Below are positions 1 through 64,000 of a DNA stretch of 64,000 bases, in pieces. The position numbers and the translations under genes were made by a program. Numbering within the stretch: the stretch's first letter is position 1; each line of letters starts with the position of its first letter. The notes under the pieces were generated by a model. That model did not search any database, was not told the DNA's origin, and worked only from the letters and a program-made list of their open reading frames with translations. Source of the DNA: Scenedesmus sp. ARA3 (lineage: Eukaryota; Chlorophyta; Chlorophyceae; Sphaeropleales; Scenedesmaceae); contig RWJK01001753.1 of assembly GCA_004335835.1 (NCBI GenBank), positions 100,268 to 164,267 of the forward strand, in the 5' to 3' direction.

Positions 1-95
1 AGACACCCCCATGGCATGCACTGTTGCACAGAACATGCTGTCCTGCAACGATGAGGTCTGCTTTGGTCACCAAGCACAGTGCTGCTCGCTCTCAC

Positions 96-302
96 CTGTG
101 ATGCGTTTCTTCGCCACAACGACAGAGTCGTGGGCATGCCGCAGGTCTTTCTTCAGCTGCTCTATGTCGGCTGCTTCCTCAGGTGCACTCCTGCGCCGCC
201 TGTGCCACCACATGCATAATGCTGTCGCCACCAGCAGGAGAAGCACGCCTGCTGATGCTGCACCGAAGCCAGAAGAAGAGCCATGGCTGCTTGTCGGGAC
301 AC
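96..302 (-). CDS. Possible internal exon of a membrane-anchored coiled-coil protein (gene continues outside)
   Basis: On the minus strand an open stretch is bounded by an AACAG acceptor (first exon base 302) and a GTGAGAG donor (last exon base 96). It has no start codon, so it would be an internal exon. It reads as a Ser/Gly segment, a hydrophobic helix (ASAGVLLLLVATALCMWW), a basic stop-transfer patch (HRRRR) and a charged helix (EEAADIEQLKKDLRHAHD) that looks like a coiled coil. A further acceptor near base 42 could open a next exon in the right phase, so the gene may run off the left edge. I do not recognise the family and could not find the 5' exons with confidence between 303 and 1100. 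Confidence 0.3.
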
Positions 303-1113
303 CTGTTGACAGAGGTGCCAGCAGAATCAGTGGTAAATGACATAAGGCACGTTAAGATGGAGACTAAACAGTAGTGGGCAGCCTTATTGCCGGGGCCTGT
401 GATGCTGCTACACCCATGGCACACACATGCTGCTTCTGGGACGCAGCTAAAGTTGCACCACTGGGACGTGCGGTGCTGTGCTGCTGCTCACCCTGTTGTA
501 ACATGAGCAGGCGAACCATCTTAAGCGCCACTGGCAGTATATGCGTCGCTCAGTGGATGATTGCGTTTAATTGCATTCCAACAGTGCAGGCTCGTCAATC
601 ATTGACTGACGGTCAGTATAGTTTTCTCAAGTTCAGAACACGGCTGCCTCAAGGCTTGCTGTGGTGCGCAGCAAAAACGTTAAAAGTGAGAAGCTTGTTG
701 ATATATCGATGGCAGGAGGCAACAGGCTCTCCGCCCTGCACGGCAGTACGGATTTGCTGACGGGCTTGCCAGTTTTGAGCGAACTCAGCATATGTTTAAA
801 AAAAACTGTGGATGACAGTTTGTCGTAACTCCTGCAGTTTCAGGTGTGCCGGTGCCTGCTTGCATGGTCGGCAGGGCCTTCGGGGTCTCCGTGACTTCAC
901 CTGGCCAAAGCCCTGGAGGTTCGCATGGCACTGTGAACCACCGGTGATGTGCGTGCCCTTTGCACAACATTCAACGAAAAGAACTCTTCTGTGATGCTGT
1001 TACGGTCTCTGCAGTGCACAGTCTAGCAGATCACAGCACCTACTGTTGTCCTTCAGCAACTGGTGGAGTGCAGAAGGTACCCTCTCATTCTTGGCGTACA
1101 GATCTGCTTAGAA
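303..1113. other. No supported gene; upstream flank of the EMC10-like gene
   Basis: Short open frames occur on both strands, but none has a recognisable domain or a closing exon chain. Part may be 5' exons or introns of the minus-strand candidate at 96-302, and the right part should hold the promoter of the gene starting at 1114. Confidence 0.4.
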
Positions 1114-3743
1114 ATGATGCAAGCAGCATCTGCAGTGCTGCTGTTGTTGTTGGCAGCCAGCAGCACAGTAAGCAGAGCAGCACAGACGCAATGTATAGTG
1201 GAGCACTCGCTTGATGGAGGCAGCAGCTACCAACGAATTGGGCTGCTGCAACTAGATGACGACACAAAGGTGAGAGCTGTGCAACATTTGTGTGTTTTGG
1301 AATGCAGAGCATTGTAATGGTTGGCGCCCTTTGTCAGCTGCAGCTAGCGTCGCTGCAGCATCATCATAGCAGCATCAGCAACAGCAAGCAGCCCATGCTA
1401 TGGCGCATCAGGTGAAGCAAGCATAAAGCTATGCCATGTTCACAGCTGTTCACAGCTACCGACACACTGTGCTGCTGCAGATAATAAATGCCGGCAGCAG
1501 AGATCAACAGCTGCTGCAGCAGTGACTGAGCTCACCCGCCCTCCATGCCCCACAGCACCCTACGGCTACCATACTTGCATGCTTTCCTGCATCAATCACA
1601 GCAGAACCAAGCTTACTTCGCCCTTGCTTTTCCGTGTTTCTAGGGTGGCCAATCCGCTGTGACAGGCTCTTACCAGCGGCAGCCAACTACAGCGCAGCAG
1701 CTGGACCAGCTGAAGCAGCTCGTGGAGCAGGATAGGTGCGAGACTCGGCACACTTAACTGTGCTTCAATAACTGCAGGCATCTGCAGTTTGCGCCCTGCC
1801 GCTGTCATACCATAGTGGCCTAACGCTGTCTATCACTTGATTTGCATTCCAGCAGATTTTTGCCTGCAACGCACACTGCCAATACAACTGTTGACGCAGC
1901 ACCCCTCATTCCGCATCGCTTGCCACACCCACTAGGCGTAGTACCTGCTCCTCACATAAGCCATATATCTGTTATTCTCTGATGCCACGGGGACGCAACA
2001 TAACTGCATATATCCATCGTCAATCCTGCAGGCTGTACCTGTGGCGCCTCAAGCCCCAGGGCCAGCCCACCATCCTCACTTCTATCAAAGCAGCATGCTT
2101 CGCGCAGCACCTGCAGCAGCACACGCCCGTGCTGCACCTGGACGCCGCAGGCCACGTCATCAGCAGCCAGCTGGCAGTTCCTGCAAGCCACGATGGCTCC
2201 TGCAGCCCTGCAAAGGCGCTTGCTGAGCTGGCAGTGCTGAAGCATGATGCCCAGGCAATGGCAGAGCCAGTGGAGATGCAGGTGATCTTGATACAATACA
2301 ATACTATATGGTATATAGTTTTGTTTTGTATTGTAATGTGTTGTATTATGCCGTATAGTATATTGTAATGTATTGCAATGGCAGAGCCCGGGGAGATGCA
2401 GTTGATCTGAGGTTTGAGCAGCATGGTGGCGGGGGCGCTTTCCAACATTATTGAATGCACATATGTTGCAAGTTGCAATCACAAAGCGTGCTGTCTGCAA
2501 CTCTGTGTACTGCAGGTGGTGGTGAAGGCGCCTGTGCTTGCGCCGCGCGTGCCTGCAGGGCCAGAGGGCGTCCCAGTGGAGCTGGCTACAGCAGCTGCAG
2601 GTGCGGCCCTTGCAGGATGATCAAAACAATAACGGGAATGATTTGCAGCTGCTGTGTTGGGAGCTAGCGGCTGTCCGGTGTGGTTGTTGTGTGTGCACAT
2701 GCTGGCTCATTGGGTGCTGTAGGTCACACGCGTCTGTGCCCCACTCCCAGGCTTGCCAAGTGGTCCAGGGTAATGCACTCCACATGATGCACCTATTCTG
2801 CCATTTGTGCCTGCAGGAGGTGCACCCAAGCCAGCCGGCCAGCAGCAGCAGCAGCAGCAGGGTGGCCAGGCTGGTGCTGGCGGGCAGCAGCAGCAGCAGC
2901 AGGAGGGTGCTGAGGGCGAGGCTGCTGCCCCGCCTGTCGACAACCGCACCTGGTGGCAGAAGAACTGGCTCTTTGTGATGGCTGGCGGCACATTCGTGAG
3001 TGGCGGTGCTGTGTTTTAAATCAACAGGCCTCAGGGGTGTTGGCTGGCAGAGCAGGGGGCTGCTGATTGTGATAGCGTGCACTTACAAAGGCTGCTGTGA
3101 CCAGCTGGCGCAGGCATGTGAATGCTGTGATCATGTGAGGCAAACCGGCTCAGCTACATTGTGTTACGGCGGAACACGCCAGTGCTGTGAGCTTGCTGGT
3201 GGCAGAAGAACTGGCTGTTTGTGATGGCTGGAGGCACCTTTGTGAGTGCGTGCTGCTGCTGTTACATACTGTGTGCTATTGTAGCAGCTATGAAAACAGC
3301 TATGAAACATAGCCCTGAGGGATCATTGCAGCAGAGCAGAGGGCTGCTGCCTGTCACAGCAGGCACCACACAACAACTGCCAACAACGATGCGAATGTTG
3401 GAGGCTGTGGTTCAGTACCAGCCGCTGGCACAGCAGCGATAGTTGAGGCAAACCATGCGAGTGCCTTGAGCACGCTGGATGCTGCTGTGCTTGCTGTCCA
3501 TGTGCGTGTTGCATGGTCCTACTTGGCACCTCTCCACGTGGACATTCACGTGTGGACATTGCAGCAGTCAGGCACCTGCATTGTTCCTTTTTCTTATGTT
3601 TTCCTGCTTCGTGTGCCTGTGCCGCTGTCCTGCAGGTGTTGAACATGGCCCTGAAAAACGCCATCCCAGACCCGCCCCCTGCAGCAGGAGCTGCCAGGCC
3701 TGCTGGTGCAAGGCCTGCCGGCGCTGCAGCACGCAGGCAGTAG
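1114..3743 (+). CDS. EMC10: ER membrane protein complex subunit 10-like protein
   Basis: Six exons with consistent phase: 1114-1269, 1644-1735, 2032-2281, 2516-2600, 2817-2995, 3636-3743, giving about 270 residues. The order is a signal peptide (MMQAASAVLLLLLAASS), a luminal beta-rich part starting with CIVEHSLDGGSSYQRIG and continuing with RLYLWRLKPQGQPTIL, a Gln/Gly-rich linker, then RTWWQKNWLFVMAGGTF, which fits the single C-terminal membrane helix of EMC10, and a short Pro/Ala tail. EMC10 is a subunit of the ER membrane complex, which inserts transmembrane segments. Similarity is strongest at the start of the luminal domain and at the WWQKNW membrane boundary; the linker is longer than usual. 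Start chosen at the first ATG before the signal peptide (a second ATG follows at once). Introns 3 and 5 each contain a copy of the preceding exon end. Confidence 0.83.
2376..2410 (+). repeat. Copy of EMC10-like exon 3 end, donor lost
   Basis: Repeats 2256-2290, the last bases of exon 3 plus the start of intron 3, about 120 bp downstream. The donor GT after GATGCAG has become TT. The stretch between original and copy is unusually AT-rich, with TATA/ATTGTA-type short repeats. Confidence 0.8.
3197..3241 (+). repeat. Copy of EMC10-like exon 5 end with intact donor
   Basis: Repeats 2951-2995, which encodes the WWQKNW membrane segment, and is followed by GTGAGTG like the true exon. The four differences seen are all third-position synonymous changes (Leu, Gly, Thr, Phe codons). 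Similarity continues into the intron, for example the GCAGAGCAG..GGGCTGCTG and GAGGCAAACC blocks, but there it is much weaker and has indels. Confidence 0.85.
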
Positions 3744-4109
3744 CAGTAGCAGCAGCAGCTGCAGGACAATCCAATGACTTTATTAGTTGTGTGGGTCAGC
3801 ATGGCGAGGTTGGTGGTGCAGCAGTGCAGCAGCAGCGGTCAGCTGTATGGTCCTGAAGATGGGCAGCTCGCAACTGCCGGGCAGCTGCTGTGGCAAGCAG
3901 CCTGTGAGGAGCATGTTTGCTGGTGCCTGCATAAGATGGGCAGCAATCGTTTTGCTGCAAAAAGAGCGATGGTTGCTGCGCAGCTCACATATGCGACCCG
4001 CTTCGTGGTTGAGTGTGGTTGAGTGCTACAGGGGCCCTGAGGGTGCAGGGCTTGGTACGTCACCCTCGGGCCTCTGACCGTTTCCTTCTACTCATGGCCT
4101 AGTATCTCG

Positions 4110-4115
4110 TGTAAC
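4110..4115 (+). promoter_or_regulatory. Probable TGTAA polyadenylation signal of the EMC10-like gene
   Basis: TGTAAC lies about 370 bp after the EMC10-like stop and 85 bp before the next start codon. TGTAA is the usual chlorophycean poly(A) signal. If right, little room is left for the promoter of the downstream gene. Confidence 0.5.
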
Positions 4116-4199
4116 TTGTGTAGATGAACGAAGGAATGGTTTGAGAGGCAGTAGTTCGATTTGATTTCTACGTAGCGGGCTGCTGTCCAATACACAGAC

Positions 4200-5247
4200 A
4201 TGCAGGCCACACACTCCCTAGCATCGCGGCCGCTCCGCGTGCAGCGCAGAAGCGTGTTGTGCAGATGCGAATCAAATGGAGCGAAAAAGAAGGTCGTTGT
4301 GCTCGGCGGCACCGGACGTGTTGGCTCAGCAACAGCAGTGTCCCTGATAGACAACTTCAGCCAGCAGTATGAGATCACAGTAGCAAGCAGAAGCCAGGAA
4401 TCGTTTGACAAGATATGCGAGCTACGGCCAGGTGATTGGCAGTGCTGAGAAGCCTGCAGGCAGTACATGTGCACCTTCATGGCCTGCTGCTGCAGCTGCC
4501 TGCTCATGCAGGGCGTTCTGCTGCTCCCAGTGCTGGCCGCATGCCTAACCTCAGCACATAAAATACGTGCGTATGCAGGTCTTAAAAACGCGCGCTTTGC
4601 TCCTTGTGACATCACAAACAAGGAGTCAATCAAGGTGTGGAGACTGCCTTGCCTGAACTGCAGCTCTGCTGCCAGCCTGAGCGGTCATGGTCCAATGCAG
4701 GGACGTGCATTGCAGCTGCCACGCAAGCAGCAGATGCACGAAGGCGTGCCTAGTGCATTCACAGTTATGTGGCAGTACTGTAGTAGTAATGGCTGCTGAT
4801 GCAAACCATAGTGTGCCCTCTCAGTGCGATAAGTAACATGTGCAGCCAGGTAGCGGTGCCTTGGAGTCTTGTCATGTGCATGAATCATTGGCATGAATCA
4901 CTTGATGAGTCACTTGACAATAGCACGCAGCAGCTGCCAGGATGTGTCGTTGAAGAACAGCAGTTGCACAGCAGACAGTGAAGCCCTGGGAAACACTCTG
5001 CAGCAGTGCGCCAGCCTGGCATGTTTATGCTTGTGCTTTTGCCTGCCTGCGAGCATGCCTGCTGCGCTACACACAGAACTTCAGTTGTGGTCCCTGCGCC
5101 AGTTGATGCTCCTGCAGCACTGAGCAGTCGTGTGCCCACCAGATTATATCTGTAACTGCTGCAACTCAGCGGGGGTTGGAGGCCAACACATTGTGTTCAG
5201 TTCATCTTCTGTGCTGCTGTCACAGCAAGTTGCAACAACACGCGCTT

Positions 5248-5288
<41 letters not shown>

Positions 5289-6850
5289 GCCGCGCCGCCG
5301 CCAGGCGCTCATCGCTGGCACAGACCTGGTGCTTCATACTGCGGGGCCCTTCCAGCACTCCAAGAACTTCAACGTGATTGAGGCAGCGCTGGAGACGAAG
5401 ACGCCCTACATAGACGTCTGTGATGACACACATTACTCACAGGGGTGCGGCCTGTGCTGCTGCTGATGCTGCCAAGTGGAGTTTCCCTGCATGCCGGCCT
5501 GCTAAAAGTGTAACTCCGACTCAGGTTTTTGAACCTTTGCAGCTCCTGCAGAACTCAGCTTGCGCTCACAAGCTATTGCCGCATGCAGCGCGCTGTTAAT
5601 TCACCTCCTTCTCTTCAAGCCTGCTGTCTGCTACTTACTGCTTTCGCGGTCTGTCTGCTGCAGCATCAAGGGCTGCCACGCCCGGGCTGTTGCGGCAGGC
5701 ATCCCTGCCCTCACCACTGTCTGTTTGAACTGCTGGAACTGATTTGCGCGGCTTTGCATTTGTGCTGCTGCAGCATCAAGGGCTACACGACCAGGCTGTT
5801 GCCGCAGGCATCCCTGCCCTCACCAGTATTGGATTGACCTGCTTGAACTGCTCCGTACTGCTTTGAATCTGCGCCTGCTGCAGCATCAAGGGCTACCACG
5901 ACCAGGCTGTTGCGGCAGGCATCCCTGCCCTCACCACTGCCGGCATCTACCCCGGCACCAGCAATGTGATGGCAGCACACATCGTGTCCATCAGCAGAGG
6001 GGAGTACGACGAGAACTGGAACTACAAGCAGCCGGCAGCAGGTGCGGGTGATCAGATGGCAGTGGCTAAAGGGCACTCTGTGCAGTTGTGTTGTGTTGGG
6101 CGGGTGTGTTGGGTGGCTGGCGGTTGGTTGCCGCGTGGTGCTGCAGCTCACATCTGCTTTGTTCCTTCAGTAGAGACTGTCAGTAGAGGCCGTCAGCGGG
6201 GGGNNNNNNNNNNNNNNNNNNNNNNNNNNNNNNNNNNNNNNNGGCGTGCGACGTTAACTGGAACCACAAGCAGCCGGCAGCAGGTGCGTGTGATGGCCGT
6301 GTGATGGCCGTTAGGCGCTTCTGTGGCCTGTTGGGCTTTTGACGATGGGGGCGTATTGTGTTGTGGAGGAAGGGGTGCTTTTGTGCAGACAACAAGCAGC
6401 GGCAGCAGGCGCGTGTCATGATCAGGTGGCAGCGCACAGGGGGCGTATCGTGTATGTGGAGAAAAAGGGTCTTTCGTGCATACCTGGTTGCAGTACGACC
6501 ACACCAAACCTGGTGTCGGCAGCTTGCAACCAGGTGTGCACAAACCACCTAGGTGCATGCTTTAAGGCTGTGGAGGGATGGCGTGGTGGAAAGGGTTGGT
6601 TGGGAAAAGGGTTGGCTGGTTGGGAAAGGGTTGGTTCGGTTGGGGTTGGTTGGCTGGCCGGTGGCGTGCTGCTGCAGCTTGCATCTGTCTGGAGTAGTTC
6701 AGTTCAGCCGGCCACATGCGAGCGTTCATGCAGTTCTTGTGGTTGCTGCTCCTGCTGCTTCAGTGCTGCCTTGACTGCCGCTGGTGCTGCTGGCGCTGCT
6801 AGCATGCGTCACTAGTGTCGCAGCATATATCAACATACACCACCCCATGT

Positions 6851-6899
<49 letters not shown>

Positions 6900-7936
6900 T
6901 GAGGGCATTGAGCCCACCATGCTGCGCTACAGCTACTACACCGCTGGCAGCGGCGGCGCAGGGCCCACCATCCTGGAGACGTCCTTCCTGCTGGCTGGAG
7001 AGCAGTGCACGGTGTACAAGGAGGGCCAGGCGTACCAGCTGCCACCCATTAGTAACAGGCGGGAGGTGGACTTTGGGCCAGGTGGGGACAGCAGAATGGG
7101 TCCGAGTTTAGGTTTCTGGAGTTTGCAAGCCACAATAGGAGGGAGGGTAAGACTCGGGGCTAGTTCAAGAAAGCAGGTTGGGGGTTGCCTTATTGGGCGC
7201 AGGTATTTGGTGCTTGCGCGTCCCACCATCCTGGAGATATCCTTCCTGCTTGCTGGCGAGCAGTGCACAGTCTATAAAGAGGGCCAGGCGTACCAGCTGC
7301 CACCGATTAGTAACAGGCGGGAGGTGGACTTTGGGCCAGGTGGGGACACATCAGGCTGTATGCTTGTGTAGTGCACAGTACTTTGCCAGGGTGTGTTTGT
7401 CAGCAATCATGCACCCTACAAGTTCATCACACACTGCCACGTTTTGCGGCGTTGCAGGCATCGGGCGCAAGGGCGTGTACCTGTACAACCTGCCCGAGGT
7501 CATGTCTGCGTTCAAGTACATCAAGGTGCCTGGCGTGAGTGCGCGCTTCGGCACCGACCCCTTCATCTGGAACTGGGCGATGTGGCTGGTGGCGCGGCTG
7601 TGCCCACCACAGTTCCTGCAAGACAGGAGCCAGGTGGGCTATGAGAGTGTTGAAAGGTTTAGGGTTTTGGGTGTTAGGGCACCGATCCCTTCATCTGGAA
7701 CTGGGCGATGTGGCTGGTGGCAAGGCTGTGTCCGCCGCAGTTCCTGCAGGACAGGAGCCAGGTGGGTGCGTTGGTGGGCTGGTGGGCTGGTGGGGTGGCG
7801 GGCTGGTCAGCTGTGGTTCATTTGGCTGCGGCAATTCAGGGGGCTGCAGTTTGAGCTAAACGTAATGTCAGCACATTGGGCGGCAATGGCACCTTTGAAG
7901 ATAGTGTGTTGTGGGGCTGAGCGCTGATGTGCGTTG

Positions 7937-7967
<31 letters not shown>

Positions 7968-9171
7968 AGGTGCGCTGGCTGGCGCGCCTGAGTGACCCCT
8001 GGGTGCGCATCGTGGACAAGATCATCGGCGAGGCAGTGGTGAGTCAGCAGCGACACGTCAGCAACAGCACAAGCAGCAAGCAGCTAAATAGTTAGCTTCA
8101 TCTGTAGCAGCGTAGCAGCTGTTGTGGTGAGCGACCCCTGGGTGCGCATCGTGGACAAGATCATCGGCGAGGCAGTGGTGAGTGGGGACAGGCAAAACTT
8201 GGGACGCATGTGCCCTGCTGTACTTGGTACGTGTAGCAGTATGCCCTCACATCTGCGTGGCATGGTTGACTTTTGGTACGCATTGTGAACAAGATAATCA
8301 GTGACGCAGCAGTGACGCGCCATAAGCAGCAACCATATCTCCGTTGAACAGCAGCAAGCCGCCACTACTTCTGGCTGCTGCTTCTGTGGCTGCTGTAGCA
8401 GCTGCAGCAGTGACACATCCAGTTGCTGTTCCCGCGGCTGCAGCAGCAGCACCGGTATGCGCGTGGAGGTTGACTTTGACGGCGGCAACAACTTATTCTT
8501 TTCAATCTCAGATTTAAGGAAGCATTTATCAGTTTCCCGCGCCTGCAGGGTAAGGGCGTGGAGGTGGGCTGTGAAAGAGGCAAGACCGAATCTGCTTTGA
8601 TTTAAAAGTTCAGCAAGAAACTTCCATGTTCTGGTTTACCGGATAATCGTGTTTGCAGGGCATGCGCGTGGAGGTGGATTTTGAGGGCGGCAAGAATGCC
8701 AGCGGCATCTACGTGCACAAGAAGCTGCCTGAGGCCATGGGCAACAGCGTGGCAGCCTTTGCACACGCCGTGCTGAGCGGGCAGAGCCAGCCGGGCGTGT
8801 GGTACCCTGAGGAGAAGGAGGCACTGGCGGTGAGCTGTTGTTTTGAAATGGTTTTGAATTGGTTTTGAAGTGAAGAATGTACCACAGCAGCGAGCATTTG
8901 GCGTTACACATGTCATGCTGTTTTGATGTGATGGCTGCGGTGCAGGTGGCAGAGCCAGCTGGGCGTGTGGCAGCCTGAGGAAAAGGATGCGCTGCTGTTG
9001 TCGCATCAGGTGGCCAGTGGATGTGGATGGGCAGAGCTAGCTTAGCGTGGTCCATACCCATTGTTCCACCTGGCGTGCTGCTGCTGCTGCGTGCAATTCG
9101 CCGCGCGTCCCTGCAGTACGTTGCCAAGCGCTGCAGCTGCTCACTGTCCATACCCACTGCTCTGCCTGGCG

Positions 9172-9213
<42 letters not shown>

Positions 9214-9336
9214 GCGCAGGACCGCCGCGCGTTCCTGCAGTACGCGGCCAAGGGCTGCACCCGCTTCGACCTCAACCGGCCTGCCTGGGCACTGGAGAGC
9301 GATGTGAAGCAGCTGGGTGGCCTCATCTACTGGTGA
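4200..9336 (+). CDS. Plastid saccharopine-dehydrogenase-like NAD(P)-binding oxidoreductase
   Basis: Nine exons in phase: 4200-4431, 4579-4634, 5305-5444, 5884-6041, 6899-7081, 7458-7633, 7970-8038, 8659-8829, 9220-9336; 433 residues. Residues 1-30 look like a plastid transit peptide. A Rossmann fold follows with GGTGRVG at about 36-42, then DLVLHTAGPFQ, YIDVCDDTHYSQ and AGIPALTTAGIYPGTSN, all typical of the saccharopine dehydrogenase/carboxynorspermidine-synthase superfamily. The C-terminal half (GIGRKGVYLYNLPEV, DPFIWNWAMWLVARL) fits the catalytic-like domain of plant and cyanobacterial homologues of about 430 residues. The exact reaction is not known from sequence, and true lysine catabolism is not implied. 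Nearly every exon boundary has one or more partial copies in the neighbouring intron, and one intron contains an assembly gap. Confidence 0.92.
5664..5826 (+). repeat. Two decayed copies of the start of exon 4 with acceptor (110-bp tandem unit)
   Basis: The true exon 4 starts at 5884 after CTGCTGCAG. The same acceptor plus about 55 bp of exon occurs at 5664-5719 and 5774-5826, giving a period of 110 bp. The first copy has three amino-acid-changing differences (Tyr to Cys, Asp to Ala, Gln to Arg); the second lacks one base in the Tyr-His codons and is frameshifted. Between copies the TTGAACTGCT element is also repeated, so the unit is intron end plus exon start. Confidence 0.88.
6204..6242. 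other. Assembly gap (39 N)
   Basis: A run of N inside intron 4 of the saccharopine-dehydrogenase-like gene. Sequence on both sides resembles the end of exon 4 (6170-6203 weakly, 6243-6283 strongly), so the gap lies inside a duplicated copy. Confidence 0.99.
6243..6409 (+). repeat. Two copies of the end of exon 4 with donor
   Basis: 6243-6283 repeats the last 40 bp of exon 4 (encoding NWNYKQPAAG), with Tyr changed to His, and keeps a GTGCGTG donor. A weaker third version at 6389-6409 has GC in place of the donor GT. The true junction is at 6041/6042. Confidence 0.8.
6853..6898 (+). repeat. (CTG)n array forming the 3' end of intron 4
   Basis: About fourteen CTG units run directly into the CCAG acceptor of exon 5 (6899). 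Similar arrays precede exons 3 (to 5304), 7 (7937-7969) and 9 (9175-9219) of the same gene. Confidence 0.9.
7222..7339 (+). repeat. 118-bp copy of exon 5 end with donor
   Basis: Copy of 6964-7081 followed by the same GTGGGGAC donor. Seven codons differ synonymously (Leu, Gly, Thr, Val, Tyr, Lys, Pro) and one by replacement (Thr to Ile). The copy has no acceptor of its own matching the exon 5 start, so as it stands it is a partial exon. Confidence 0.9.
7678..7761 (+). repeat. 84-bp copy of exon 6 end with donor
   Basis: Copy of 7550-7633 (from GTDPFIWNW to the end of exon 6) with a GTGGGT donor. The seven differences are all synonymous (Asp, Ala, Arg, Cys, Pro, Pro, Gln codons), none amino-acid changing. 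Confidence 0.92.
8127..8313 (+). repeat. Copies of exon 7 with donor
   Basis: 8127-8177 repeats the last 51 bp of exon 7 (SDPWVRIVDKIIGEAV) and its GTGAGT donor; a Ser codon differs synonymously and the first codon is Val instead of Leu. 8276-8313 is a much more decayed third version with replacements and no clear donor. Confidence 0.85.
8454..8570 (+). repeat. Two copies of the start of exon 8 upstream of it
   Basis: 8454-8491 repeats the beginning of exon 8 (GMRVEVDF) with four synonymous and two conservative replacement differences, without a good acceptor. 8549-8570 is a shorter version preceded by CTGCAG. The true exon starts at 8659. Confidence 0.78.
8948..8998 (+). repeat. Copy of the end of exon 8
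   Basis: Resembles 8779-8829 (GQSQPGVWYPEEKEALA) about 170 bp downstream, with several replacements and no GT donor at the equivalent place. Confidence 0.75.
9099..9136 (+). repeat. Decayed copy of the start of exon 9
   Basis: Resembles the beginning of exon 9 (DRRAFLQYAAKGC) but lacks the acceptor; the true exon follows at 9220 after a (CTG)n array. Confidence 0.7.
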
Positions 9337-9360
9337 AGCCGCTGCAAAAAAGGCGCAGCA

Positions 9361-9403
9361 ACATCCACTGGGTGCAGCTGCTGGGCAGCCTTATCCACAG
9401 GTG
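9361..9403 (+). repeat. Decayed copy of the 3' end of the last coding exon
   Basis: Resembles 9302-9336, including the TGA, in the 3' flank immediately after the stop codon. Confidence 0.6.
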
Positions 9404-11301
9404 AAGGCGCTGCATGTCCCCAACACGTAGTGGGTGCAATGTTGCAGTGGCTGTAGAGGGCGCTGTATGCAGAGCTTGTGGCGTGGCTAGTGCCTGTGGC
9501 AGTTGGTTCCACACCAGCTGCATCAGCTGCAACAGGCTTGTTATAGCCTGCGCTGCGCATGGCTGTGTAGCTGTGCGGCTGCGCAGGGGCTTCGGCCGAG
9601 GTGTTTAGGCGGCCGGCGTGGTGGATGGTTTGCAGGAGAGCGTTGTAGTGGGGCGTGGAGTGTAGCAGAGTCGCTGCTGTCGCAGGGGTGAAGGTTGCCC
9701 AGGTGCATGCTGTGTGGCTGTCCTGCTACAGTACACACCAGGTGCCTCATACTGCCGTTGATTTGGTACATGTGTGCACACTCCTCAGGATGCTGTTTGC
9801 TTGGCACCCTGGTAGGACAGCTTCTGAGCACGTTCTGTGCAGCTTAGCAGCACGCGCACTGCTTCAGCCAACGGGGGCATATGCAGCACCTGCTGTGGCA
9901 CATGCATGGCCATATGGTTCCTGCAAGGTCCGACAGTCCTGCAGAGGTCCTGCAGATTGTGCGTGCACAGCGCATGGTGCGGCTGTGGGGTGCGAGCTCA
10001 GCCTTGCAGCCTGGTCGACTTGGGGCGGCTAGGCGACTGCTGTCGAGTGGCTGGTGCAGATTATGTGCATGCGTGTTGTGTCATCTTTGTTTGTGAGCAT
10101 TCTTCAGCGTTGAGAGGAACGGTATTGCAGGCCTGCGATCTGCTGGCCTTGGATGCATTTGGCGTATGTGCAACGATTCGGGTGTTGTAGATAGAGGGGT
10201 TGCATGGTGCTTTTATGCGGCATACGCCACTACAGACACCTGGTGAATAGGAAGCTGCAAGTAGCTCAGCTCGGGCTGTTGGGTGTTGTGTTTTGACGGC
10301 TGCTTGCATCCATGCTGCTGTCTTACGGGGTTGCAGCTGCGTCGGCGGACCTGATGTGGGTGACAGGGCAGCAGGGATGCCTGGCGTGAGCCGAGTGGTG
10401 GTACCTGGTTGGTGCCAGCAATCTGTGTGCACACACGTGCATGCTTGCTGTGCAGAACAGCTTCTGCTGTGCAGCTTCATTGTTGAGTGCTGGCAAACGT
10501 GGGCAGACCCTTAGTGCAGGGTTCATGCGGCGTGGCTTGTCCATGCCCCCTGCTTGACACCTGTAGCCCCCAGCAGTGCTGCTAGGTTGCTGTGTTCAAG
10601 GTGTGTAGACGGTGTGGTCGTCTACGTGCGTCACAAGGTAACAAATCCGGCGCTAGTGCTGGTTAACCAGACAGAACGTTTTGTCCAATGATAGTGCAAG
10701 GCGTAGTCTAGCTGTCTGGACATGTACGACTGCTACGTTTGCTGCTGTTATGTGATTGATTGTCCTGCATTACCCTTCACAGCTTCTAGCGCTGCCTGGT
10801 GCTGCTCTGATTGTTCAGAACAGGCCTCTTGATTGCCAACACTCACCGAGCGGCTACAGCCTGTAGCAAGCGGCTTGCTGCCTGTCACAGTGTGCAGCCT
10901 GTTCTGAGTGCAAGAACGCCGTGCACCGCAGCATGAACCGTCAAGGGTTGATCCTATTGGTGATGCTCCCATTCTACTGGTTGCTGGACGTTGAACACCC
11001 CAACCTCCGCCCGGAGTTTGGTTGACCCGCCCAGTTGACATGTACTCATGGCGGCCCACCTTAGCCAGCAAAAACATAGATTTTCACGACGTAAGGCATA
11101 ATAGAAAATATATGAGTGTTTCAAGAGGTAAAATCGATCCGTTGCATATGGTAATCAGGAGTGCCCTTTCAGCAGCCTCTGTTGTGCCCCTTTCTCCTCC
11201 CGTATGTGCTCGCGGTTTGGTACATGTAGCGGTAACATCCCAGCAGCTAAAACAGGACACCGCTTGTTATTAGAGAGACTGCACGTGAGTCATATGGTCA
11301 G
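9404..11301. other. 3' flank of the dehydrogenase-like gene and promoter region of the bHLH gene; no gene seen
   Basis: 9.4 to about 10.7 kb is rich in G and T on the plus strand, as are other gene 3' flanks here, and may be 3' UTR. Base composition changes near 10.7 kb and the last 500 bp should carry the promoter and 5' UTR of the bHLH gene. Open frames here have no recognisable domains. Confidence 0.45.
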
Positions 11302-13491
11302 ATGAAGGAGGACAGCGTTGTTGAAAGTGGCTCGCCCTCAGATGCTGCTGCCAGACTCTGCGCAGAGGCGATCACAACCCTTAGTAATGCCGCTGACACT
11401 AGGAAAAAGAGAATGCTAGGCAGGCAGCCGACTGCCACTATGGCTCAGCAGCAGCCCAATTTGGGCCTGGGAGGCCTAGCGAACATCGGTGGAGGCCTTG
11501 GATATCCAGAACTGGCGCTGTTGAGCAGCCTTGGTGCGCACGGTCTAGGAATGGGCAACATGGGCAGTGGCATGGGCCAGATGCCAGCATATGGGCACCC
11601 CGAAGGGCAGCCCCAGCCTGCAGATCAAGATGAACAGCGTCAAGGTGGACGGGGTGGAGGGCGCACTCGATCCGGGGGCGACTCCCGCTCCAGCAGTGCA
11701 TACGCAAGCAGGCACCAGGCAGCAGAGCAGCGCCGCAGGACACGCATCAATGAAAGGTGCGGGCAATGTCAATATAATTGACTTATCAGCATTCAGGGGT
11801 TGCAGCGGTTTGTAGGACAAAAAGGAAACTACTAAACACACGGTGTCCCCCGTGATCTGCCTGACCCGCCTGGTTCACAGGCACGCCGGATACCTAGGCA
11901 CGGGAACACGATGTGGTCATCCGCTTGACGCCGCGCTTCGCTAGCATGCTGCTGAGTTTGCCTCCCTTTTGCTTTCAGCTCTGCTGCCTGCTGACTCGCG
12001 TGCCCCTGCCTGCCCTGCCCCATCTGCCTGCCTGCGTCATATGTTGCTGCTACTTGCTTCGGCAGGTTGGAGCTGCTTCGGAAACTCGTGCCACATGCGG
12101 AGAGGGCCAACACAGCATGCTTCTTGGAGGAGGTCATCAAGTACATTGAGCTGCTCAGGAGCCGCAACGCCAGCCTGGAAAAGATGATTAAAGACTTGCA
12201 GGCAGGAGGTGCCACCAGCAGCGGCGGAGCAGCTGCAGCTGCAGCAGCAGGCAACAACAACACCCTGCCAGCGCCGCCAGCGCTCGACCTACGCCAGCAG
12301 CAAGCCTCCGCCGCTGCCGCAGCAGCAGCAGCAGCAGAGGCCCAGCAGGCAGAAGCTGCTGCAGCTGCAGATGCTGCTGCTGCAGCCGCGGCTGCCGCTG
12401 CTGCAGCCGTGCCTGCGCCAGCACCCCAGGCAGCACCTGCCGTGGATGCAGCAGCAGCAGCAGCAGCATCTGCACCCATGCCTTCCACTAGCCAGGCACT
12501 GCTGGGCCTGCAGGGGCTGCTGCCCCAGGGCATCGATGTGCAGACGCTGCTGCAGCAGGCCCTAATCAATGCACAGGCGCAGCTGCTGCAGCAGCACCAG
12601 CAGCACCAGGCGCTTGTGGCTCAGCAGCAGCCAACAAGCAGCAGCGGCGGCCCAGCCATGTCAGGCGGAGGCGCGGCTTCTAACCCAGCAGCAGCAACCA
12701 CCAGCTCAGCTGGCGCGGCTCCCAGCCAGCAGCAGCAGCAGCAAGCGGCGGCAGCAGCCGCTGTAGAGCAGCAGCAGCAGAATGCGCAGATGCAGAACCA
12801 CCAGCTGCTGGCGGCACCCCCAAGCCTTGTGCTGCATCCTCCTGCAGCAGCAGCAGCTGTGCCGGGCCAGCAGCAGCCGTCCATTTTGTCGACACTCTCG
12901 ACGCCTGCAGGCGGCATCACGCCAGATCTGTTTGCTGCACCTGCCGCTAAGCCTCCGTCTCCAGGTGCAGCAGCTGCTGCAGGCAACAACGCTGGCAGCA
13001 CTATCATCCCTGGATCCACGCTGCCCGCAGATCTGCAGAAGCTGATGGTGCAGCTGGACCCTACCGCTGCTGCTGCTGCTGCTGCTGTGCCGGCATCTGC
13101 AGCACCAGCTGGTGCTGGCATGCTGTCGCCGGCTGGCTCGCTGCTGAGTACGCTGTCAGGCGCCGCAGCAGCAGCTGCTGCAAACGGCGGCGGCAGCAGC
13201 AACGGCATGGCCATGCTGCAGGGCCTGCAGCAGCAGCAGCAGCAAGGTGCGGCGCCGTATGCGGCTGCTAGTGGCATGGCAGGCAGTGCCGGCCTGCACA
13301 GCTCTGCTTTCCTGGCGGGTCTGTCTGCTGTGGCTGCTGCCGGCGCGGCAGAGACTGCTGCTGCGAATGCGCTTGTTGAGAGGCAGCAGGCGGCGGCTGC
13401 CGCTGCTGCTGCTGCAGCTGCAGCGGCTGATCTGGATGAGGATGGTGGGAAGGCTATGCCGCACAAGAAGAGGAAGATGCTGGTGCTGTGA
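11302..13491 (+). CDS. bHLH transcription factor, BIM-like
   Basis: Two exons, 11302-11756 and 12066-13491, 626 residues. The intron splits the bHLH domain at the end of the basic region. The basic region RHQAAEQRRRTRINER has the His138-Glu142-Arg146 triad that reads E-box/G-box DNA. Helix-loop-helix follows (LELLRKLVPHAE, then TACFLEEVIKYIELLRS), closest to plant BIM (BES1-interacting Myc-like) proteins, whose second helix has the same FLLEVIEYIQ pattern. The rest is Gln/Ala/Pro-rich low complexity, typical of activation regions, and the C-terminus ends with HKKRKM, a probable nuclear localisation signal. Start is the first in-frame ATG; ATGs at 11413 and 11443 are alternatives. Target genes cannot be told from sequence. 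Confidence 0.88.
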
Positions 13492-16400
13492 GCATTGGCG
13501 AGGCATCTACTGTTATCGGTGGTTTGCTGTGCGTCGGGGAGGTTGCGGGGTGCTCAGCGGCAGGTGGTGTTTGCAGGGGCGTGCATGTAGAAAGCAGCAG
13601 CCGGTCGGGAGTTTTATGGTTGATCTGCTAGCTGGCAGCTTGCTTCTGGGAGCTGTCACGTGCTGTTGCATGGCAAGGTTTGGGAGCTGCGTAGGAGCAG
13701 CCACTGCTGCTGCGGTGTAAGGCACGGCAGCAGCAGCAGCAGCAAAGCTTCGCAGCGCGATCACTTTGCGGTCGTTGTCATGTCTAGATTGGGTTGCCGT
13801 GCATGCATACGGTTAGTGCCCGTGTTGGCGCCACTTGTTTTTGGTCGTGCATGTTGCATGCTACGCCAGTAGACATCAAACATATACACAGCACCTGGGC
13901 CGTTTTGGCCATTCTGCTGTGCTGCTGCGTTCACAGATTCAGTGGCAGGTGGTGGCCAAAACTTTTGGGCGGATCGCAGAGGTACCATTTGAGCAATGCT
14001 TTTACTGCTTTGCAGCAACAGCTCTCTGCTGAAAGCTGCTGTACTAAGGCTGAAGGTTGTGCTGGTTGGTCAATGTTTGTTGACTTTGGATGGTTTGCGT
14101 GTTGCGGGAAGGCATTGTCTGGCCGCTCCCAAGCACTTTGCTTCCGGGGTCTATGGCAGCACTCGCTTGTTTTGACATAGAAGAGCATTGCCGAGCAACA
14201 AGGGCTCAAAGGACCTCACAAAACCTGCTGCGGTGCATACGCCGTTACTCGGCAGGCTTGTGCTGACATGGTCAGTGCTCTGCCAGGCTATAATCGCTTT
14301 GTCGGTGGTTGATGCAACGCATGGCGCGGCCGGTACTGCACTTGCATGTGTGGCGCATTTGTCGCGCCCGCTCGTATGGTTTCACAGCAGCTGCCCGGCT
14401 TAGCGGCATGACAGCCGCGTTGCTGGTGCTCCTGCTACTGATCAGGGCATCTGCTGGCGCAAGGAGTGCAGCAGTTTGAAAACAGGGCGTGGCAGGTGGT
14501 GTACACATGTGTGGGTTGTCTGCGGTACTGTTCAGCGAGGTTGCTTCTTTCGTTGACCCTGCGTCAGCATTAGCTGCATGTCCCATCACGGCATGCCTAT
14601 CAAAAAGGCCGACTTGTTGTACAACACACACACCAGCTATAGGTGCAGATGCGTTTGAGCATGCGTGTGTGCCGCAGCGTGCAACGCAGCGGGCGTCCTT
14701 TTGCGCTGCTGTGGATGTGTGTGTGCGTGTCTTCTTTCCGAGCTGGCTAGGGGTGCGTGCACATTTTTGCATGCGTAGGAACGGCAGCACAGCAAATGTG
14801 GATGGCCGTTGCACCCCTTCAGACTCTGCTAGGACTGAGCAAACTGGCGATGGTAGGGGCGCTGTTGTGGTGCGCGCATCAGCGTCACTTTACACTGCAT
14901 TGATGGCTCAGCGCAGCGTCGCGTGCAGCCTTGTTTGGTGTTTAGGTCTTTCACATATATATGAGAGGTAGCGCTCTGCCTGGCTACCTGATGTCTTTTT
15001 GCTGCTGCGGCGTGCCTGGCAGATTGCTGCAGGCATAGCTGCTGCATGCTAGATACGGCTAGAGTGCTTCCTTTTTGTCATTGTCAGCGGCGTCACTTTA
15101 CCATAGACGTTGTGGCATGGTGGTGACACAATGCATTGGACACAATGCATTGTGTGCAGCGGACTACTGCTTGTGATGCAGGGGTGAGGTTCTGCTGTGC
15201 TTGTAAAGCCCTGCCCAGGGCCTAACGAGTGCAGCAGTTAACTGCAGGCCTTGCACATAACACCTTTGTTTACTGCTGGCGCAAAAAGAGGCTGGGATCC
15301 TGGTGTGGGTTCTTCTTTGTTATCTTACCTAGGCACACGAATTCAGCCGCAGCTGGTACCACTTTTGTGCTTGTTTTCATGTTGGTGGCTGTTGTTGAGC
15401 CAGTGCAACTAGCATTCGTGGCAGACGCAGCAGCATTACCCGCCGATGATATAGATGTGTGGCGCTTTCGGGCGGTCTTATATAATTACTAGCGCACCTT
15501 ACATATGGCATATGGCAGGATGCCTGCACACAAATTGTGAAGGAGTGTGCGGTGCGTGCTGCTGCAGCTCTGCGTGCGAGCTGCGTGGATTGTGGTTGTG
15601 CACCAGTAGAGTTGCGGTGCTTGGTCAGATGTGGGGAGGTCTGCAGTGTGCTCGCTGTGCGTGTGTTTGCAGATGCTGCCTTGACGTTATATACACATCA
15701 CCACACTTGGAGTTTGGCGAATTGTTTAAGCAGTTGATGAAAAAGCAGATGGTTGCAGGAAAAGGCGGCTGTGAGTTGCCTGGTCTGGTGTTGCCTTGCA
15801 GGCAGCCTCGCTTGCATGGTGGCTGCTGCCATATATATCTACATTGCTGTCTGTACTATGCGGCCCTGCCTTTGGAATGCTACGCTACGGTGTGTGTGCA
15901 TACGTAGTGTATGCTGCGATGTGATGTTGCTCGTTCAAACCAACAGGTAGGAACCCAACACTGTGTGCGCTCGTGGTGGGTCAGGTGTCGGCCCGTGTTA
16001 TAACACGTTTTGTCGGCCCGCAACCTGCAACCCTATTGCATCACTGGAACAGGTGTGGCAAGTGGACGTCGATGTTTCAGACATGCGTGCGTATCTGCCG
16101 GTGTGTTGATGGGCCGGTGTGTTGATGGGCCTGGGGGTCATTCAACACACTGTGCCTAGGTTTGGGGATGGCTGTATGCACTCGCATGCCAGGCCAGACA
16201 TCCCTGCACACAGTGGTCAGGTGGTGTTGCAGCATGCCTGTGCTGCAGCTGTTCACCTTGTGCATGGCGTGCACTCCCCCTGCATGGTGTGTGGCCCCCC
16301 GCTGGCTACCCTCAGTCAAGAAACTGGCGTGTGTGCTGGCAGCGCCGCTGCTGCGGCGCTTGCAGCCATTTGCTGCGCTTTTTTTTGCTGCGCTTTTGCA

Positions 16401-17300
16401 ACCCAATTGATGCATGGCAGGTGCCGGGCAGCTGCTCATCTTGCAGGCCTGGGAGCTCTGCCGTGCTGTTTTTGATTCGGGTCACTTTCGAAGCTTTTCC
16501 TGGATTGGATGTGTGTGCATTGCTTGCTGCTGAACCTAATCGCGCTTGAGCTGCCAGTGATGCTTCAGCTTTCAGCTTTGGGCTGTGGGTGCAGCAAGAC
16601 TGTGGCCATTGTGGTGCTGTTGAGCATCCGGCAGCTTCTGTACAGCTTCAGAGCATGCTAGGGACATCTCGCCCGGGCTGTGTGTTACGCGCTGAGGATT
16701 GTAACATGATGATGTGCCTGAGCCACCACCTGTGCTTCAAATTGATGCAGCAAGCTGGCTGGTAGCAGCTAGCCGCCTGGATCACTCAATGACTTGATCG
16801 TGAAACCCTCAGGGGCTGAGGTGTCCAGTATGGACTGAATCCAATCGGCAACTGTCTGTGTATGGACTGTTCACAAATGTGCCAGCAAGTGCGTCACCTG
16901 CAGCTTTGCCAAAGCTGTATGATACAGCTAGCACTCAGTGCAGCCTGCATGCTGGTAGAATCTGCACCTGTCTGCAGCACACGCGGTTTACCTAGCGAGT
17001 TGCAGATGCGCAATCGCAATGTTGGCATCGTCAGCCATGGCTGCTACCTCAAACATCAGGCAAAGACACTTCACCTGCAGGACCAGCTGGTCTGTCACTT
17101 CTTCCAAACTTCTGGGTTTAGGTCAGCGCCCAGTAATCTGAGCCTATACGTGCGAGGCGCGGGTTGAGTGAACGTACCTGCTCGCGTTGATCATCGTGAG
17201 GAGGCCCAGAATCTGCGCGTGCATCGTCGACAGCATCAGTGCTGTCCCATTGTGCCTGCCACCGCCATTGCGGCATCAACGCCCGCATACCTTTCATAAT
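13492..17300. other. 3.8 kb without a recognised gene; G/T-rich 3' flank
   Basis: From the bHLH stop to about 16.7 kb the plus strand is rich in G and T, with no frame of family-like protein. The longest frame (14489-14971) is Cys/Ala-rich and has no domain I know. A very long 3' UTR or a non-coding transcript is possible. From 16.7 kb composition becomes balanced, and the last 500 bp should hold the promoter of the LCAT-like gene. Confidence 0.45.
16700..16705 (+). promoter_or_regulatory. Possible TGTAA poly(A) signal at the end of the G/T-rich stretch
   Basis: TGTAAC lies where the G/T-rich composition stops. If it is the poly(A) signal of the bHLH gene, the 3' UTR would be about 3.2 kb. 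Confidence 0.3.
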
Positions 17301-20300
17301 ATGAGCTATCTGGTGATTCTGGCGGTTCTGCTTGCCAGTGCATCGCAGGCACTGGCACAGCCCCCAATCATCATTCTGCCAGGTGCGTGAGAGACAGAGA
17401 GTGGTTTTCGCCTGCTGCAAACAACCCACCCTAACGCAAACTGCGTATCATCAATGTATAGCGGCGGGGTTCTTGCTTAAGCACGACTTGCCCTCCTTGC
17501 CGTTGACTACACTTCAAACTATGAAGTCTGTGCGTGCAGCATAAAGCAGCCTGCTTGCACTGCCATACTACGACCATGCCTTGTATCTGTCATTCTAACC
17601 GCGCCGCTGGCCCAAGCTGGCTGCTGCTGGCTGCAGTGCAGCATCTGCTGCTGCAGGGCTTGCAGCTCTCTTCAGTCTGGTTCCTCTGCGCCCAGGTGTC
17701 GCCTGCGGGATCCTGCATATGAGCTCAGTACACCTCCAGAGCACCCTAATCTCTGTTACGTATTGACCCCTGCTGTTTATTTGCATGCTGCAGGCCTGCT
17801 GGACTCGCAGCTGATCGTTACTTACAACAAGAGCGCTGACAGCTCCGCAGCATGCAACAACAACTTCAACAACACCGTGATGTGGGTCCCCTCCATCGGC
17901 AATGCTACAGAGATAGGGAACTTCCTCACCACCTTTGCAGCCGGGCCTGGCAAGCAGTTGCCTGACTGCTGGTTCCACGTTATGCAGCTGCAGCGCAACG
18001 CCGCCAGGCAAGTACGTTGAGCACCTCATCACCCGCAACCTTTTTTAAAACAGCCCCTGCAATGCTTAGGCCCATGCGCAGCAGCAGCAGCAGCAGCAGC
18101 AACGCCAGTTGGCTGCAGTGCCGTCCTGAAATCCGTGCCGCCAGCGCCCCACCGGCTGGCAGGCCCAGGCCAGAGCCGCTGCTGTGCAGTGCAGTTTGCT
18201 GCATCTGCTCAACGGCCTTGCCGCTCAAAGACAACCCTACGCATGCAACAGCAGGGCTGGAGCCCTTGCTCCCTGTGTTTAGGCAGATGCAGTACCTACT
18301 AGTGTTAGTAACACTTACTACTGCGCAGCAGACGCACAGCATATGCAGCGCACGGCATATGGGCTGATGCACACCTACTGCGCTGCTGACGTCAATGCTT
18401 TTCATCATGCTTCCTTTCCCTGTCATGCATGCAGGAAGATCTTCACCAGCAACATTGGCGTCACGGTCAGGCCTGCACTTTCCATCAGCCAGTCATACGT
18501 GCTCAAGCCTCTCCAGAGGCTGCTGCTTGCAAAAACTGGCCTGAACTACAGCGCCAGCCGCATCAAAGTGTTGGCCTATGGTGAGGCTGCTGTGGTTGTG
18601 TCGGCAGCAGCAGCAGCTGTGGGTGTGTCGGCAGCAGCAGCAGCTGTGGGTGTGTCAGCAGCAGCACACCACACCAAGCAGCTGCATCTGCGACGGCTAC
18701 CAGCCACGCTGCTGCTGCACATGCTATGGATGCCATGTACCCCATAGGTGCATACCCTGTTGTGCTTCATTGCAGCCTGGCGATCAGATCTGATCAGCGT
18801 GATCACCGCTGCTGCTGCTGCTGCTGCTGCAGATTGGCGGCTGGACATCAACAGCATGACGAGGGGCGGGCAGCTGGCGCAGCTGCGTGGCAGGATCCAG
18901 ACAATTTCCCGCCAATTCAAGAACGAAAGCGTCATTCTTGTTGGCTACTCCCAGGGAAATCTTGTGGCTCGCGCTCTTCTGCGCGACACCAAAATGTGAG
19001 CTTGTGTCTTTCTGCATTCAGCAGTACTTGTGCTGCTGCTGCTACTGTTGCTGCTGCTCTGTACTTGATATCTTGCAGCCTTTCGTAGTGCAGTATGTCT
19101 GCCTACCTGCAGCAGCTGCATTTTTCTGCACGCAACCAACCCCTCATCCGCAGGCCTGCACTCGCACCTGGTATGCGTTGTTGCATCTTTCGTCATCTGT
19201 CATCCTGTCATCCTGCCACAACCACTGGCGCTCTGCAACCTGCTGCTCCCTGCATGCAGGCAAGCCCTCGTCAAAGGGTACATTGCAATCGCCCCTCCTT
19301 TCGGAGGATCCGCTCGCGTGATGGGTGCCCTGAGCAGTGGCGCACTCGAAGGCAACATCATGCCGGACCTGGAAGCAAAACTGCAAATTCCGCCGCCTTA
19401 CAATCAAATTATCAGCCGTGAATACCTCATGTACAATGCTGCACAGGAGCTTGCAAGCCTTGCAATGCAGGCACCCAGCCCTGCCGGGTTCCCCGGTGAT
19501 CCAGTGAGTATGCAGTTTGTGACTTTCGGGGCTCCGCGCTTTGCAGTTTTTTGGTTGGGCGACGGCGCAGTTTTTGACACAGAAGCCTCAGCTTGATTGC
19601 GCTTGCTTTGAAATCAAGTATATCGCCAGGATTGCACACAGTGTGTGCACGTGATGGTTGGCTGGTAATCACTCTTTCCTCTGTATGCGGCACATGACCC
19701 GCTCACGTGCTGACATGCATGCAGGCAGACAAGCAGTTGGGACCAGCAGGATGGCCTTCTTTTTGGGGGCCAGGCACTTCTTGCACATGCCATGCGCAGG
19801 CCGCATGTGCTGACTCGATGTTTATGTTGTCCCGCATGCTGCAGGTGGTTGCTGTTGCTGGGCCCAAGAGCTATAAGGTCAGCCAGCTGGGGCAGCTCTT
19901 CAGTGATATCGGCCAGCCAATGCTGGTGAGTCAGCAGTTTTTGTTGTGAAACACTACATCATGGGCCATGCTTCAACGATGCCAGCTGGCTGTGTGCTCT
20001 GCCTGCCTGCGCTGTTGCATGCTGCTGCCTGCCTAGAGGGATGATAAACAGGCAGGCAGGCGTGCAGGCAGGCGGCAGCACGCGTGCACAGCCCCACACA
20101 GCTGCCAAGTAACTTGCTGCGCCTGGCTGTGCAATTATTGATTATATAGTTTTATTGTTGTATCATTTTTGGGGCTTCCGGGCTTCACAAACACAAACTA
20201 TCCCTAGCAGCCGCCTGCTGTGCTTCCTGCCCGCTGCGGCAGCCGCCCTCCACCAACGCAGCACTTGCCGAACAACAACAGAACGCAGCACTTGCCGAAC

Positions 20301-21379
20301 AACAAAGGAAAACTCTCCCTTTACAACACATCCGCCAGCCCGCTGCTCTTCGCTGGCACCTTTTAGGCAACATCAGTCACCTGCATGCGTGCGAAACTGC
20401 GCCTGTTTTGTTGAACGCCTTGCGGCACTGCCGCCAACATGCTCCGTGTCCCTGCCCGAGGACTTTCATGGTGTTGAGGAGCAGAAACAGGGTGAGCTTG
20501 AGCAGCAGTTGTTGCTTGTGTAAATCCTGGACGCACAACAAAAATGAAGTATGCTTGTTACGGCTGCATGCAGGCAGAAGCGCTCAAGAGCCAGGTGGAT
20601 GCGTCCGACTTTGTACCCATCCCTGGAGTGCCCACCTACTGCATCTACGGCGGCGCACAGCCCACTCCCACGCAGCTCACCTACAAAGCTGCCTTTGCAG
20701 CCGACAAAATCAACGAGCTTCCCGTCACTGCTGGTTTTGTGGACGGGGACTCTGTGGTGCCCCTCAGCAGCCTGAGCCTGTGTGATAAGTGAGTGGCTGC
20801 TGTTCTTTCCTGCAAGGCTCTGCGTCTTTCCTGCAGGGCTCTGCTTGTTTTCCTGCAAGCCTCTGCAGGCTCTGTGGTGCCCCTGACCAGCCTGAGCCTG
20901 TGTGACGAGTGAGGGCTGCTGTCGTATAATCTGCAACTGCTGCTCCAGTTATTATATGTGCTGCGTCTGCACTTCAGAGCGCCAGAGACATGGCTTATCC
21001 GCACACGTGCGCAATTCAATACGACTGAGATGCCTTGTGCTGGGGCAGCATCAGATGCAGACAACAGCGGGTGCAACACTTCTGTCATTCTGACCGCTCA
21101 CACGGCGGGGTTCTTGCTGCCATACGCTTGACTGATACCACACTGGCATGACTCGGCAGCGGCTCGCTTATTGAGTAGCATTCTGGCTGCCGCGTATCAC
21201 CCTGCTGCTCTGCTCACACACCTCGCGTTGTCCGCGCTGCTTGTACCTTCTGCAGGCTGACCGACAAAGACAACGTGTACAAACTGATGGGCAAGATCAA
21301 CCATTTCACCGTCTTAAACGAAACTGCTGGCCTGGCGGCTATCGCCAAAGCCTTTGAAAAGATCCTTGAGAAGAAGTAG
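17301..21379 (+). CDS. Secreted or ER-lumen LCAT-family lipase/acyltransferase
   Basis: Exons 17301-17382, 17794-18007, 18435-18580, 18833-18995, 19260-19503, 19845-19925, about 20377-20491 (uncertain start), 20578-20788, 21256-21379; about 459 residues, normal for the family. A signal peptide (MSYLVILAVLLASASQALA) leads to PPIIILPGLLDSQL, the LCAT N-terminal PG motif, then YDWRL and the nucleophile elbow GYSQG (Ser about 188), APPFGGS, YKVSQLGQLFSDIG, PGVPTYCIYGG, the acid DGDSVVP and the His of INHFTVLN. The Ser-Asp-His triad is thus complete. The family includes LCAT, phospholipase A and phospholipid:diacylglycerol acyltransferases; substrate is unknown. Intron 2 appears to use a GC donor. 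Exon 7 is weakly conserved and its acceptor was chosen mainly by phase. Confidence 0.86.
20871..20908 (+). repeat. Copy of the end of LCAT-like exon 8 with donor
   Basis: Repeats 20751-20788 (SVVPLSSLSLCD) with Ser to Thr, a synonymous Asp change and an altered last codon, followed by GTGAGG. It lies about 120 bp downstream in intron 8. Confidence 0.8.
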
Positions 21380-24240
21380 ACTGCTGCTGCAACGCTGGCA
21401 GGCGCACTCTTGGCCACAGCCGTGCAGCGCAGTTGCTTGATAATGCATGTGCTGGAACGCATCGAAGAGTGGCTGTGCCAGCCAGGATGGTAAGGCAGCG
21501 CATGCCCAAGTTGGGTGCTTGTTTGCTGCCCACCACACTTCAGCGGAGTCTGTTAGAAGTGTGGCTTCTGGGACGCTTTTTTTGTGGATTTTAGGCAGCG
21601 CATGGAGGTGCGAATGGCGCCACAACAATGACACACAGAGCAGCTGGTAGAGCTGCTCCCGCTCTGGTTGCAGGACAGCTGCCGCCTGGCAGAGAGCTGT
21701 GCTGCATTCATCATTTTCAAATTCTTGTGACAGAGCAGCCACGGGGTTGCAGCAAGGTCATGTTATGTTGCACCAAGGCCATGTTCTGCTGCGAGTGTTG
21801 GGAAATAACCCTGGCAACGGGGACAGCGCCATCACATGCCCGCATACGCATGATAGTGGGGGCGATTTCAGCAAATTTGCGAGAAAAAGGAAATGCGTTG
21901 TCAGGTGATTGCAAGCATGTGAATACGCATGTTTGATTGCCAGTGTTGTCAATGGCTGCCACTGTTGGCTGCCCAGAGGTGGCTTGAAGAGTCATGCTGC
22001 TGCAGCGTACAGCGCTTGCAATGCATCGTGCTTTTTTTCTTCTCTGTAGCAGCAGATGTTGCAGTAGGGGTAGCATGGTGGCCCCAAAAGTGGTAGGGCA
22101 TGGCAGCACATACATCCTGCTTGCTGGCACCCTTGCTGTCATTGCTAGTATCACGTGACCTGCTTGTTGTTCTCGGTTTGTCCTCATCTTCACGCAATGC
22201 ACACACAGAGGGACACCAGCCTGATTGCATGCAATGCGTGTCTTAACGCTTCAGCTTGGTTCGTTTGGGGTGTTCAGGGTTCCTTCAGGGCCGCCTTTTG
22301 CTGCGCGCCGCTGAATACACGCTGATCTTGCTTTTGGCTTTGTGCCAACAGCGCTGCTGTGCCGGCAGCACTATGTGCACCTCAATCAGCTGCTTCTCTT
22401 CATTAGATCTTCAGCGAGTCCTCGTACACTAGGTGTGTATGGATGGGCAGCAATAGCTTTGCACACTCTGCGTACACTCTCAATCCCCATCGTTTTGCCC
22501 AGGCAGCCCACACACATGAGTGCAGCGACTGTGATAGTGATCCATCTCAGTGCGCAATTGCATGGCCTGTGTTGCCGTGTTTGCAGGGAATTCCCCCTGG
22601 TATGCCATCTGGCAAACAAATTTATCTTTTGATGTCGTGCTACATGTGTTGGGGGTTCGGTTTGAACAGCATGTGTTGCCCTGCATGCAGTGCTGTGCAC
22701 ACCATGCCAGCGTGTTTCATCACACACTGCTGCTTGCCGCGCAAGCAGTGGTGTTCAGCACACCTGAAAGTGTAGGACCTGGTAGGAAAATTTGAAGCAC
22801 TTCACAGCGCATGCAATGTTCTGCCCACAGCATCCTATTATCCTACATGGCATTGTTCTCATAGGCACAGCAGCGTCCGTTGCTGCTGTTGCTCAACTGT
22901 TAGTGCACCCTGCACTATGGCCATGCCTCTTTCCATGGGATCCTTTGCCTCTGCTGCTGCTACTGCAGCCGCCTTGCCCTTTTCTGAGGCTGTGGGTTGT
23001 GTCACTGCAGCTGCACGCATCATGCTTGTTGTTGAAGATATGGTACCCTGCAGCACACAGCAGTCCCACCTGCACAGGGCAGTGCACCTTACCGTACGGA
23101 AGTAGTAGCTACTTGTTGATCGTTCAGTGGCCATGCTGTGGGTTGCCTGGGCACTGCTTAGACTTGTACTGCATGCTGAGGACAGATGCTTAGTTCGTGG
23201 GCTGCCTCAGGCAAACCTCGCACTGCTGCAGTCTGCCAGCAGCGCTGTCGTTGGCAGCACTGTTGTACTGCCTGCACCCCCCAAGGTGTACTACTGTGTT
23301 ACAGCGCTGCATGCAACTGCTCTTTTGGTCCCTACCGACGCCAGGCTGTGTTTATCTCACAGGATAATCGATTATCTGGTGAAAATCTCAAGGATAATCT
23401 GATTATCCCTCATGGCATGGCGGATATCCGGCATTGTGGCAGCATGTCAGCATGGCAGCAATGACTGTTGGGGACCCTCTCAGAAGTTCCTGCCCACCTA
23501 CCTCAACAGCAGCGTTGCACAATGCCCTGTGTGAGACCCTGTACTGCGCTGTGGATAATCTCCATGCTGTCAGGATATCCAGTTGATCATCCATGCTATC
23601 ACAGGGCATATATATGCCAAGCCTCTTGAAGGCTGGCAGCAGGCCTGCAGCACCCTGCAGCACAGGGTCTGACCGGGTAGTACGTACAAACATGCTCAAG
23701 ACTCTTATAACTGCTTTGAAAACATCTTATTGTTCAGATACTGCAATACCCATGAGCAATGCCTTTCTCACTTGTCAGTGGCAAGCCTTGCTGAGCTTCC
23801 AAGTGCAGCAGTGGTATGCAGCGTGGTGCCTGTATCATTCCTTTTCCAGGCAGAGCACAGCAAACACCAGGTCTCAATTACCCGCAGTAAGCGAGCAGTG
23901 CACATAGGATCGTGCGAATAAGCTTTGGAGGCACTTGCTTGTCACTGTGTTACAGCACAAAATGCCACCGACAGCTAAACGCAGCTTCACCCGCACAGCA
24001 TGGTCTGACGTCGAGGATAATGCATACAATGTTTATAAGTTCAGCTTACCGACTCAACAGCCTGGCTAGATGCGTGCAATACGGACACGCGAGCGCAGCA
24101 GCTGTTCGGCCGTTACCCTGCTTGATCCTGACCGTGCGCTGCCGGTCATAGTGCGTATGATGACGAGTTCCTTGTGTAAGCGAAGCATCGGTCTCGAAGC
24201 ATCGGTCTAGATCAGGGCTAGCCATGCAGTTTGGGGGTTG
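21380..24240. other. 2.9 kb with no supported gene
   Basis: Mixed composition and only short frames on either strand, with no domain I recognise. It contains a cluster of GATAATC palindromes (23363-23408). Confidence 0.45.
23363..23408. promoter_or_regulatory. Pair of GATAATC inverted repeats
   Basis: 23363-23376 is the perfect palindrome GATAATCGATTATC, and 23392-23408 is GGATAATC, one T, GATTATCC. Two palindromes with the same half-site, 29 bp apart, could bind a dimeric GATA- or MYB-like factor. No adjacent gene was found, so the role is open. Confidence 0.3.
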
Positions 24241-24251
24241 CAGGAGCTACC

Positions 24252-24314
24252 AACAGTTGAGGTCGCTGGCAGTGACTTGCTGCTGCTCGGCACAAGAGCC
24301 AATGCATTGAACTG
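24252..24314 (+). repeat. Coding-like element duplicated across an assembly gap, copy 1
   Basis: Nearly identical to 25055-25117. Read on the plus strand after a TTGCAG acceptor, it gives ELPTVEVAGSDLLLLGTRAN. The two differences between copies are synonymous in that frame (Ser and Leu codons). After the AACTG at the end the copies diverge completely. Confidence 0.75.
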
Positions 24315-24610
24315 GACGGTGGATAACATACGAAGCAATACTGATGAGAGTTGAGCAGGTGCGTACGTGATCTGGGGCTCTGCCCTACGTCAGTCAGCAA
24401 GTGGGGTAAAGTGCAGCAGCGCCACTGAAACATACAGCAGCAGGTGCCTCCATTTAGGCCACAACAGGTGTATGTACTCACCAGATCTGGCAGCTGATTT
24501 GCTAGATATCTGCTCATCAGCTCGAAATTATGCTCAGCGTCCTGGTCCACAGCACCCCTGCCCTGCTGTGTGCTGTTGCTGCTGGTGTGCCGCGCCTTAC
24601 CCCATGCCAG

Positions 24611-24961
24611 GTGGCCCACAACAGCGATGATAATGAATGGGGTTGTCTCATGACCTTCGAGCCAACTGGATCAATGTCGCTGCTGCCATTGGGTCTGGTC
24701 AACTCGGCTGAGCACACGGAGCAGCGACGCAGCTGGTGGTTTCGGCTGGTGTTGTGCTGGGCTGGTTGGATCTGCTGCAGCACCAGTGGTTGCATGATGA
24801 AGTGATGATGTTTGTGTCGCCAGACAGCAGCTACACAGCAGCACGCATGCTGTCTACAGCTGCATAATCAGCTGGATGACGCTCTTGTGTGCAGTGGGTG
24901 GCTGCCATCAGCATCACCACCCGTGCGGCACATTGCTGACCTTGTTTGGTTAGCTAGGCAG
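24611..24961 (+). CDS. Possible exons of a TMEM43/LUMA-family membrane protein (fragment)
   Basis: Two candidate exons, 24611-24801 and 24895-24961, join in phase. The first gives a segment ending RRSWWFRLVLCWAGWI, which resembles the tW-x-x-R membrane segment of TMEM43; the second gives PPVRHIADLVWLARQ, which resembles the conserved PL-x-x-x-aD-x-x-P segment that follows it in that family. The expected Pro after the Asp is missing and the stretch between is longer than usual. The gene would be broken by the N gap at 25005-25054, and other exons were not found. This could also be chance similarity or a relic. Confidence 0.27.
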
Positions 24962-25004
24962 GTGATCAGGTGCTGGCCTAGCCAAGTGCCCTTGCAAAGC
25001 CGTC

Positions 25005-25054
25005 NNNNNNNNNNNNNNNNNNNNNNNNNNNNNNNNNNNNNNNNNNNNNNNNNN
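25005..25054. other. Assembly gap (50 N)
   Basis: A run of N directly followed by the second copy of the 24252-24314 element, which suggests unresolved repeats or unmerged haplotypes. Confidence 0.99.
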
Positions 25055-25117
25055 AACAGTTGAGGTCGCTGGCAGCGACTTGCTGCTGCTCGGCACAAGA
25101 GCCAATGCACTGAACTG
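25055..25117 (+). repeat. Coding-like element duplicated across an assembly gap, copy 2
   Basis: Second copy of 24252-24314, starting at the last N of the gap. Confidence 0.75.
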
Positions 25118-25822
25118 CGCAGGTTTCCCACGGCTCCTTCCACGGCTGCACTCCTTTACCACAGAACTGAACATTTTGTGCGTTAATAGAGTCAACGTGT
25201 GCCACTAGGCAGCACAACACCTTGATGGTGGGAATGGCCATCTGTTACATGGCATCGATTGTGTGCCTGCCCTGGTAACCGATGCCGCCACTGTGCCAAC
25301 ATGTTGTGCCAACTGTACAGTGCATTGCACCTCGTGAAAGCTGGGCGGTTACTGCTGGTTCTCCACCATCCAGTCAATTTGACAGTCTTCTGCCTGCGAG
25401 GGCTCCATGCTGCTGGCAACAATGCGCGTCAACACATCATAGTAAACACCAGGCTGCCGCAGCCAGCGGGTGGCTGAACAGCAGAACCCCAAGCATCATT
25501 GTTTAGGTTTGTCGGTGCACGTGTAGTGTACACGCACCATGGTTGCAAGCAATCGTTGCGATCTGTGCTGTGCTGAACATGCGTGCACGCATGCACAGTA
25601 GCGGCAGCCGCTGCATGCTACTGCAGCCACTGCAGCGCAGGTAACAGCTGCCACAGAGCAATGGCATAGCCCTATACGACATATCGACCTTCCAAAATGT
25701 GCCAGCACAGAAGCATACAGCTGGCATCTGCAAGACAATCACGACGCCGCAATGACGCTCAACATCAACCCAGTTGCATCAGCCAGCCACACACAGCATG
25801 CAAATGCACATGCCGAAAACGC
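25118..25822. other. No gene seen; 3' flank of the minus-strand ABCI12 gene
   Basis: A TTACA (TGTAA on the minus strand) at about 25250 could be the poly(A) signal of the gene ending at 25823. Nothing else is recognised. Confidence 0.4.
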
Positions 25823-27761
25823 TCATCGCACATACGCCACTGCCGCGCACAGCGCCACCAGCAGCGCCAGCGCGCCCACATTGCCCAGGAGCGTCGTCTC
25901 ATTACTGCGCATCAAGTACAGGTGATGCTGCTGCGGCCCTAGGAACCCTCTCACCACCATGGCCTGACTAATCTTCTCACTGCGCGCAAACAAGTTGCCA
26001 AACAGCCGCACCACAAGCCGCCCCAGAATCTCCAAGCTGCCGCGGCCGCCTTGCGCCCGCCAGTCCACGCCGCGCGCTGCGAGGCCCAGGCACAAGTTGC
26101 GCACCTCCTCGAAAACCAGCGACATGAAGCGCAGGGATAGCAGCAGCGTGAATGCAATGCGCTGCGTGGGCACGCCCAGCGGCCGCAGCGGCGCCAGCCA
26201 TCGGCCCAGCGCCAGCGCCATTTCCTCGCCGGGTGTGGTGACGAGGCAGAGGCTGGCGGACTGCAGCGCGCAGAAGGTGAGCGCGGCTGCGGTGATGGCT
26301 AGGTTCACAGACCTGCACATGCAGCAGGGGAGGCAGGCAACAGGGAGGCAGGCAGGCAGGGAGAGAGTGGATCACTGTGTGCAAGATGCTTCAGCTGCAC
26401 AGTAGTAATAGTGCACTGGCAGCCGCACACAAGAGCCACGCAGTACTTCCCCACCTGCTGACGCAGGTATGACGCTCACCTGCGCGTGACAGTGACGAAG
26501 CCGCCCAGGTCCAGCAGCACATATGAATAAGGCGTGTCAGGTGCCAGCCGCATGTTCAGGCCCTCCATCGAGCCAGGCAGCGAGTGCTGCTGCAGCAGCG
26601 GCGGCACGCTGTCTGAGCCGATTGCCGTGAACAGCAGGATGAGGCCGCAGATGAAGCCGAGGCGCTGCAGCTGGCTGACCCACAGCCGGCGCGGCAGGCA
26701 TAGGATGCTGAGGCCAGCCACTGCTGCTGCGATGCCCACTCGCAGCGCTGGCGTGGCGCGCGCGATGATGATGTACAGCACCAGCAGCCACAGCTGCAGG
26801 GGCGAGAGCAGGGGCAGCAAGAGCAGGCAGCTAGCGTTGTGGGCGGGTGCGGGAATGTGGTGATTATGCTGGTGCTGGTTGTGGTCCATGCTTGCACTTA
26901 AGGCATCGGCCCATGCATGCCAGCAGGTGTGGCAAGCACGCAAGCAAGCAGCAAGCCAGCATACCATTGGGTGACCGCGTTTGGGGTTCAATAATTGTTG
27001 GTGGCAAAGCAGTCCAGCGGTTGCAGGGTCGTCCTGTTCAAAGCGCATGCAAGAGGCTGTTAACAGGAACACGGTACAGTGCGCAGAATGTGGAGCGTAC
27101 CTGCTTTATCTGTGCATCCACCTTGTGCAACGGGGTGATGGGGTGCGGGACAAAAGAGCTGCAACAAACAAGTGGCAGCAGCAGCCTCAGTGGGATATGA
27201 ACTACAACAGGCGTTGCGCGCAGCTGCAGCAGCAGCAGCATGCCTGTCCTGCAGCCATAGCAGAATTGCACCGTCAAGGTGCAATACTGTGCACGCCCCT
27301 GCTGTTACTGATGGTGCCTGTGTGTGTTTACACGACTGACTCACCTGTAGGGGACGTTTGACACATTGAGAATGCCATTGAGTACTCGCTGCTGCAGTGG
27401 GAGCTTCTCAGATTCCTTCCCTGCTTTGCCTGCTGGATGGGCACAAACCACATGTCAAACCAGACAGGTTCCACACAGTTTCGTGCAGAGCTCTTGAATA
27501 GCATACAACTGTGTCTGCTGGCAGTTCACCTGCTCGCGCTGCTGCTGCCGCTGGTGGTGGTGCTGCTGCCCCGCCTCCTCCATCAGCAGCAGCTGCTGCT
27601 GCTGCTCTGCAGAGGCAGCGATGCCGGGGTCTGCTGCTGTGTCCTGCTACTCGAAGCAAATATTGATTCGGTCTAGTACGTAGTTGTGACAGCCACGGGT
27701 TGCCAGCATGCTGCATGGATCTACGGGCAGGGTTGAGCGGGCGCCTGCAGTATGTTCTCAA
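25823..27761 (-). CDS. ABCI12: Plastid ABCI12, CbiQ/EcfT-type transmembrane subunit of an ECF-like ABC transporter
   Basis: Five minus-strand exons: 27530-27761, 27345-27429, 27101-27158, 26480-26793, 25823-26312; 392 residues, close to the land-plant protein. The first 75 residues are an Arg/Ser/Ala-rich plastid transit peptide. PITPLHKVDAQIKQ matches the conserved H-x-LDPRxK stretch before the first helix. LWLLVLYIIIARATPALRVG and later helices follow. The family signature is clear in LLLSLRFMSLVFEEVRN and in EKISQAMVVRGF, the A-R-G coupling motif that contacts the ATPases. CbiQ/EcfT proteins couple ATP hydrolysis to uptake of metals or vitamins; the plastid substrate is not settled. The acceptor of the second exon could be shifted by 3 or 9 bases. 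Confidence 0.93.
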
Positions 27762-28061
27762 GGGTTTTCATACACATTGCCTTGGGGGGGAAAGGATGTG
27801 CGTTGCACCAAATCTTCACTCGACGTCAACAATATTGCTGAAACCATTGGATCAGCGTGGTGACCAGGCAGTACTAACATGACATCGCATGCTGTACAAG
27901 TGTCGCCAAAAGCGCCGCTCAGCGGGTGCCGGATTGTTCGTTCAACTCATCGACGAAAGCAAAGAGTCACACAGTATTTGGTGTAAGTTTTTTGGAACGG
28001 CGGTGGATGACAGCTGCAAAGTCAACCAAAAGACAGCAATCTGCAGCTCAAGGTTGGCAGC
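27762..28061. promoter_or_regulatory. 300-bp divergent promoter region (ABCI12 / LRR gene)
   Basis: The start codons at 27761 (minus) and 28062 (plus) are 300 bp apart head to head, so both promoters and 5' UTRs must fit here unless there are upstream non-coding exons. I see no clear TATA box. Confidence 0.5.
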
Positions 28062-31000
28062 ATGCATGAAGAGGTTCAGCCAGCTGGCATGCTGGATGAA
28101 TCAGATGAAGCACTTTCTATTGATGTGGTAGCCGTATCTAACTTGCCGGACCACCAGCTGGTTGATTCATCACCCCAGTCCAGGTGCGCATCTGCTGCAT
28201 GCATGCTGAGCTGTGTCAATAATGTTTGTACGACGTTGTACTGCGTGGAACAGCTGAGTGCAACATCATGATGTCAAAAACTCGTACGCCTCTGGGTGTG
28301 TTGCAGGGCTGCTGCATGCAGCAAGCTCATGACAGTTCGGCTGGACAGCCTGGGCCTTAGTTCCCTGACAGCCAGCGTGCTGGGGCAGTTGTCAGCTTGC
28401 AGGAGCTTGCACCTGCAGCACAACCACCTCACAAGCTGCAGCGCCCTAGCAGTGCTGCCATGCTTATCGTTCCTGGCATTGGCACACAACCAACTGCAAC
28501 GGGTAGGAGTTGTTGCTGTTTCCAGTGGACGTGAAATGGCGCGGCAAACTTGCATCTAATATATCACGCATGCACATTGAGCCATGTACGGCAGCTGCTA
28601 CATGTAGCATCCTGATCGTGAAGCAACCTGCAGCTAGTCGCCACTCATTGTACAGCAGCAACCAGCAGGCGATTTGTGGCGTTCAACGCAGCTACTTGTG
28701 CACAGCACGTAGCTGTGATGGCATCAAGGAGTATGGCAGCAAGCTGAGATAGAGCTCAGCAGTATCCGCTTGTACATCTGCTTCCTGCAGGTTGAAGGCT
28801 TGCAGGAGCTGACTGGCCTGCTGTTTCTTGACATCAGCCACAACATGGTGCAGCAGCTGGATGCACAGCAGCTGCCTGGCAGCATCAAGTACTTCAAGGT
28901 GAGCCTGTGGACGCGTTGGCCTGCACTTGGACATGGTAGCAACACCATACAGTGTTGAGATGCTTGCAGGATAGCAACGCAGTGGCCTGGATGGGTGTAG
29001 TATGTTGACATACAGTCACACCTGTGGTGCCTGCTCCCTGCAGGCAGCTGGCAACCCCTGCATGGGCCAACAAGGGCTTGCGCAGCAGCTGGCTCAGCAT
29101 CTGCCTAGGCTCAGGGAACTGGATGGGCAAGATGTCAGCCGCAGCACAGCAGTAACAGGAGGTGATGGTCTGCATTTGCCGGCTGATGAAGAGCAGGATG
29201 CAAGCAGTGCAGGCAGCAGTGGAACCTCCGATGCTGAAGACGCAGGCGACAGCTGCGCCATCAGCAGGCATCTAGCTGGGCTGCAGCAGCTGGAGCAAAC
29301 TTGCAGATCAAGACAGCTGGCCAGTGCAATTCGAAGGAGCAGTGGCTGCAGCACCAGCCAATGTGCAGGGCATGTGACAGCTGCATGCGACATAATTGAG
29401 CATGGAGAACCAGTCCTGCAATCAGAGCCTAGCAGCGGCTGGGTAGCAGATGTGCGGTGCTCACAGCAGCTACTACAACGCATCAACAAGAGTTGCAGCA
29501 ATGCCAGCGGCAACGCACAGCGTGCAGAAGGGACCCAGCCCAGCTATGACGGGCAGCAAGAGCCCAGCCTGGGACCTGCTGCGATTTTGCGAAAGTCAAT
29601 CAGTCTTCCAGGTTGCAGGCACAGCAGCAGCGGCAGCAGCAGTAGCATAGCAGGCACTGCAGCAGGCACCAGTATGTCTGCTAGCCAGCTCACCGCCAGA
29701 ACCTTGCAAGGTGGCACAAGCAGTGTCACCAGAAGTAGCAGAGGTAATACTGGTAACAGCACTGGCGAACACAGCAGCAGCAGCAGCAGCAACACCAAGT
29801 TGGCTGGCAGCCAGTGTGTGCAGGCACCTAGGCTGCTGTCTAGACCGCAGTCAGCTGGTGGCTACCTGCCAACAAAGCCACGGCTCTGTCCTGCGGCAAG
29901 CGCCATTGAGGCAGCAACAGCTGCAAACCTCGGCCGCAACAGCGCCAGTCCAGCTCTTGTTGATAGAGCTGACAAGGCTGCAGTAGCAGCAGCAGCTGCC
30001 AAGCAGCCAGCACCTGGCAAAAGGCTGCAGCGGCAGCAGCAGCAGCAGCAGCAGCAGCAGGCTGCTGTGCAGCAGCACATGACAGGCAAGCCTGGTGCGC
30101 ATCTGACCAGCTTCACAAGCAGCAAGCCGATCACCAACACTGGCCAAGCGCGCAGGCAGGTAGCAAGTACCAGCAGCATTGACAGCCAGGCAGCTGGCAA
30201 GATGAGCACTCACCAGGGTGGCACCAGCAGTAGCATCAGTAGCACAAGCAAGCTTGTCCCCCGCAGTCAAAGCCAGTCACATAATAGTAGCAGAACCAGC
30301 ACCCAGACAGGCAAGGCGAAGCCTCACGTCACTGGCACGCAAGGCAGCACACCCAAATCTGGGCACGCTGGCAGCAAACCCACAAACAGCAGCAAAGGTG
30401 TAGCAGCAACAGCAGCAGCAACAGCAGCTGTCAGCGCTCTGTCTGGCCAGCACCAAGGCAGTGCAGCACCACGGCGCCTGCCCTCTCTTCAAAAGACTAT
30501 CATCAAGCATGAGCAGCAACCCAGCCAAGAGCACTCTGCAAAGCGCGAGGCTGGACAATCCAGCAGCAGCTGCTCTGCAAGGCCAGCCAGCGCTGGGCTG
30601 CGACTGGCACCTGTGCAGCACCCCGCGCTGTCGGCAGCATACGTGCAGCGCAGCAGCTGTAGCCGTGGCAGCAGCAGCAGCAGTGGTGGCAGCAGTACAA
30701 GGCCGAGCACATCGGCAAGCAGTGCATCTGCAGACGTCCAGCATGCAACCCGTGCCCTGAACAGCAAGGAGAGTCAGCCCAGCACAACAGCAGAGGAGAT
30801 GCTGAGTGGGAGTGAGCTGGCACAGTGTGCGGCCAGTGACACGCTGCCAGCGGCTGCTGACAGTGTGGCAGTGCAACTTCCTGCAGCTGAGGATCGATGC
30901 CAGCTTCTGCAGGGCTGCGTTGCAGCAGCCACTCCAGCAGCTGGAGCCATGCCTTTTGATGCAGACATGCTGAACGCTGTAGCTGCAAACGGTGTCTTGG

Positions 31001-31764
31001 CTATCAGCAGCACTGCCGCTGCCATACAGCAGCGATCAAAGCAGCGAGCAGCAGAAGCACGGCAGCAGCAGGCGCAGGAGCAGCAGCAGCAGCGGCAGCA
31101 TCTCGAGCAGGGCATCAAGCAACTCAAGGAGAGGGGTGCGTTGCTGATGCGCGCTGGGCTTCCAGGTGGCAGCAGCAAGGGGCAACTGGCTGCAGCAGCA
31201 GGGCCGCGGCCAGGTTGCCTGCTACCCGCATCAGCTGACACTGTTGCAGCAGAGGTTGCCAGCAGGGCTGAAAGGCTGAGGGCCCGCCTGGCTGCTGCAG
31301 GCTTGCAAGTGCAGGAGGCAGCGGAGGCAGCAACGGCTGGCCCAGAGGCACCAGATGGTGCTGTTGCAGCAATGACAGGGTGCTATGAACAGGAGGACAC
31401 CGCGGTCAGCAGCAGTGGCGCCAACAACATGTTCAGCAGCGACGACGAGGCGGTCTGTGCATCACCTGCGCAGCAGGCCCAGGCAAGCCCTGCAGGGTCA
31501 GTGCCTGAGCTGCACGCCGACATCAACGAGGATGCACTAGAAAATTCAGCGTCGGCAGGCAGTGACAGCAGCAGTGACTCGGAACTGGAGAGTCTGGTGG
31601 CGCGCATGTTCAAGCCAGCTGCGCTGCCAGACTGGACCAGCAGCGGTGAGGCAGCAAGCTTCAGTCAAGCTGGCGCAAGCAGGGCAAGCAGCGAAGCCGC
31701 GACAGATAGCGATGATGAGACTTTCCGCCACATGTTTGCGGTGTCGCTGCCACCTGGCTTGTGA
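28062..31764 (+). CDS. Leucine-rich repeat protein with long Ser/Ala/Gln-rich tail
   Basis: Exons 28062-28183, 28307-28502, 28791-28898, 29044-31764; 1048 residues. An acidic N-terminus (MHEEVQPAGMLDESDE) is followed by SDS22-type leucine-rich repeats (LMTVRLDSLGLSSLT, SLHLQHNHLTSCSAL, FLALAHNQLQRVEGL, FLDISHNMVQQLDA) and an LRR cap (AGNPCMGQQ, HLPRLRELDG). About 880 residues of low-complexity Ser/Ala/Gln/Thr follow, with short basic patches and a Gln-rich helix (EARQQQAQEQQQQRQHLEQ), and the acidic C-terminus contains SDSELESLVARMFKPA. SDS22-type LRR proteins act as adaptors, for example for protein phosphatase 1 or in cilia, but no partner can be named. The 2.7-kb last exon is stop-free and continuous with the LRR frame. 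Confidence 0.82.
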
Positions 31765-33847
31765 TGCAGTGAGTGTGACTGGCCAGTTTACTATGTGTGT
31801 CGCTTTGGTGATGTAGCTATAGCTGCCCGTTCAACAAGCCGATGATTGGCAGGTACCGTGATGCTGTCACTTGTTGCCGACACCATGCTGTGTAGGGTAC
31901 ACGCAAGCACCGTGGCAGCTGTGAGGGCCACCATGCATGTTCCTGTGTACATATGTTTGCAGGGTTCAGAAGGCCAGTGCATTGCGCTGACAGAAACAAC
32001 AGTGCAGTTGTGTGACCATTGCTTTGGGTCTGTATTTTGCTGTCTCCAACGACACTCGGAGAGAGGGGCTGGGGTTCAGGTGGCTGCTGACCAAGGGTAA
32101 TGGGCGGGAATGATCGTGCAAGCACCATTGAGCAGTGCTCCTTCCACCTTTTGTCCAGTTGTGTGCCGCACACGGCTGAGCCGATGGCTATGTTACTGTG
32201 GCTCATGAAATACATTTGTCCATTCGTAATGTGCATGTTCAGGTCATGTTCTAGTGGACGTCGACATGCAGCAACTGCATGACATGCGCGTTGCCAGTGG
32301 GCTGTTACATGAACATTTCCCAGCAGTTACCTCAGGTGCATATGCATTCAGCGCTGCGTCCTTCTAAAAAGATCTGCATGGCATACTGCCATCACCAACT
32401 GGTGAGAGCGCATGCTGCCAGGCGCAAGCTTGGGCACATTGAGGTGCACGATGTGCGCTTGTATGGCATACAGCAAAACTGTTCAAAGCAGGATTTAGTT
32501 TCTGCCTACATGCAAGGTGACACTCATCTGCTGCAGCTGCTGAAGTATAGGTATAGCAGCCCGACATCACACGCCTGCACAGGCACACACCAACTCCCTC
32601 CATCTACAGTGTTGGTCAAGCTTGCACCCAACTGCAAGGCACACAGCCAACAACAGCAGTGCCAACACAGACACAGCGTGCTCCAAAGTGCCTGCGGGCC
32701 GAGCCCCAGTGTACACACGTCTCTCTGCTAGCAGCCTCACTCTGTGCTACTTCTATCAAGACCTGGGCCGACTGCCGCAAGTCACACCAACCAACTGCAG
32801 CACGCGTGCCCTTGATGTTGCACGCACAGTGGCAGCAGCAGCCAATCATGTGTGTCTTCATGAATGTCAACACACCAGCTGCAAGCACCTGGACAAATTG
32901 CATGCCAAAGACGGTCACTACGGCAGCACAGCTAGCGCTTGGCTCAGCTGATCTGCGCCCGCCACTATGCCGCATGTTTTGTGCAATGGCACCCACAGCA
33001 ACATAGCGCCGAACCACTTGCGTAGTGGGCACAATTCGGCGCAATTACAACATACTGTCACTCCCATCTTGGGCTACTACGCTTCAGCTGCAGCAGCTGC
33101 CCTGCTGCCTGCAGCTAGTGCAAAAGGTCAAAACAACAAAGGAATACCAACAACCGCAGTGGTGAAGGTTGCAGTATCTGATACTTGGCAATCAAATGCA
33201 AAAGACGCGTGGCGCTGACCCCCTGCCAGCTGCTGCTCAGAATATATAAGGCATATGAACACGTCACAACCCAGCAGGCCATCACCCTGTAGTGTTAGCG
33301 TTCCTGTGTCCAGAGAGCACACAGCATCTGAACAACTGGTCAAGGACAGCACGGCTGGCAGCGAGGCATGCGTCATGCCCAAAGTGCAGCATGTCCACAG
33401 CCTGTAACTCAGCCATCTAGCACCTAACAACCACAGCGACAAAGAGGGCACACAGCTGTTGAACCCCCTGCTGGGTTCACGGATCAGCTAGCCACCTGCA
33501 GCCACACACAACTCTGCACATCAACACCTGCTGCAGATATAAGCTCACAACAAGCTAGCACACACACACAGCCTCACACTGCGGAACAGCTGTGCATGCA
33601 AGCTGCGCAAGTGTCAGGCACATCCAAGCCTGCCTAGTACTCAACTCCTGCACACAACAAGCCCCAAACCCTCCCTGCATCAGCACCCTGATGTGTGCTG
33701 TGCCAGCTGCAGCCCGCAGCGCACAACGCTGATGCCCAAGAGCGCAGCACACACAACAGCTGACAGACTGAGCCAGCAGCTGATGCTGATGCTGCCGAGC
33801 CCCTGTTGATCCCACCCCTGCAAGCTGACGCCGCCCGCAAGCCTGCC
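31765..33847. other. Convergent intergenic region, no gene seen
   Basis: Between the stop of the LRR gene (plus) and that of pyruvate carboxylase (minus). The left third is G/T-rich and the right part A/C-rich on the plus strand, as expected if each side is 3' UTR of the adjoining gene. Composition switches near 32.3 kb. No frame gives a known protein. Confidence 0.5.
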
Positions 33848-36800
33848 TCATCGCTGCGCAGCAGCTGACTGCGGCTGCTTGGCTGCGTCGCCTGTGCCTG
33901 CGCTGCCGTTGCTGCTGGGTGTGTTGGGCCGAGTAGCTTCCCCGTCAGACACAGCCAGCGGATCGCCATCAATCGTGGTCAGCGGCGGCGCGGACGGCGA
34001 CGCTGCATCAATGTACACGATCAGATCGCCTGCATCCAGGTTATCCGCCTTCACGACCGCCACCTGCGTCACCACGCCTGCAATAGGCGCGCACACAGCT
34101 GTCTCCATCTTCATGGCAGACAGCACTGCCAGCTGCTGCCCTGCGTGCACTGGCTGCCCTGCCTTGACTGACACCTCAATAACAGACCCTGCCATGGGTG
34201 CTCCCACGCTGCCCAGCACTCCCACATCTGCCTTCTCGCGGATGGCCTTCTTGCCGAGTGCCTCAAGGCTGCGCTTGTCAACCACTTCGACAACACGCGG
34301 CACGCCGTTGGCCTCAAAGTAGACCTCCCGCTTGCCGCTGTCCTGCAGCTCGCCCGCTGCCTTGAGCTTGATGTGCGTGCTCACACCCTGCGCAGGCAGG
34401 CGGCAGGTGCGGCGCAGCAGATGCACAGGTGGGTTGGCAGCAGGGGACGCCATGCATACAGCAAGCAGCAGCAGAAGACCAGGCCGTGGGCTGCAGAGCC
34501 CCCCCCCGTTCATTCATCCAGGTCTGATAACAAGCGCCTGGGTTGCTGCTGCACGTACACGCTTCTGTGCACTTCAGCTTTGCCATTTGCTGGTAAAAGG
34601 GGACTGACAGTGACGTTCACTGCGTGCTGCTGAGTGTGCCCTTGCCGCACCTTGCTGAGCTCAATCTCAACCTCCTCATCCTCCCGCAGGGGCACCAGGA
34701 AAGCCCTTGTGGGCAGCTTCTCAATCAGGTCACTGTAGCGCAGCACGTGCGCCTGGTACTCCTCAAAGACCTTGGGGTACAGCGCAGCGCTCAGCACGTC
34801 GCGCGGGCTGACGTTGGCCTTGCCGTAGCGCTCCACCAGGCGCGCCTCCAGGTTGTCCAGCTCCATGGGGGGCATGCTGGCGCCCGGCCGGCCCTCAATG
34901 GTGGGCTTGCCCTGTAAGTAAGGAAAATGGGAGATGGCAGCAGACGGGATGGAGTTACAGTCATTGGAAGACAAGCATATAGTGATCCAGCTCCCCCCTG
35001 GGGAGCATGCTGCGTCTGGCCGGCCCTTGACAGTGGGCTTGCCCTGTAAATGAGGTAGGTTTGTGAGGCAGGCAGTGAAAATAATAGCAGTTGAGAGATC
35101 AGAAGCACCTCATTCACTGTGCGCAAGCTTGCGACGCCTGGGATAGACTGCTGGCAGCACAGCCGTTCCGCCTCCAGCCAAGATAGATCTTGTTTCCTTT
35201 TCCTGCAAGCATGTCCTGCAAGCGTTTCCTGCAAGCGGCGCGCCGCACCTTGAGGATCTTGCTGCGCAGCGGCTCCGGGAAGCCGAAGCTGGGCTGCCCG
35301 ATGTATCCCTGCATGAACTCCACCACGCTGCCGGGGAAGGACAGCGTGTCTGCCTTCTCAACAAGACTGTGCTCGTCCAGGTCGTTCTGCACCATGAACT
35401 GCGCGAGGTCGCCCACCACCTTGCTGCTGGGCGTGACCTGCAGGAGGCACAGCAGGGATGCAGCAGGGAAGCAGCAAAGCAGCAGAATGTCATCAAACGC
35501 ACAAGACAGCAAGTTACACCTTGCAGCACAGGCACAGCTATGATTCAGCACAACTCCAGGATGGCCTTTGGCAGTGTTTCTCAGCTGCCATGCATCCCAT
35601 GCCAAGCATGTGACCTATGAATAGCTGATAGCGCTGTCCTGCAAGCTGCATGCACCTGCTGCTGCAAACACTCCTTTCGTCCTTGCTGCCGTTGCATGCT
35701 GGGGCTGCATGCTGGTGCTGCGTGCTCCCGCGCACCTTGACGATATCGCCCAGCGCCCTGTTGGCTGCCGCGTAGCTCTGCTGCACCTTGCCCCAGCTGT
35801 CACCCAGGCCCAGGCTAGCTGCCTGGAACTTGAGGTTGGTGTACTGGCCGCCAGGCATCTCGTGCTGGTACACGTCGCTGCTGCAGTAGCGCATGTTGGA
35901 CTCAAAGGGCGCATACAGGTCACGCGTGGACTCCCTGCAGGACGACAGTTGGCAGGCAGCAGCACAAGGGATGCATTGTGATATCGGCGCTGCAGCTGCA
36001 TCTACCTGGCGATATTAACACAGCACAGCACCAACCAAGATGACTTGCAGAGTCTGTTGCAGACGTTATAAAGCAGCAAAAGCATGCAGCAAGCTCGCAG
36101 CAAGCTGCGCAGCGCAGCGACGCACCAGTAGTTGCTCAGCAGCAGCATGTGGCGTGGTTTGATGCCGGTGTCCAGCTTGGTGCCTGCCAGCGAATTCACG
36201 ATGGCTCCCATGCTGGGCTGGCTGGTGAGGCCGCTCATGCTGTCAATGGCACAGTCCACGATGTCTGCGCCAGCCTCAGCAGCAGCGATCTGCGTTGCCA
36301 CGGCAGTGCCTGCAAGGCAGCAGAGCACACAGCATGCGACGGTCAGCCGCAGTTGTTGGTATCCATTGCTTGCTCCGCAATGTTTCGTCCTGACCGCAAC
36401 ACATCACAACATCGTCACCCCAGCCGCACGGCGTCATTGCTCCCTTGCCAGCCCGCCTGCCGCACCTGCGCTGTCGTGAGTGTGCACGTGGATCACGAGG
36501 TCGGGGTAGCGCGCGCGCAGCGCCCCCACCAGCTCTGTGGCTGCCTTGGGCTTCAGCAGGCCTGCCATGTCCTTGATGCCCAGGGAGTGGATGCCGTGGT
36601 CCACCATCTGCTCCGCAAGGTCCATGTAGTAGTCCAGCGTGTACTGCAGCAATACAACAAAGCAGTGCGGCAGCATGATGCAGGATATTGTGATTTCGCG
36701 TAAGGGCTCCATGTAGTAGTCCAGCGTGTACTGCCTAAGATAAGAAACAACAGCAGTGCAGCAGCATGATAACGGGATGTGTAAGGCAGGGTAGGAGCGA

Positions 36801-39800
36801 AGGCATCAACAAGCACTCTAGCCACCAGCCAGCTGGATGTCCAGCGCGTGGAGCCGGTGTGTAGCAAAAAGCACACGGCAGCAGACCAGGCACTGGCGAG
36901 ATGATAGACCTGCTCCTGCTGTTGAATGCTCAGGTGTTTTCAGTCCATCACGCCGCTGTGCAGCGTGGGGTTTGCCGACTCACCCGTGTCCTGCTGGGGT
37001 CTGACAGGTCGCCTGTGTAGCAGATGGTGCCCTCTGCAATGCCCCCGGCTGCTGCCACAGAGTCGATTCCAAACTTGAGGTTGTCGATGTAGTTGAGGGA
37101 GTCAAACACGCGGAAGATGTCAATACCAGACACGCGCGCCTGGCGGCAGAAGTCATCGACCACATTGTCAGGGTAGCTGGTGTACCCCACAGCGTTGGCG
37201 CCGCGCAGCAGCATCTGCGGCAGCAGCAGCAGCAGCAAGAGGGTTAGGCAGGGTTGGGCTGGTGTCAGCAGAAGGGTGAGAAGAAGCAGCAGGAGGTGTG
37301 GAGAGGAAAGCAACCTTCCGGCATGCGGGTGCTGCCAGCACTCCTGCGCCTACTGCTCTCGCTGGAGTCGCAACTGCTGCACACTTCTTCAGGCTGCATC
37401 TGCTGCTTCTGCAGCTTGTGCATGCGGTTGTTTGAACCAACACATCTCAACACCCAGCTGCTGCTGCCTGGCCACCCACCTGGAAGGGGATGTTGGGGAT
37501 CTGCTCCCTCAGCTGCTCTAGGCGCCGCCAGGGGCACTCATGCAGGAAGCGCAGCGCCACATCAAAGGTGGCACCACCCCACATCTCAAGGCTGCCTGCG
37601 CCAGCCAGGATGTGTGCTGTGGCTGGCGCTGCCTTGAGCATGTCGTGCGTGCGCATGCGCGTGGCCAGCAGCGACTGGTGCGCATCACGCCTGTTGTTGT
37701 ATGTTGTTGGTGGCGGGGGCAGCAGCAGCGGGTGCACACGGCAGTCAGTCAGCATATGCGTGGCAGCGGCAAACGGCGTGGCTATTGTGGAAGGCGCAGC
37801 AACACTGGGATGGCATGCGGCGCCGTGCCGGCCAGGGCCCTCGCACACAGCCACTGCCACACCCCGCACCACCCAAACTAGCAGCATCTGCTCCTCGCAA
37901 GGCTTGCGGTGCACCTCAGCATATGCCAGCCTGCTTCAAGCCTAACACTCTGCTCATCGCATGCTGTTCCTCTGCGCTCACATGGTGGTGTCTGTCAGCA
38001 GCAGCCCCTGGTGCGCGCGCACCGCCTTGGCCCAGCCCTCAGGCCCCTCCCTCAGGTACACCTCGCGCCAGCCGTGCAGCGGCTGCCCAGCCAGGTCAGC
38101 AGGCAGGCTTGGGGGCGGCGGCGCATACTTGCTGGGTGGGGCGCCGATTGCGCCGGGGTGGTCGGGGCCGTTCACCACCTGCAGCACGACGCACCAAGTA
38201 GTCCGTGTTACAATCTGTTGTTATTGTATAAGGGCGTAAGCTGGCGACGCTGATGTGCAGCTGCTATGCGGTGCTGGTGTGCTGCTTTTGGACTGGCGCT
38301 TCTCTGTGGTAAGCAGGCCGCGCCATATTGCTCCCCTCTGCGCCTGTTGCCAGCAACGCAGCTGCCGCTTTGTTTCCTGCAAGAGGAGAGTTTCTTATCT
38401 TATTTATCCGGCCCCTCTTTCTGCTACCAATGCAGTATGTTTTGGCTGTCGCAGGCCTGCCAGCTCACCATGTCTGCCAGGTACAGCAGCAGCTTGTTGG
38501 CGCGGATGTTGGAGTGGCCCTCAAACTTGAACAGCTCCTTGGAGTGCGTCTCAATGAAGCCAGTGGTGGCAGCGCCAGCCAGGAACACCGGGTGGCGCAG
38601 CACATTCTCCATGAAGGGGATGTTGGTCTTGATGCCGCGGATCTGTTGACAGCACAGATGGCAGCAAGCAGCACACATCACCACATTAGGGAAGGGACCA
38701 CAGCATAGGGCAACCGCACGCTTCTTAACCGCTGCAGTGATTGGTGTAGCAACCGGCGCCGAGCATGCACAGCCAAACAGCAGGCGCACAGTTGCTTGCA
38801 CCAGGTGCAGACTTAAGCCTCACGTGCTGTGGCCTCTTTTACAGGTAACAAGCACTGCACACACATAGGCAACACTATGCCGAGTCAACGCAGCTCTTCA
38901 AAACCCGAATGCTGTGCGTCTGCTGCAGCAACCCTCTCAATCACAGCCAAAGCACCACCAGCAGCAGCAGCAGCAGCAGCAGCAGGCCCACCTGGAACTC
39001 CTGCAGCGCGCGTGCCATGCGCTGCACCGCCTTGTCAAAGGTGGGCGCGGTGGAGATGACCTTGGACAGCAGCGAGTCATAGTAGCGGCTGATGACGTTG
39101 CCAGCTGTCACCGCGCTGTCCAGGCGGATACCTGGGCCGCCGGGCGGGCGGTACGCCTCCAGGCGGCCGCTGTCCGGCTGCAGCAGCAGCACACGCCGGC
39201 CATGGCACAAGTCAGCACACCAGGACATATAAGGTGCACGCAGTGCACTACCAAGACCCGAAATTTGTCACATGTTGTATGCACATGTAGGCACAGCAAA
39301 AATGCCCCTTCTTGCAGCTGCAACTGGTCACTTGGTCAAACATGGTCAAACTCAACATGATGATAGACGTAACGTACCTGGAAGTTCTGCTCGGGGTCCT
39401 CGCTGGTCACGCGGCACTGGATGGCGTAGCCCTTGGGGGCAGGCACTGCCGCCTGGCTGGGCAGGCCCAGCTCAGCCAGCGAGGCGCCACCAGCAATCTT
39501 GATCTGCGTCTGCACGATGTCGATGCCTGTGATCTCCTCCGTGACGGTGTGCTCCACCTGCAGCGCAGAGAAACACAGGTTTAATGATAAAGTTCACATC
39601 AAGAGCAGTGGCAGCTTGGACGCGAGAAGTGCAGCCATGTTGTGCGCGAGACACAGGAGGCGTCCACACTAGCAAGTGATCCGCTGCGATAAAGTAACAC
39701 GTGTGATACACGCAGCAAACACACTGATCACGGGACAGGTGAGAGCAGCACATGTCCAGAGTTGACTGTTGCAAGTCGCCGTCCTGCTGTGGAACAGAGC

Positions 39801-42800
39801 AGCCAGAAGGGCCGCGCATATGACAGCAGGCTGCGCTGCGCATTCGGCGCATGTCGCTGCTGCTTCTGCCCTGCCGAACGTTTGCAGATGTCTGCTGCTG
39901 CTGCCGCTGCTGTGCCGTCGCACCTGCACGCGCGGGTTGACCTCCAGGAAGTAGTGCTTGCCGTGCTTGTCCACCATGAACTCAACAGTGCCTGCAGCAG
40001 CAGCAGCAGCAGGAGCAGCACACAACACAACCAGCAAGACACACAGCAGCAGTCAGCACCACTCAAAACAGTAGCCCATCCAAGAGCCCCAGGCCGACTT
40101 GCCGCTGCATGCCTCTGCACCATCCCCCAGCGTCCATTGCTGCCGCAAGTGCTGGTGCAAGTTCACCTGCGCCGCTGCTCTGTCCAGCTGCGTCTTTGTA
40201 CTGCAAGTGCCTAGCCTGCTGCTGTGTGCTGGTGCGCAGTGTGCTGCCGCCTGGCTGCTGACCTGCGTTCCTGTAGCCCACGTGCTTGGCCAGCTTCACT
40301 GCATCAGCATACAGCGCATCTTTGATGCCCTGGGCCAGGGAAGGCGCCGGCGCAATCTCCACCACCTGGGTTGAAGCAGAGTGCAGGGGAGGCACACGCA
40401 AGCAGAGCATGGTCAGTGGCAGTGAGCAGCAACGCAGGCGGGACCCAGCGCTCAGGCGTCTACTGCATAGCGCACATGCGCACAAACGTGCAACAAACAT
40501 GGGATATGACGCCTTAGGGCAGCGCTGGCCCGTGCTGCCCTGCCACTGCTGTGTGTGTCCATGTGCAGGTGCAGCGCAAAGTTCGCTGCCCCGCCTTGCG
40601 TACGCTGCTGCCCCTGACGCTGTCTGCTGCTGCCGCTGCGCTGCTCTCCCCTCTACACATTCTGCTGCTGCTGCTTGCTGTTCACACCTTCTGGTGGTGG
40701 CGCTGCACGCTGCAGTCGCCCTCATGTCGGTTCACCACTACTACTACTGTTACTGCGCCCTGCTGCCCTCCACCCTTGAATGTATGCACATGCAAAATTG
40801 GAGAGCACCGGCCGGCGCTGCAGAATCAGCAGCCTGGCAAGCTGGCGCCCCTGGTGCTGCACACCGCTGCCGCTGCACTGCTCTTGCCACTACGCAGTTG
40901 CAGCTGTCTCCTGGCTGCTGCCGCCGTGCCGCACCTTCTGGTGGCGGCGCTGCACGCTGCAGTCGCGCTCGTAGAGGTGCACCACGTTGCCGTATGAGTC
41001 AGCGATGATCTGGATCTCGATGTGGCGCGGCTCCTCCACATACTTCTCCACAAACATGCTGCCATCGCCAAAGGCGGCCTTGGCCTCGTTGCTGGCGCGG
41101 TTGAACAGGTCAACCATCTCAAAGTCTGCACACAGAGGGGCGCAAAGGTCAAAAAAGAGATATGAGCATATCCTATGATGACAGGCACAGTGTGTGGCAC
41201 GTCCAGGCTGCTGAACAGGCCCAACATCTCATAGTCTGCACGCGCAGGCCCGCAAAAACAGACAGACATGTAAGCATAGAACTAGCGATGTGAGCATAGC
41301 AGTAGATGACAGGCACTCTAAGCTGCACCCCCTCATTCAATTGCTGCAGCCACCCGCATGCCCTGCTACTACGCTTCATCTACATGCTGTCACCTGTCAT
41401 ACTTGCTGCACTCTGCCGCCTGCCGTTGCTGCTGCTCACCGTTGCGCACCACCCGCATGCCCCTGCCTCCACCACCCATGGAGGCCTTGAGGATGACAGG
41501 GTACCCAGCCTCCTCAGCAAAAGCCAGCGCCTCCTCTGCTGACTCAAGCGCCTGGTTGGTGCCCGGCACAATCGGCACGCCGCATGCAGTGGCTGCGCGC
41601 CTGGCAGCAGTCTTATCACCCATGGCCTGTGCGGACACACATACAGCAGCAGCAGCAGCAGCAGCAGCACACGCTGAGTGGCTGTGGCAATTATGCTATG
41701 GCACGTGGGCTTTGCGCCAGCTGCTACTGCGGCCGTGCCTCTGCTGCTTGCCTTTGCCAAAAGCTGCGGCGGCAGCACCCGCTGGCTGTGGCAGCTGCCG
41801 TGCCTGCTGCGTGTCACTGGCGCCAGCACTCCAGCCTGCTCAAGCCTGCAACACTTGCTGCCGCCTGGTTGGAGGGCAGCTGAGGGCCCCCGGCAGCTTC
41901 GATGGAACATGCAGTAGGTGTACCTTGCAATCCGCATCTCCACAAAGCTGTCAGAAAACGCCACATTCTTGGTGCAAGCAAAGTGCCGGGGATACAGACG
42001 GCAGGCGTGCAAGGAAAAAGCTGCAGGCGCTGCTGCTGCTGCTGCTGCTGCTGCTGCACACCTCGATGGTCTCCGCCTTGGGCCCGATGAACACAATGCC
42101 CTCCTCCTCGCAGCGCCGTGCAAAGGTGGTGTTCTCAGACAGGAAGCCGTACCCCGGGTGGATTGCATCCACCTCAGCCTCCTTTGCCACCTTGATGATC
42201 GCCTCAATGTCGAGGTAGCAAGAGACCGGCTGCATGTCTGAGTTGCCCACTTGGTACGACTCGTCTGCATTGTACCTGTGGGACTGCAGGCGGTCTGCGG
42301 GGCTGTACACGGCCACCTGCAAGGGGATAGCAGCAGCAGTCATTCAGCCACGTCGCGGTCAGCCACGTCACCCCTGCTGCTGCCACTGCTGCTGCTGCTG
42401 CTGCTGCTGGTGGCTAGCTGAGAGAGCCCGAGTGTGGCTGCTGGACTGCCACTTATAGGTTCAGGGAACGCAAATGTGGAAGCCTAGACGCATAATCTGC
42501 ATCCACTGTGAAGAGGGTTTCTGATGCTCACCGTGCGCAGGCCCAGCTCAGTGCCTGCCCTGAACACGCGGATGGCTATCTCTCCGCGGTTGGCGCACAG
42601 GATCTTCTGAAAGGGTACCTCACCCGTGTGGAACGTCTGCAGGAAGAACTGAATTAGAGTGCCTGAACACTTCCACCGTTTTGGGCGTTGGTGCCGTGCA
42701 CGCACCTCCAGGCCATCGTTGTGCGACACATGCGCTGAGACATCTAGAATTGGAGTTTTAACTGTGCTCGACACTGAAGGGCCTGGCACTGAGAGCCCTG

Positions 42801-42945
42801 GCTGGTGCTGTGGGCTGTTCGCGATACTGTGCCTGCGGCGCACTCCAGCGGACACATGGCGTGCTGGCACTGGCTTTACTGCTGTCTGCTGAGCCTGTCG
42901 CAGCCCAGACAGTCGAGAGGTGTGGCGTGCAGTCGGCAGCTGCAT
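33848..42945 (-). CDS. PYC: Pyruvate carboxylase (biotin-dependent, full length)
   Basis: Nineteen minus-strand exons, all in phase: 42706-42945, 42532-42636, 42062-42316, 41440-41626, 40935-41125, 40263-40365, 39924-39991, 39378-39557, 38992-39177, 38469-38642, 37982-38178, 37480-37690, 36984-37214, 36466-36643, 36126-36309, 35736-35934, 35249-35437, 34651-34911, 33848-34387; about 1292 residues. It makes oxaloacetate from pyruvate, bicarbonate and ATP. Biotin carboxylase: [28 protein letters not shown]-grasp [17 protein letters not shown]. Carboxyltransferase: [40 protein letters not shown] (lysine of the active site), HVHTHDSAG (metal-binding His). Biotin carrier: SAMKME. A 90-residue basic Ser/Arg-rich N-terminus may target mitochondria or plastid, and a 45-residue hydrophilic tail follows the biotinyl domain. 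Intron 1 (69 bp) is stop-free. Confidence 0.97.
34982..35043 (-). repeat. Decayed copy of a pyruvate carboxylase exon start with acceptor
   Basis: On the minus strand it repeats the TTTACAG acceptor and the start of the exon at 34651-34911 (GKPT..GRP). It then has indels that destroy the frame. It lies about 130 bp upstream of the true acceptor. Confidence 0.82.
36707..36730 (-). repeat. Copy of a pyruvate carboxylase exon start (YTLDYYM)
   Basis: Repeats the first 24 bases of the exon starting at 36643 with Asp changed to Glu; the acceptor CAG has become GGCAG. Intron sequence around both copies is also similar (AACAACA..GCAGCATGAT), giving a unit of about 87 bp. Confidence 0.8.
40688..40738 (-). 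repeat. Decayed copy of the end of a biotin-carboxylase exon
   Basis: Repeats the end of exon 40935-41125 ([10 protein letters not shown] plus a GTG donor) about 250 bp downstream on the minus strand, with several replacements. Confidence 0.8.
41201..41235 (-). repeat. Decayed copy of the start of a biotin-carboxylase exon
   Basis: Repeats the acceptor and start of exon 40935-41125 (DFEMVDLF) as DYEMLGLF, about 110 bp upstream. The flanks share TGAGCATA and GATGACAGGCAC. Confidence 0.8.
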
Positions 42946-44069
42946 CCTGGGCAGATTAGTGGGGCATGCCCGAGTTAGGTACCCCCGCCCACAACCAGGT
43001 TGGCAGGTATATCAGGTAGGAAGTGCTCGAGGGTGCAGTGGGACGATCCTAGCCTGGTGACCCGCCGAAGTACCATGTTAGCCATGTGCAAGGGCTTTGG
43101 ATGGGAAAGCCGCAGCGCTTCTTCCGCCCATTGGTGCTGGTTTCGCTTTTATTTAGCTACAAGATCGCATTAATGGGACTTGGGAAGCCTTCGCTGCCGC
43201 AGCGACGGGTGACAACTGACTCCTGCTGGCAGCAACCTCCAGCACGATACACAACCACAGCAGGCTCGTTCGCATCGTCCTCCAGGTATGGTGGTCTCTG
43301 TTCAATACCAGTCTTGGGGTTTACAAGTTTCAAAGAGGCTGAAGAGCTGCAGCATTGGCCTAGGAATGTTCTCAGCCCTGACAGAAGCCTGCAGTCAGGA
43401 GCTGCAATGATCAGCAAACATCCTCTTGTGGTGGTGCAGATTAGCGCACACAGTGTACCACCAAAGAGGTATAGAATGCTGAATTCTGACCGACTGCAGC
43501 CAACGTGATGAACTTTGACAGCCAGCAGCGGGCTGTGGGACTCAGCAAACTTTGGGCGGCCCAAGCAGCAGCCACCAAGCAGGAATGCCTGATATCAAAA
43601 GGGGTTCGGCCCGCATCAACTGCTGCCTCATGCCTCCTTATCAGCGCATTGCCAGCCCCAATTGCCACCTGACCGCTGCCACATGCAGCTGCTGCACACC
43701 ACACTATGCACCCGCCTTGTCTATGAACCCATCACTGATGTGGCACATCCCAGCAACACAGCCTGCTGCTGATGCAGGCTGTCAGAGTCTGGTGCCAAAC
43801 CATGACAAAGCCATGTTCCACCCCACAACACACCACGCGCATACAGAACAGGCGAACCCATCTGCATGAGGATGGCTGTGTCGCCAGCAGCTGCTGCTAT
43901 GCAGACACCAGCAGTTATCCACCTGCGCTCGCTACTTGACGCAACCAAACCCTACACATGCAGCTCCCTCACATGTGCAGCCTTTGACCAGCACTCTCCC
44001 TCCTCTTGCAACCAGCACGCACCATCACTCCCAGGACCCTCCCACCACTACATGACATGATAGCACCAC
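42946..44069. other. Promoter side of pyruvate carboxylase and 3' flank of IGPS; no gene seen
   Basis: 43.5-44.07 kb is A/C-rich on the plus strand, matching the G/T-rich sense strand of other 3' flanks. A plus-strand frame at 43086-43508 gives no known protein. Confidence 0.45.
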
Positions 44070-44293
44070 TCACGCAAGCGACAGCAGCTGCTTCACGCCT
44101 GCCGTGGGGTCGCCCTGCTTCACCAGTGCCTCACCCACCAGGATGGCCCCCACCCCCGCAGCCTGGCAGAAGGCCACGTCATCAGGGGTGAAGATGCCTG
44201 ACTCGCCCACCATGAGGATGCCGCGCCGCTGCACCTCCTGGCCTGCCGGGCTCTCCATGATGCGCTGAGTCAGCGCCAGGTCAACCTGACGCA

Positions 44294-44344
<51 letters not shown>

Positions 44345-47300
44345 GGAGGAGGTTGTCACGTAAAGCGCGATAAGCTTGCCCGCACCTAAAGGTGCCCAGG
44401 TCCTATGGTTGATTTCCAGCAGGTCCTCTTGAAGGCTGCCACACCAGCACAGGACTAGCACAGCACCAGCACAGCACTATCATCAACAATGCTTTTGAAC
44501 GCATCGCAAGGAACCCACCTTAAATGTGCCCAGGTCCCTGTTGTTGATGCCCAGCAGGTGGTGCTCCAGCCCCTCCAGCTGCAGCACACGCGCCAGCTCA
44601 GCCTCAGTGTGCACCTCGATCAGGCAGCACATGCCCAGCGCCTTGCACGCCTTCATGAAGTATGCCAGGTCCTTCAGCAGCAGCAGCAGCAGCAGCAGCA
44701 GTGGCAGCAGCAGCAGCGGCAGCACCAGCGACTCAACAAGCAGGTTTGGCTATGGCCCATGCCGTGATGAGTTGCTGCTTGCATGTGTGCAAGCGTAGCA
44801 GTGGCCAGTGCGGTCATCCCTGCTGCGCCATCTTGTTCAAGTAGCCTTGTGCCCAACAGCTGACTGGTCTAGACAAGCCAGATAGCAACCGGGCCATATG
44901 CAGTACAAGCAGCAGCCAGCGCTGCGCCCGGCTGCTGCGCAAGGCAGCTTCAGCGACACTGGGCTGCACTGCACCACCTGCGTTCAGGCGCGATGCTGGC
45001 AACAGCTGAACATCGCATGCCTGCAGCTGCCGACCCCACCACCACACGCCCCACACTCCCAGCCCACACACCTGGTTTGGCAGCACAGCAGCCGGACCCT
45101 CTCAACCCACAGCACCGCCTGCCACTAGGATGACAGATTATGTTCGCCTCAATCCCCACCCACGCACCTGGTTTGGCAGCACTGCCGCAATCAGCAGCAC
45201 CGCGTCCGCGCCGCTCACGCGCGCCTTGAATATCTGGTACGCCTCCACAATGAACTCCTTGCACAGCAGCGGGCAGCTGACCCCAGCCGCCTTGATCTTC
45301 GCCAGGTTGTCGAAACTGCCCTGGAAGAACTTCTCATCAGTGAGCACGGAGAGGCAGGCTGCACCGCCTGCCTCGTAGGCTGCTGCGATGCGCACTGGGT
45401 CAAAGTTGGGCTGGATGACACCCTTGCTGGGGGAGGCCTTCTTGACCTCCGCGATGAGCCCCGGCTTGCCTGCAGGCAGGGAGCGGCGTGAAGAATGTTA
45501 CTAGAGTCAACACTGAAGTGTGCGTCCTGGCACCATCTGATTTGGTGTGTGCAAAGCATGTAGGCAAGCTCAGCTGCAGGAGTGGCTAGACAGATGTCTG
45601 CAACTGCAATTGGGTATTGAAAGGCATGGGCGGCACAGCAGACTGCTGCACAGCTGCAGGCATCCAGTACTACTGCAGAGGGCTGATAGCCCAGCGGCAG
45701 GCTGCCAGACTGAAGCGTCTGCCAGCAGCAGCAGCTGTAATGACGCCACAGCAACGTCTAACTGGCCGCACCTGTCTCCTTTGCCTTTGCTAGGATGGCT
45801 GCCTTGAAGTCCCTGGCAGGCGGTGCCTGGCGGGCCAGCGCCTGCAGGGCAAAGCACAGGAGCGCAGCGCAAGCATCAGCCGCAGCACACCAGCACATCA
45901 CGCACACCAAGCATGCTCGCTGGTGACACAACGGTGCAAGCCTACAAGATTGCATAGCGCAGCTGCACCGGCAGGCGCACTCTCAATCCACCGGCTGCAT
46001 GCTGTGTTCTGCACAGCTTTGATTTCCTATGTGCTGTTTGTCAAGCGGCCTGAACCAGCACTGCAGCACCACTGAGACACTGCTGCGCTGGCTGCACTTT
46101 GCCAAAAGCACTGTATAGCCGCCCCATCCTGGAGCCTGCTGCTGCATGTGCCTGCAAGCTGCCTCTGCAGCCAGGCTGGCCCACCTGCGGCATGGGCAGC
46201 GGCTGTGCTGCTGCCCATTGTGCTGCCGCAAACCAACCCAACGCGCCTGCTGCACACACCAGACATCAGACTGGCTGCGCCACCTGCAGCATGGGCAGAG
46301 GCTGTGCTGCCGCCCATTGTGCTGCCCCAACCCAACCCAATGCTGCAGCTGCAGCCTGCTGCACACACCAGACACCAGCCTGGCTGCCCCACCTGCAGCT
46401 GTGGCAGCGGCTGTGCTGCTGCCCACTGCTGTCCCCCACAATCACACCGGTGGTTGCAGCTGCAGCCTTCTGCATTCGCCAATCATCTCAGCCTGTCACT
46501 TGTCGCACCGCGTACCTACAGCATGGCCAGCTGCTGCTTCTCCCTGAAAGACTCGATCTCTGCACTGCTGCTCCACACTATTGCATATGCCTGCAAGCTT
46601 CACCTCTGCAGCCTATCTCTGCAGCCTAGCCCCACCTGCAGCATGGGCAGCGGCTGCTTCTCCCGGAAGGACTCGATCTCCTTAGCCTTGTACCACACGA
46701 TCTCCTCCAGGATGTTGATTGGCTGGTTGATGTCTGGCAGGTTGCCCACCTTGTAGCCCATGGCAGGGCCACACCTGCAGCAGCAGCACAGCAGGTGTGT
46801 TCAGCAGCCAGCAGCATGCAGCTTGCAGATGCGACGATGACTCAACTGGTGTGGCAGCTGCGTCATGGGCATGTAGCCGCAGCCAGTAGGTGGCCAGCAG
46901 CATGCAGCATGTTGACTAGCTAGACTTGGCAGCTGCATCATGGCCACAGGGTCAGCAGCCTGCTGACATTTCCACATTTGCTTGCTCAAAGGCAGACGCT
47001 TTCTGCTGCACGCTGCTGCAGTTCAGGCAAGAGGTGCTGCTGTGCCGAGCCGTTCCTGCTGAGAGCCCAACTGCACGATGGCGCCTGTAGCAAGCAGCTG
47101 TTGGCCGTGCATGGCAGCACAAAGCTATGCAGCGTGCTGTGCATGTCGCCAGCTGCTGCTGCTGGTGCTGGTGCTGGTGCTGCTGCAGCTGCTGCTCTAC
47201 AGGGAGCACCAGCTGCTTACGGCTGTGTGTCCTTGCCAAGGGGCGGCCTCCTGCGGATAGACACCTCTCCAGACGCCTGCACACCAATGTATCAATTGGC

Positions 47301-47510
47301 CACATCAGGCACACTGAATCTCTCAAGTGCTGCTGCTGCAGCAGCACCTGCTGATGCAACACTTCAATCCTGGCCCAAACCCATTACCTCTGCTGCCTCC
47401 ACGGTTGCTCGCACTGTCACCGTTTGCCGGGAAACGGGCCTTGCTGCAGACTGTGCACGCTTGCACCGGGTGACTGGCAGCTGGCACCCCAGCTGGCTTG
47501 AGAGCTGCAT
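44070..47510 (-). CDS. IGPS: Indole-3-glycerol-phosphate synthase, plastid
   Basis: Seven minus-strand exons: 47388-47510, 47221-47276, 46636-46774, 45772-45841, 45168-45469, 44519-44671, 44070-44285; 352 residues. It converts carboxyphenylribulose phosphate to indole-3-glycerol phosphate in tryptophan synthesis. The first 35 residues are a transit peptide ([15 protein letters not shown] near its end). [10 protein letters not shown] and [18 protein letters not shown] match the plant IGPS N-terminal extension. The TIM barrel shows [15 protein letters not shown] (catalytic Lys), [24 protein letters not shown] (catalytic Lys/Glu), [30 protein letters not shown] and [11 protein letters not shown]. 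Residues expected for catalysis are present. An upstream in-frame ATG at 47549 is an alternative start. Three introns contain copies of exon ends. Confidence 0.97.
44286..44343 (-). repeat. (CTG)n array, on the sense strand, before the last IGPS acceptor
   Basis: On the minus strand a CTG array runs up to CTGCGTCAG and then the exon starting at 44285. A similar array (44672-44701) precedes the exon starting at 44671, whose acceptor is TGAAG. Confidence 0.88.
44386..44430 (-). repeat. Decayed copy of the IGPS exon end [10 protein letters not shown]
   Basis: The minus-strand reading [13 protein letters not shown] mirrors [13 protein letters not shown] of exon 44519-44671, about 130 bp downstream, followed by GTGCGG. 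Confidence 0.78.
45070..45094 (-). repeat. Copy of the IGPS exon end AAVLPNQ with donor
   Basis: Repeats the end of exon 45168-45469 about 100 bp downstream; the two Ala codons differ synonymously and a GTGTGTGG donor follows. Confidence 0.75.
46181..46586 (-). repeat. Four further copies of the IGPS exon 3 end (46181, 46276, 46389, 46514)
   Basis: The true exon ends at 46636 with EKQPLPMLQ and a GTGGG donor. Partial copies follow downstream on the minus strand at about 46514-46586 (longest: EIESFREKQ retained, but the last Gln codon is TAG), 46389-46412, 46276-46302 and 46181-46206. Spacing is roughly 100-125 bp. The flanks contain shared TGCTGCACACACCAGACA. Confidence 0.85.
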
Positions 47511-48143
47511 GCTGCTGTAGCACGGGCAATGACACCACCAATTGTGCAATTAGACGCCCGATGCGACCCTTACAACGACAATTCAACAACAAACACTGCT
47601 AACACGGGTTGTCCGTCCTGCAGGAAAGCAAGGACGCTCAGCAAGTGTGGTGGGCGTCCTGTCGAATGGAGGAAGCAACCAAACACGAAACGCAAGGTCG
47701 GGGGTAATGTTTTGAACCCGTTCTCTGTTGTAACCATTCGTCACAATTGTTACAGGAGTTTCGTGGGTCGGATCAAAAGTTGCAACTTGCTGTGAACAGG
47801 AGGAGAGCTTCAGATGTACACCAACCAGGACAGGTAACCAAGTTTGGCATCTGTTGAACGCCGAGTTAGCGGCAACTACTGCAGTCTTGCTGCTGCCAGT
47901 GTGCTGCTGCTGCCACTGCTGCCGCAGCGTGCTGCTGCCACCCTCATCCTTCTGCAGCTGGTGGAGAGGCCAGGTACAAAATGCAATAGACAGTTGCTAA
48001 CGGTTGTTTGGTTGTACGGAACGTTTTTTACCTGGACAGCCTGTCCAGCCGCAGTATGCTTGCTGCAGCAGCCAGCATGAACTCTGGCCTGAAGCTGCCG
48101 CCGTGGCCATCTTTGCTGCAGACTCAGGCCACTGCTGCCCGAA
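47511..48143. promoter_or_regulatory. Divergent promoter region (IGPS / NSUN-like gene)
   Basis: Head-to-head gap of about 630 bp. It includes a less GC-rich block (47.7-47.8 kb) and sequence that could belong to a 5' UTR or a further 5' exon of the NSUN-like gene. No defined motif was identified. Confidence 0.45.
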
Positions 48144-50357
48144 ATGAAGTATTCACGCCGGAAGGATGGAGCTGGAAGGGGTCTAGGCCACCTTGGCAAA
48201 GCAGCTGACAACAGTGCCGAGGTGAGCAGGCATGCTGCTGCCACAGCAGCCGTGTCCCTGGCATGCAAGGCTGCTTACGCGGCTGGTTCATGTACGGCAG
48301 CATGTTGGAGCTGAGCAGGAGTTTCCAACCTTCAGCTGCATAGAATTGCCATCCTCTACGTGACAGCAGCGTGTGATGCTTGACTGAACATCAGCAAATC
48401 AGCTGGGTTGCTGATCATGCGTAGAATCCTTTCTGCCTGCTGCCTCACAGTCACCTTGCAAGGCTTTCTTCATCTAGTACTTGTGCTTCTGCTGCAGTTC
48501 CACGGGCTCTTCTCAGCGCAGTTCCTGCAGCGCTACGCGGAGCTGTTTGAGGCGCTGGCGCAGCCTGTGCAGCATGTGGCGCTGCTGAACAGCCTCACGG
48601 ATGTGAACGACTGCGATGAGATGGGCCTGGAAAGCTTCTACAGGCACGGAACCATCAGCTGCCTCAGGTGCGGCTTTTGATAGTTGTAACTGGTAACTTT
48701 GATCATTTGAATGGTTTCCAAGGGTTGCTGCTCAGCTTGCTTACACGTCAAGCCTCAGCCGTTCCAGAGTATTACAGCAGTTTTCCATCAAATGATCTGC
48801 CTGCTGTGTGTGTGCAGGCATCCGCAGCCACCAGATTCATACCCGCCCCCGCCAGACTGCCCCTACACGCAGCTGCGGCAGTTCTACTGGATGGACTTCG
48901 CGTCAGTGCTGCCGCCGCTGCTGCTGGCGCCCCAGCCGCACCATGCTGTGCTTGAGATGTGCGCCGCACCTGGCGGCATGTCTCTGGTATTAGCACAGCA
49001 GCTGCTGAAAGGCGTGCCGGCGCAGCAGCCCCAGCAGAGCAGTGCTGGGGCGGTAGGCCTCAGCACCGGCTTGCTGGAGCAGCTAGCATTGCAAGAGCAG
49101 CAGCAGCAGCAACCCCTGCAGGACCAGGATCACGAACAGCCAGAGCAGCAGCCGGAGCTGGAGCAGGAGCGACTGGTAGAGGCACCGCAGCTTGACAGCG
49201 TACAGCAACCAACTGAGGTGCATGTAGCTGGTAGCTCCACAAGTGAGCAGCAGCAGCAGCAGCAGGCGCCAGCTGCAGATGCAGAAGACAGACCCAGCAG
49301 CAGTGATGCAGGAAGCGACGGCGAGGATGACGCAGCAACAGGCAGCACGCCAAGCTCTGCTGGCTATGCCAGCGGCGCGCAGCAGCCGGGCAGGCTCGTG
49401 TGCAATGAGATGGACCCCAACCGCAGGCAGCGGCTATCTGCTGTGCTGGCTGCATACCTGCCAGGCAGCTTGCGGCGCAGGGTGCGTTGCACAGGGCAGG
49501 ATGCAGCCAAGCACTGGGCCACATTTGAGGCGGGCATGTATGACAGGGTGCTGCTGGACGCGCCTTGCTCTTCGGAGCGGCATGTGGTGCAGCAGGCGGT
49601 GCAGGCTGGTGGGGTTGTGCCGGCCAGCAGCTGGAGCAAGGAGCGCTGCCAGCAGCTGGCAGCGCAGCAGCTCAAGGTGAGCATCTAGCTGTGCAACGAT
49701 GCTTAGCATCGCTGGCCTCTGCTGTTGACAGAGAGCTGACATGAGTTTGCAGTGTACGTGTAAGCAGTGGACCTAAGCTGGCGTGTTGTGTTTACATGCT
49801 GGCTGTGGGCATGTGCAGTTATGTGAGACTCCTCGTCTGCTGCTGTGCTGCATGCCAGCATGCTGTGCTGCCAGAGCATGGTCCTTCAAGTCGAAACGCA
49901 GCGTGCCGCTGTACAAATCCTGCAAGTGCCTACCATGCATAATCAGCATCCAGCTTGTGTCAACTGCCAGCTTCATGCTTTCACTTCACAGCCAGAAGTC
50001 GCTGATCCGGCTAGCACCACCCCTTGTACTGATGCCTGCTCTTTGCGCTGTGCTGCATGCCTGCAGATGCTGCTGGGCGGGCTGCGTGCTCTGAAGCCTG
50101 GAGGCAGGCTGGTATACTGCACCAGCAGCTTAGCAGAGGTGGAGAACGATGCAGTGGTGCATAAGGCGCTGCAGCAGCAGCAGCAGCAGCAGCAGCAGGG
50201 TGGCGAGGTGCGGGTGGTGGCAGTGGATGAGTGGGGCCTAGAGGGGGTAGAGGAGCTGTCAGGAGGGCAGCGCACAAAGTACGGTCTGCTGTGCCTGCCT
50301 GATAAGCAGGGCTGGGGCCCGCTGTACGTTGCGCTGCTGGAGAAGACCAGTGGTTGA
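48144..50357 (+). CDS. NSUN3/NSUN4-type RNA (cytosine-5) methyltransferase with altered motifs
   Basis: Exons 48144-48221 (tentative first exon, MKYSRRKDGAGRG), 48498-48667, 48818-49676, 50067-50357; about 465 residues. RYAELFEALAQPVQHVALLN and LRQFYWMDFASVLPPLLL match the N-terminal part of NSUN3/4. The SAM-binding motif I is EMCAAPGGMSLVLA, motif IV is LLDAPCSSERH and motif VI region is KPGGRLVYCTSSL. Family members carry K after APGG and a catalytic Cys in a TC-S motif VI; here these are Met and Ser, with a Cys two residues earlier. A Gln/Glu-rich insert of about 110 residues sits between motif I and RLVCNEMDPNRRQRL, and a second poly-Gln follows motif VI. NSUN3/4 modify mitochondrial tRNA or rRNA. 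Start is the least certain part. Confidence 0.9.
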
Positions 50358-50382
50358 GCAGCAATAATGGTTGGGCTCTTCC

Positions 50383-50388
50383 TGTAAC
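50383..50388 (+). promoter_or_regulatory. Probable TGTAA poly(A) signal of the NSUN-like gene
   Basis: TGTAAC lies about 26 bp after the stop codon, implying a very short 3' UTR. Confidence 0.5.
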
Positions 50389-51479
50389 AAGCATTACAAC
50401 GTGCAAGTCATATGTTTCAGTGGAACTACTTCACTTGAAGTGGCTGCAATGAGCTTGCGGCTGCTCCTTTTGTGCCAAGTCCTCCTGCATGCAGCCATTG
50501 TGCTGGACCAGCAGTGCCTGGGCACGTGCCCTATCAGGCAGTGCAGGCCTGCTAGAAGTTTACATACACAGTCCCTGCTCATGATCGACTTGATGGTGGT
50601 TACCATAGTGCCAACATGATAGTAGGCAACCACGCGGGTACCACATTCGAGCCAGAAAGAGCGCTGTCACAGAGCGCTGGCAACGCTGAGCACGCCAGAG
50701 ATGATAACAGTTGCCAGCCTGTGGTGGCATGCATGCATGTGGCGCGCACCTTTGTATCCAACTGCTTTGCCATGTATACGTGGCACATGTATGTGTGCAA
50801 CACACGTCGAGACCTTGTGATTGCGTGTTGCCAAGCTAGCTGCAGCAAATCCCCCGGCCACGCATGCGTGGCATGCGCATGCACGGCGTCACCTAGTCTA
50901 TCAGCAGCGCCACACCCACACGCCACCCTGCTTGCATGCTTCCGAATGTAACCGCTGTCATATCACTGTATTATCACCCACGCATAATGACAAGTGATGC
51001 TGACCACCTGACAGCAGGCCCGGTTGCTGCTGATGCTTTTGAAAACATATCATATGCATGCATCGATGCTGAAGGATGTGACTAATCAACACGACATGCA
51101 TGTCAGTCATATGACTCATCAAACGTCTACCGCTGCGGCAGCAGGGGCTGCTCAAAGCCATTCGCGCCCCTCTTCTTGCAGAGGGATGGCTGCCGCGCAC
51201 AGGAATCTCAGTGCAGTTGCAAGACTACAAGCGCCGCATGAAAGTATGCAGGCTCCAGTCCCATGGTGTTGCATCAGCGGCGCAGCAGGCCTGCCAGCTT
51301 CTACCCTTGGCAGTCGGCTCTACATCGGCCCTCCTGTGCTAGCCATCCTCCATCTGTTGAACCCTGTGCTGAGCACATCATATGCAGAAAGATCTCTTCA
51401 AGTCACGCTGAGCACTTCAGATGTGCATGCCATGTGCCATAACAGTTCCTATCCTGACCAGCCTGAGTTCACCTTGCTC
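50389..51479. other. Convergent intergenic region, no gene seen
   Basis: Only short frames on both strands. It lies between the NSUN-like stop and the stop of the minus-strand FkbM-like gene. Confidence 0.5.
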
Positions 51480-53260
51480 CTAGCTAGTACCTGCAAGCCT
51501 CAGGCTGACGCCCTTTACTGCCACTGACGGGAAGGGAATCGCCTTGCTGTTGAGGAATGTCTCATCGTCCAGGTCCTGCACCTGCACTCGGCAGGGTGGG
51601 TTTGCCTTGCGCATCGTGGCAAAGGCCTGCTGCATGTGCGGCATAGTCAAGTTCACGCCGTCTGCGTTTCTGAAAGACTCGCCGTGCACCTCCAGGAACA
51701 GCACACTGATGTCGCACAGGCCCCCTGACAGCAGCAGCGCAGGGAACAGCGCATACTCCTCCCCTTCCACATCCAGCTTCATCACCACTGGCGGCAGGCG
51801 GCCTGGCAGCAGCAGCAGCCAGCAGCAGGAGCAAGTCACATGAGCCATGCAGCAGCATGCCACCAAGCAAGCCAAAGCAGGAGCATTTCACCTGAGCCAT
51901 GCAATAAGCTGAGCTATGAACACGCACTGTGCAATGCTGCTATCTGTATTGCTGGTGACAAATAACACGCCATATCACTGCCGGGAGCTGCTTGCAGGAT
52001 GAAGAGTCTTTTACATATGTACGACTGTGATCGGTCCCTGGCACCGCACCAGCAGGGCAGCTGAAGTTGTGGCATGACTCTTGATGCTGTCTGACGCACG
52101 GCAGCAGCAACAGCAACACTATCACGTGTGCTAAGGGCGAAGTCAATCCTCAAATCAACTGGTACATCGCTAAGGCTGTGCACATGTGCAGGCACACGCA
52201 TGCTGTGCAGGGCACATGCACACAACACCCACCTGTGGCCGCAAGCTCCTGCTGCAGGATGGGCCGTACAATGCCTGCCGCAAACGCAGGCAGGTTGAGC
52301 AACTGTACATGTGCCTCCACCTTGGCCCCGCTGCTGCCGTTGTTCTTCTGCCAGCCGCCCTTGGTGAGTGATGCTCCCCACTCCACTGGGCTGCCAGAGT
52401 CTAGGAAGAAGCTGGCTGTACCGTTGCGGATGGAAGCTGCAACTTCAGTTAGGATCAAAGCCTGGTAGACGCGCTGCTGGAAGAAGCCATGACTGTGTTC
52501 AAGTACGGTGTGTGGTGGGGGTTGGCTTCTACGCCAAGGGCGCACACACCGGATCGCTGCTTGCTGAATGCCTTGTCAAAAATTGGCAGGACAGGGGCGC
52601 CTGGGAATTGCTCCGGGTTGTAGAGCTTGCGCAGCTGCACTCCTAAGTTTGTGCCAACGTCGAGGTAGATGCCTTGAGAGCAGTTCCTCCATATGGTCGG
52701 CAGCTCACACAGCTGCCTCCTGCTTCCTGCTTCACTGCCAGCCGCAACACGGCGGGGCAGCCCTGCACTGCATGGCTGCGCCCAGGGTGACCTGGACCAA
52801 GCAGCACGGCTGAGTACTGTGTAGTTACTGCCTGCTGAGCGGAATATTTTGAGTCTGGCAATGATGGTGTGGGAATCGTGGCTGACCATCTGCTGTGCCA
52901 CGCCCAGGGTGTATCCTGCAAGCAGGGCTGCTGCTGCCACCAGTGTCAGAAGGACCCAAACCGACACAGGCCTCCCTGCAGCGCATAGATAACACGTTTA
53001 ATGAAAAGAGATACGCGTCGGAATCCCCGAGCTGTTACTGGGTTGGCATGCAGGTGGAAGGTTCAGTTCCAGGACGTGCTGATGCCAGTTGCTACACGCG
53101 CACCTGACGCTGTCTTCGTACGTTCAATTTTGAGGTGCCATCTGCAACAGGCTGATAGCCCATCATGAACTCGGGGGAACGTGGAAAAGATATGATGTTT
53201 GAACGACAGCAGCAACTGACAGCCTTCGGCAGCGTACAGGGACGGCACCGCCTTGTTCAC
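51480..53260 (-). CDS. Membrane-anchored FkbM-family methyltransferase, frameshifted
   Basis: Minus-strand exons 53104-53260 (tentative), 52233-52975, 51480-51802. The N-terminus has one hydrophobic helix (VSVWVLLTLVAAAALLAGYT), suggesting a type II Golgi/ER membrane protein. The SAM-binding start GIYLDVGTNLG and ALGVEANPHH, then VAASIRNGTASFFLD and VVMKLDVEGEEYALFPALLL, are FkbM (Methyltransf_21) hallmarks; FkbM enzymes O-methylate sugars or small molecules. The middle exon changes frame near 52498-52506, between NPHHTPYL and EHSHGFFQQ: one base is missing, and adding it would also make the exon length fit the next splice phase. So this is a sequencing error, a polymorphism or a recent pseudogene. 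The helix has no ATG just before it, which is why an upstream exon was sought. Confidence 0.77.
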
Positions 53261-54191
53261 ATGATGTACAGCTGTGTAGATGGAGTCTCACATCGAGTGC
53301 GTAAATGCTTCGGTCTGTCGGCCCCAAATTTGTAACAAACGTTACATTGGACTTTTGAATATGTCACGCCTCTTGACTGAAAGAAGGTTCCAACAACAAG
53401 GCGAAAGCAACGTATGCCACATCCATACGTCTGAACAAACTACTGGAAATTCTATCTCACCGCAGATCTAGGTAATATTCAATGTATCAAGCCGACGCTC
53501 CTGCGTAAGGCTCAACAGGATGTACGGAAATAATCTGCAACTTAAAAATATTGTACTGGCTACACGCTCTTAGTCTATTAGATGAACGGCTATGCAAGGC
53601 TTTGCGTCCCAGGAGCATGGGCTGCAGGCACATTTTTGTTACACGACAGGCACACTCACGGCGGTTTCGTGCATGTAGTGCATGCACATACTATGATAGC
53701 ACAAAAACATGCAACATGGTATGTGTGGTGTCACTCCCAGGTAGAGTCACACGCTGCCAATCCCTCTTGCTTGACCATAAGCGACCACGTCACACGCCTG
53801 GTCGGCAACACACAAACCAGTGGTATGGCTGCATTGGCTAGCCACCGCCGCCAGCACCAACAATGATGGACCTGCTCCTCACACGGGTGAGCATCATGCG
53901 ATGAATGGCCAGCACCGTCCCATGGCGAGCCTTCAATCAACAGCATGCTCTGCTGCTGGGCTGTTTCCTGCCTTCAAGTGCGTCTCTCAGCACCCATTAC
54001 TGCATGGGGAGTGGTGGCACTGGCATGCCATCTTGCAGCATACACCGCTGATGATTCTCACAATGTGCAAGCAGTTGCACGCTCAACAGACAGCTCATTG
54101 TGTATGACTAGCCAGTAAGAAGTCACTCCCCCTGCTAACAAAAACCACGACAGGTGTCCAAGCTCAACGTGGTATCGCAAGCGAATCTGCT
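53261..54191. other. No gene seen
   Basis: Lies between the 5' side of the FkbM-like gene and the 3' end of the RAD18-like gene, both minus strand. Composition is more AT-rich around 53.28-53.6 kb, as expected of a promoter. Confidence 0.45.
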
Positions 54192-57153
54192 TCACAGCTC
54201 CTCCTCTGACTCTGGTACCACCACAACACCTGGGTAGATCTGCTGCTGCTGTTGCTGCTGACGCAACTGCAACTCTGCCACCTTGCACTGTTGTGACGCT
54301 GGCTGCTTACCGCTGACTGCGGCGTCTGCAGGTGCAACCTGGCTGCCACTGCCTTGCCGCTGCACCCCACACACAGCCTGTGCCTGTGCAGCTACGTCTG
54401 GCTTGGCACTGGCGCCGCACAACTCCTGCTGGTGTAAAGCCTCCAGCAACTTGGGCTGCTGCTGCTGCTGCTCCTGAGACGGCTGGTGTGGCTGCAGCGG
54501 CAGCCGCTGCCCGTCAGCTACCTGCTCTCCCGGCTCCTGCTCCTGTTGCTGCTGCTGGTCATCCTGTTGTGACTCCTGCTGCTGCGGCTGGCGCTGCTGC
54601 TGCATGCGCTGCTTGGTTTGGTGTATCAGCGCCGCATAGCTGTTGTCAACGCCTTCCAGCTCCCGCGCCCAGCCCTCTGATGGCTGCTGCTGCTGCCCTG
54701 CCCTGGCACCTGCTGAGCCAGCAGAACCAGCCCCAGGTGCTGCAGCAGCTGCTGTAATTGTGCCCAGGCCGCCACCGCGTGCTGCTGCACGCGCATAGCG
54801 CTTCTGCTGCTTGGTGAAGTCTGCTGCTGCTGCTGCCAGGCTGACGTCAGTGGCGCCGCTGTCCTTGAGGGCCAGCACGTAGTTGCGGAACGCTGTGTAG
54901 CGGTCAACGCAGTTCTGCAGGAACAGCGCAAATGTAAAGCAGGCATAACAACCTGTGGTCAATGAACGTCTGACGCAGGTGTTATGTGTGTATAGCAGCA
55001 CAAGCTGTGCTGGTGTTGCCTGCAGCACATGACATGTGGCAGTCGCTTGGCACCCTTCCACGCACCGTATGCCAACAGCTGCAAGCAGGCCACATTACGA
55101 AGCACACAACCAAGTACAGGCAGCTCAGCACACCCACAACCAACCACATGGCCAACACATCATGCATGTAACACCTACATGTGCAAGGCCTGTAGACCAC
55201 CCCCGGCTCACCTTCTTGCTGCCCTCATTGCTGAGCCCCAAGCCAGAGAGCTTTGCCTTGAGGTCCCGCTCCTTCAGCAGCTCAAAGCACAGCTTGGGTG
55301 GGGCCTCCAGCGCAGCACCGCGCCTGCCCCTGCTGCTGCTACTGCTGCCGTTGCTGCTGGCCCTAGCTGGCCGGCCCAGTGCAGATGCAGCAACGCCGCG
55401 CGCAGTGCTGTTTGAGGCAGCAGCTGTGGCAGACACTGCTGCTGCTTGCTGAGGTGGTCGACCCGCTGCTGCTGCCTTCAGCGGCTGCTGCTGCTGCTTG
55501 AGCGGCTTGCCCTGTGCTGCCGACGGTCCGCTGTCTGCTGCTGGAGGCGGCGACTGGGCTGGGGTGTGCTGCTGCTGCCCACCACCCCGTGTTAGGCACG
55601 TATCAACATGCGAGTTGATGAATGCCTCCCGCACACACAAGCTGCAAATGGGGCAAGCCACATAGCCAGGTGGAAGCTGCGCCTGCTTGCTTGGCTGCTG
55701 TTGCTGCTGCTTGGGTGCTGCATCAGACTGCTGCTGCACATCCTGCTGCCTGCCTGCATGGGCAGTCAGCACATGACAGGCATCAAGCCCGTAAGAGCGT
55801 GGCGAGTTGCATCGACGTTGTAAGAATGCGCGATGGCTACAAGGCAGATTAGACTAGCTAGGAAGGCCGCTGATGCAGCTGTAGCATGTCGAGCATGCAT
55901 TACCTCCATGCAAGCCCAGCCGTTTGCACACTAAGAAAAAACACCCTGACTAGCTCAACCAACAACTGGCAGAACGGGTGCATGCACAGCCATCATCACC
56001 CTCCTCCACAAAGGTCCCCATATACAGCAGCGTACCTTGGTGCTGGCTGCTCCTGGGCCGCTTTGCTGGCTGCTGCTGCAGCTCAAAGTCGTCCTCGCTG
56101 GAAGTGCCTGGCACAGCTGCAGCATCTGCTGCAGCGTCCACAACTGCATCTGCTCCAGCTGCATCCTGCAGGCTGCTTGGAAGTGCAGCCTTGGCCGCAC
56201 CCCCTCTGCTGCTGCTGTGCTCCAGCCTGCGTTTGGCAGCAGCTGCTGCAGCTGGCTGGCTGCGAGCACGGCTGTTCCGTGCGCGGCCCCGCTGCTGCTG
56301 CTGCTGTTGCTGCTGCAACTCCTCCTGCTCCTCAACCTCCCAGTCTGGATCATCCACAGCATCTGCTACCTCGCCAGCTGCTGCCCCTCCATCATCGCCA
56401 TCAGACCCAGCACTCATGCATGCATCCTCGTCCTGCGAATCAGCTTCTTCGCCGTTGCTGCTGATGGTGATGGCATCGCCATCATCGCTGTACGGCTTGC
56501 TGCTGCTGCGCCGCAGCCTGCCGCCGCTGCTGCCAGGTGCTGCATTTCGCGGCACCTGCTGCCTCCTGCAAGATGCAGCAGCAACTGCAGCTGCACGCCT
56601 CGTGCGGCCTGCATCTGGCGCAGCCTGCTGCGGCTCAGTGGCCCGCTGCGGCTGCTGGTACTGCTGCTGCTGCTGCTGAAGAGGTAAGCTAGGTGACTCC
56701 TGCCGTGGCTGCTGCAGCTGCGTGTGTGCATGCAGCAGCAGCTGCCGCACTGCGCGCCAAGCATTGCAGGCCTCCCGCAGGTATGTCACAGGACGCAGAT
56801 CAGCCTGGTCGCAGCCTGTGCGGCATGAAGGGCAAACTGGGGTCTGTCCTTCTTTGATGCGAACGTTGAAGGAGTCCCTGATGCAGCGGGAGCAGACTGC
56901 ACGCAGCATGCACCACACAGCAGCAACAGCAGCAGCACCAGGTGGGATGTCAGGAAACGACCTGGATGCATGGTATGAAAGACATCATATGCTTTGATAC
57001 GAGCAACTTCAACAAAATGAACTTACAGGAGTGGCCGCATGCAAGAGCCACGGGTCCGGTGTATATATCCCCACAGATTTGGCACCGCAAGCTGCGGTCC
57101 AGCTGCCTCAAATGCTGAGGGTCCGCAGGCCAATCCTCTGGATCGCCATCCAT
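54192..57153 (-). CDS. RAD18: RAD18-like E3 ubiquitin ligase (RING, UBZ4 zinc finger, SAP)
   Basis: Four minus-strand exons: 57027-57153, 56036-56896, 55212-55753, 54192-54914; 750 residues. The RING is complete and split by intron 1: Cys24, Cys27, Cys39, His41, Cys44, Cys47, Cys64, Cys67 (C3HC4). A UBZ4 zinc finger is at about 363-382 (CPIC, then H-x3-C in INSHVDTCL). A SAP-like motif follows (PPKLCFELLKERDLKAKL, GLGLSNEGSKK). This order is that of RAD18, which with RAD6 monoubiquitinates PCNA at stalled forks. The linkers are very Gln/Ala/Ser-rich, with acidic blocks, making it longer than the animal (about 500) or yeast proteins. The C-terminal 200 residues are poly-Gln-rich with no domain seen. 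A different RING-UBZ protein is the main alternative. Confidence 0.87.
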
Positions 57154-57872
57154 TGCTGTTGCTTCGCTGCTGCGGAAAGGATGCTGCGGTGCAGCAACCG
57201 TGGGAGCCAGGCACAGGCTCACACCAACATTCAACGTGCTAAGGCAGTCATCGGAGTAAACATGAGGCGTATTACAAAGCGTGTTACGTCGATACTCAGC
57301 CGAACAACGAGCGTTTGGAAGCATGTCATGTGACATAATTTGAATTTGCCTGACCTGCCCCCGCCTGTCATGCCTTCAGAAGGGGCCCGGGCAGGAGGAG
57401 CCTGCCATGCAGGTCCTACAGCCAGTATGATCAGAAAGAAACGCACCATATTCATTGGTTCCCAAAGGTGCCGCCATGCACAGTGCACCTCCTTCCTACA
57501 TTCAAACATTTGTGCCTGATCTGTGGGACAGATGAACACATTCAAACACAAGCCTCAACAAGCCCCAACCTGCATACATATTCATAGCCTCAACACCATG
57601 CTGAAAACGTTCCTGGAGACTCTCAAATCAGAAAGGCCTTTCAAGGATTACAAAATGCAAATACTGAACGTTGTGTGACACGACCAGCACTGCCGTTCTA
57701 TCATATTTCAGAGTTTATTCCAGCCACATCCTAATGAGGGGCACGCGCCTATGGGCGTAGCTACATCAAGTGGCGAGATGTGACGTTGCACGCTGAGAGC
57801 TGGCTGCTGGCATAGCTGCTGCTGCGTGAGGCTTTCAGAGAGACGGCTGTCACCATTGCCTCGCTAGGTGAG
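57154..57872. other. No gene seen; promoter of RAD18-like gene and 3' flank of the GT61 gene
   Basis: AT content is higher at 57.5-57.75 kb. It includes a TTACA (TGTAA on the minus strand) at 57648-57652, about 220 bp beyond the GT61 stop. Confidence 0.45.
57648..57652 (-). promoter_or_regulatory. Probable TGTAA poly(A) signal of the GT61 gene
   Basis: On the minus strand TTTTGTAATCC lies about 220 bases after the stop codon at 57873. Confidence 0.4.
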
Positions 57873-60800
57873 TCATACGTTGTCGTCAAAGCTGTAGCGC
57901 ATCATAGCTGCTTGTTGCACATGCAGCATGGCCTTGACCAGCTTCAAAACAGCGTCAACGTCCACCACCAGGTTCGCGTAATGGTTGAGGTTGTTGCTCT
58001 GCTGAACACCAGGCGTCTGCCTGGTGTCGTTGTTGTTGACGTACCTGCAAGCAGAGATGGGTGGACGGCACATGGGGTCGGTGCTGATGACTCAAAGTCC
58101 CACTATCACTAGTACGTGCATGGCAAATCGTATACTATCACTAGTACATGCATGGCAAATCGTATAGTCCTGGTTAAGTGGTTGGTGTGCAGGGCGCTTG
58201 TCATACACATGAGCACATCATCAAGTGTGGCAGTTGTAGGGCAACAGTGAACATGCTGCTGCCACATGCACGTGCAATTCGAGCATGCCAGCATGATGTG
58301 TGTGTTTCCCGTTGCAAAGTACAGTGCTTCAACCTCACCTTGCAAACGTTTTGCCAGTGCGGTGCGCCAACGAGGGATAGAGTGGGCCATGCTCTGTGCC
58401 CTTTGGCAGTATTTCTAACACAGCAGCTCCGCGTGGCAGAAACACCTGCAGCAAGGTATGATGAAACACACCTCATGAACGTGCCCTGCAAATCCGCGCA
58501 TCCGCGCCTCACAGCTGTACGTGGATCTCACATGCTTATTTCTCGACCATTGCACTGCGCAGTGACAGCGGCTTGTACTGCATGAACACGTGCATCTCTG
58601 TGACGCACTTGCAAGTTACATGCATCTGCAGCTGAGTCCGAAGTGCTGGAATAGAAATTGGGCTTGTGAGTCCAGAAGCAGCAGACTGAAGAACAAGCTG
58701 CCAGCAGCCAGTCTACAACCCAAGAATGGTTTGTTTACTGAGCAAGCTCTGGCATGACTGGAGCAGTCACCCACCAGGTTGTCAAAACCAGCACCATGGT
58801 ACCTGCGGCAAGATTAAATGAAACAAGTGCTCTCTCTTCAGCAAAGAAGGACGTACATCTGACCAATGATGCACTGGCACAGCATGGACCATGCAACACT
58901 CTATGTGTATCACTGTACCGGGATTTGCCGGCTGTCAAGGTGGGCAGCAGCATAGGAGAATCTTCTGCTCGCAGCGATATGCAGCACTGCAGGACAACAG
59001 GTATGCACACCACTGTTTGCAGGACAACAGCTATGCACACCACGATTTGCTGGAGGGCTGGCTGGCTGGCTGGCAACAGCAAACACTGGCGGGCATGGCT
59101 GTTGTTCTGCAACCAGTAACATTGCTGTGGCAGGAGCCAGGGTAGTGAGCAGCCTGCAAGCTTTGCAAGCTGCCTACCCAAGGAACAGAGAAGTCTTCTC
59201 CAGCAGCAGCACGACCTCTTTCATAGGCACGGTGCCCAATTCCACCTGCATGCAGCGCAGCGTGCGTTCAATGCACAGTTTGCATGGTGCTGCGGTCAAT
59301 CATGCGTGCTGTATAAACAGCCGTAGCTAATCAATCAAGTTTGCGCTCTGTTTCCGCGGCATGTTCACAAGCCTGCAGTTGGCTGGAAATTCCGTGGTGG
59401 ACCTCACCTGATGTACGTGGATGTCCGGGATGGTGCGCAGTGCGGCAAGCAGCTCTGCTTCATTCAGCAGAAGCCTTGATGCCCTGAAGCCAGCCCTGCA
59501 AGCAGCAGAGCACTGCAGCATGAGCTGCTCGTCCCAAGAATCGTGCTCAGTACGCACTGCGCACTACTGGCACTGTCTGCAATGATGCACTGCCCCTGAT
59601 ACGCAAGCTAAACTGTCCATGTTTGTTTATAAATGAGGCATGGCATGCTCCGTCCTTGCATGCTACAAGCCGCACGGCAAGCACCGATATGAACATCCAC
59701 AGACACCTGAACAAAGTCATCTGCTGCCAGCTTTGCATGAGCAAGCCATAATGTGCACGCGCAGCGCTTGTCACCAGTGAGTACACACTTGCTGTAAAGC
59801 TTGCATGCATAACCATGCTAGAAAGAAGGCCGACCTGCATCTTCTTCCAACGCATGAAGAGAGGTTACATGGTCAGCAGCTCAGCATGCACCACAGCCGT
59901 GGTGCACCAGCAGCTGCATGCGCCTCACTTCTTTCTGATCTCGGGGTCGCGTGAGGCGAGCACAACTGTGCGGTTAGTTGCTGGGGCCCAAGGGATCCTG
60001 GCAGGCAGGCCAAAGCCATGCTCCCTGATGTTCATCAGCAGCCTGATGTGGTGTTCGTTTGTGTCATATAGCATCTCTGCACACAGAAGACGAGCATGCA
60101 GGGCAGATGGAAGTCACACCAGCTCAGCATTCGCAAAATTGCGGACTATGTAGTCCAAACTACGAGTCAGCGCTTGCAGGACAGCTAGGGAGTGCTAGGT
60201 GTTCTTTTGGTGGCTTGCAATGCGACGCATGCTGGGCATCGCATCAATCAAACAGGCGCAGATACAACAGGCACTTGAGAGCTGGCCAGCCACCTGCTAA
60301 ACACAGCACGCCTGCAGCAGAGCTCACCTGGCGCTTGAAACAATTGGAGGAGTTTGTCTGAGCCTGGGGGCCGATACCATTTAGGGGAGTAGATGTGAGG
60401 CATCATTATCACTTCCTCAAAGCAGAGCATGGGCCCCACTGCATGGCAACAAGCAACATGGCCCTGGGGCTGGTTAGGCACAACAAAGGGCGGATGCTAC
60501 AGTGTGTTTGGCACAATGTTGTACAGATTGCTTGCTTGCAGGACAGGCACAGCAGGATGCTCTGCCACAGCAGCAGCTGCAATAACAGGAGCGACGTGCA
60601 GAACACAGGAGGATATCTTTGATGAGCATCATTGCCGAACAGTGCAGACAAGCAGCACACTGGCCTCACCACGCGGCTCATAGGATTTGAAACCCAGCGA
60701 TTCCAGGATAGGCTGGAAGTTATCAGGCCCCCAGGCAGGCTGCCCCATGTTGTCTGCGTGAGCACAGGTGCCATGACAGGACAAGCACAACCACCGCAGC

Positions 60801-62328
60801 GGATGTTTGTCTGCCCCACGCTGTACCGCGCTGCTGTGGCAGCCACAGCCTGCCTAACGAGCAGGAACCTCAACAATGCTCACAGCACTGTTTATAAGCT
60901 AATCAGCAGGGCTGCAAGCGCATCAGCAGCTGAGCGTGCATAGCAAAACAAAGAAAGCACGGTGCATGCACAGCTTCCGCATGAAGCAATACTGTACATA
61001 CATCCAGGAAAGCAGCATCAGCACCCACGGCACAAAGCGACAAGCACGGGAGAGCAGCTTGGCAAAGCTTTAGGTGCTTGCAGTGGTGCCCACCTGTGTA
61101 CACAACGTGCACGTGACTGGTGTCCACCCCATTGTCAGACAGCCAAACCTTTGCAGTCCATACAGCAGCCAGATCAGTGAGCATCCTGCATCCAGACAGG
61201 CAGGCCAATCAGCAGCAGCAGAGGACGCTTCATTCTTTTGCTCACACAGGCTGGCGGCTGACAGCATGCTGCCAAGCTATAGCTATGGCCAGAAAGGTGT
61301 TGTAATGAAACAGGCAAGCCTTGCTCCTTGCAGGGCAGCTAGGCATGCATGGGCAACCATGGTTGTGGCCACATCTATCACACTCCGCTCCATGCCAGGC
61401 AGTCTAAAGAGGTTGCAATGCCAGTATATGCACTCAGCTTGCAACCATCTACTGCGCACTGCTAACATCTTCTTCTGGTGCTGTGCATGCTGTCAGCAGC
61501 AGCTCAAAAAGCAGCTAAAGCCAGGGGGTGAAACACATGCTCACAGGCTGGGCGTACTGCACAGTCCTGCAAGGAAAAAAATTGTTGCAAGCTGCACAGG
61601 CTGGCAACATGTTACAAGTGACCAGGCTGCATGACAGAAGGGTTGCAACATCACAACTGCCGGCTGCTGTGCTACAGCTGCGTGCCATGCACAACCTGTG
61701 CCGCAGCGTCGTTGCGCCTCACCCTCACCTGTGACCAAAGTGCTTCAGTGGTGCGCCACGTGCCATTGCTACTGACAGCCCCTGGTAAGTGTGGTTGCAC
61801 GTCTGCTGAGCCTGCTGCCAAGAGGAAGCATTGGTTGCCTTGAATTGCAGCCATGCACCGGTGTAAGCCAGTGGCCAACGGATTTGGTGTCGCTGCGCTT
61901 GGCCTCCTTGGCAGCTCATGTGGTACACCGTGTTGCTTTGTAGGTCAAGCCGAGCTTGGGTAAGCAGGACTGCTTCTATCTCGCTGCTAATACTGGGTAT
62001 GCTGGCCTTCATAGCGTGACAGCAGATTCGCAGAGGAAGAAGAGCAGTGACTGATTTGTGCTTGCAAGCATGCAGTTGCGCAACTGGCAGCTGCTTGAGG
62101 CACATGATCACATCCCGCAACCACGGTGCTATGAGTTGATCATCCCACCTCCAGTGGCAGCTTGTCATTATAGCATGTCTTGAGGGGCATGGCTCGCAGC
62201 CCGCGGCCCTGGCCTGAGCTGCTGTCGCTGCTTACACTGCTGCTGCCTAGAGCACGCCAATTGGCAGCAGCTGGCTGCCATGATACCAGGAAGATTGCAG
62301 CTGCCACCAGCGCTTTGTATATCTGCAT
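57873..62328 (-). CDS. GT61 (DUF563) glycosyltransferase, Golgi/ER type, copy A
   Basis: Thirteen minus-strand exons close in phase: 62149-62328, 61859-62006, 61729-61781, 61246-61403, 61094-61185, 60670-60753, 60328-60438, 59929-60076, 59408-59495, 59178-59245, 58775-58802, 58339-58445, 57873-58044; 478 residues. It begins with a signal anchor (MQIYKALVAAAIFLVSW). Middle: LFHYNTFLAIAIAWQ, DNMGQPAWGPDNFQPI, VGPMLCFEEVIM. The GT61 core follows: ASRLLLNEAELLAALR, KEVVLLLEKTSLFLG, YHGAGFDNL (the HGAG-N motif) and VFLPRGAAVLEILPKG. GT61 enzymes include xylosyltransferases and O-GlcNAc transferases (EOGT, POMGNT2); acceptor unknown. The second exon start and the Cys-rich exon 61246-61403 are least certain. 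A related gene lies immediately upstream. Confidence 0.86.
58102..58165. repeat. Two tandem copies of a 32-bp unit
   Basis: 58102-58133 and 58134-58165 differ at one base; the unit contains ACTAGTA and GCATGGCAAATCG. It lies in the last intron of GT61 copy A. Confidence 0.92.
58991..59050. repeat. Two tandem copies of a 30-bp unit
   Basis: Unit AGGACAACAG followed by a TATGCACACCAC block, at 58991-59020 and 59021-59050, in an intron of GT61 copy A. Confidence 0.9.
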
Positions 62329-63194
62329 GGGTACGTGATACGATAAGGCAACAACAGTTCGCAGCGACAACAGCAGACACGAGCTTGCGTGAACGCTTCA
62401 ACCGGATCAGTTTTGCTGCCTTGATGAAAGACGACAGATACGCGGGGCTGTTTTTACTCGTTTAATTCAAATTGAATGAACGAATGATCAAACTCTAACA
62501 GCTCGATATACAAACGTTACTGCTGACAGCAGATGTTACATTTAATCCTTGGAGTTTTGAATTCAAACCTTGGACCCTGTAACGTGTGCAAGCACACCTT
62601 GTGCGTGAGCAGGCACAACTCAAATGGTTTGAGACCTATCGCATGACTGCTGTTGAGCAGGCACAACTGCAGTGTATCTTGCTGTTATGGGAGTCTTTGC
62701 AGCAATCCAGCCGCAGGAAATACTGGCACACAGCAAAGAACGTCACTAAAACGTACAATGAATTGGGTGCACATGCAGTAAGTGTGGTATGGACAACAGA
62801 ACTGCAATTTGCTAGCGCCTGACGAGGCATGCTTGAAATGCAAAAAAGGGACTGAGGGCCGCCACACTGTACAGCTCGCACGCCTGTGTGCCGTGTGAAG
62901 CCAAAGACAGTGATATTCAGTCTGCAAGCGCCACACCACCCATCTGCAACCAAACATTGCTGATCCACGCCTGTTTGTGGCACTGGCTGCTGCCCTCCTG
63001 GGAACCGCCGGGGTACACAGTGTTCGCACTGCTTCGTTGCCTTGCAGGTAAGCCACACTAAAGTAGAACTTGTCCACTTGTCCTTGGTGCGCACCCAGCT
63101 GTCAAAGGAGTACCTGGCCATGGCTGCCTGCTGCGTATCAGAATAGAGCGCACCAGCTGCATCACTGGCTGCTGGGTGGCACACCCAGAATCGA
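62329..63194. other. Spacer between the tandem GT61 genes; contains a possible exon relic
   Basis: No complete gene. At about 63090-63150 the minus strand reads QQAAMARYSFDSW, close to the AAMMRYSFDDNV end of both GT61 genes but running on without the stop. A TTACA at 62536-62540 could be the poly(A) signal of the copy B gene. 62.46-62.6 kb is AT-rich and may hold the copy A promoter. Confidence 0.4.
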
Positions 63195-64000
63195 TCATAC
63201 ATTGTCGTCAAAGCTGTAGCGCATCATGGCTGCTGCTTGCACTCGCAGCATGGCCTTCACCAGCTTCAGCACAGCGTCAACATCCACTACCAGTTTTGCG
63301 TAGTGGCCCAGGCTGTCCTGCCTTGTGTCGTTGTCGTTGACACACCTGCATGTTTATGTGATGCAGCCACAGGTGGAACTTAGTGCTGACAATCAAGCAG
63401 TAGGCGGCACTGCTGGCATGGAATGCTGCCTTATGAAAGGGGTGTATTGCACTGTTTCCAAGGTTACAGCTGGCCAGAGCCCCCCACACAGGCATGTGCA
63501 TCAACTTGCTTGCGGCGGTTATGGTGCAACAGTGAACATGCGGCCACATGCTTGCACATTCGAAGCATGCCGGCATGGTGTGCTATTCAGCAGAGCGTGC
63601 TTACATCTTACCTTGTGAATGTCTTGCCTGTGCGGTGTGCTAGCGACGGATAAAGTGGGCTGTGATCTGTGCCCTTTGGAAGTATCTCCAGCACAGCAGC
63701 TCCACGCGGCAAAAACACCTGCAGCACAGATGCAGCAAAATACCTTGGCTAATTGTGCAATTACAGCTGCTCATACTTTGCATAACACCTCGACATGCCC
63801 ATACGCTGCGCTGGTGGAGACTGCTGCACAGCACGCAGTGGCTGGTGCTGCATGCAATGCTGTAACAAGATTCATCAGGTTCAACAGCAAGCTGCCAGCA
63901 GCCAGTCAGCACACAGCGTGTCTGCCGAGTAAGGTGAGCAGCACTCAAGCAGCCACCTACCATGTTGTCAAATCCAGCACCATGGTACCTATGGCAGTGT
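63195..64000 (-). CDS. GT61 (DUF563) glycosyltransferase, copy B (3' exons only; runs off the window)
   Basis: Three minus-strand exons are visible: 63961-63988 (YHGAGFDNM, 28 bp), 63612-63718 (VFLPRGAAVLEILPKG) and 63195-63345 (ending MMRYSFDDNV). Exon sizes of 28 and 107 bp and all phases equal copy A; the last exon is 21 bp shorter, losing residues in the variable DTRQ..HYA stretch. Protein identity over these exons is high. Introns of the two copies share some blocks, such as the CAATCAAGCAGT/GTGTTGC-flanked sequence and the ACAGTGAACATGC stretch. It is a tandem duplicate whose 5' exons lie beyond 64000. Confidence 0.87.

Follow-up and report, generated by a model that had tools for sequence, protein, structure and literature searches.

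Why do genes of a green alga carry, within their introns, pieces of the exons that adjoin these introns? The question is raised by a 64-kb window (the whole stretch of DNA analysed here; GC content 57%) from Scenedesmus sp. ARA3, in which self-BLAST returned 23 direct local matches less than 2 kb apart and no inverted local matches. An earlier note on the window had described duplicated segments spanning exon-intron junctions in five named genes and had offered two explanations, namely a special tendency of the genome to duplicate junctions or many small false duplications in the assembly. Partial exon copies were indeed found in four of the five genes (SDH-like, IGPS, pyruvate-carboxylase-like, and EMC10-like).

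The SDH-like gene (4290-9333, plus strand) belongs to the saccharopine dehydrogenase NADP-binding family, as indicated by its match to protein P0001, by tblastn, and by PF03435. Its exons were fixed by tblastn with P0001 at 4290-4436, 4557-4634, 5302-5445, 5885-6049, 6898-7083, 7457-7636, 7967-8038, 8659-8829, and 9220-9333; the beginning of the first piece and the boundary at 4557 are estimates. The hand-spliced protein of 405 aa is identical to Tetradesmus obliquus OEZ86_013684 (P0001, 433 aa) except for one residue, which sits at a guessed splice junction, and the genome is accordingly that of T. obliquus or of a very close relative; the coding region of this gene, the one to which the P0001 comparison applies, is thus intact. 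P0001 uses the outermost exon copies and lacks the inner ones, which agrees with the earlier proposal that the true exon is the outermost copy. The same gene, with its exons fixed in this way, upholds the proposed polarity of the copies: those of exon 3' ends with the donor lie downstream of their exons (starting at 6243, 7222, 7678, 8128, and 8948), whereas those of exon 5' ends with the acceptor lie upstream (5665, 5775, 8454, and 9099).

All copies in the SDH-like gene lie on the plus strand. Exon 5885-6049 is preceded by two copies of its 5' end with the acceptor, arranged as contiguous units of approx. 110 bp (5655-5884; self-BLAST and exon-vs-intron BLAST), and is followed by a BLAST-detected copy of its 3' end with the donor (6243-6294) and, by eye, by a more decayed third copy of this end near 6390. 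An N run (6204-6242) immediately precedes the copy at 6243, so an assembly gap lies in the spacer of the pair 6001/6243. BLAST also detected copies of 3' ends with donors downstream of exons 6898-7083 (7222-7348, 93% identity), 7457-7636 (7678-7766, 92%), and 7967-8038 (8128-8183, 98%), the last of which has a weaker third copy (8262-8317, 64%). Exon 8659-8829 has a copy of its 5' end upstream (8454-8491, found by self-BLAST and below the 42.1-bit cut used for the exon-vs-intron search described below), a weaker one at 8549-8586, and a BLAST-detected copy of its 3' end downstream (8948-8994); the 5' end of exon 9220-9333 is copied at 9099-9141 (BLAST). The copy at 7222 alters T223, which is invariant in six aligned homologues, and is therefore unlikely to be a working allele; in the copy at 7678, all seven changed codons are synonymous. 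Directly before the latter copy stands TTAG, and the live exon contains GTGAGT 15 nt ahead of the point homologous to it; an in-frame splice dropping five residues is therefore possible on paper.

The EMC10-like gene (PF21203; plus strand, copies within 2255-3263) shows two copy pairs in self-BLAST, 2255-2288/2375-2408 and 2950-3015/3196-3263. On the minus strand, three pairs were found by self-BLAST in a gene at 34856-40985 (34856-34923/34986-35055, 36621-36679/36708-36770, and 40604-40738/40841-40985). Two of its exons match PF00289 and PF02786, a domain set from which we take the gene to be pyruvate-carboxylase-like; its exon at 36.6 kb matches PF00682 below the cut-off of that profile. The IGPS gene (44073-46773, minus strand; PF00218) has exons at 46637-46773, 45774-45841, 45167-45470, 44523-44674, and 44073-44284, with boundaries set by eye, and this exon set is 88% identical over 100% of its length to protein P0122. 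The protein search listed no T. obliquus protein for IGPS that could have served as a cross-check from a second assembly of that species. Its copies occupy 46143-46680 and 45051-45188 overall and, like the gene, lie on the minus strand: self-BLAST revealed that the 3' end of exon 46637-46773, with its donor, is repeated approximately four more times at 46143-46560, partly as a 99-bp array and with one of these copies reaching 42.1 bits in the exon-vs-intron BLAST, and that the 3' end of exon 45167-45470 is copied at 45051-45092. By eye, the 3' end of exon 44523-44674 was recognised in a decayed copy at 44385-44430, which BLAST did not recover.

Local duplication is not peculiar to these genes. 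The genome assembly searched comprises 87.27 Mb in 1,567 contigs, from which nineteen plus eight 10-kb stretches were taken at arbitrarily (not randomly) placed positions, two of them on the contig of the window. At least one direct match less than 2 kb apart was present in 22 of the 27, and a stricter cut (at least 85% identity, offset below 450) left 16 of 24 stretches positive, in addition to the window. The set of 24 omits L012, L015, and L016, which hold arrays or coding repeats and were likewise excluded from the pair sets and from the mismatch-phase, homology-end, intron-side, spacer, random-placement, and intermediate-copy analyses. Over all loci and the window, 210 direct matches stand against 10 inverted ones, nine of which are palindromes. 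A strong tendency to local direct duplication that extends beyond the window is thus supported, and at both cuts the matches are spread over most stretches rather than concentrated on GC-rich special chromosomes, insofar as this can be read from an assembly that does not resolve chromosomes. This much of the first explanation in the earlier note holds; the junction-specific part of it is not required, as set out below.

Two loci deserve separate mention. L021 (C373:1-10000), fetched as a suspected homologue rather than at an arbitrary place, proved to be a diverged paralogue of the ValRS-like gene in L019 (an exon matches PF00133), and L021 has no local duplications, compared with 12 direct matches in L019. 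C373 was therefore rejected as a ValRS haplotype, being an old diverged paralogue without local repeats. On the minus strand of L022 (1750-2480), the 5' end of a Myb-type exon (PF00249) is copied twice ahead of that exon, at distances of 134 and 240 bp, and each copy bears an acceptor.

How strictly do the copies keep to exon-intron junctions? A search of exons against introns in the style of the chicken study discussed below was applied, at a threshold of at least 42.1 bits, to three gene models picked because copies had been seen in them, namely the SDH-like gene, IGPS, and part of an aminotransferase gene (PF00155) in L023, which we take to be AlaAT. All 12 matches were proximal and direct, none was distal, and no match of at least 20 nt appeared in shuffled introns of the three models (20 shuffles per gene). 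For 11 of the 12 matches, the source lay no more than 3 nt from the exon border, and for the other it lay at 10 nt. Among the introns of these genes, selected as they were for copies, 9 of 15 hold a partial copy of an adjacent exon (SDH-like 6/8, IGPS 1/4, AlaAT 2/3). That the unit always spans a junction, as the earlier note had it, is therefore true of all 12 matches, but much of this regularity is expected by chance. When tandem duplications with the observed offsets were placed randomly along the three gene models, 45% spanned one junction, 42% were confined to introns, 6% contained a whole exon, and 6% lay within an exon; of those with at least 30 exonic bases, 74% spanned exactly one junction, and a result of 12 out of 12 then has a probability of 0.027. 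The one-junction geometry can thus be attributed to the length of the unit relative to exons and introns, together with selection against the approximately 26% of exon-bearing duplications that possibly disrupt the mRNA, and a special junction-spanning mechanism is not required. Young copies confined to introns are rarer than the model expects (an informal count noticed one in these genes, 9050/9146), and this scarcity fits introns that diverge on both sides.

The spacing of the copies is regular. Self-comparison of approximately 308 kb yielded 70 deduplicated local direct pairs (at least 85% identity, at least 35 nt, offset below 450), 64 with a spacer of more than 12 bp and six as contiguous tandem units, an arrangement that also occurs in stretch L026. 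Copies lie at approx. 110-140 bp or double that distance, and the 10th-90th percentile of the 70 offsets (108-256 bp) accords with the 90-270 bp given in the earlier note. The offsets cluster at 100-175 and 200-275, with a single pair in the 175-200 bin. Among 25 pairs at an offset of 200-280, a decayed intermediate copy exceeded the best of 20 shuffles in 12 (approximately one is expected by chance), and 9 of these 12 intermediates sit at 95-140 bp, which suggests that the double distance often represents two units. Many junctions show one copy, and arrays of 3-5 copies occur elsewhere.

A copy-spacer-copy layout is also what an insert between direct repeats would look like, and a mobile or intron-making element inserted with a long target-site duplication could in principle have produced it. 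However, both spacers that were tested are unique in the genome, and the repeats, at 30-153 bp, far exceed usual target-site duplications, which are far shorter. When spacers and flanks were searched by BLAST, the matches listed were mostly CAG/CTG noise. Such an origin is hardly to be expected. The idea that the spacers are a patchwork of nearby sequence was rejected as well, since in 38 spacers the coverage by nearby 12-mers was no higher than in control intron or random sequence, a result that likewise speaks against a mobile element.

The ages of the copies bear on whether they exist in the genome at all. Among 59 pairs of at least 60 nt, identities form an unbroken range of 72-96% with a bump of 11 pairs at 92-94%, and this continuous spread points to many ages; no pair reached 98%, i.e., newborn long copies were not seen in this set. 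The bump, together with the mostly synonymous differences of younger pairs and the mostly unalignable introns, is what would be expected if two diverged haplotypes or strains had been joined without collapsing their overlap, so that allele A stands beside allele B (heterotype false duplication). Assemblies are known to contain false exon gains of this sort (PMC9516828). The published T. obliquus assemblies differ in size (207.97 Mb in 2,705 contigs vs. 107.7 or 108.7 Mb in 1,368 scaffolds; PMC5552973, PMC5255914), and this roughly twofold gap hints at separated haplotypes. Moreover, each of the window's two N runs (6204-6242 and 25005-25054) is followed immediately by a copy (6243 and 25055, respectively). 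The second of these copies, which begins right after its N run, belongs to a 97% direct match 803 bp apart (24252-24314 vs. 25055-25117), probably an assembly overlap at the gap.

Nonetheless, two alleles would give two copies only, whereas arrays of 3-5 copies at differing stages of decay are found, and the range of identities is far wider than the bump. Several copies contain a stop, an indel, or a change of an invariant residue, and are thus not simply working alleles. Ns occur in one of the 70 spacers. Furthermore, the SDH-like gene occupies a single locus in the assembly, and for four other regions no long second match at allelic identity appeared among the matches listed; on the same grounds, a diverged haplotype or homeologue located elsewhere was rejected, the mosaic-haplotype idea having been tested through this one genome assembly. 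As a general cause, false duplication therefore appears quite improbable, and the corresponding suggestion of the earlier note is disfavoured by the graded arrays; it survives in the sense that some pairs may be artefacts, given the N gaps that abut copies, and this is likelier for single young or gap-flanking pairs. False heterotype duplication resembles the algal case in placing local duplicated exon pieces inside a gene, and differs from it in that the algal copies are multiple and decayed, with Ns in one of the 70 spacers.

If the copies are real, it might be supposed that tandem duplication followed by neutral decay, with no exchange between copies, is sufficient. The places at which homology ends are informative here. 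Homology often extends 4-10 nt into the intron and ends there, and among 43 gap-free pairs at 88% identity or more, a donor motif with the exon inside lies within 14 nt of a homology end in 28 pairs (29 ends), compared with six ends of the opposite sense; for acceptor motifs, no surplus exists in this set (18 ends vs. 25 opposite). Residual intron-side homology was absent in 22 of 26 donor-type pairs (global z of 2 or less; pairs 89-98% identical), and the mean intron-side score was no different from that of the exon-side control. The homology-end, intron-side, and codon counts all used gap-free BLAST blocks, a choice that favours blocks stopping at splice sites, and 17 of the 70 pairs are gapped. 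Single loci vary: at L027 345, homology continues into the intron with more mismatches, and in the L026 3560-4180 array the intron parts are, by eye, near-identical and seemingly more similar than the exon part.

The contrast between exon and intron is clearest in a four-version array at a helicase exon (PF00271) in L014. Its exon parts are 91-96% identical over aligned columns, whereas its intron parts reach 69% in the first pair and 45-54% in the remaining five (42 ± 6% for shuffled sequence); in this array, the exon parts change more slowly than the intron parts. In addition, site 17 separates copies 1 and 2 from 3 and 4, whereas sites 65 and 80 unite 1 with 4 and 2 with 3. No simple tree accommodates both groupings, which makes exchange among the copies likely, as judged from a few sites in one array. 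Decay without exchange is at odds both with the L014 introns, which have diverged far beyond the exon copies, and with the donor pairs lacking detectable intron homology.

Codon changes point in two directions. In 25 framed pairs with 509 codons, 67 changed codons were synonymous and 37 were not (0.644), compared with a synonymous share of 0.36-0.47 in a simulation of neutral copies beside an exon accepting only synonymous changes (four mutation settings). By hand count, the share was 53 of 69 in pairs whose BLAST block is at least 91% identical and 14 of 35 below that value; two rows for exon 5885 are binned below 91% by BLAST block, and binning by the short piece actually counted gives 54/73 and 13/31. 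These figures cover 25 of the 26 listed pairs, L023 2662 having been dropped since the peptide used extended past its block, and include the L014 5884/5659 row (five synonymous, none not), which compares two intronic copies; in all but the SDH-like, IGPS, and AlaAT genes, the live-exon member was assigned by geometry or guess. Codon counts replaced the concentration of mismatches by phase because changes in the same phase can be second-position changes. Old copies thus look neutral, and younger ones carry too many synonymous changes, with single pairs deviating (L026 2906 and L006 276, each 0/3 synonymous). The older pairs behave as the neutral-copy null predicts and so favour plain duplication and decay; the excess in younger pairs opposes it, and overall it seems unlikely as the full explanation. 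Candidate causes of the excess are the copying of diverged alleles, selection on copies owing to their ability to convert the exon, or an allelic artefact in some of the young pairs.

The synonymous excess, together with the donor motif retained at the edge of many copies, might also suggest that the copies are functional alternative exon ends kept by selection for alternative splicing. However, the starts of the copies vary within the exon, the AlaAT acceptor copy meets a stop when read in frame, and several copies carry the lesions listed above (stops, indels, and changed invariant residues), which makes this explanation very improbable.

The reading we prefer, and hold with a little more confidence than doubt, is recurrent local tandem duplication ("exon stuttering") that is tolerated in introns, with the exon parts of the copies kept similar probably via gene conversion. 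It builds on the local direct copies in most of the sampled stretches, their geometry, the graded multi-copy arrays, and the one array with slower exon parts and a mosaic. According to this reading, the genome undergoes, or underwent, recurrent and strictly local direct duplication in units of approx. 110-140 bp, often as two units. The primary event would be a tandem duplication, arising through break repair or replication slippage. Duplications across a single exon-intron junction would persist, since normal mRNA can still be made from the outermost splice site, and the inner copies would remain in the intron with their donor or acceptor. Copies would accumulate to 3-5 per junction and then decay, their intron parts diverging past recognition, whereas the exon part would stay recognisable through purifying selection on the live exon combined with sequence exchange (gene conversion or unequal exchange). 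Some findings count against recurrent duplication with exchange. The missing intron homology of most donor pairs is not predicted by plain tandem duplication, and the synonymous excess is not produced by gene conversion alone; the lack of any pair of at least 60 nt at 98% or more, the L026 intron pattern, the scarcity of young copies confined to introns, the small number of mosaic sites, and the N runs abutting copies also weigh against it.

Stuttering of this kind has been described by Hron et al. 2026 in introns of chicken dot chromosomes, where lateral exon parts with a splice site are copied through the adjacent intron (PMC12954441). There, the source lies within 1 base of the border in more than 90% of cases, the exon parts measure 20-187 bp (median 36), and the number of copies ranges from 1 to 44 (median 4); 190 of 5,572 dot-chromosome introns are affected, and 190 of the 236 affected introns are on dot chromosomes. 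Intron length polymorphism between individuals is one of the three main features in chicken; the authors also mention gerbil genes (data not shown) as another instance and raise repair or non-crossover gene conversion as speculative causes, and the main text of PMC12954441 contains no mention of a plant, alga, protist, or insect. As in chicken, the algal copies are direct, imperfect, partial copies of exon edges with a donor or acceptor, located in the adjacent intron and with their source at the border, and the coding region, as judged in the SDH-like gene, is intact. Unlike in chicken, they occur in most sampled stretches rather than on special GC-rich microchromosomes, usually number one to four at 110-140 or 200-270 bp instead of forming large clusters, and consist of short regular units in which homology often ends at the splice consensus; the 9 of 15 algal introns come from three genes picked for copies, and the rate is not comparable with that in dot-chromosome introns. 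Judged by sequence features, the algal case appears to work like chicken exon stuttering, with agreement in the core features tested, and it is not a proven member of the class.

Further systems offer partial parallels. A study of a potato RdRp gene (PMC4974935) reportedly describes intron gain by tandem genomic duplication; local duplication is the primary event in both, whereas the SDH-like copies lie inside existing introns, are absent from P0001, and create no new intron. CST-guided Pol alpha-primase is reported to generate small tandem duplications at break ends (PMC8355091) and might be one origin for short direct duplications in tandem, although the unlike spacers between the algal copies would not be explained by it.

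A bolder version of the preferred reading, which we regard as possible and yet rather doubtful, is that exon stuttering is genome-wide in T. obliquus, with gene conversion between the live exon and its intronic copies, and that untranslated copies are kept coding-like because a broken copy, being able to convert the exon, is a hazard. If true, this would provide a second, independent lineage for exon stuttering, linked with DNA repair in general instead of with bird microchromosomes. More generally, if the copies are real, the intron instability reported from birds also spans the genome of a green alga that is easily cultured and sequenced; its mechanism could be tested there, with a bearing on intron growth and on the origin of alternative splice sites, and gene models of this biofuel alga may contain errors at places where copied splice sites are in competition.

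Several other repeats were observed. At 57873-58810 and 63195-63996, the window contains three colinear direct matches (74-87% identity) approx. 5.3 kb apart, which represent a larger dispersed duplication, and L014 8340-8386 is a short dispersed repeat with at least 37 other places in the genome at 88-100% among the matches listed. CTG/GCT microsatellites in the SDH-like and IGPS genes (5244-5287, 6853-6895, 7938-7967, 9172-9213, 44291-44343, and 44675-44729) lie at 3' splice sites or within approximately 15 bp upstream of them, and these may represent the same instability at its short-unit end.
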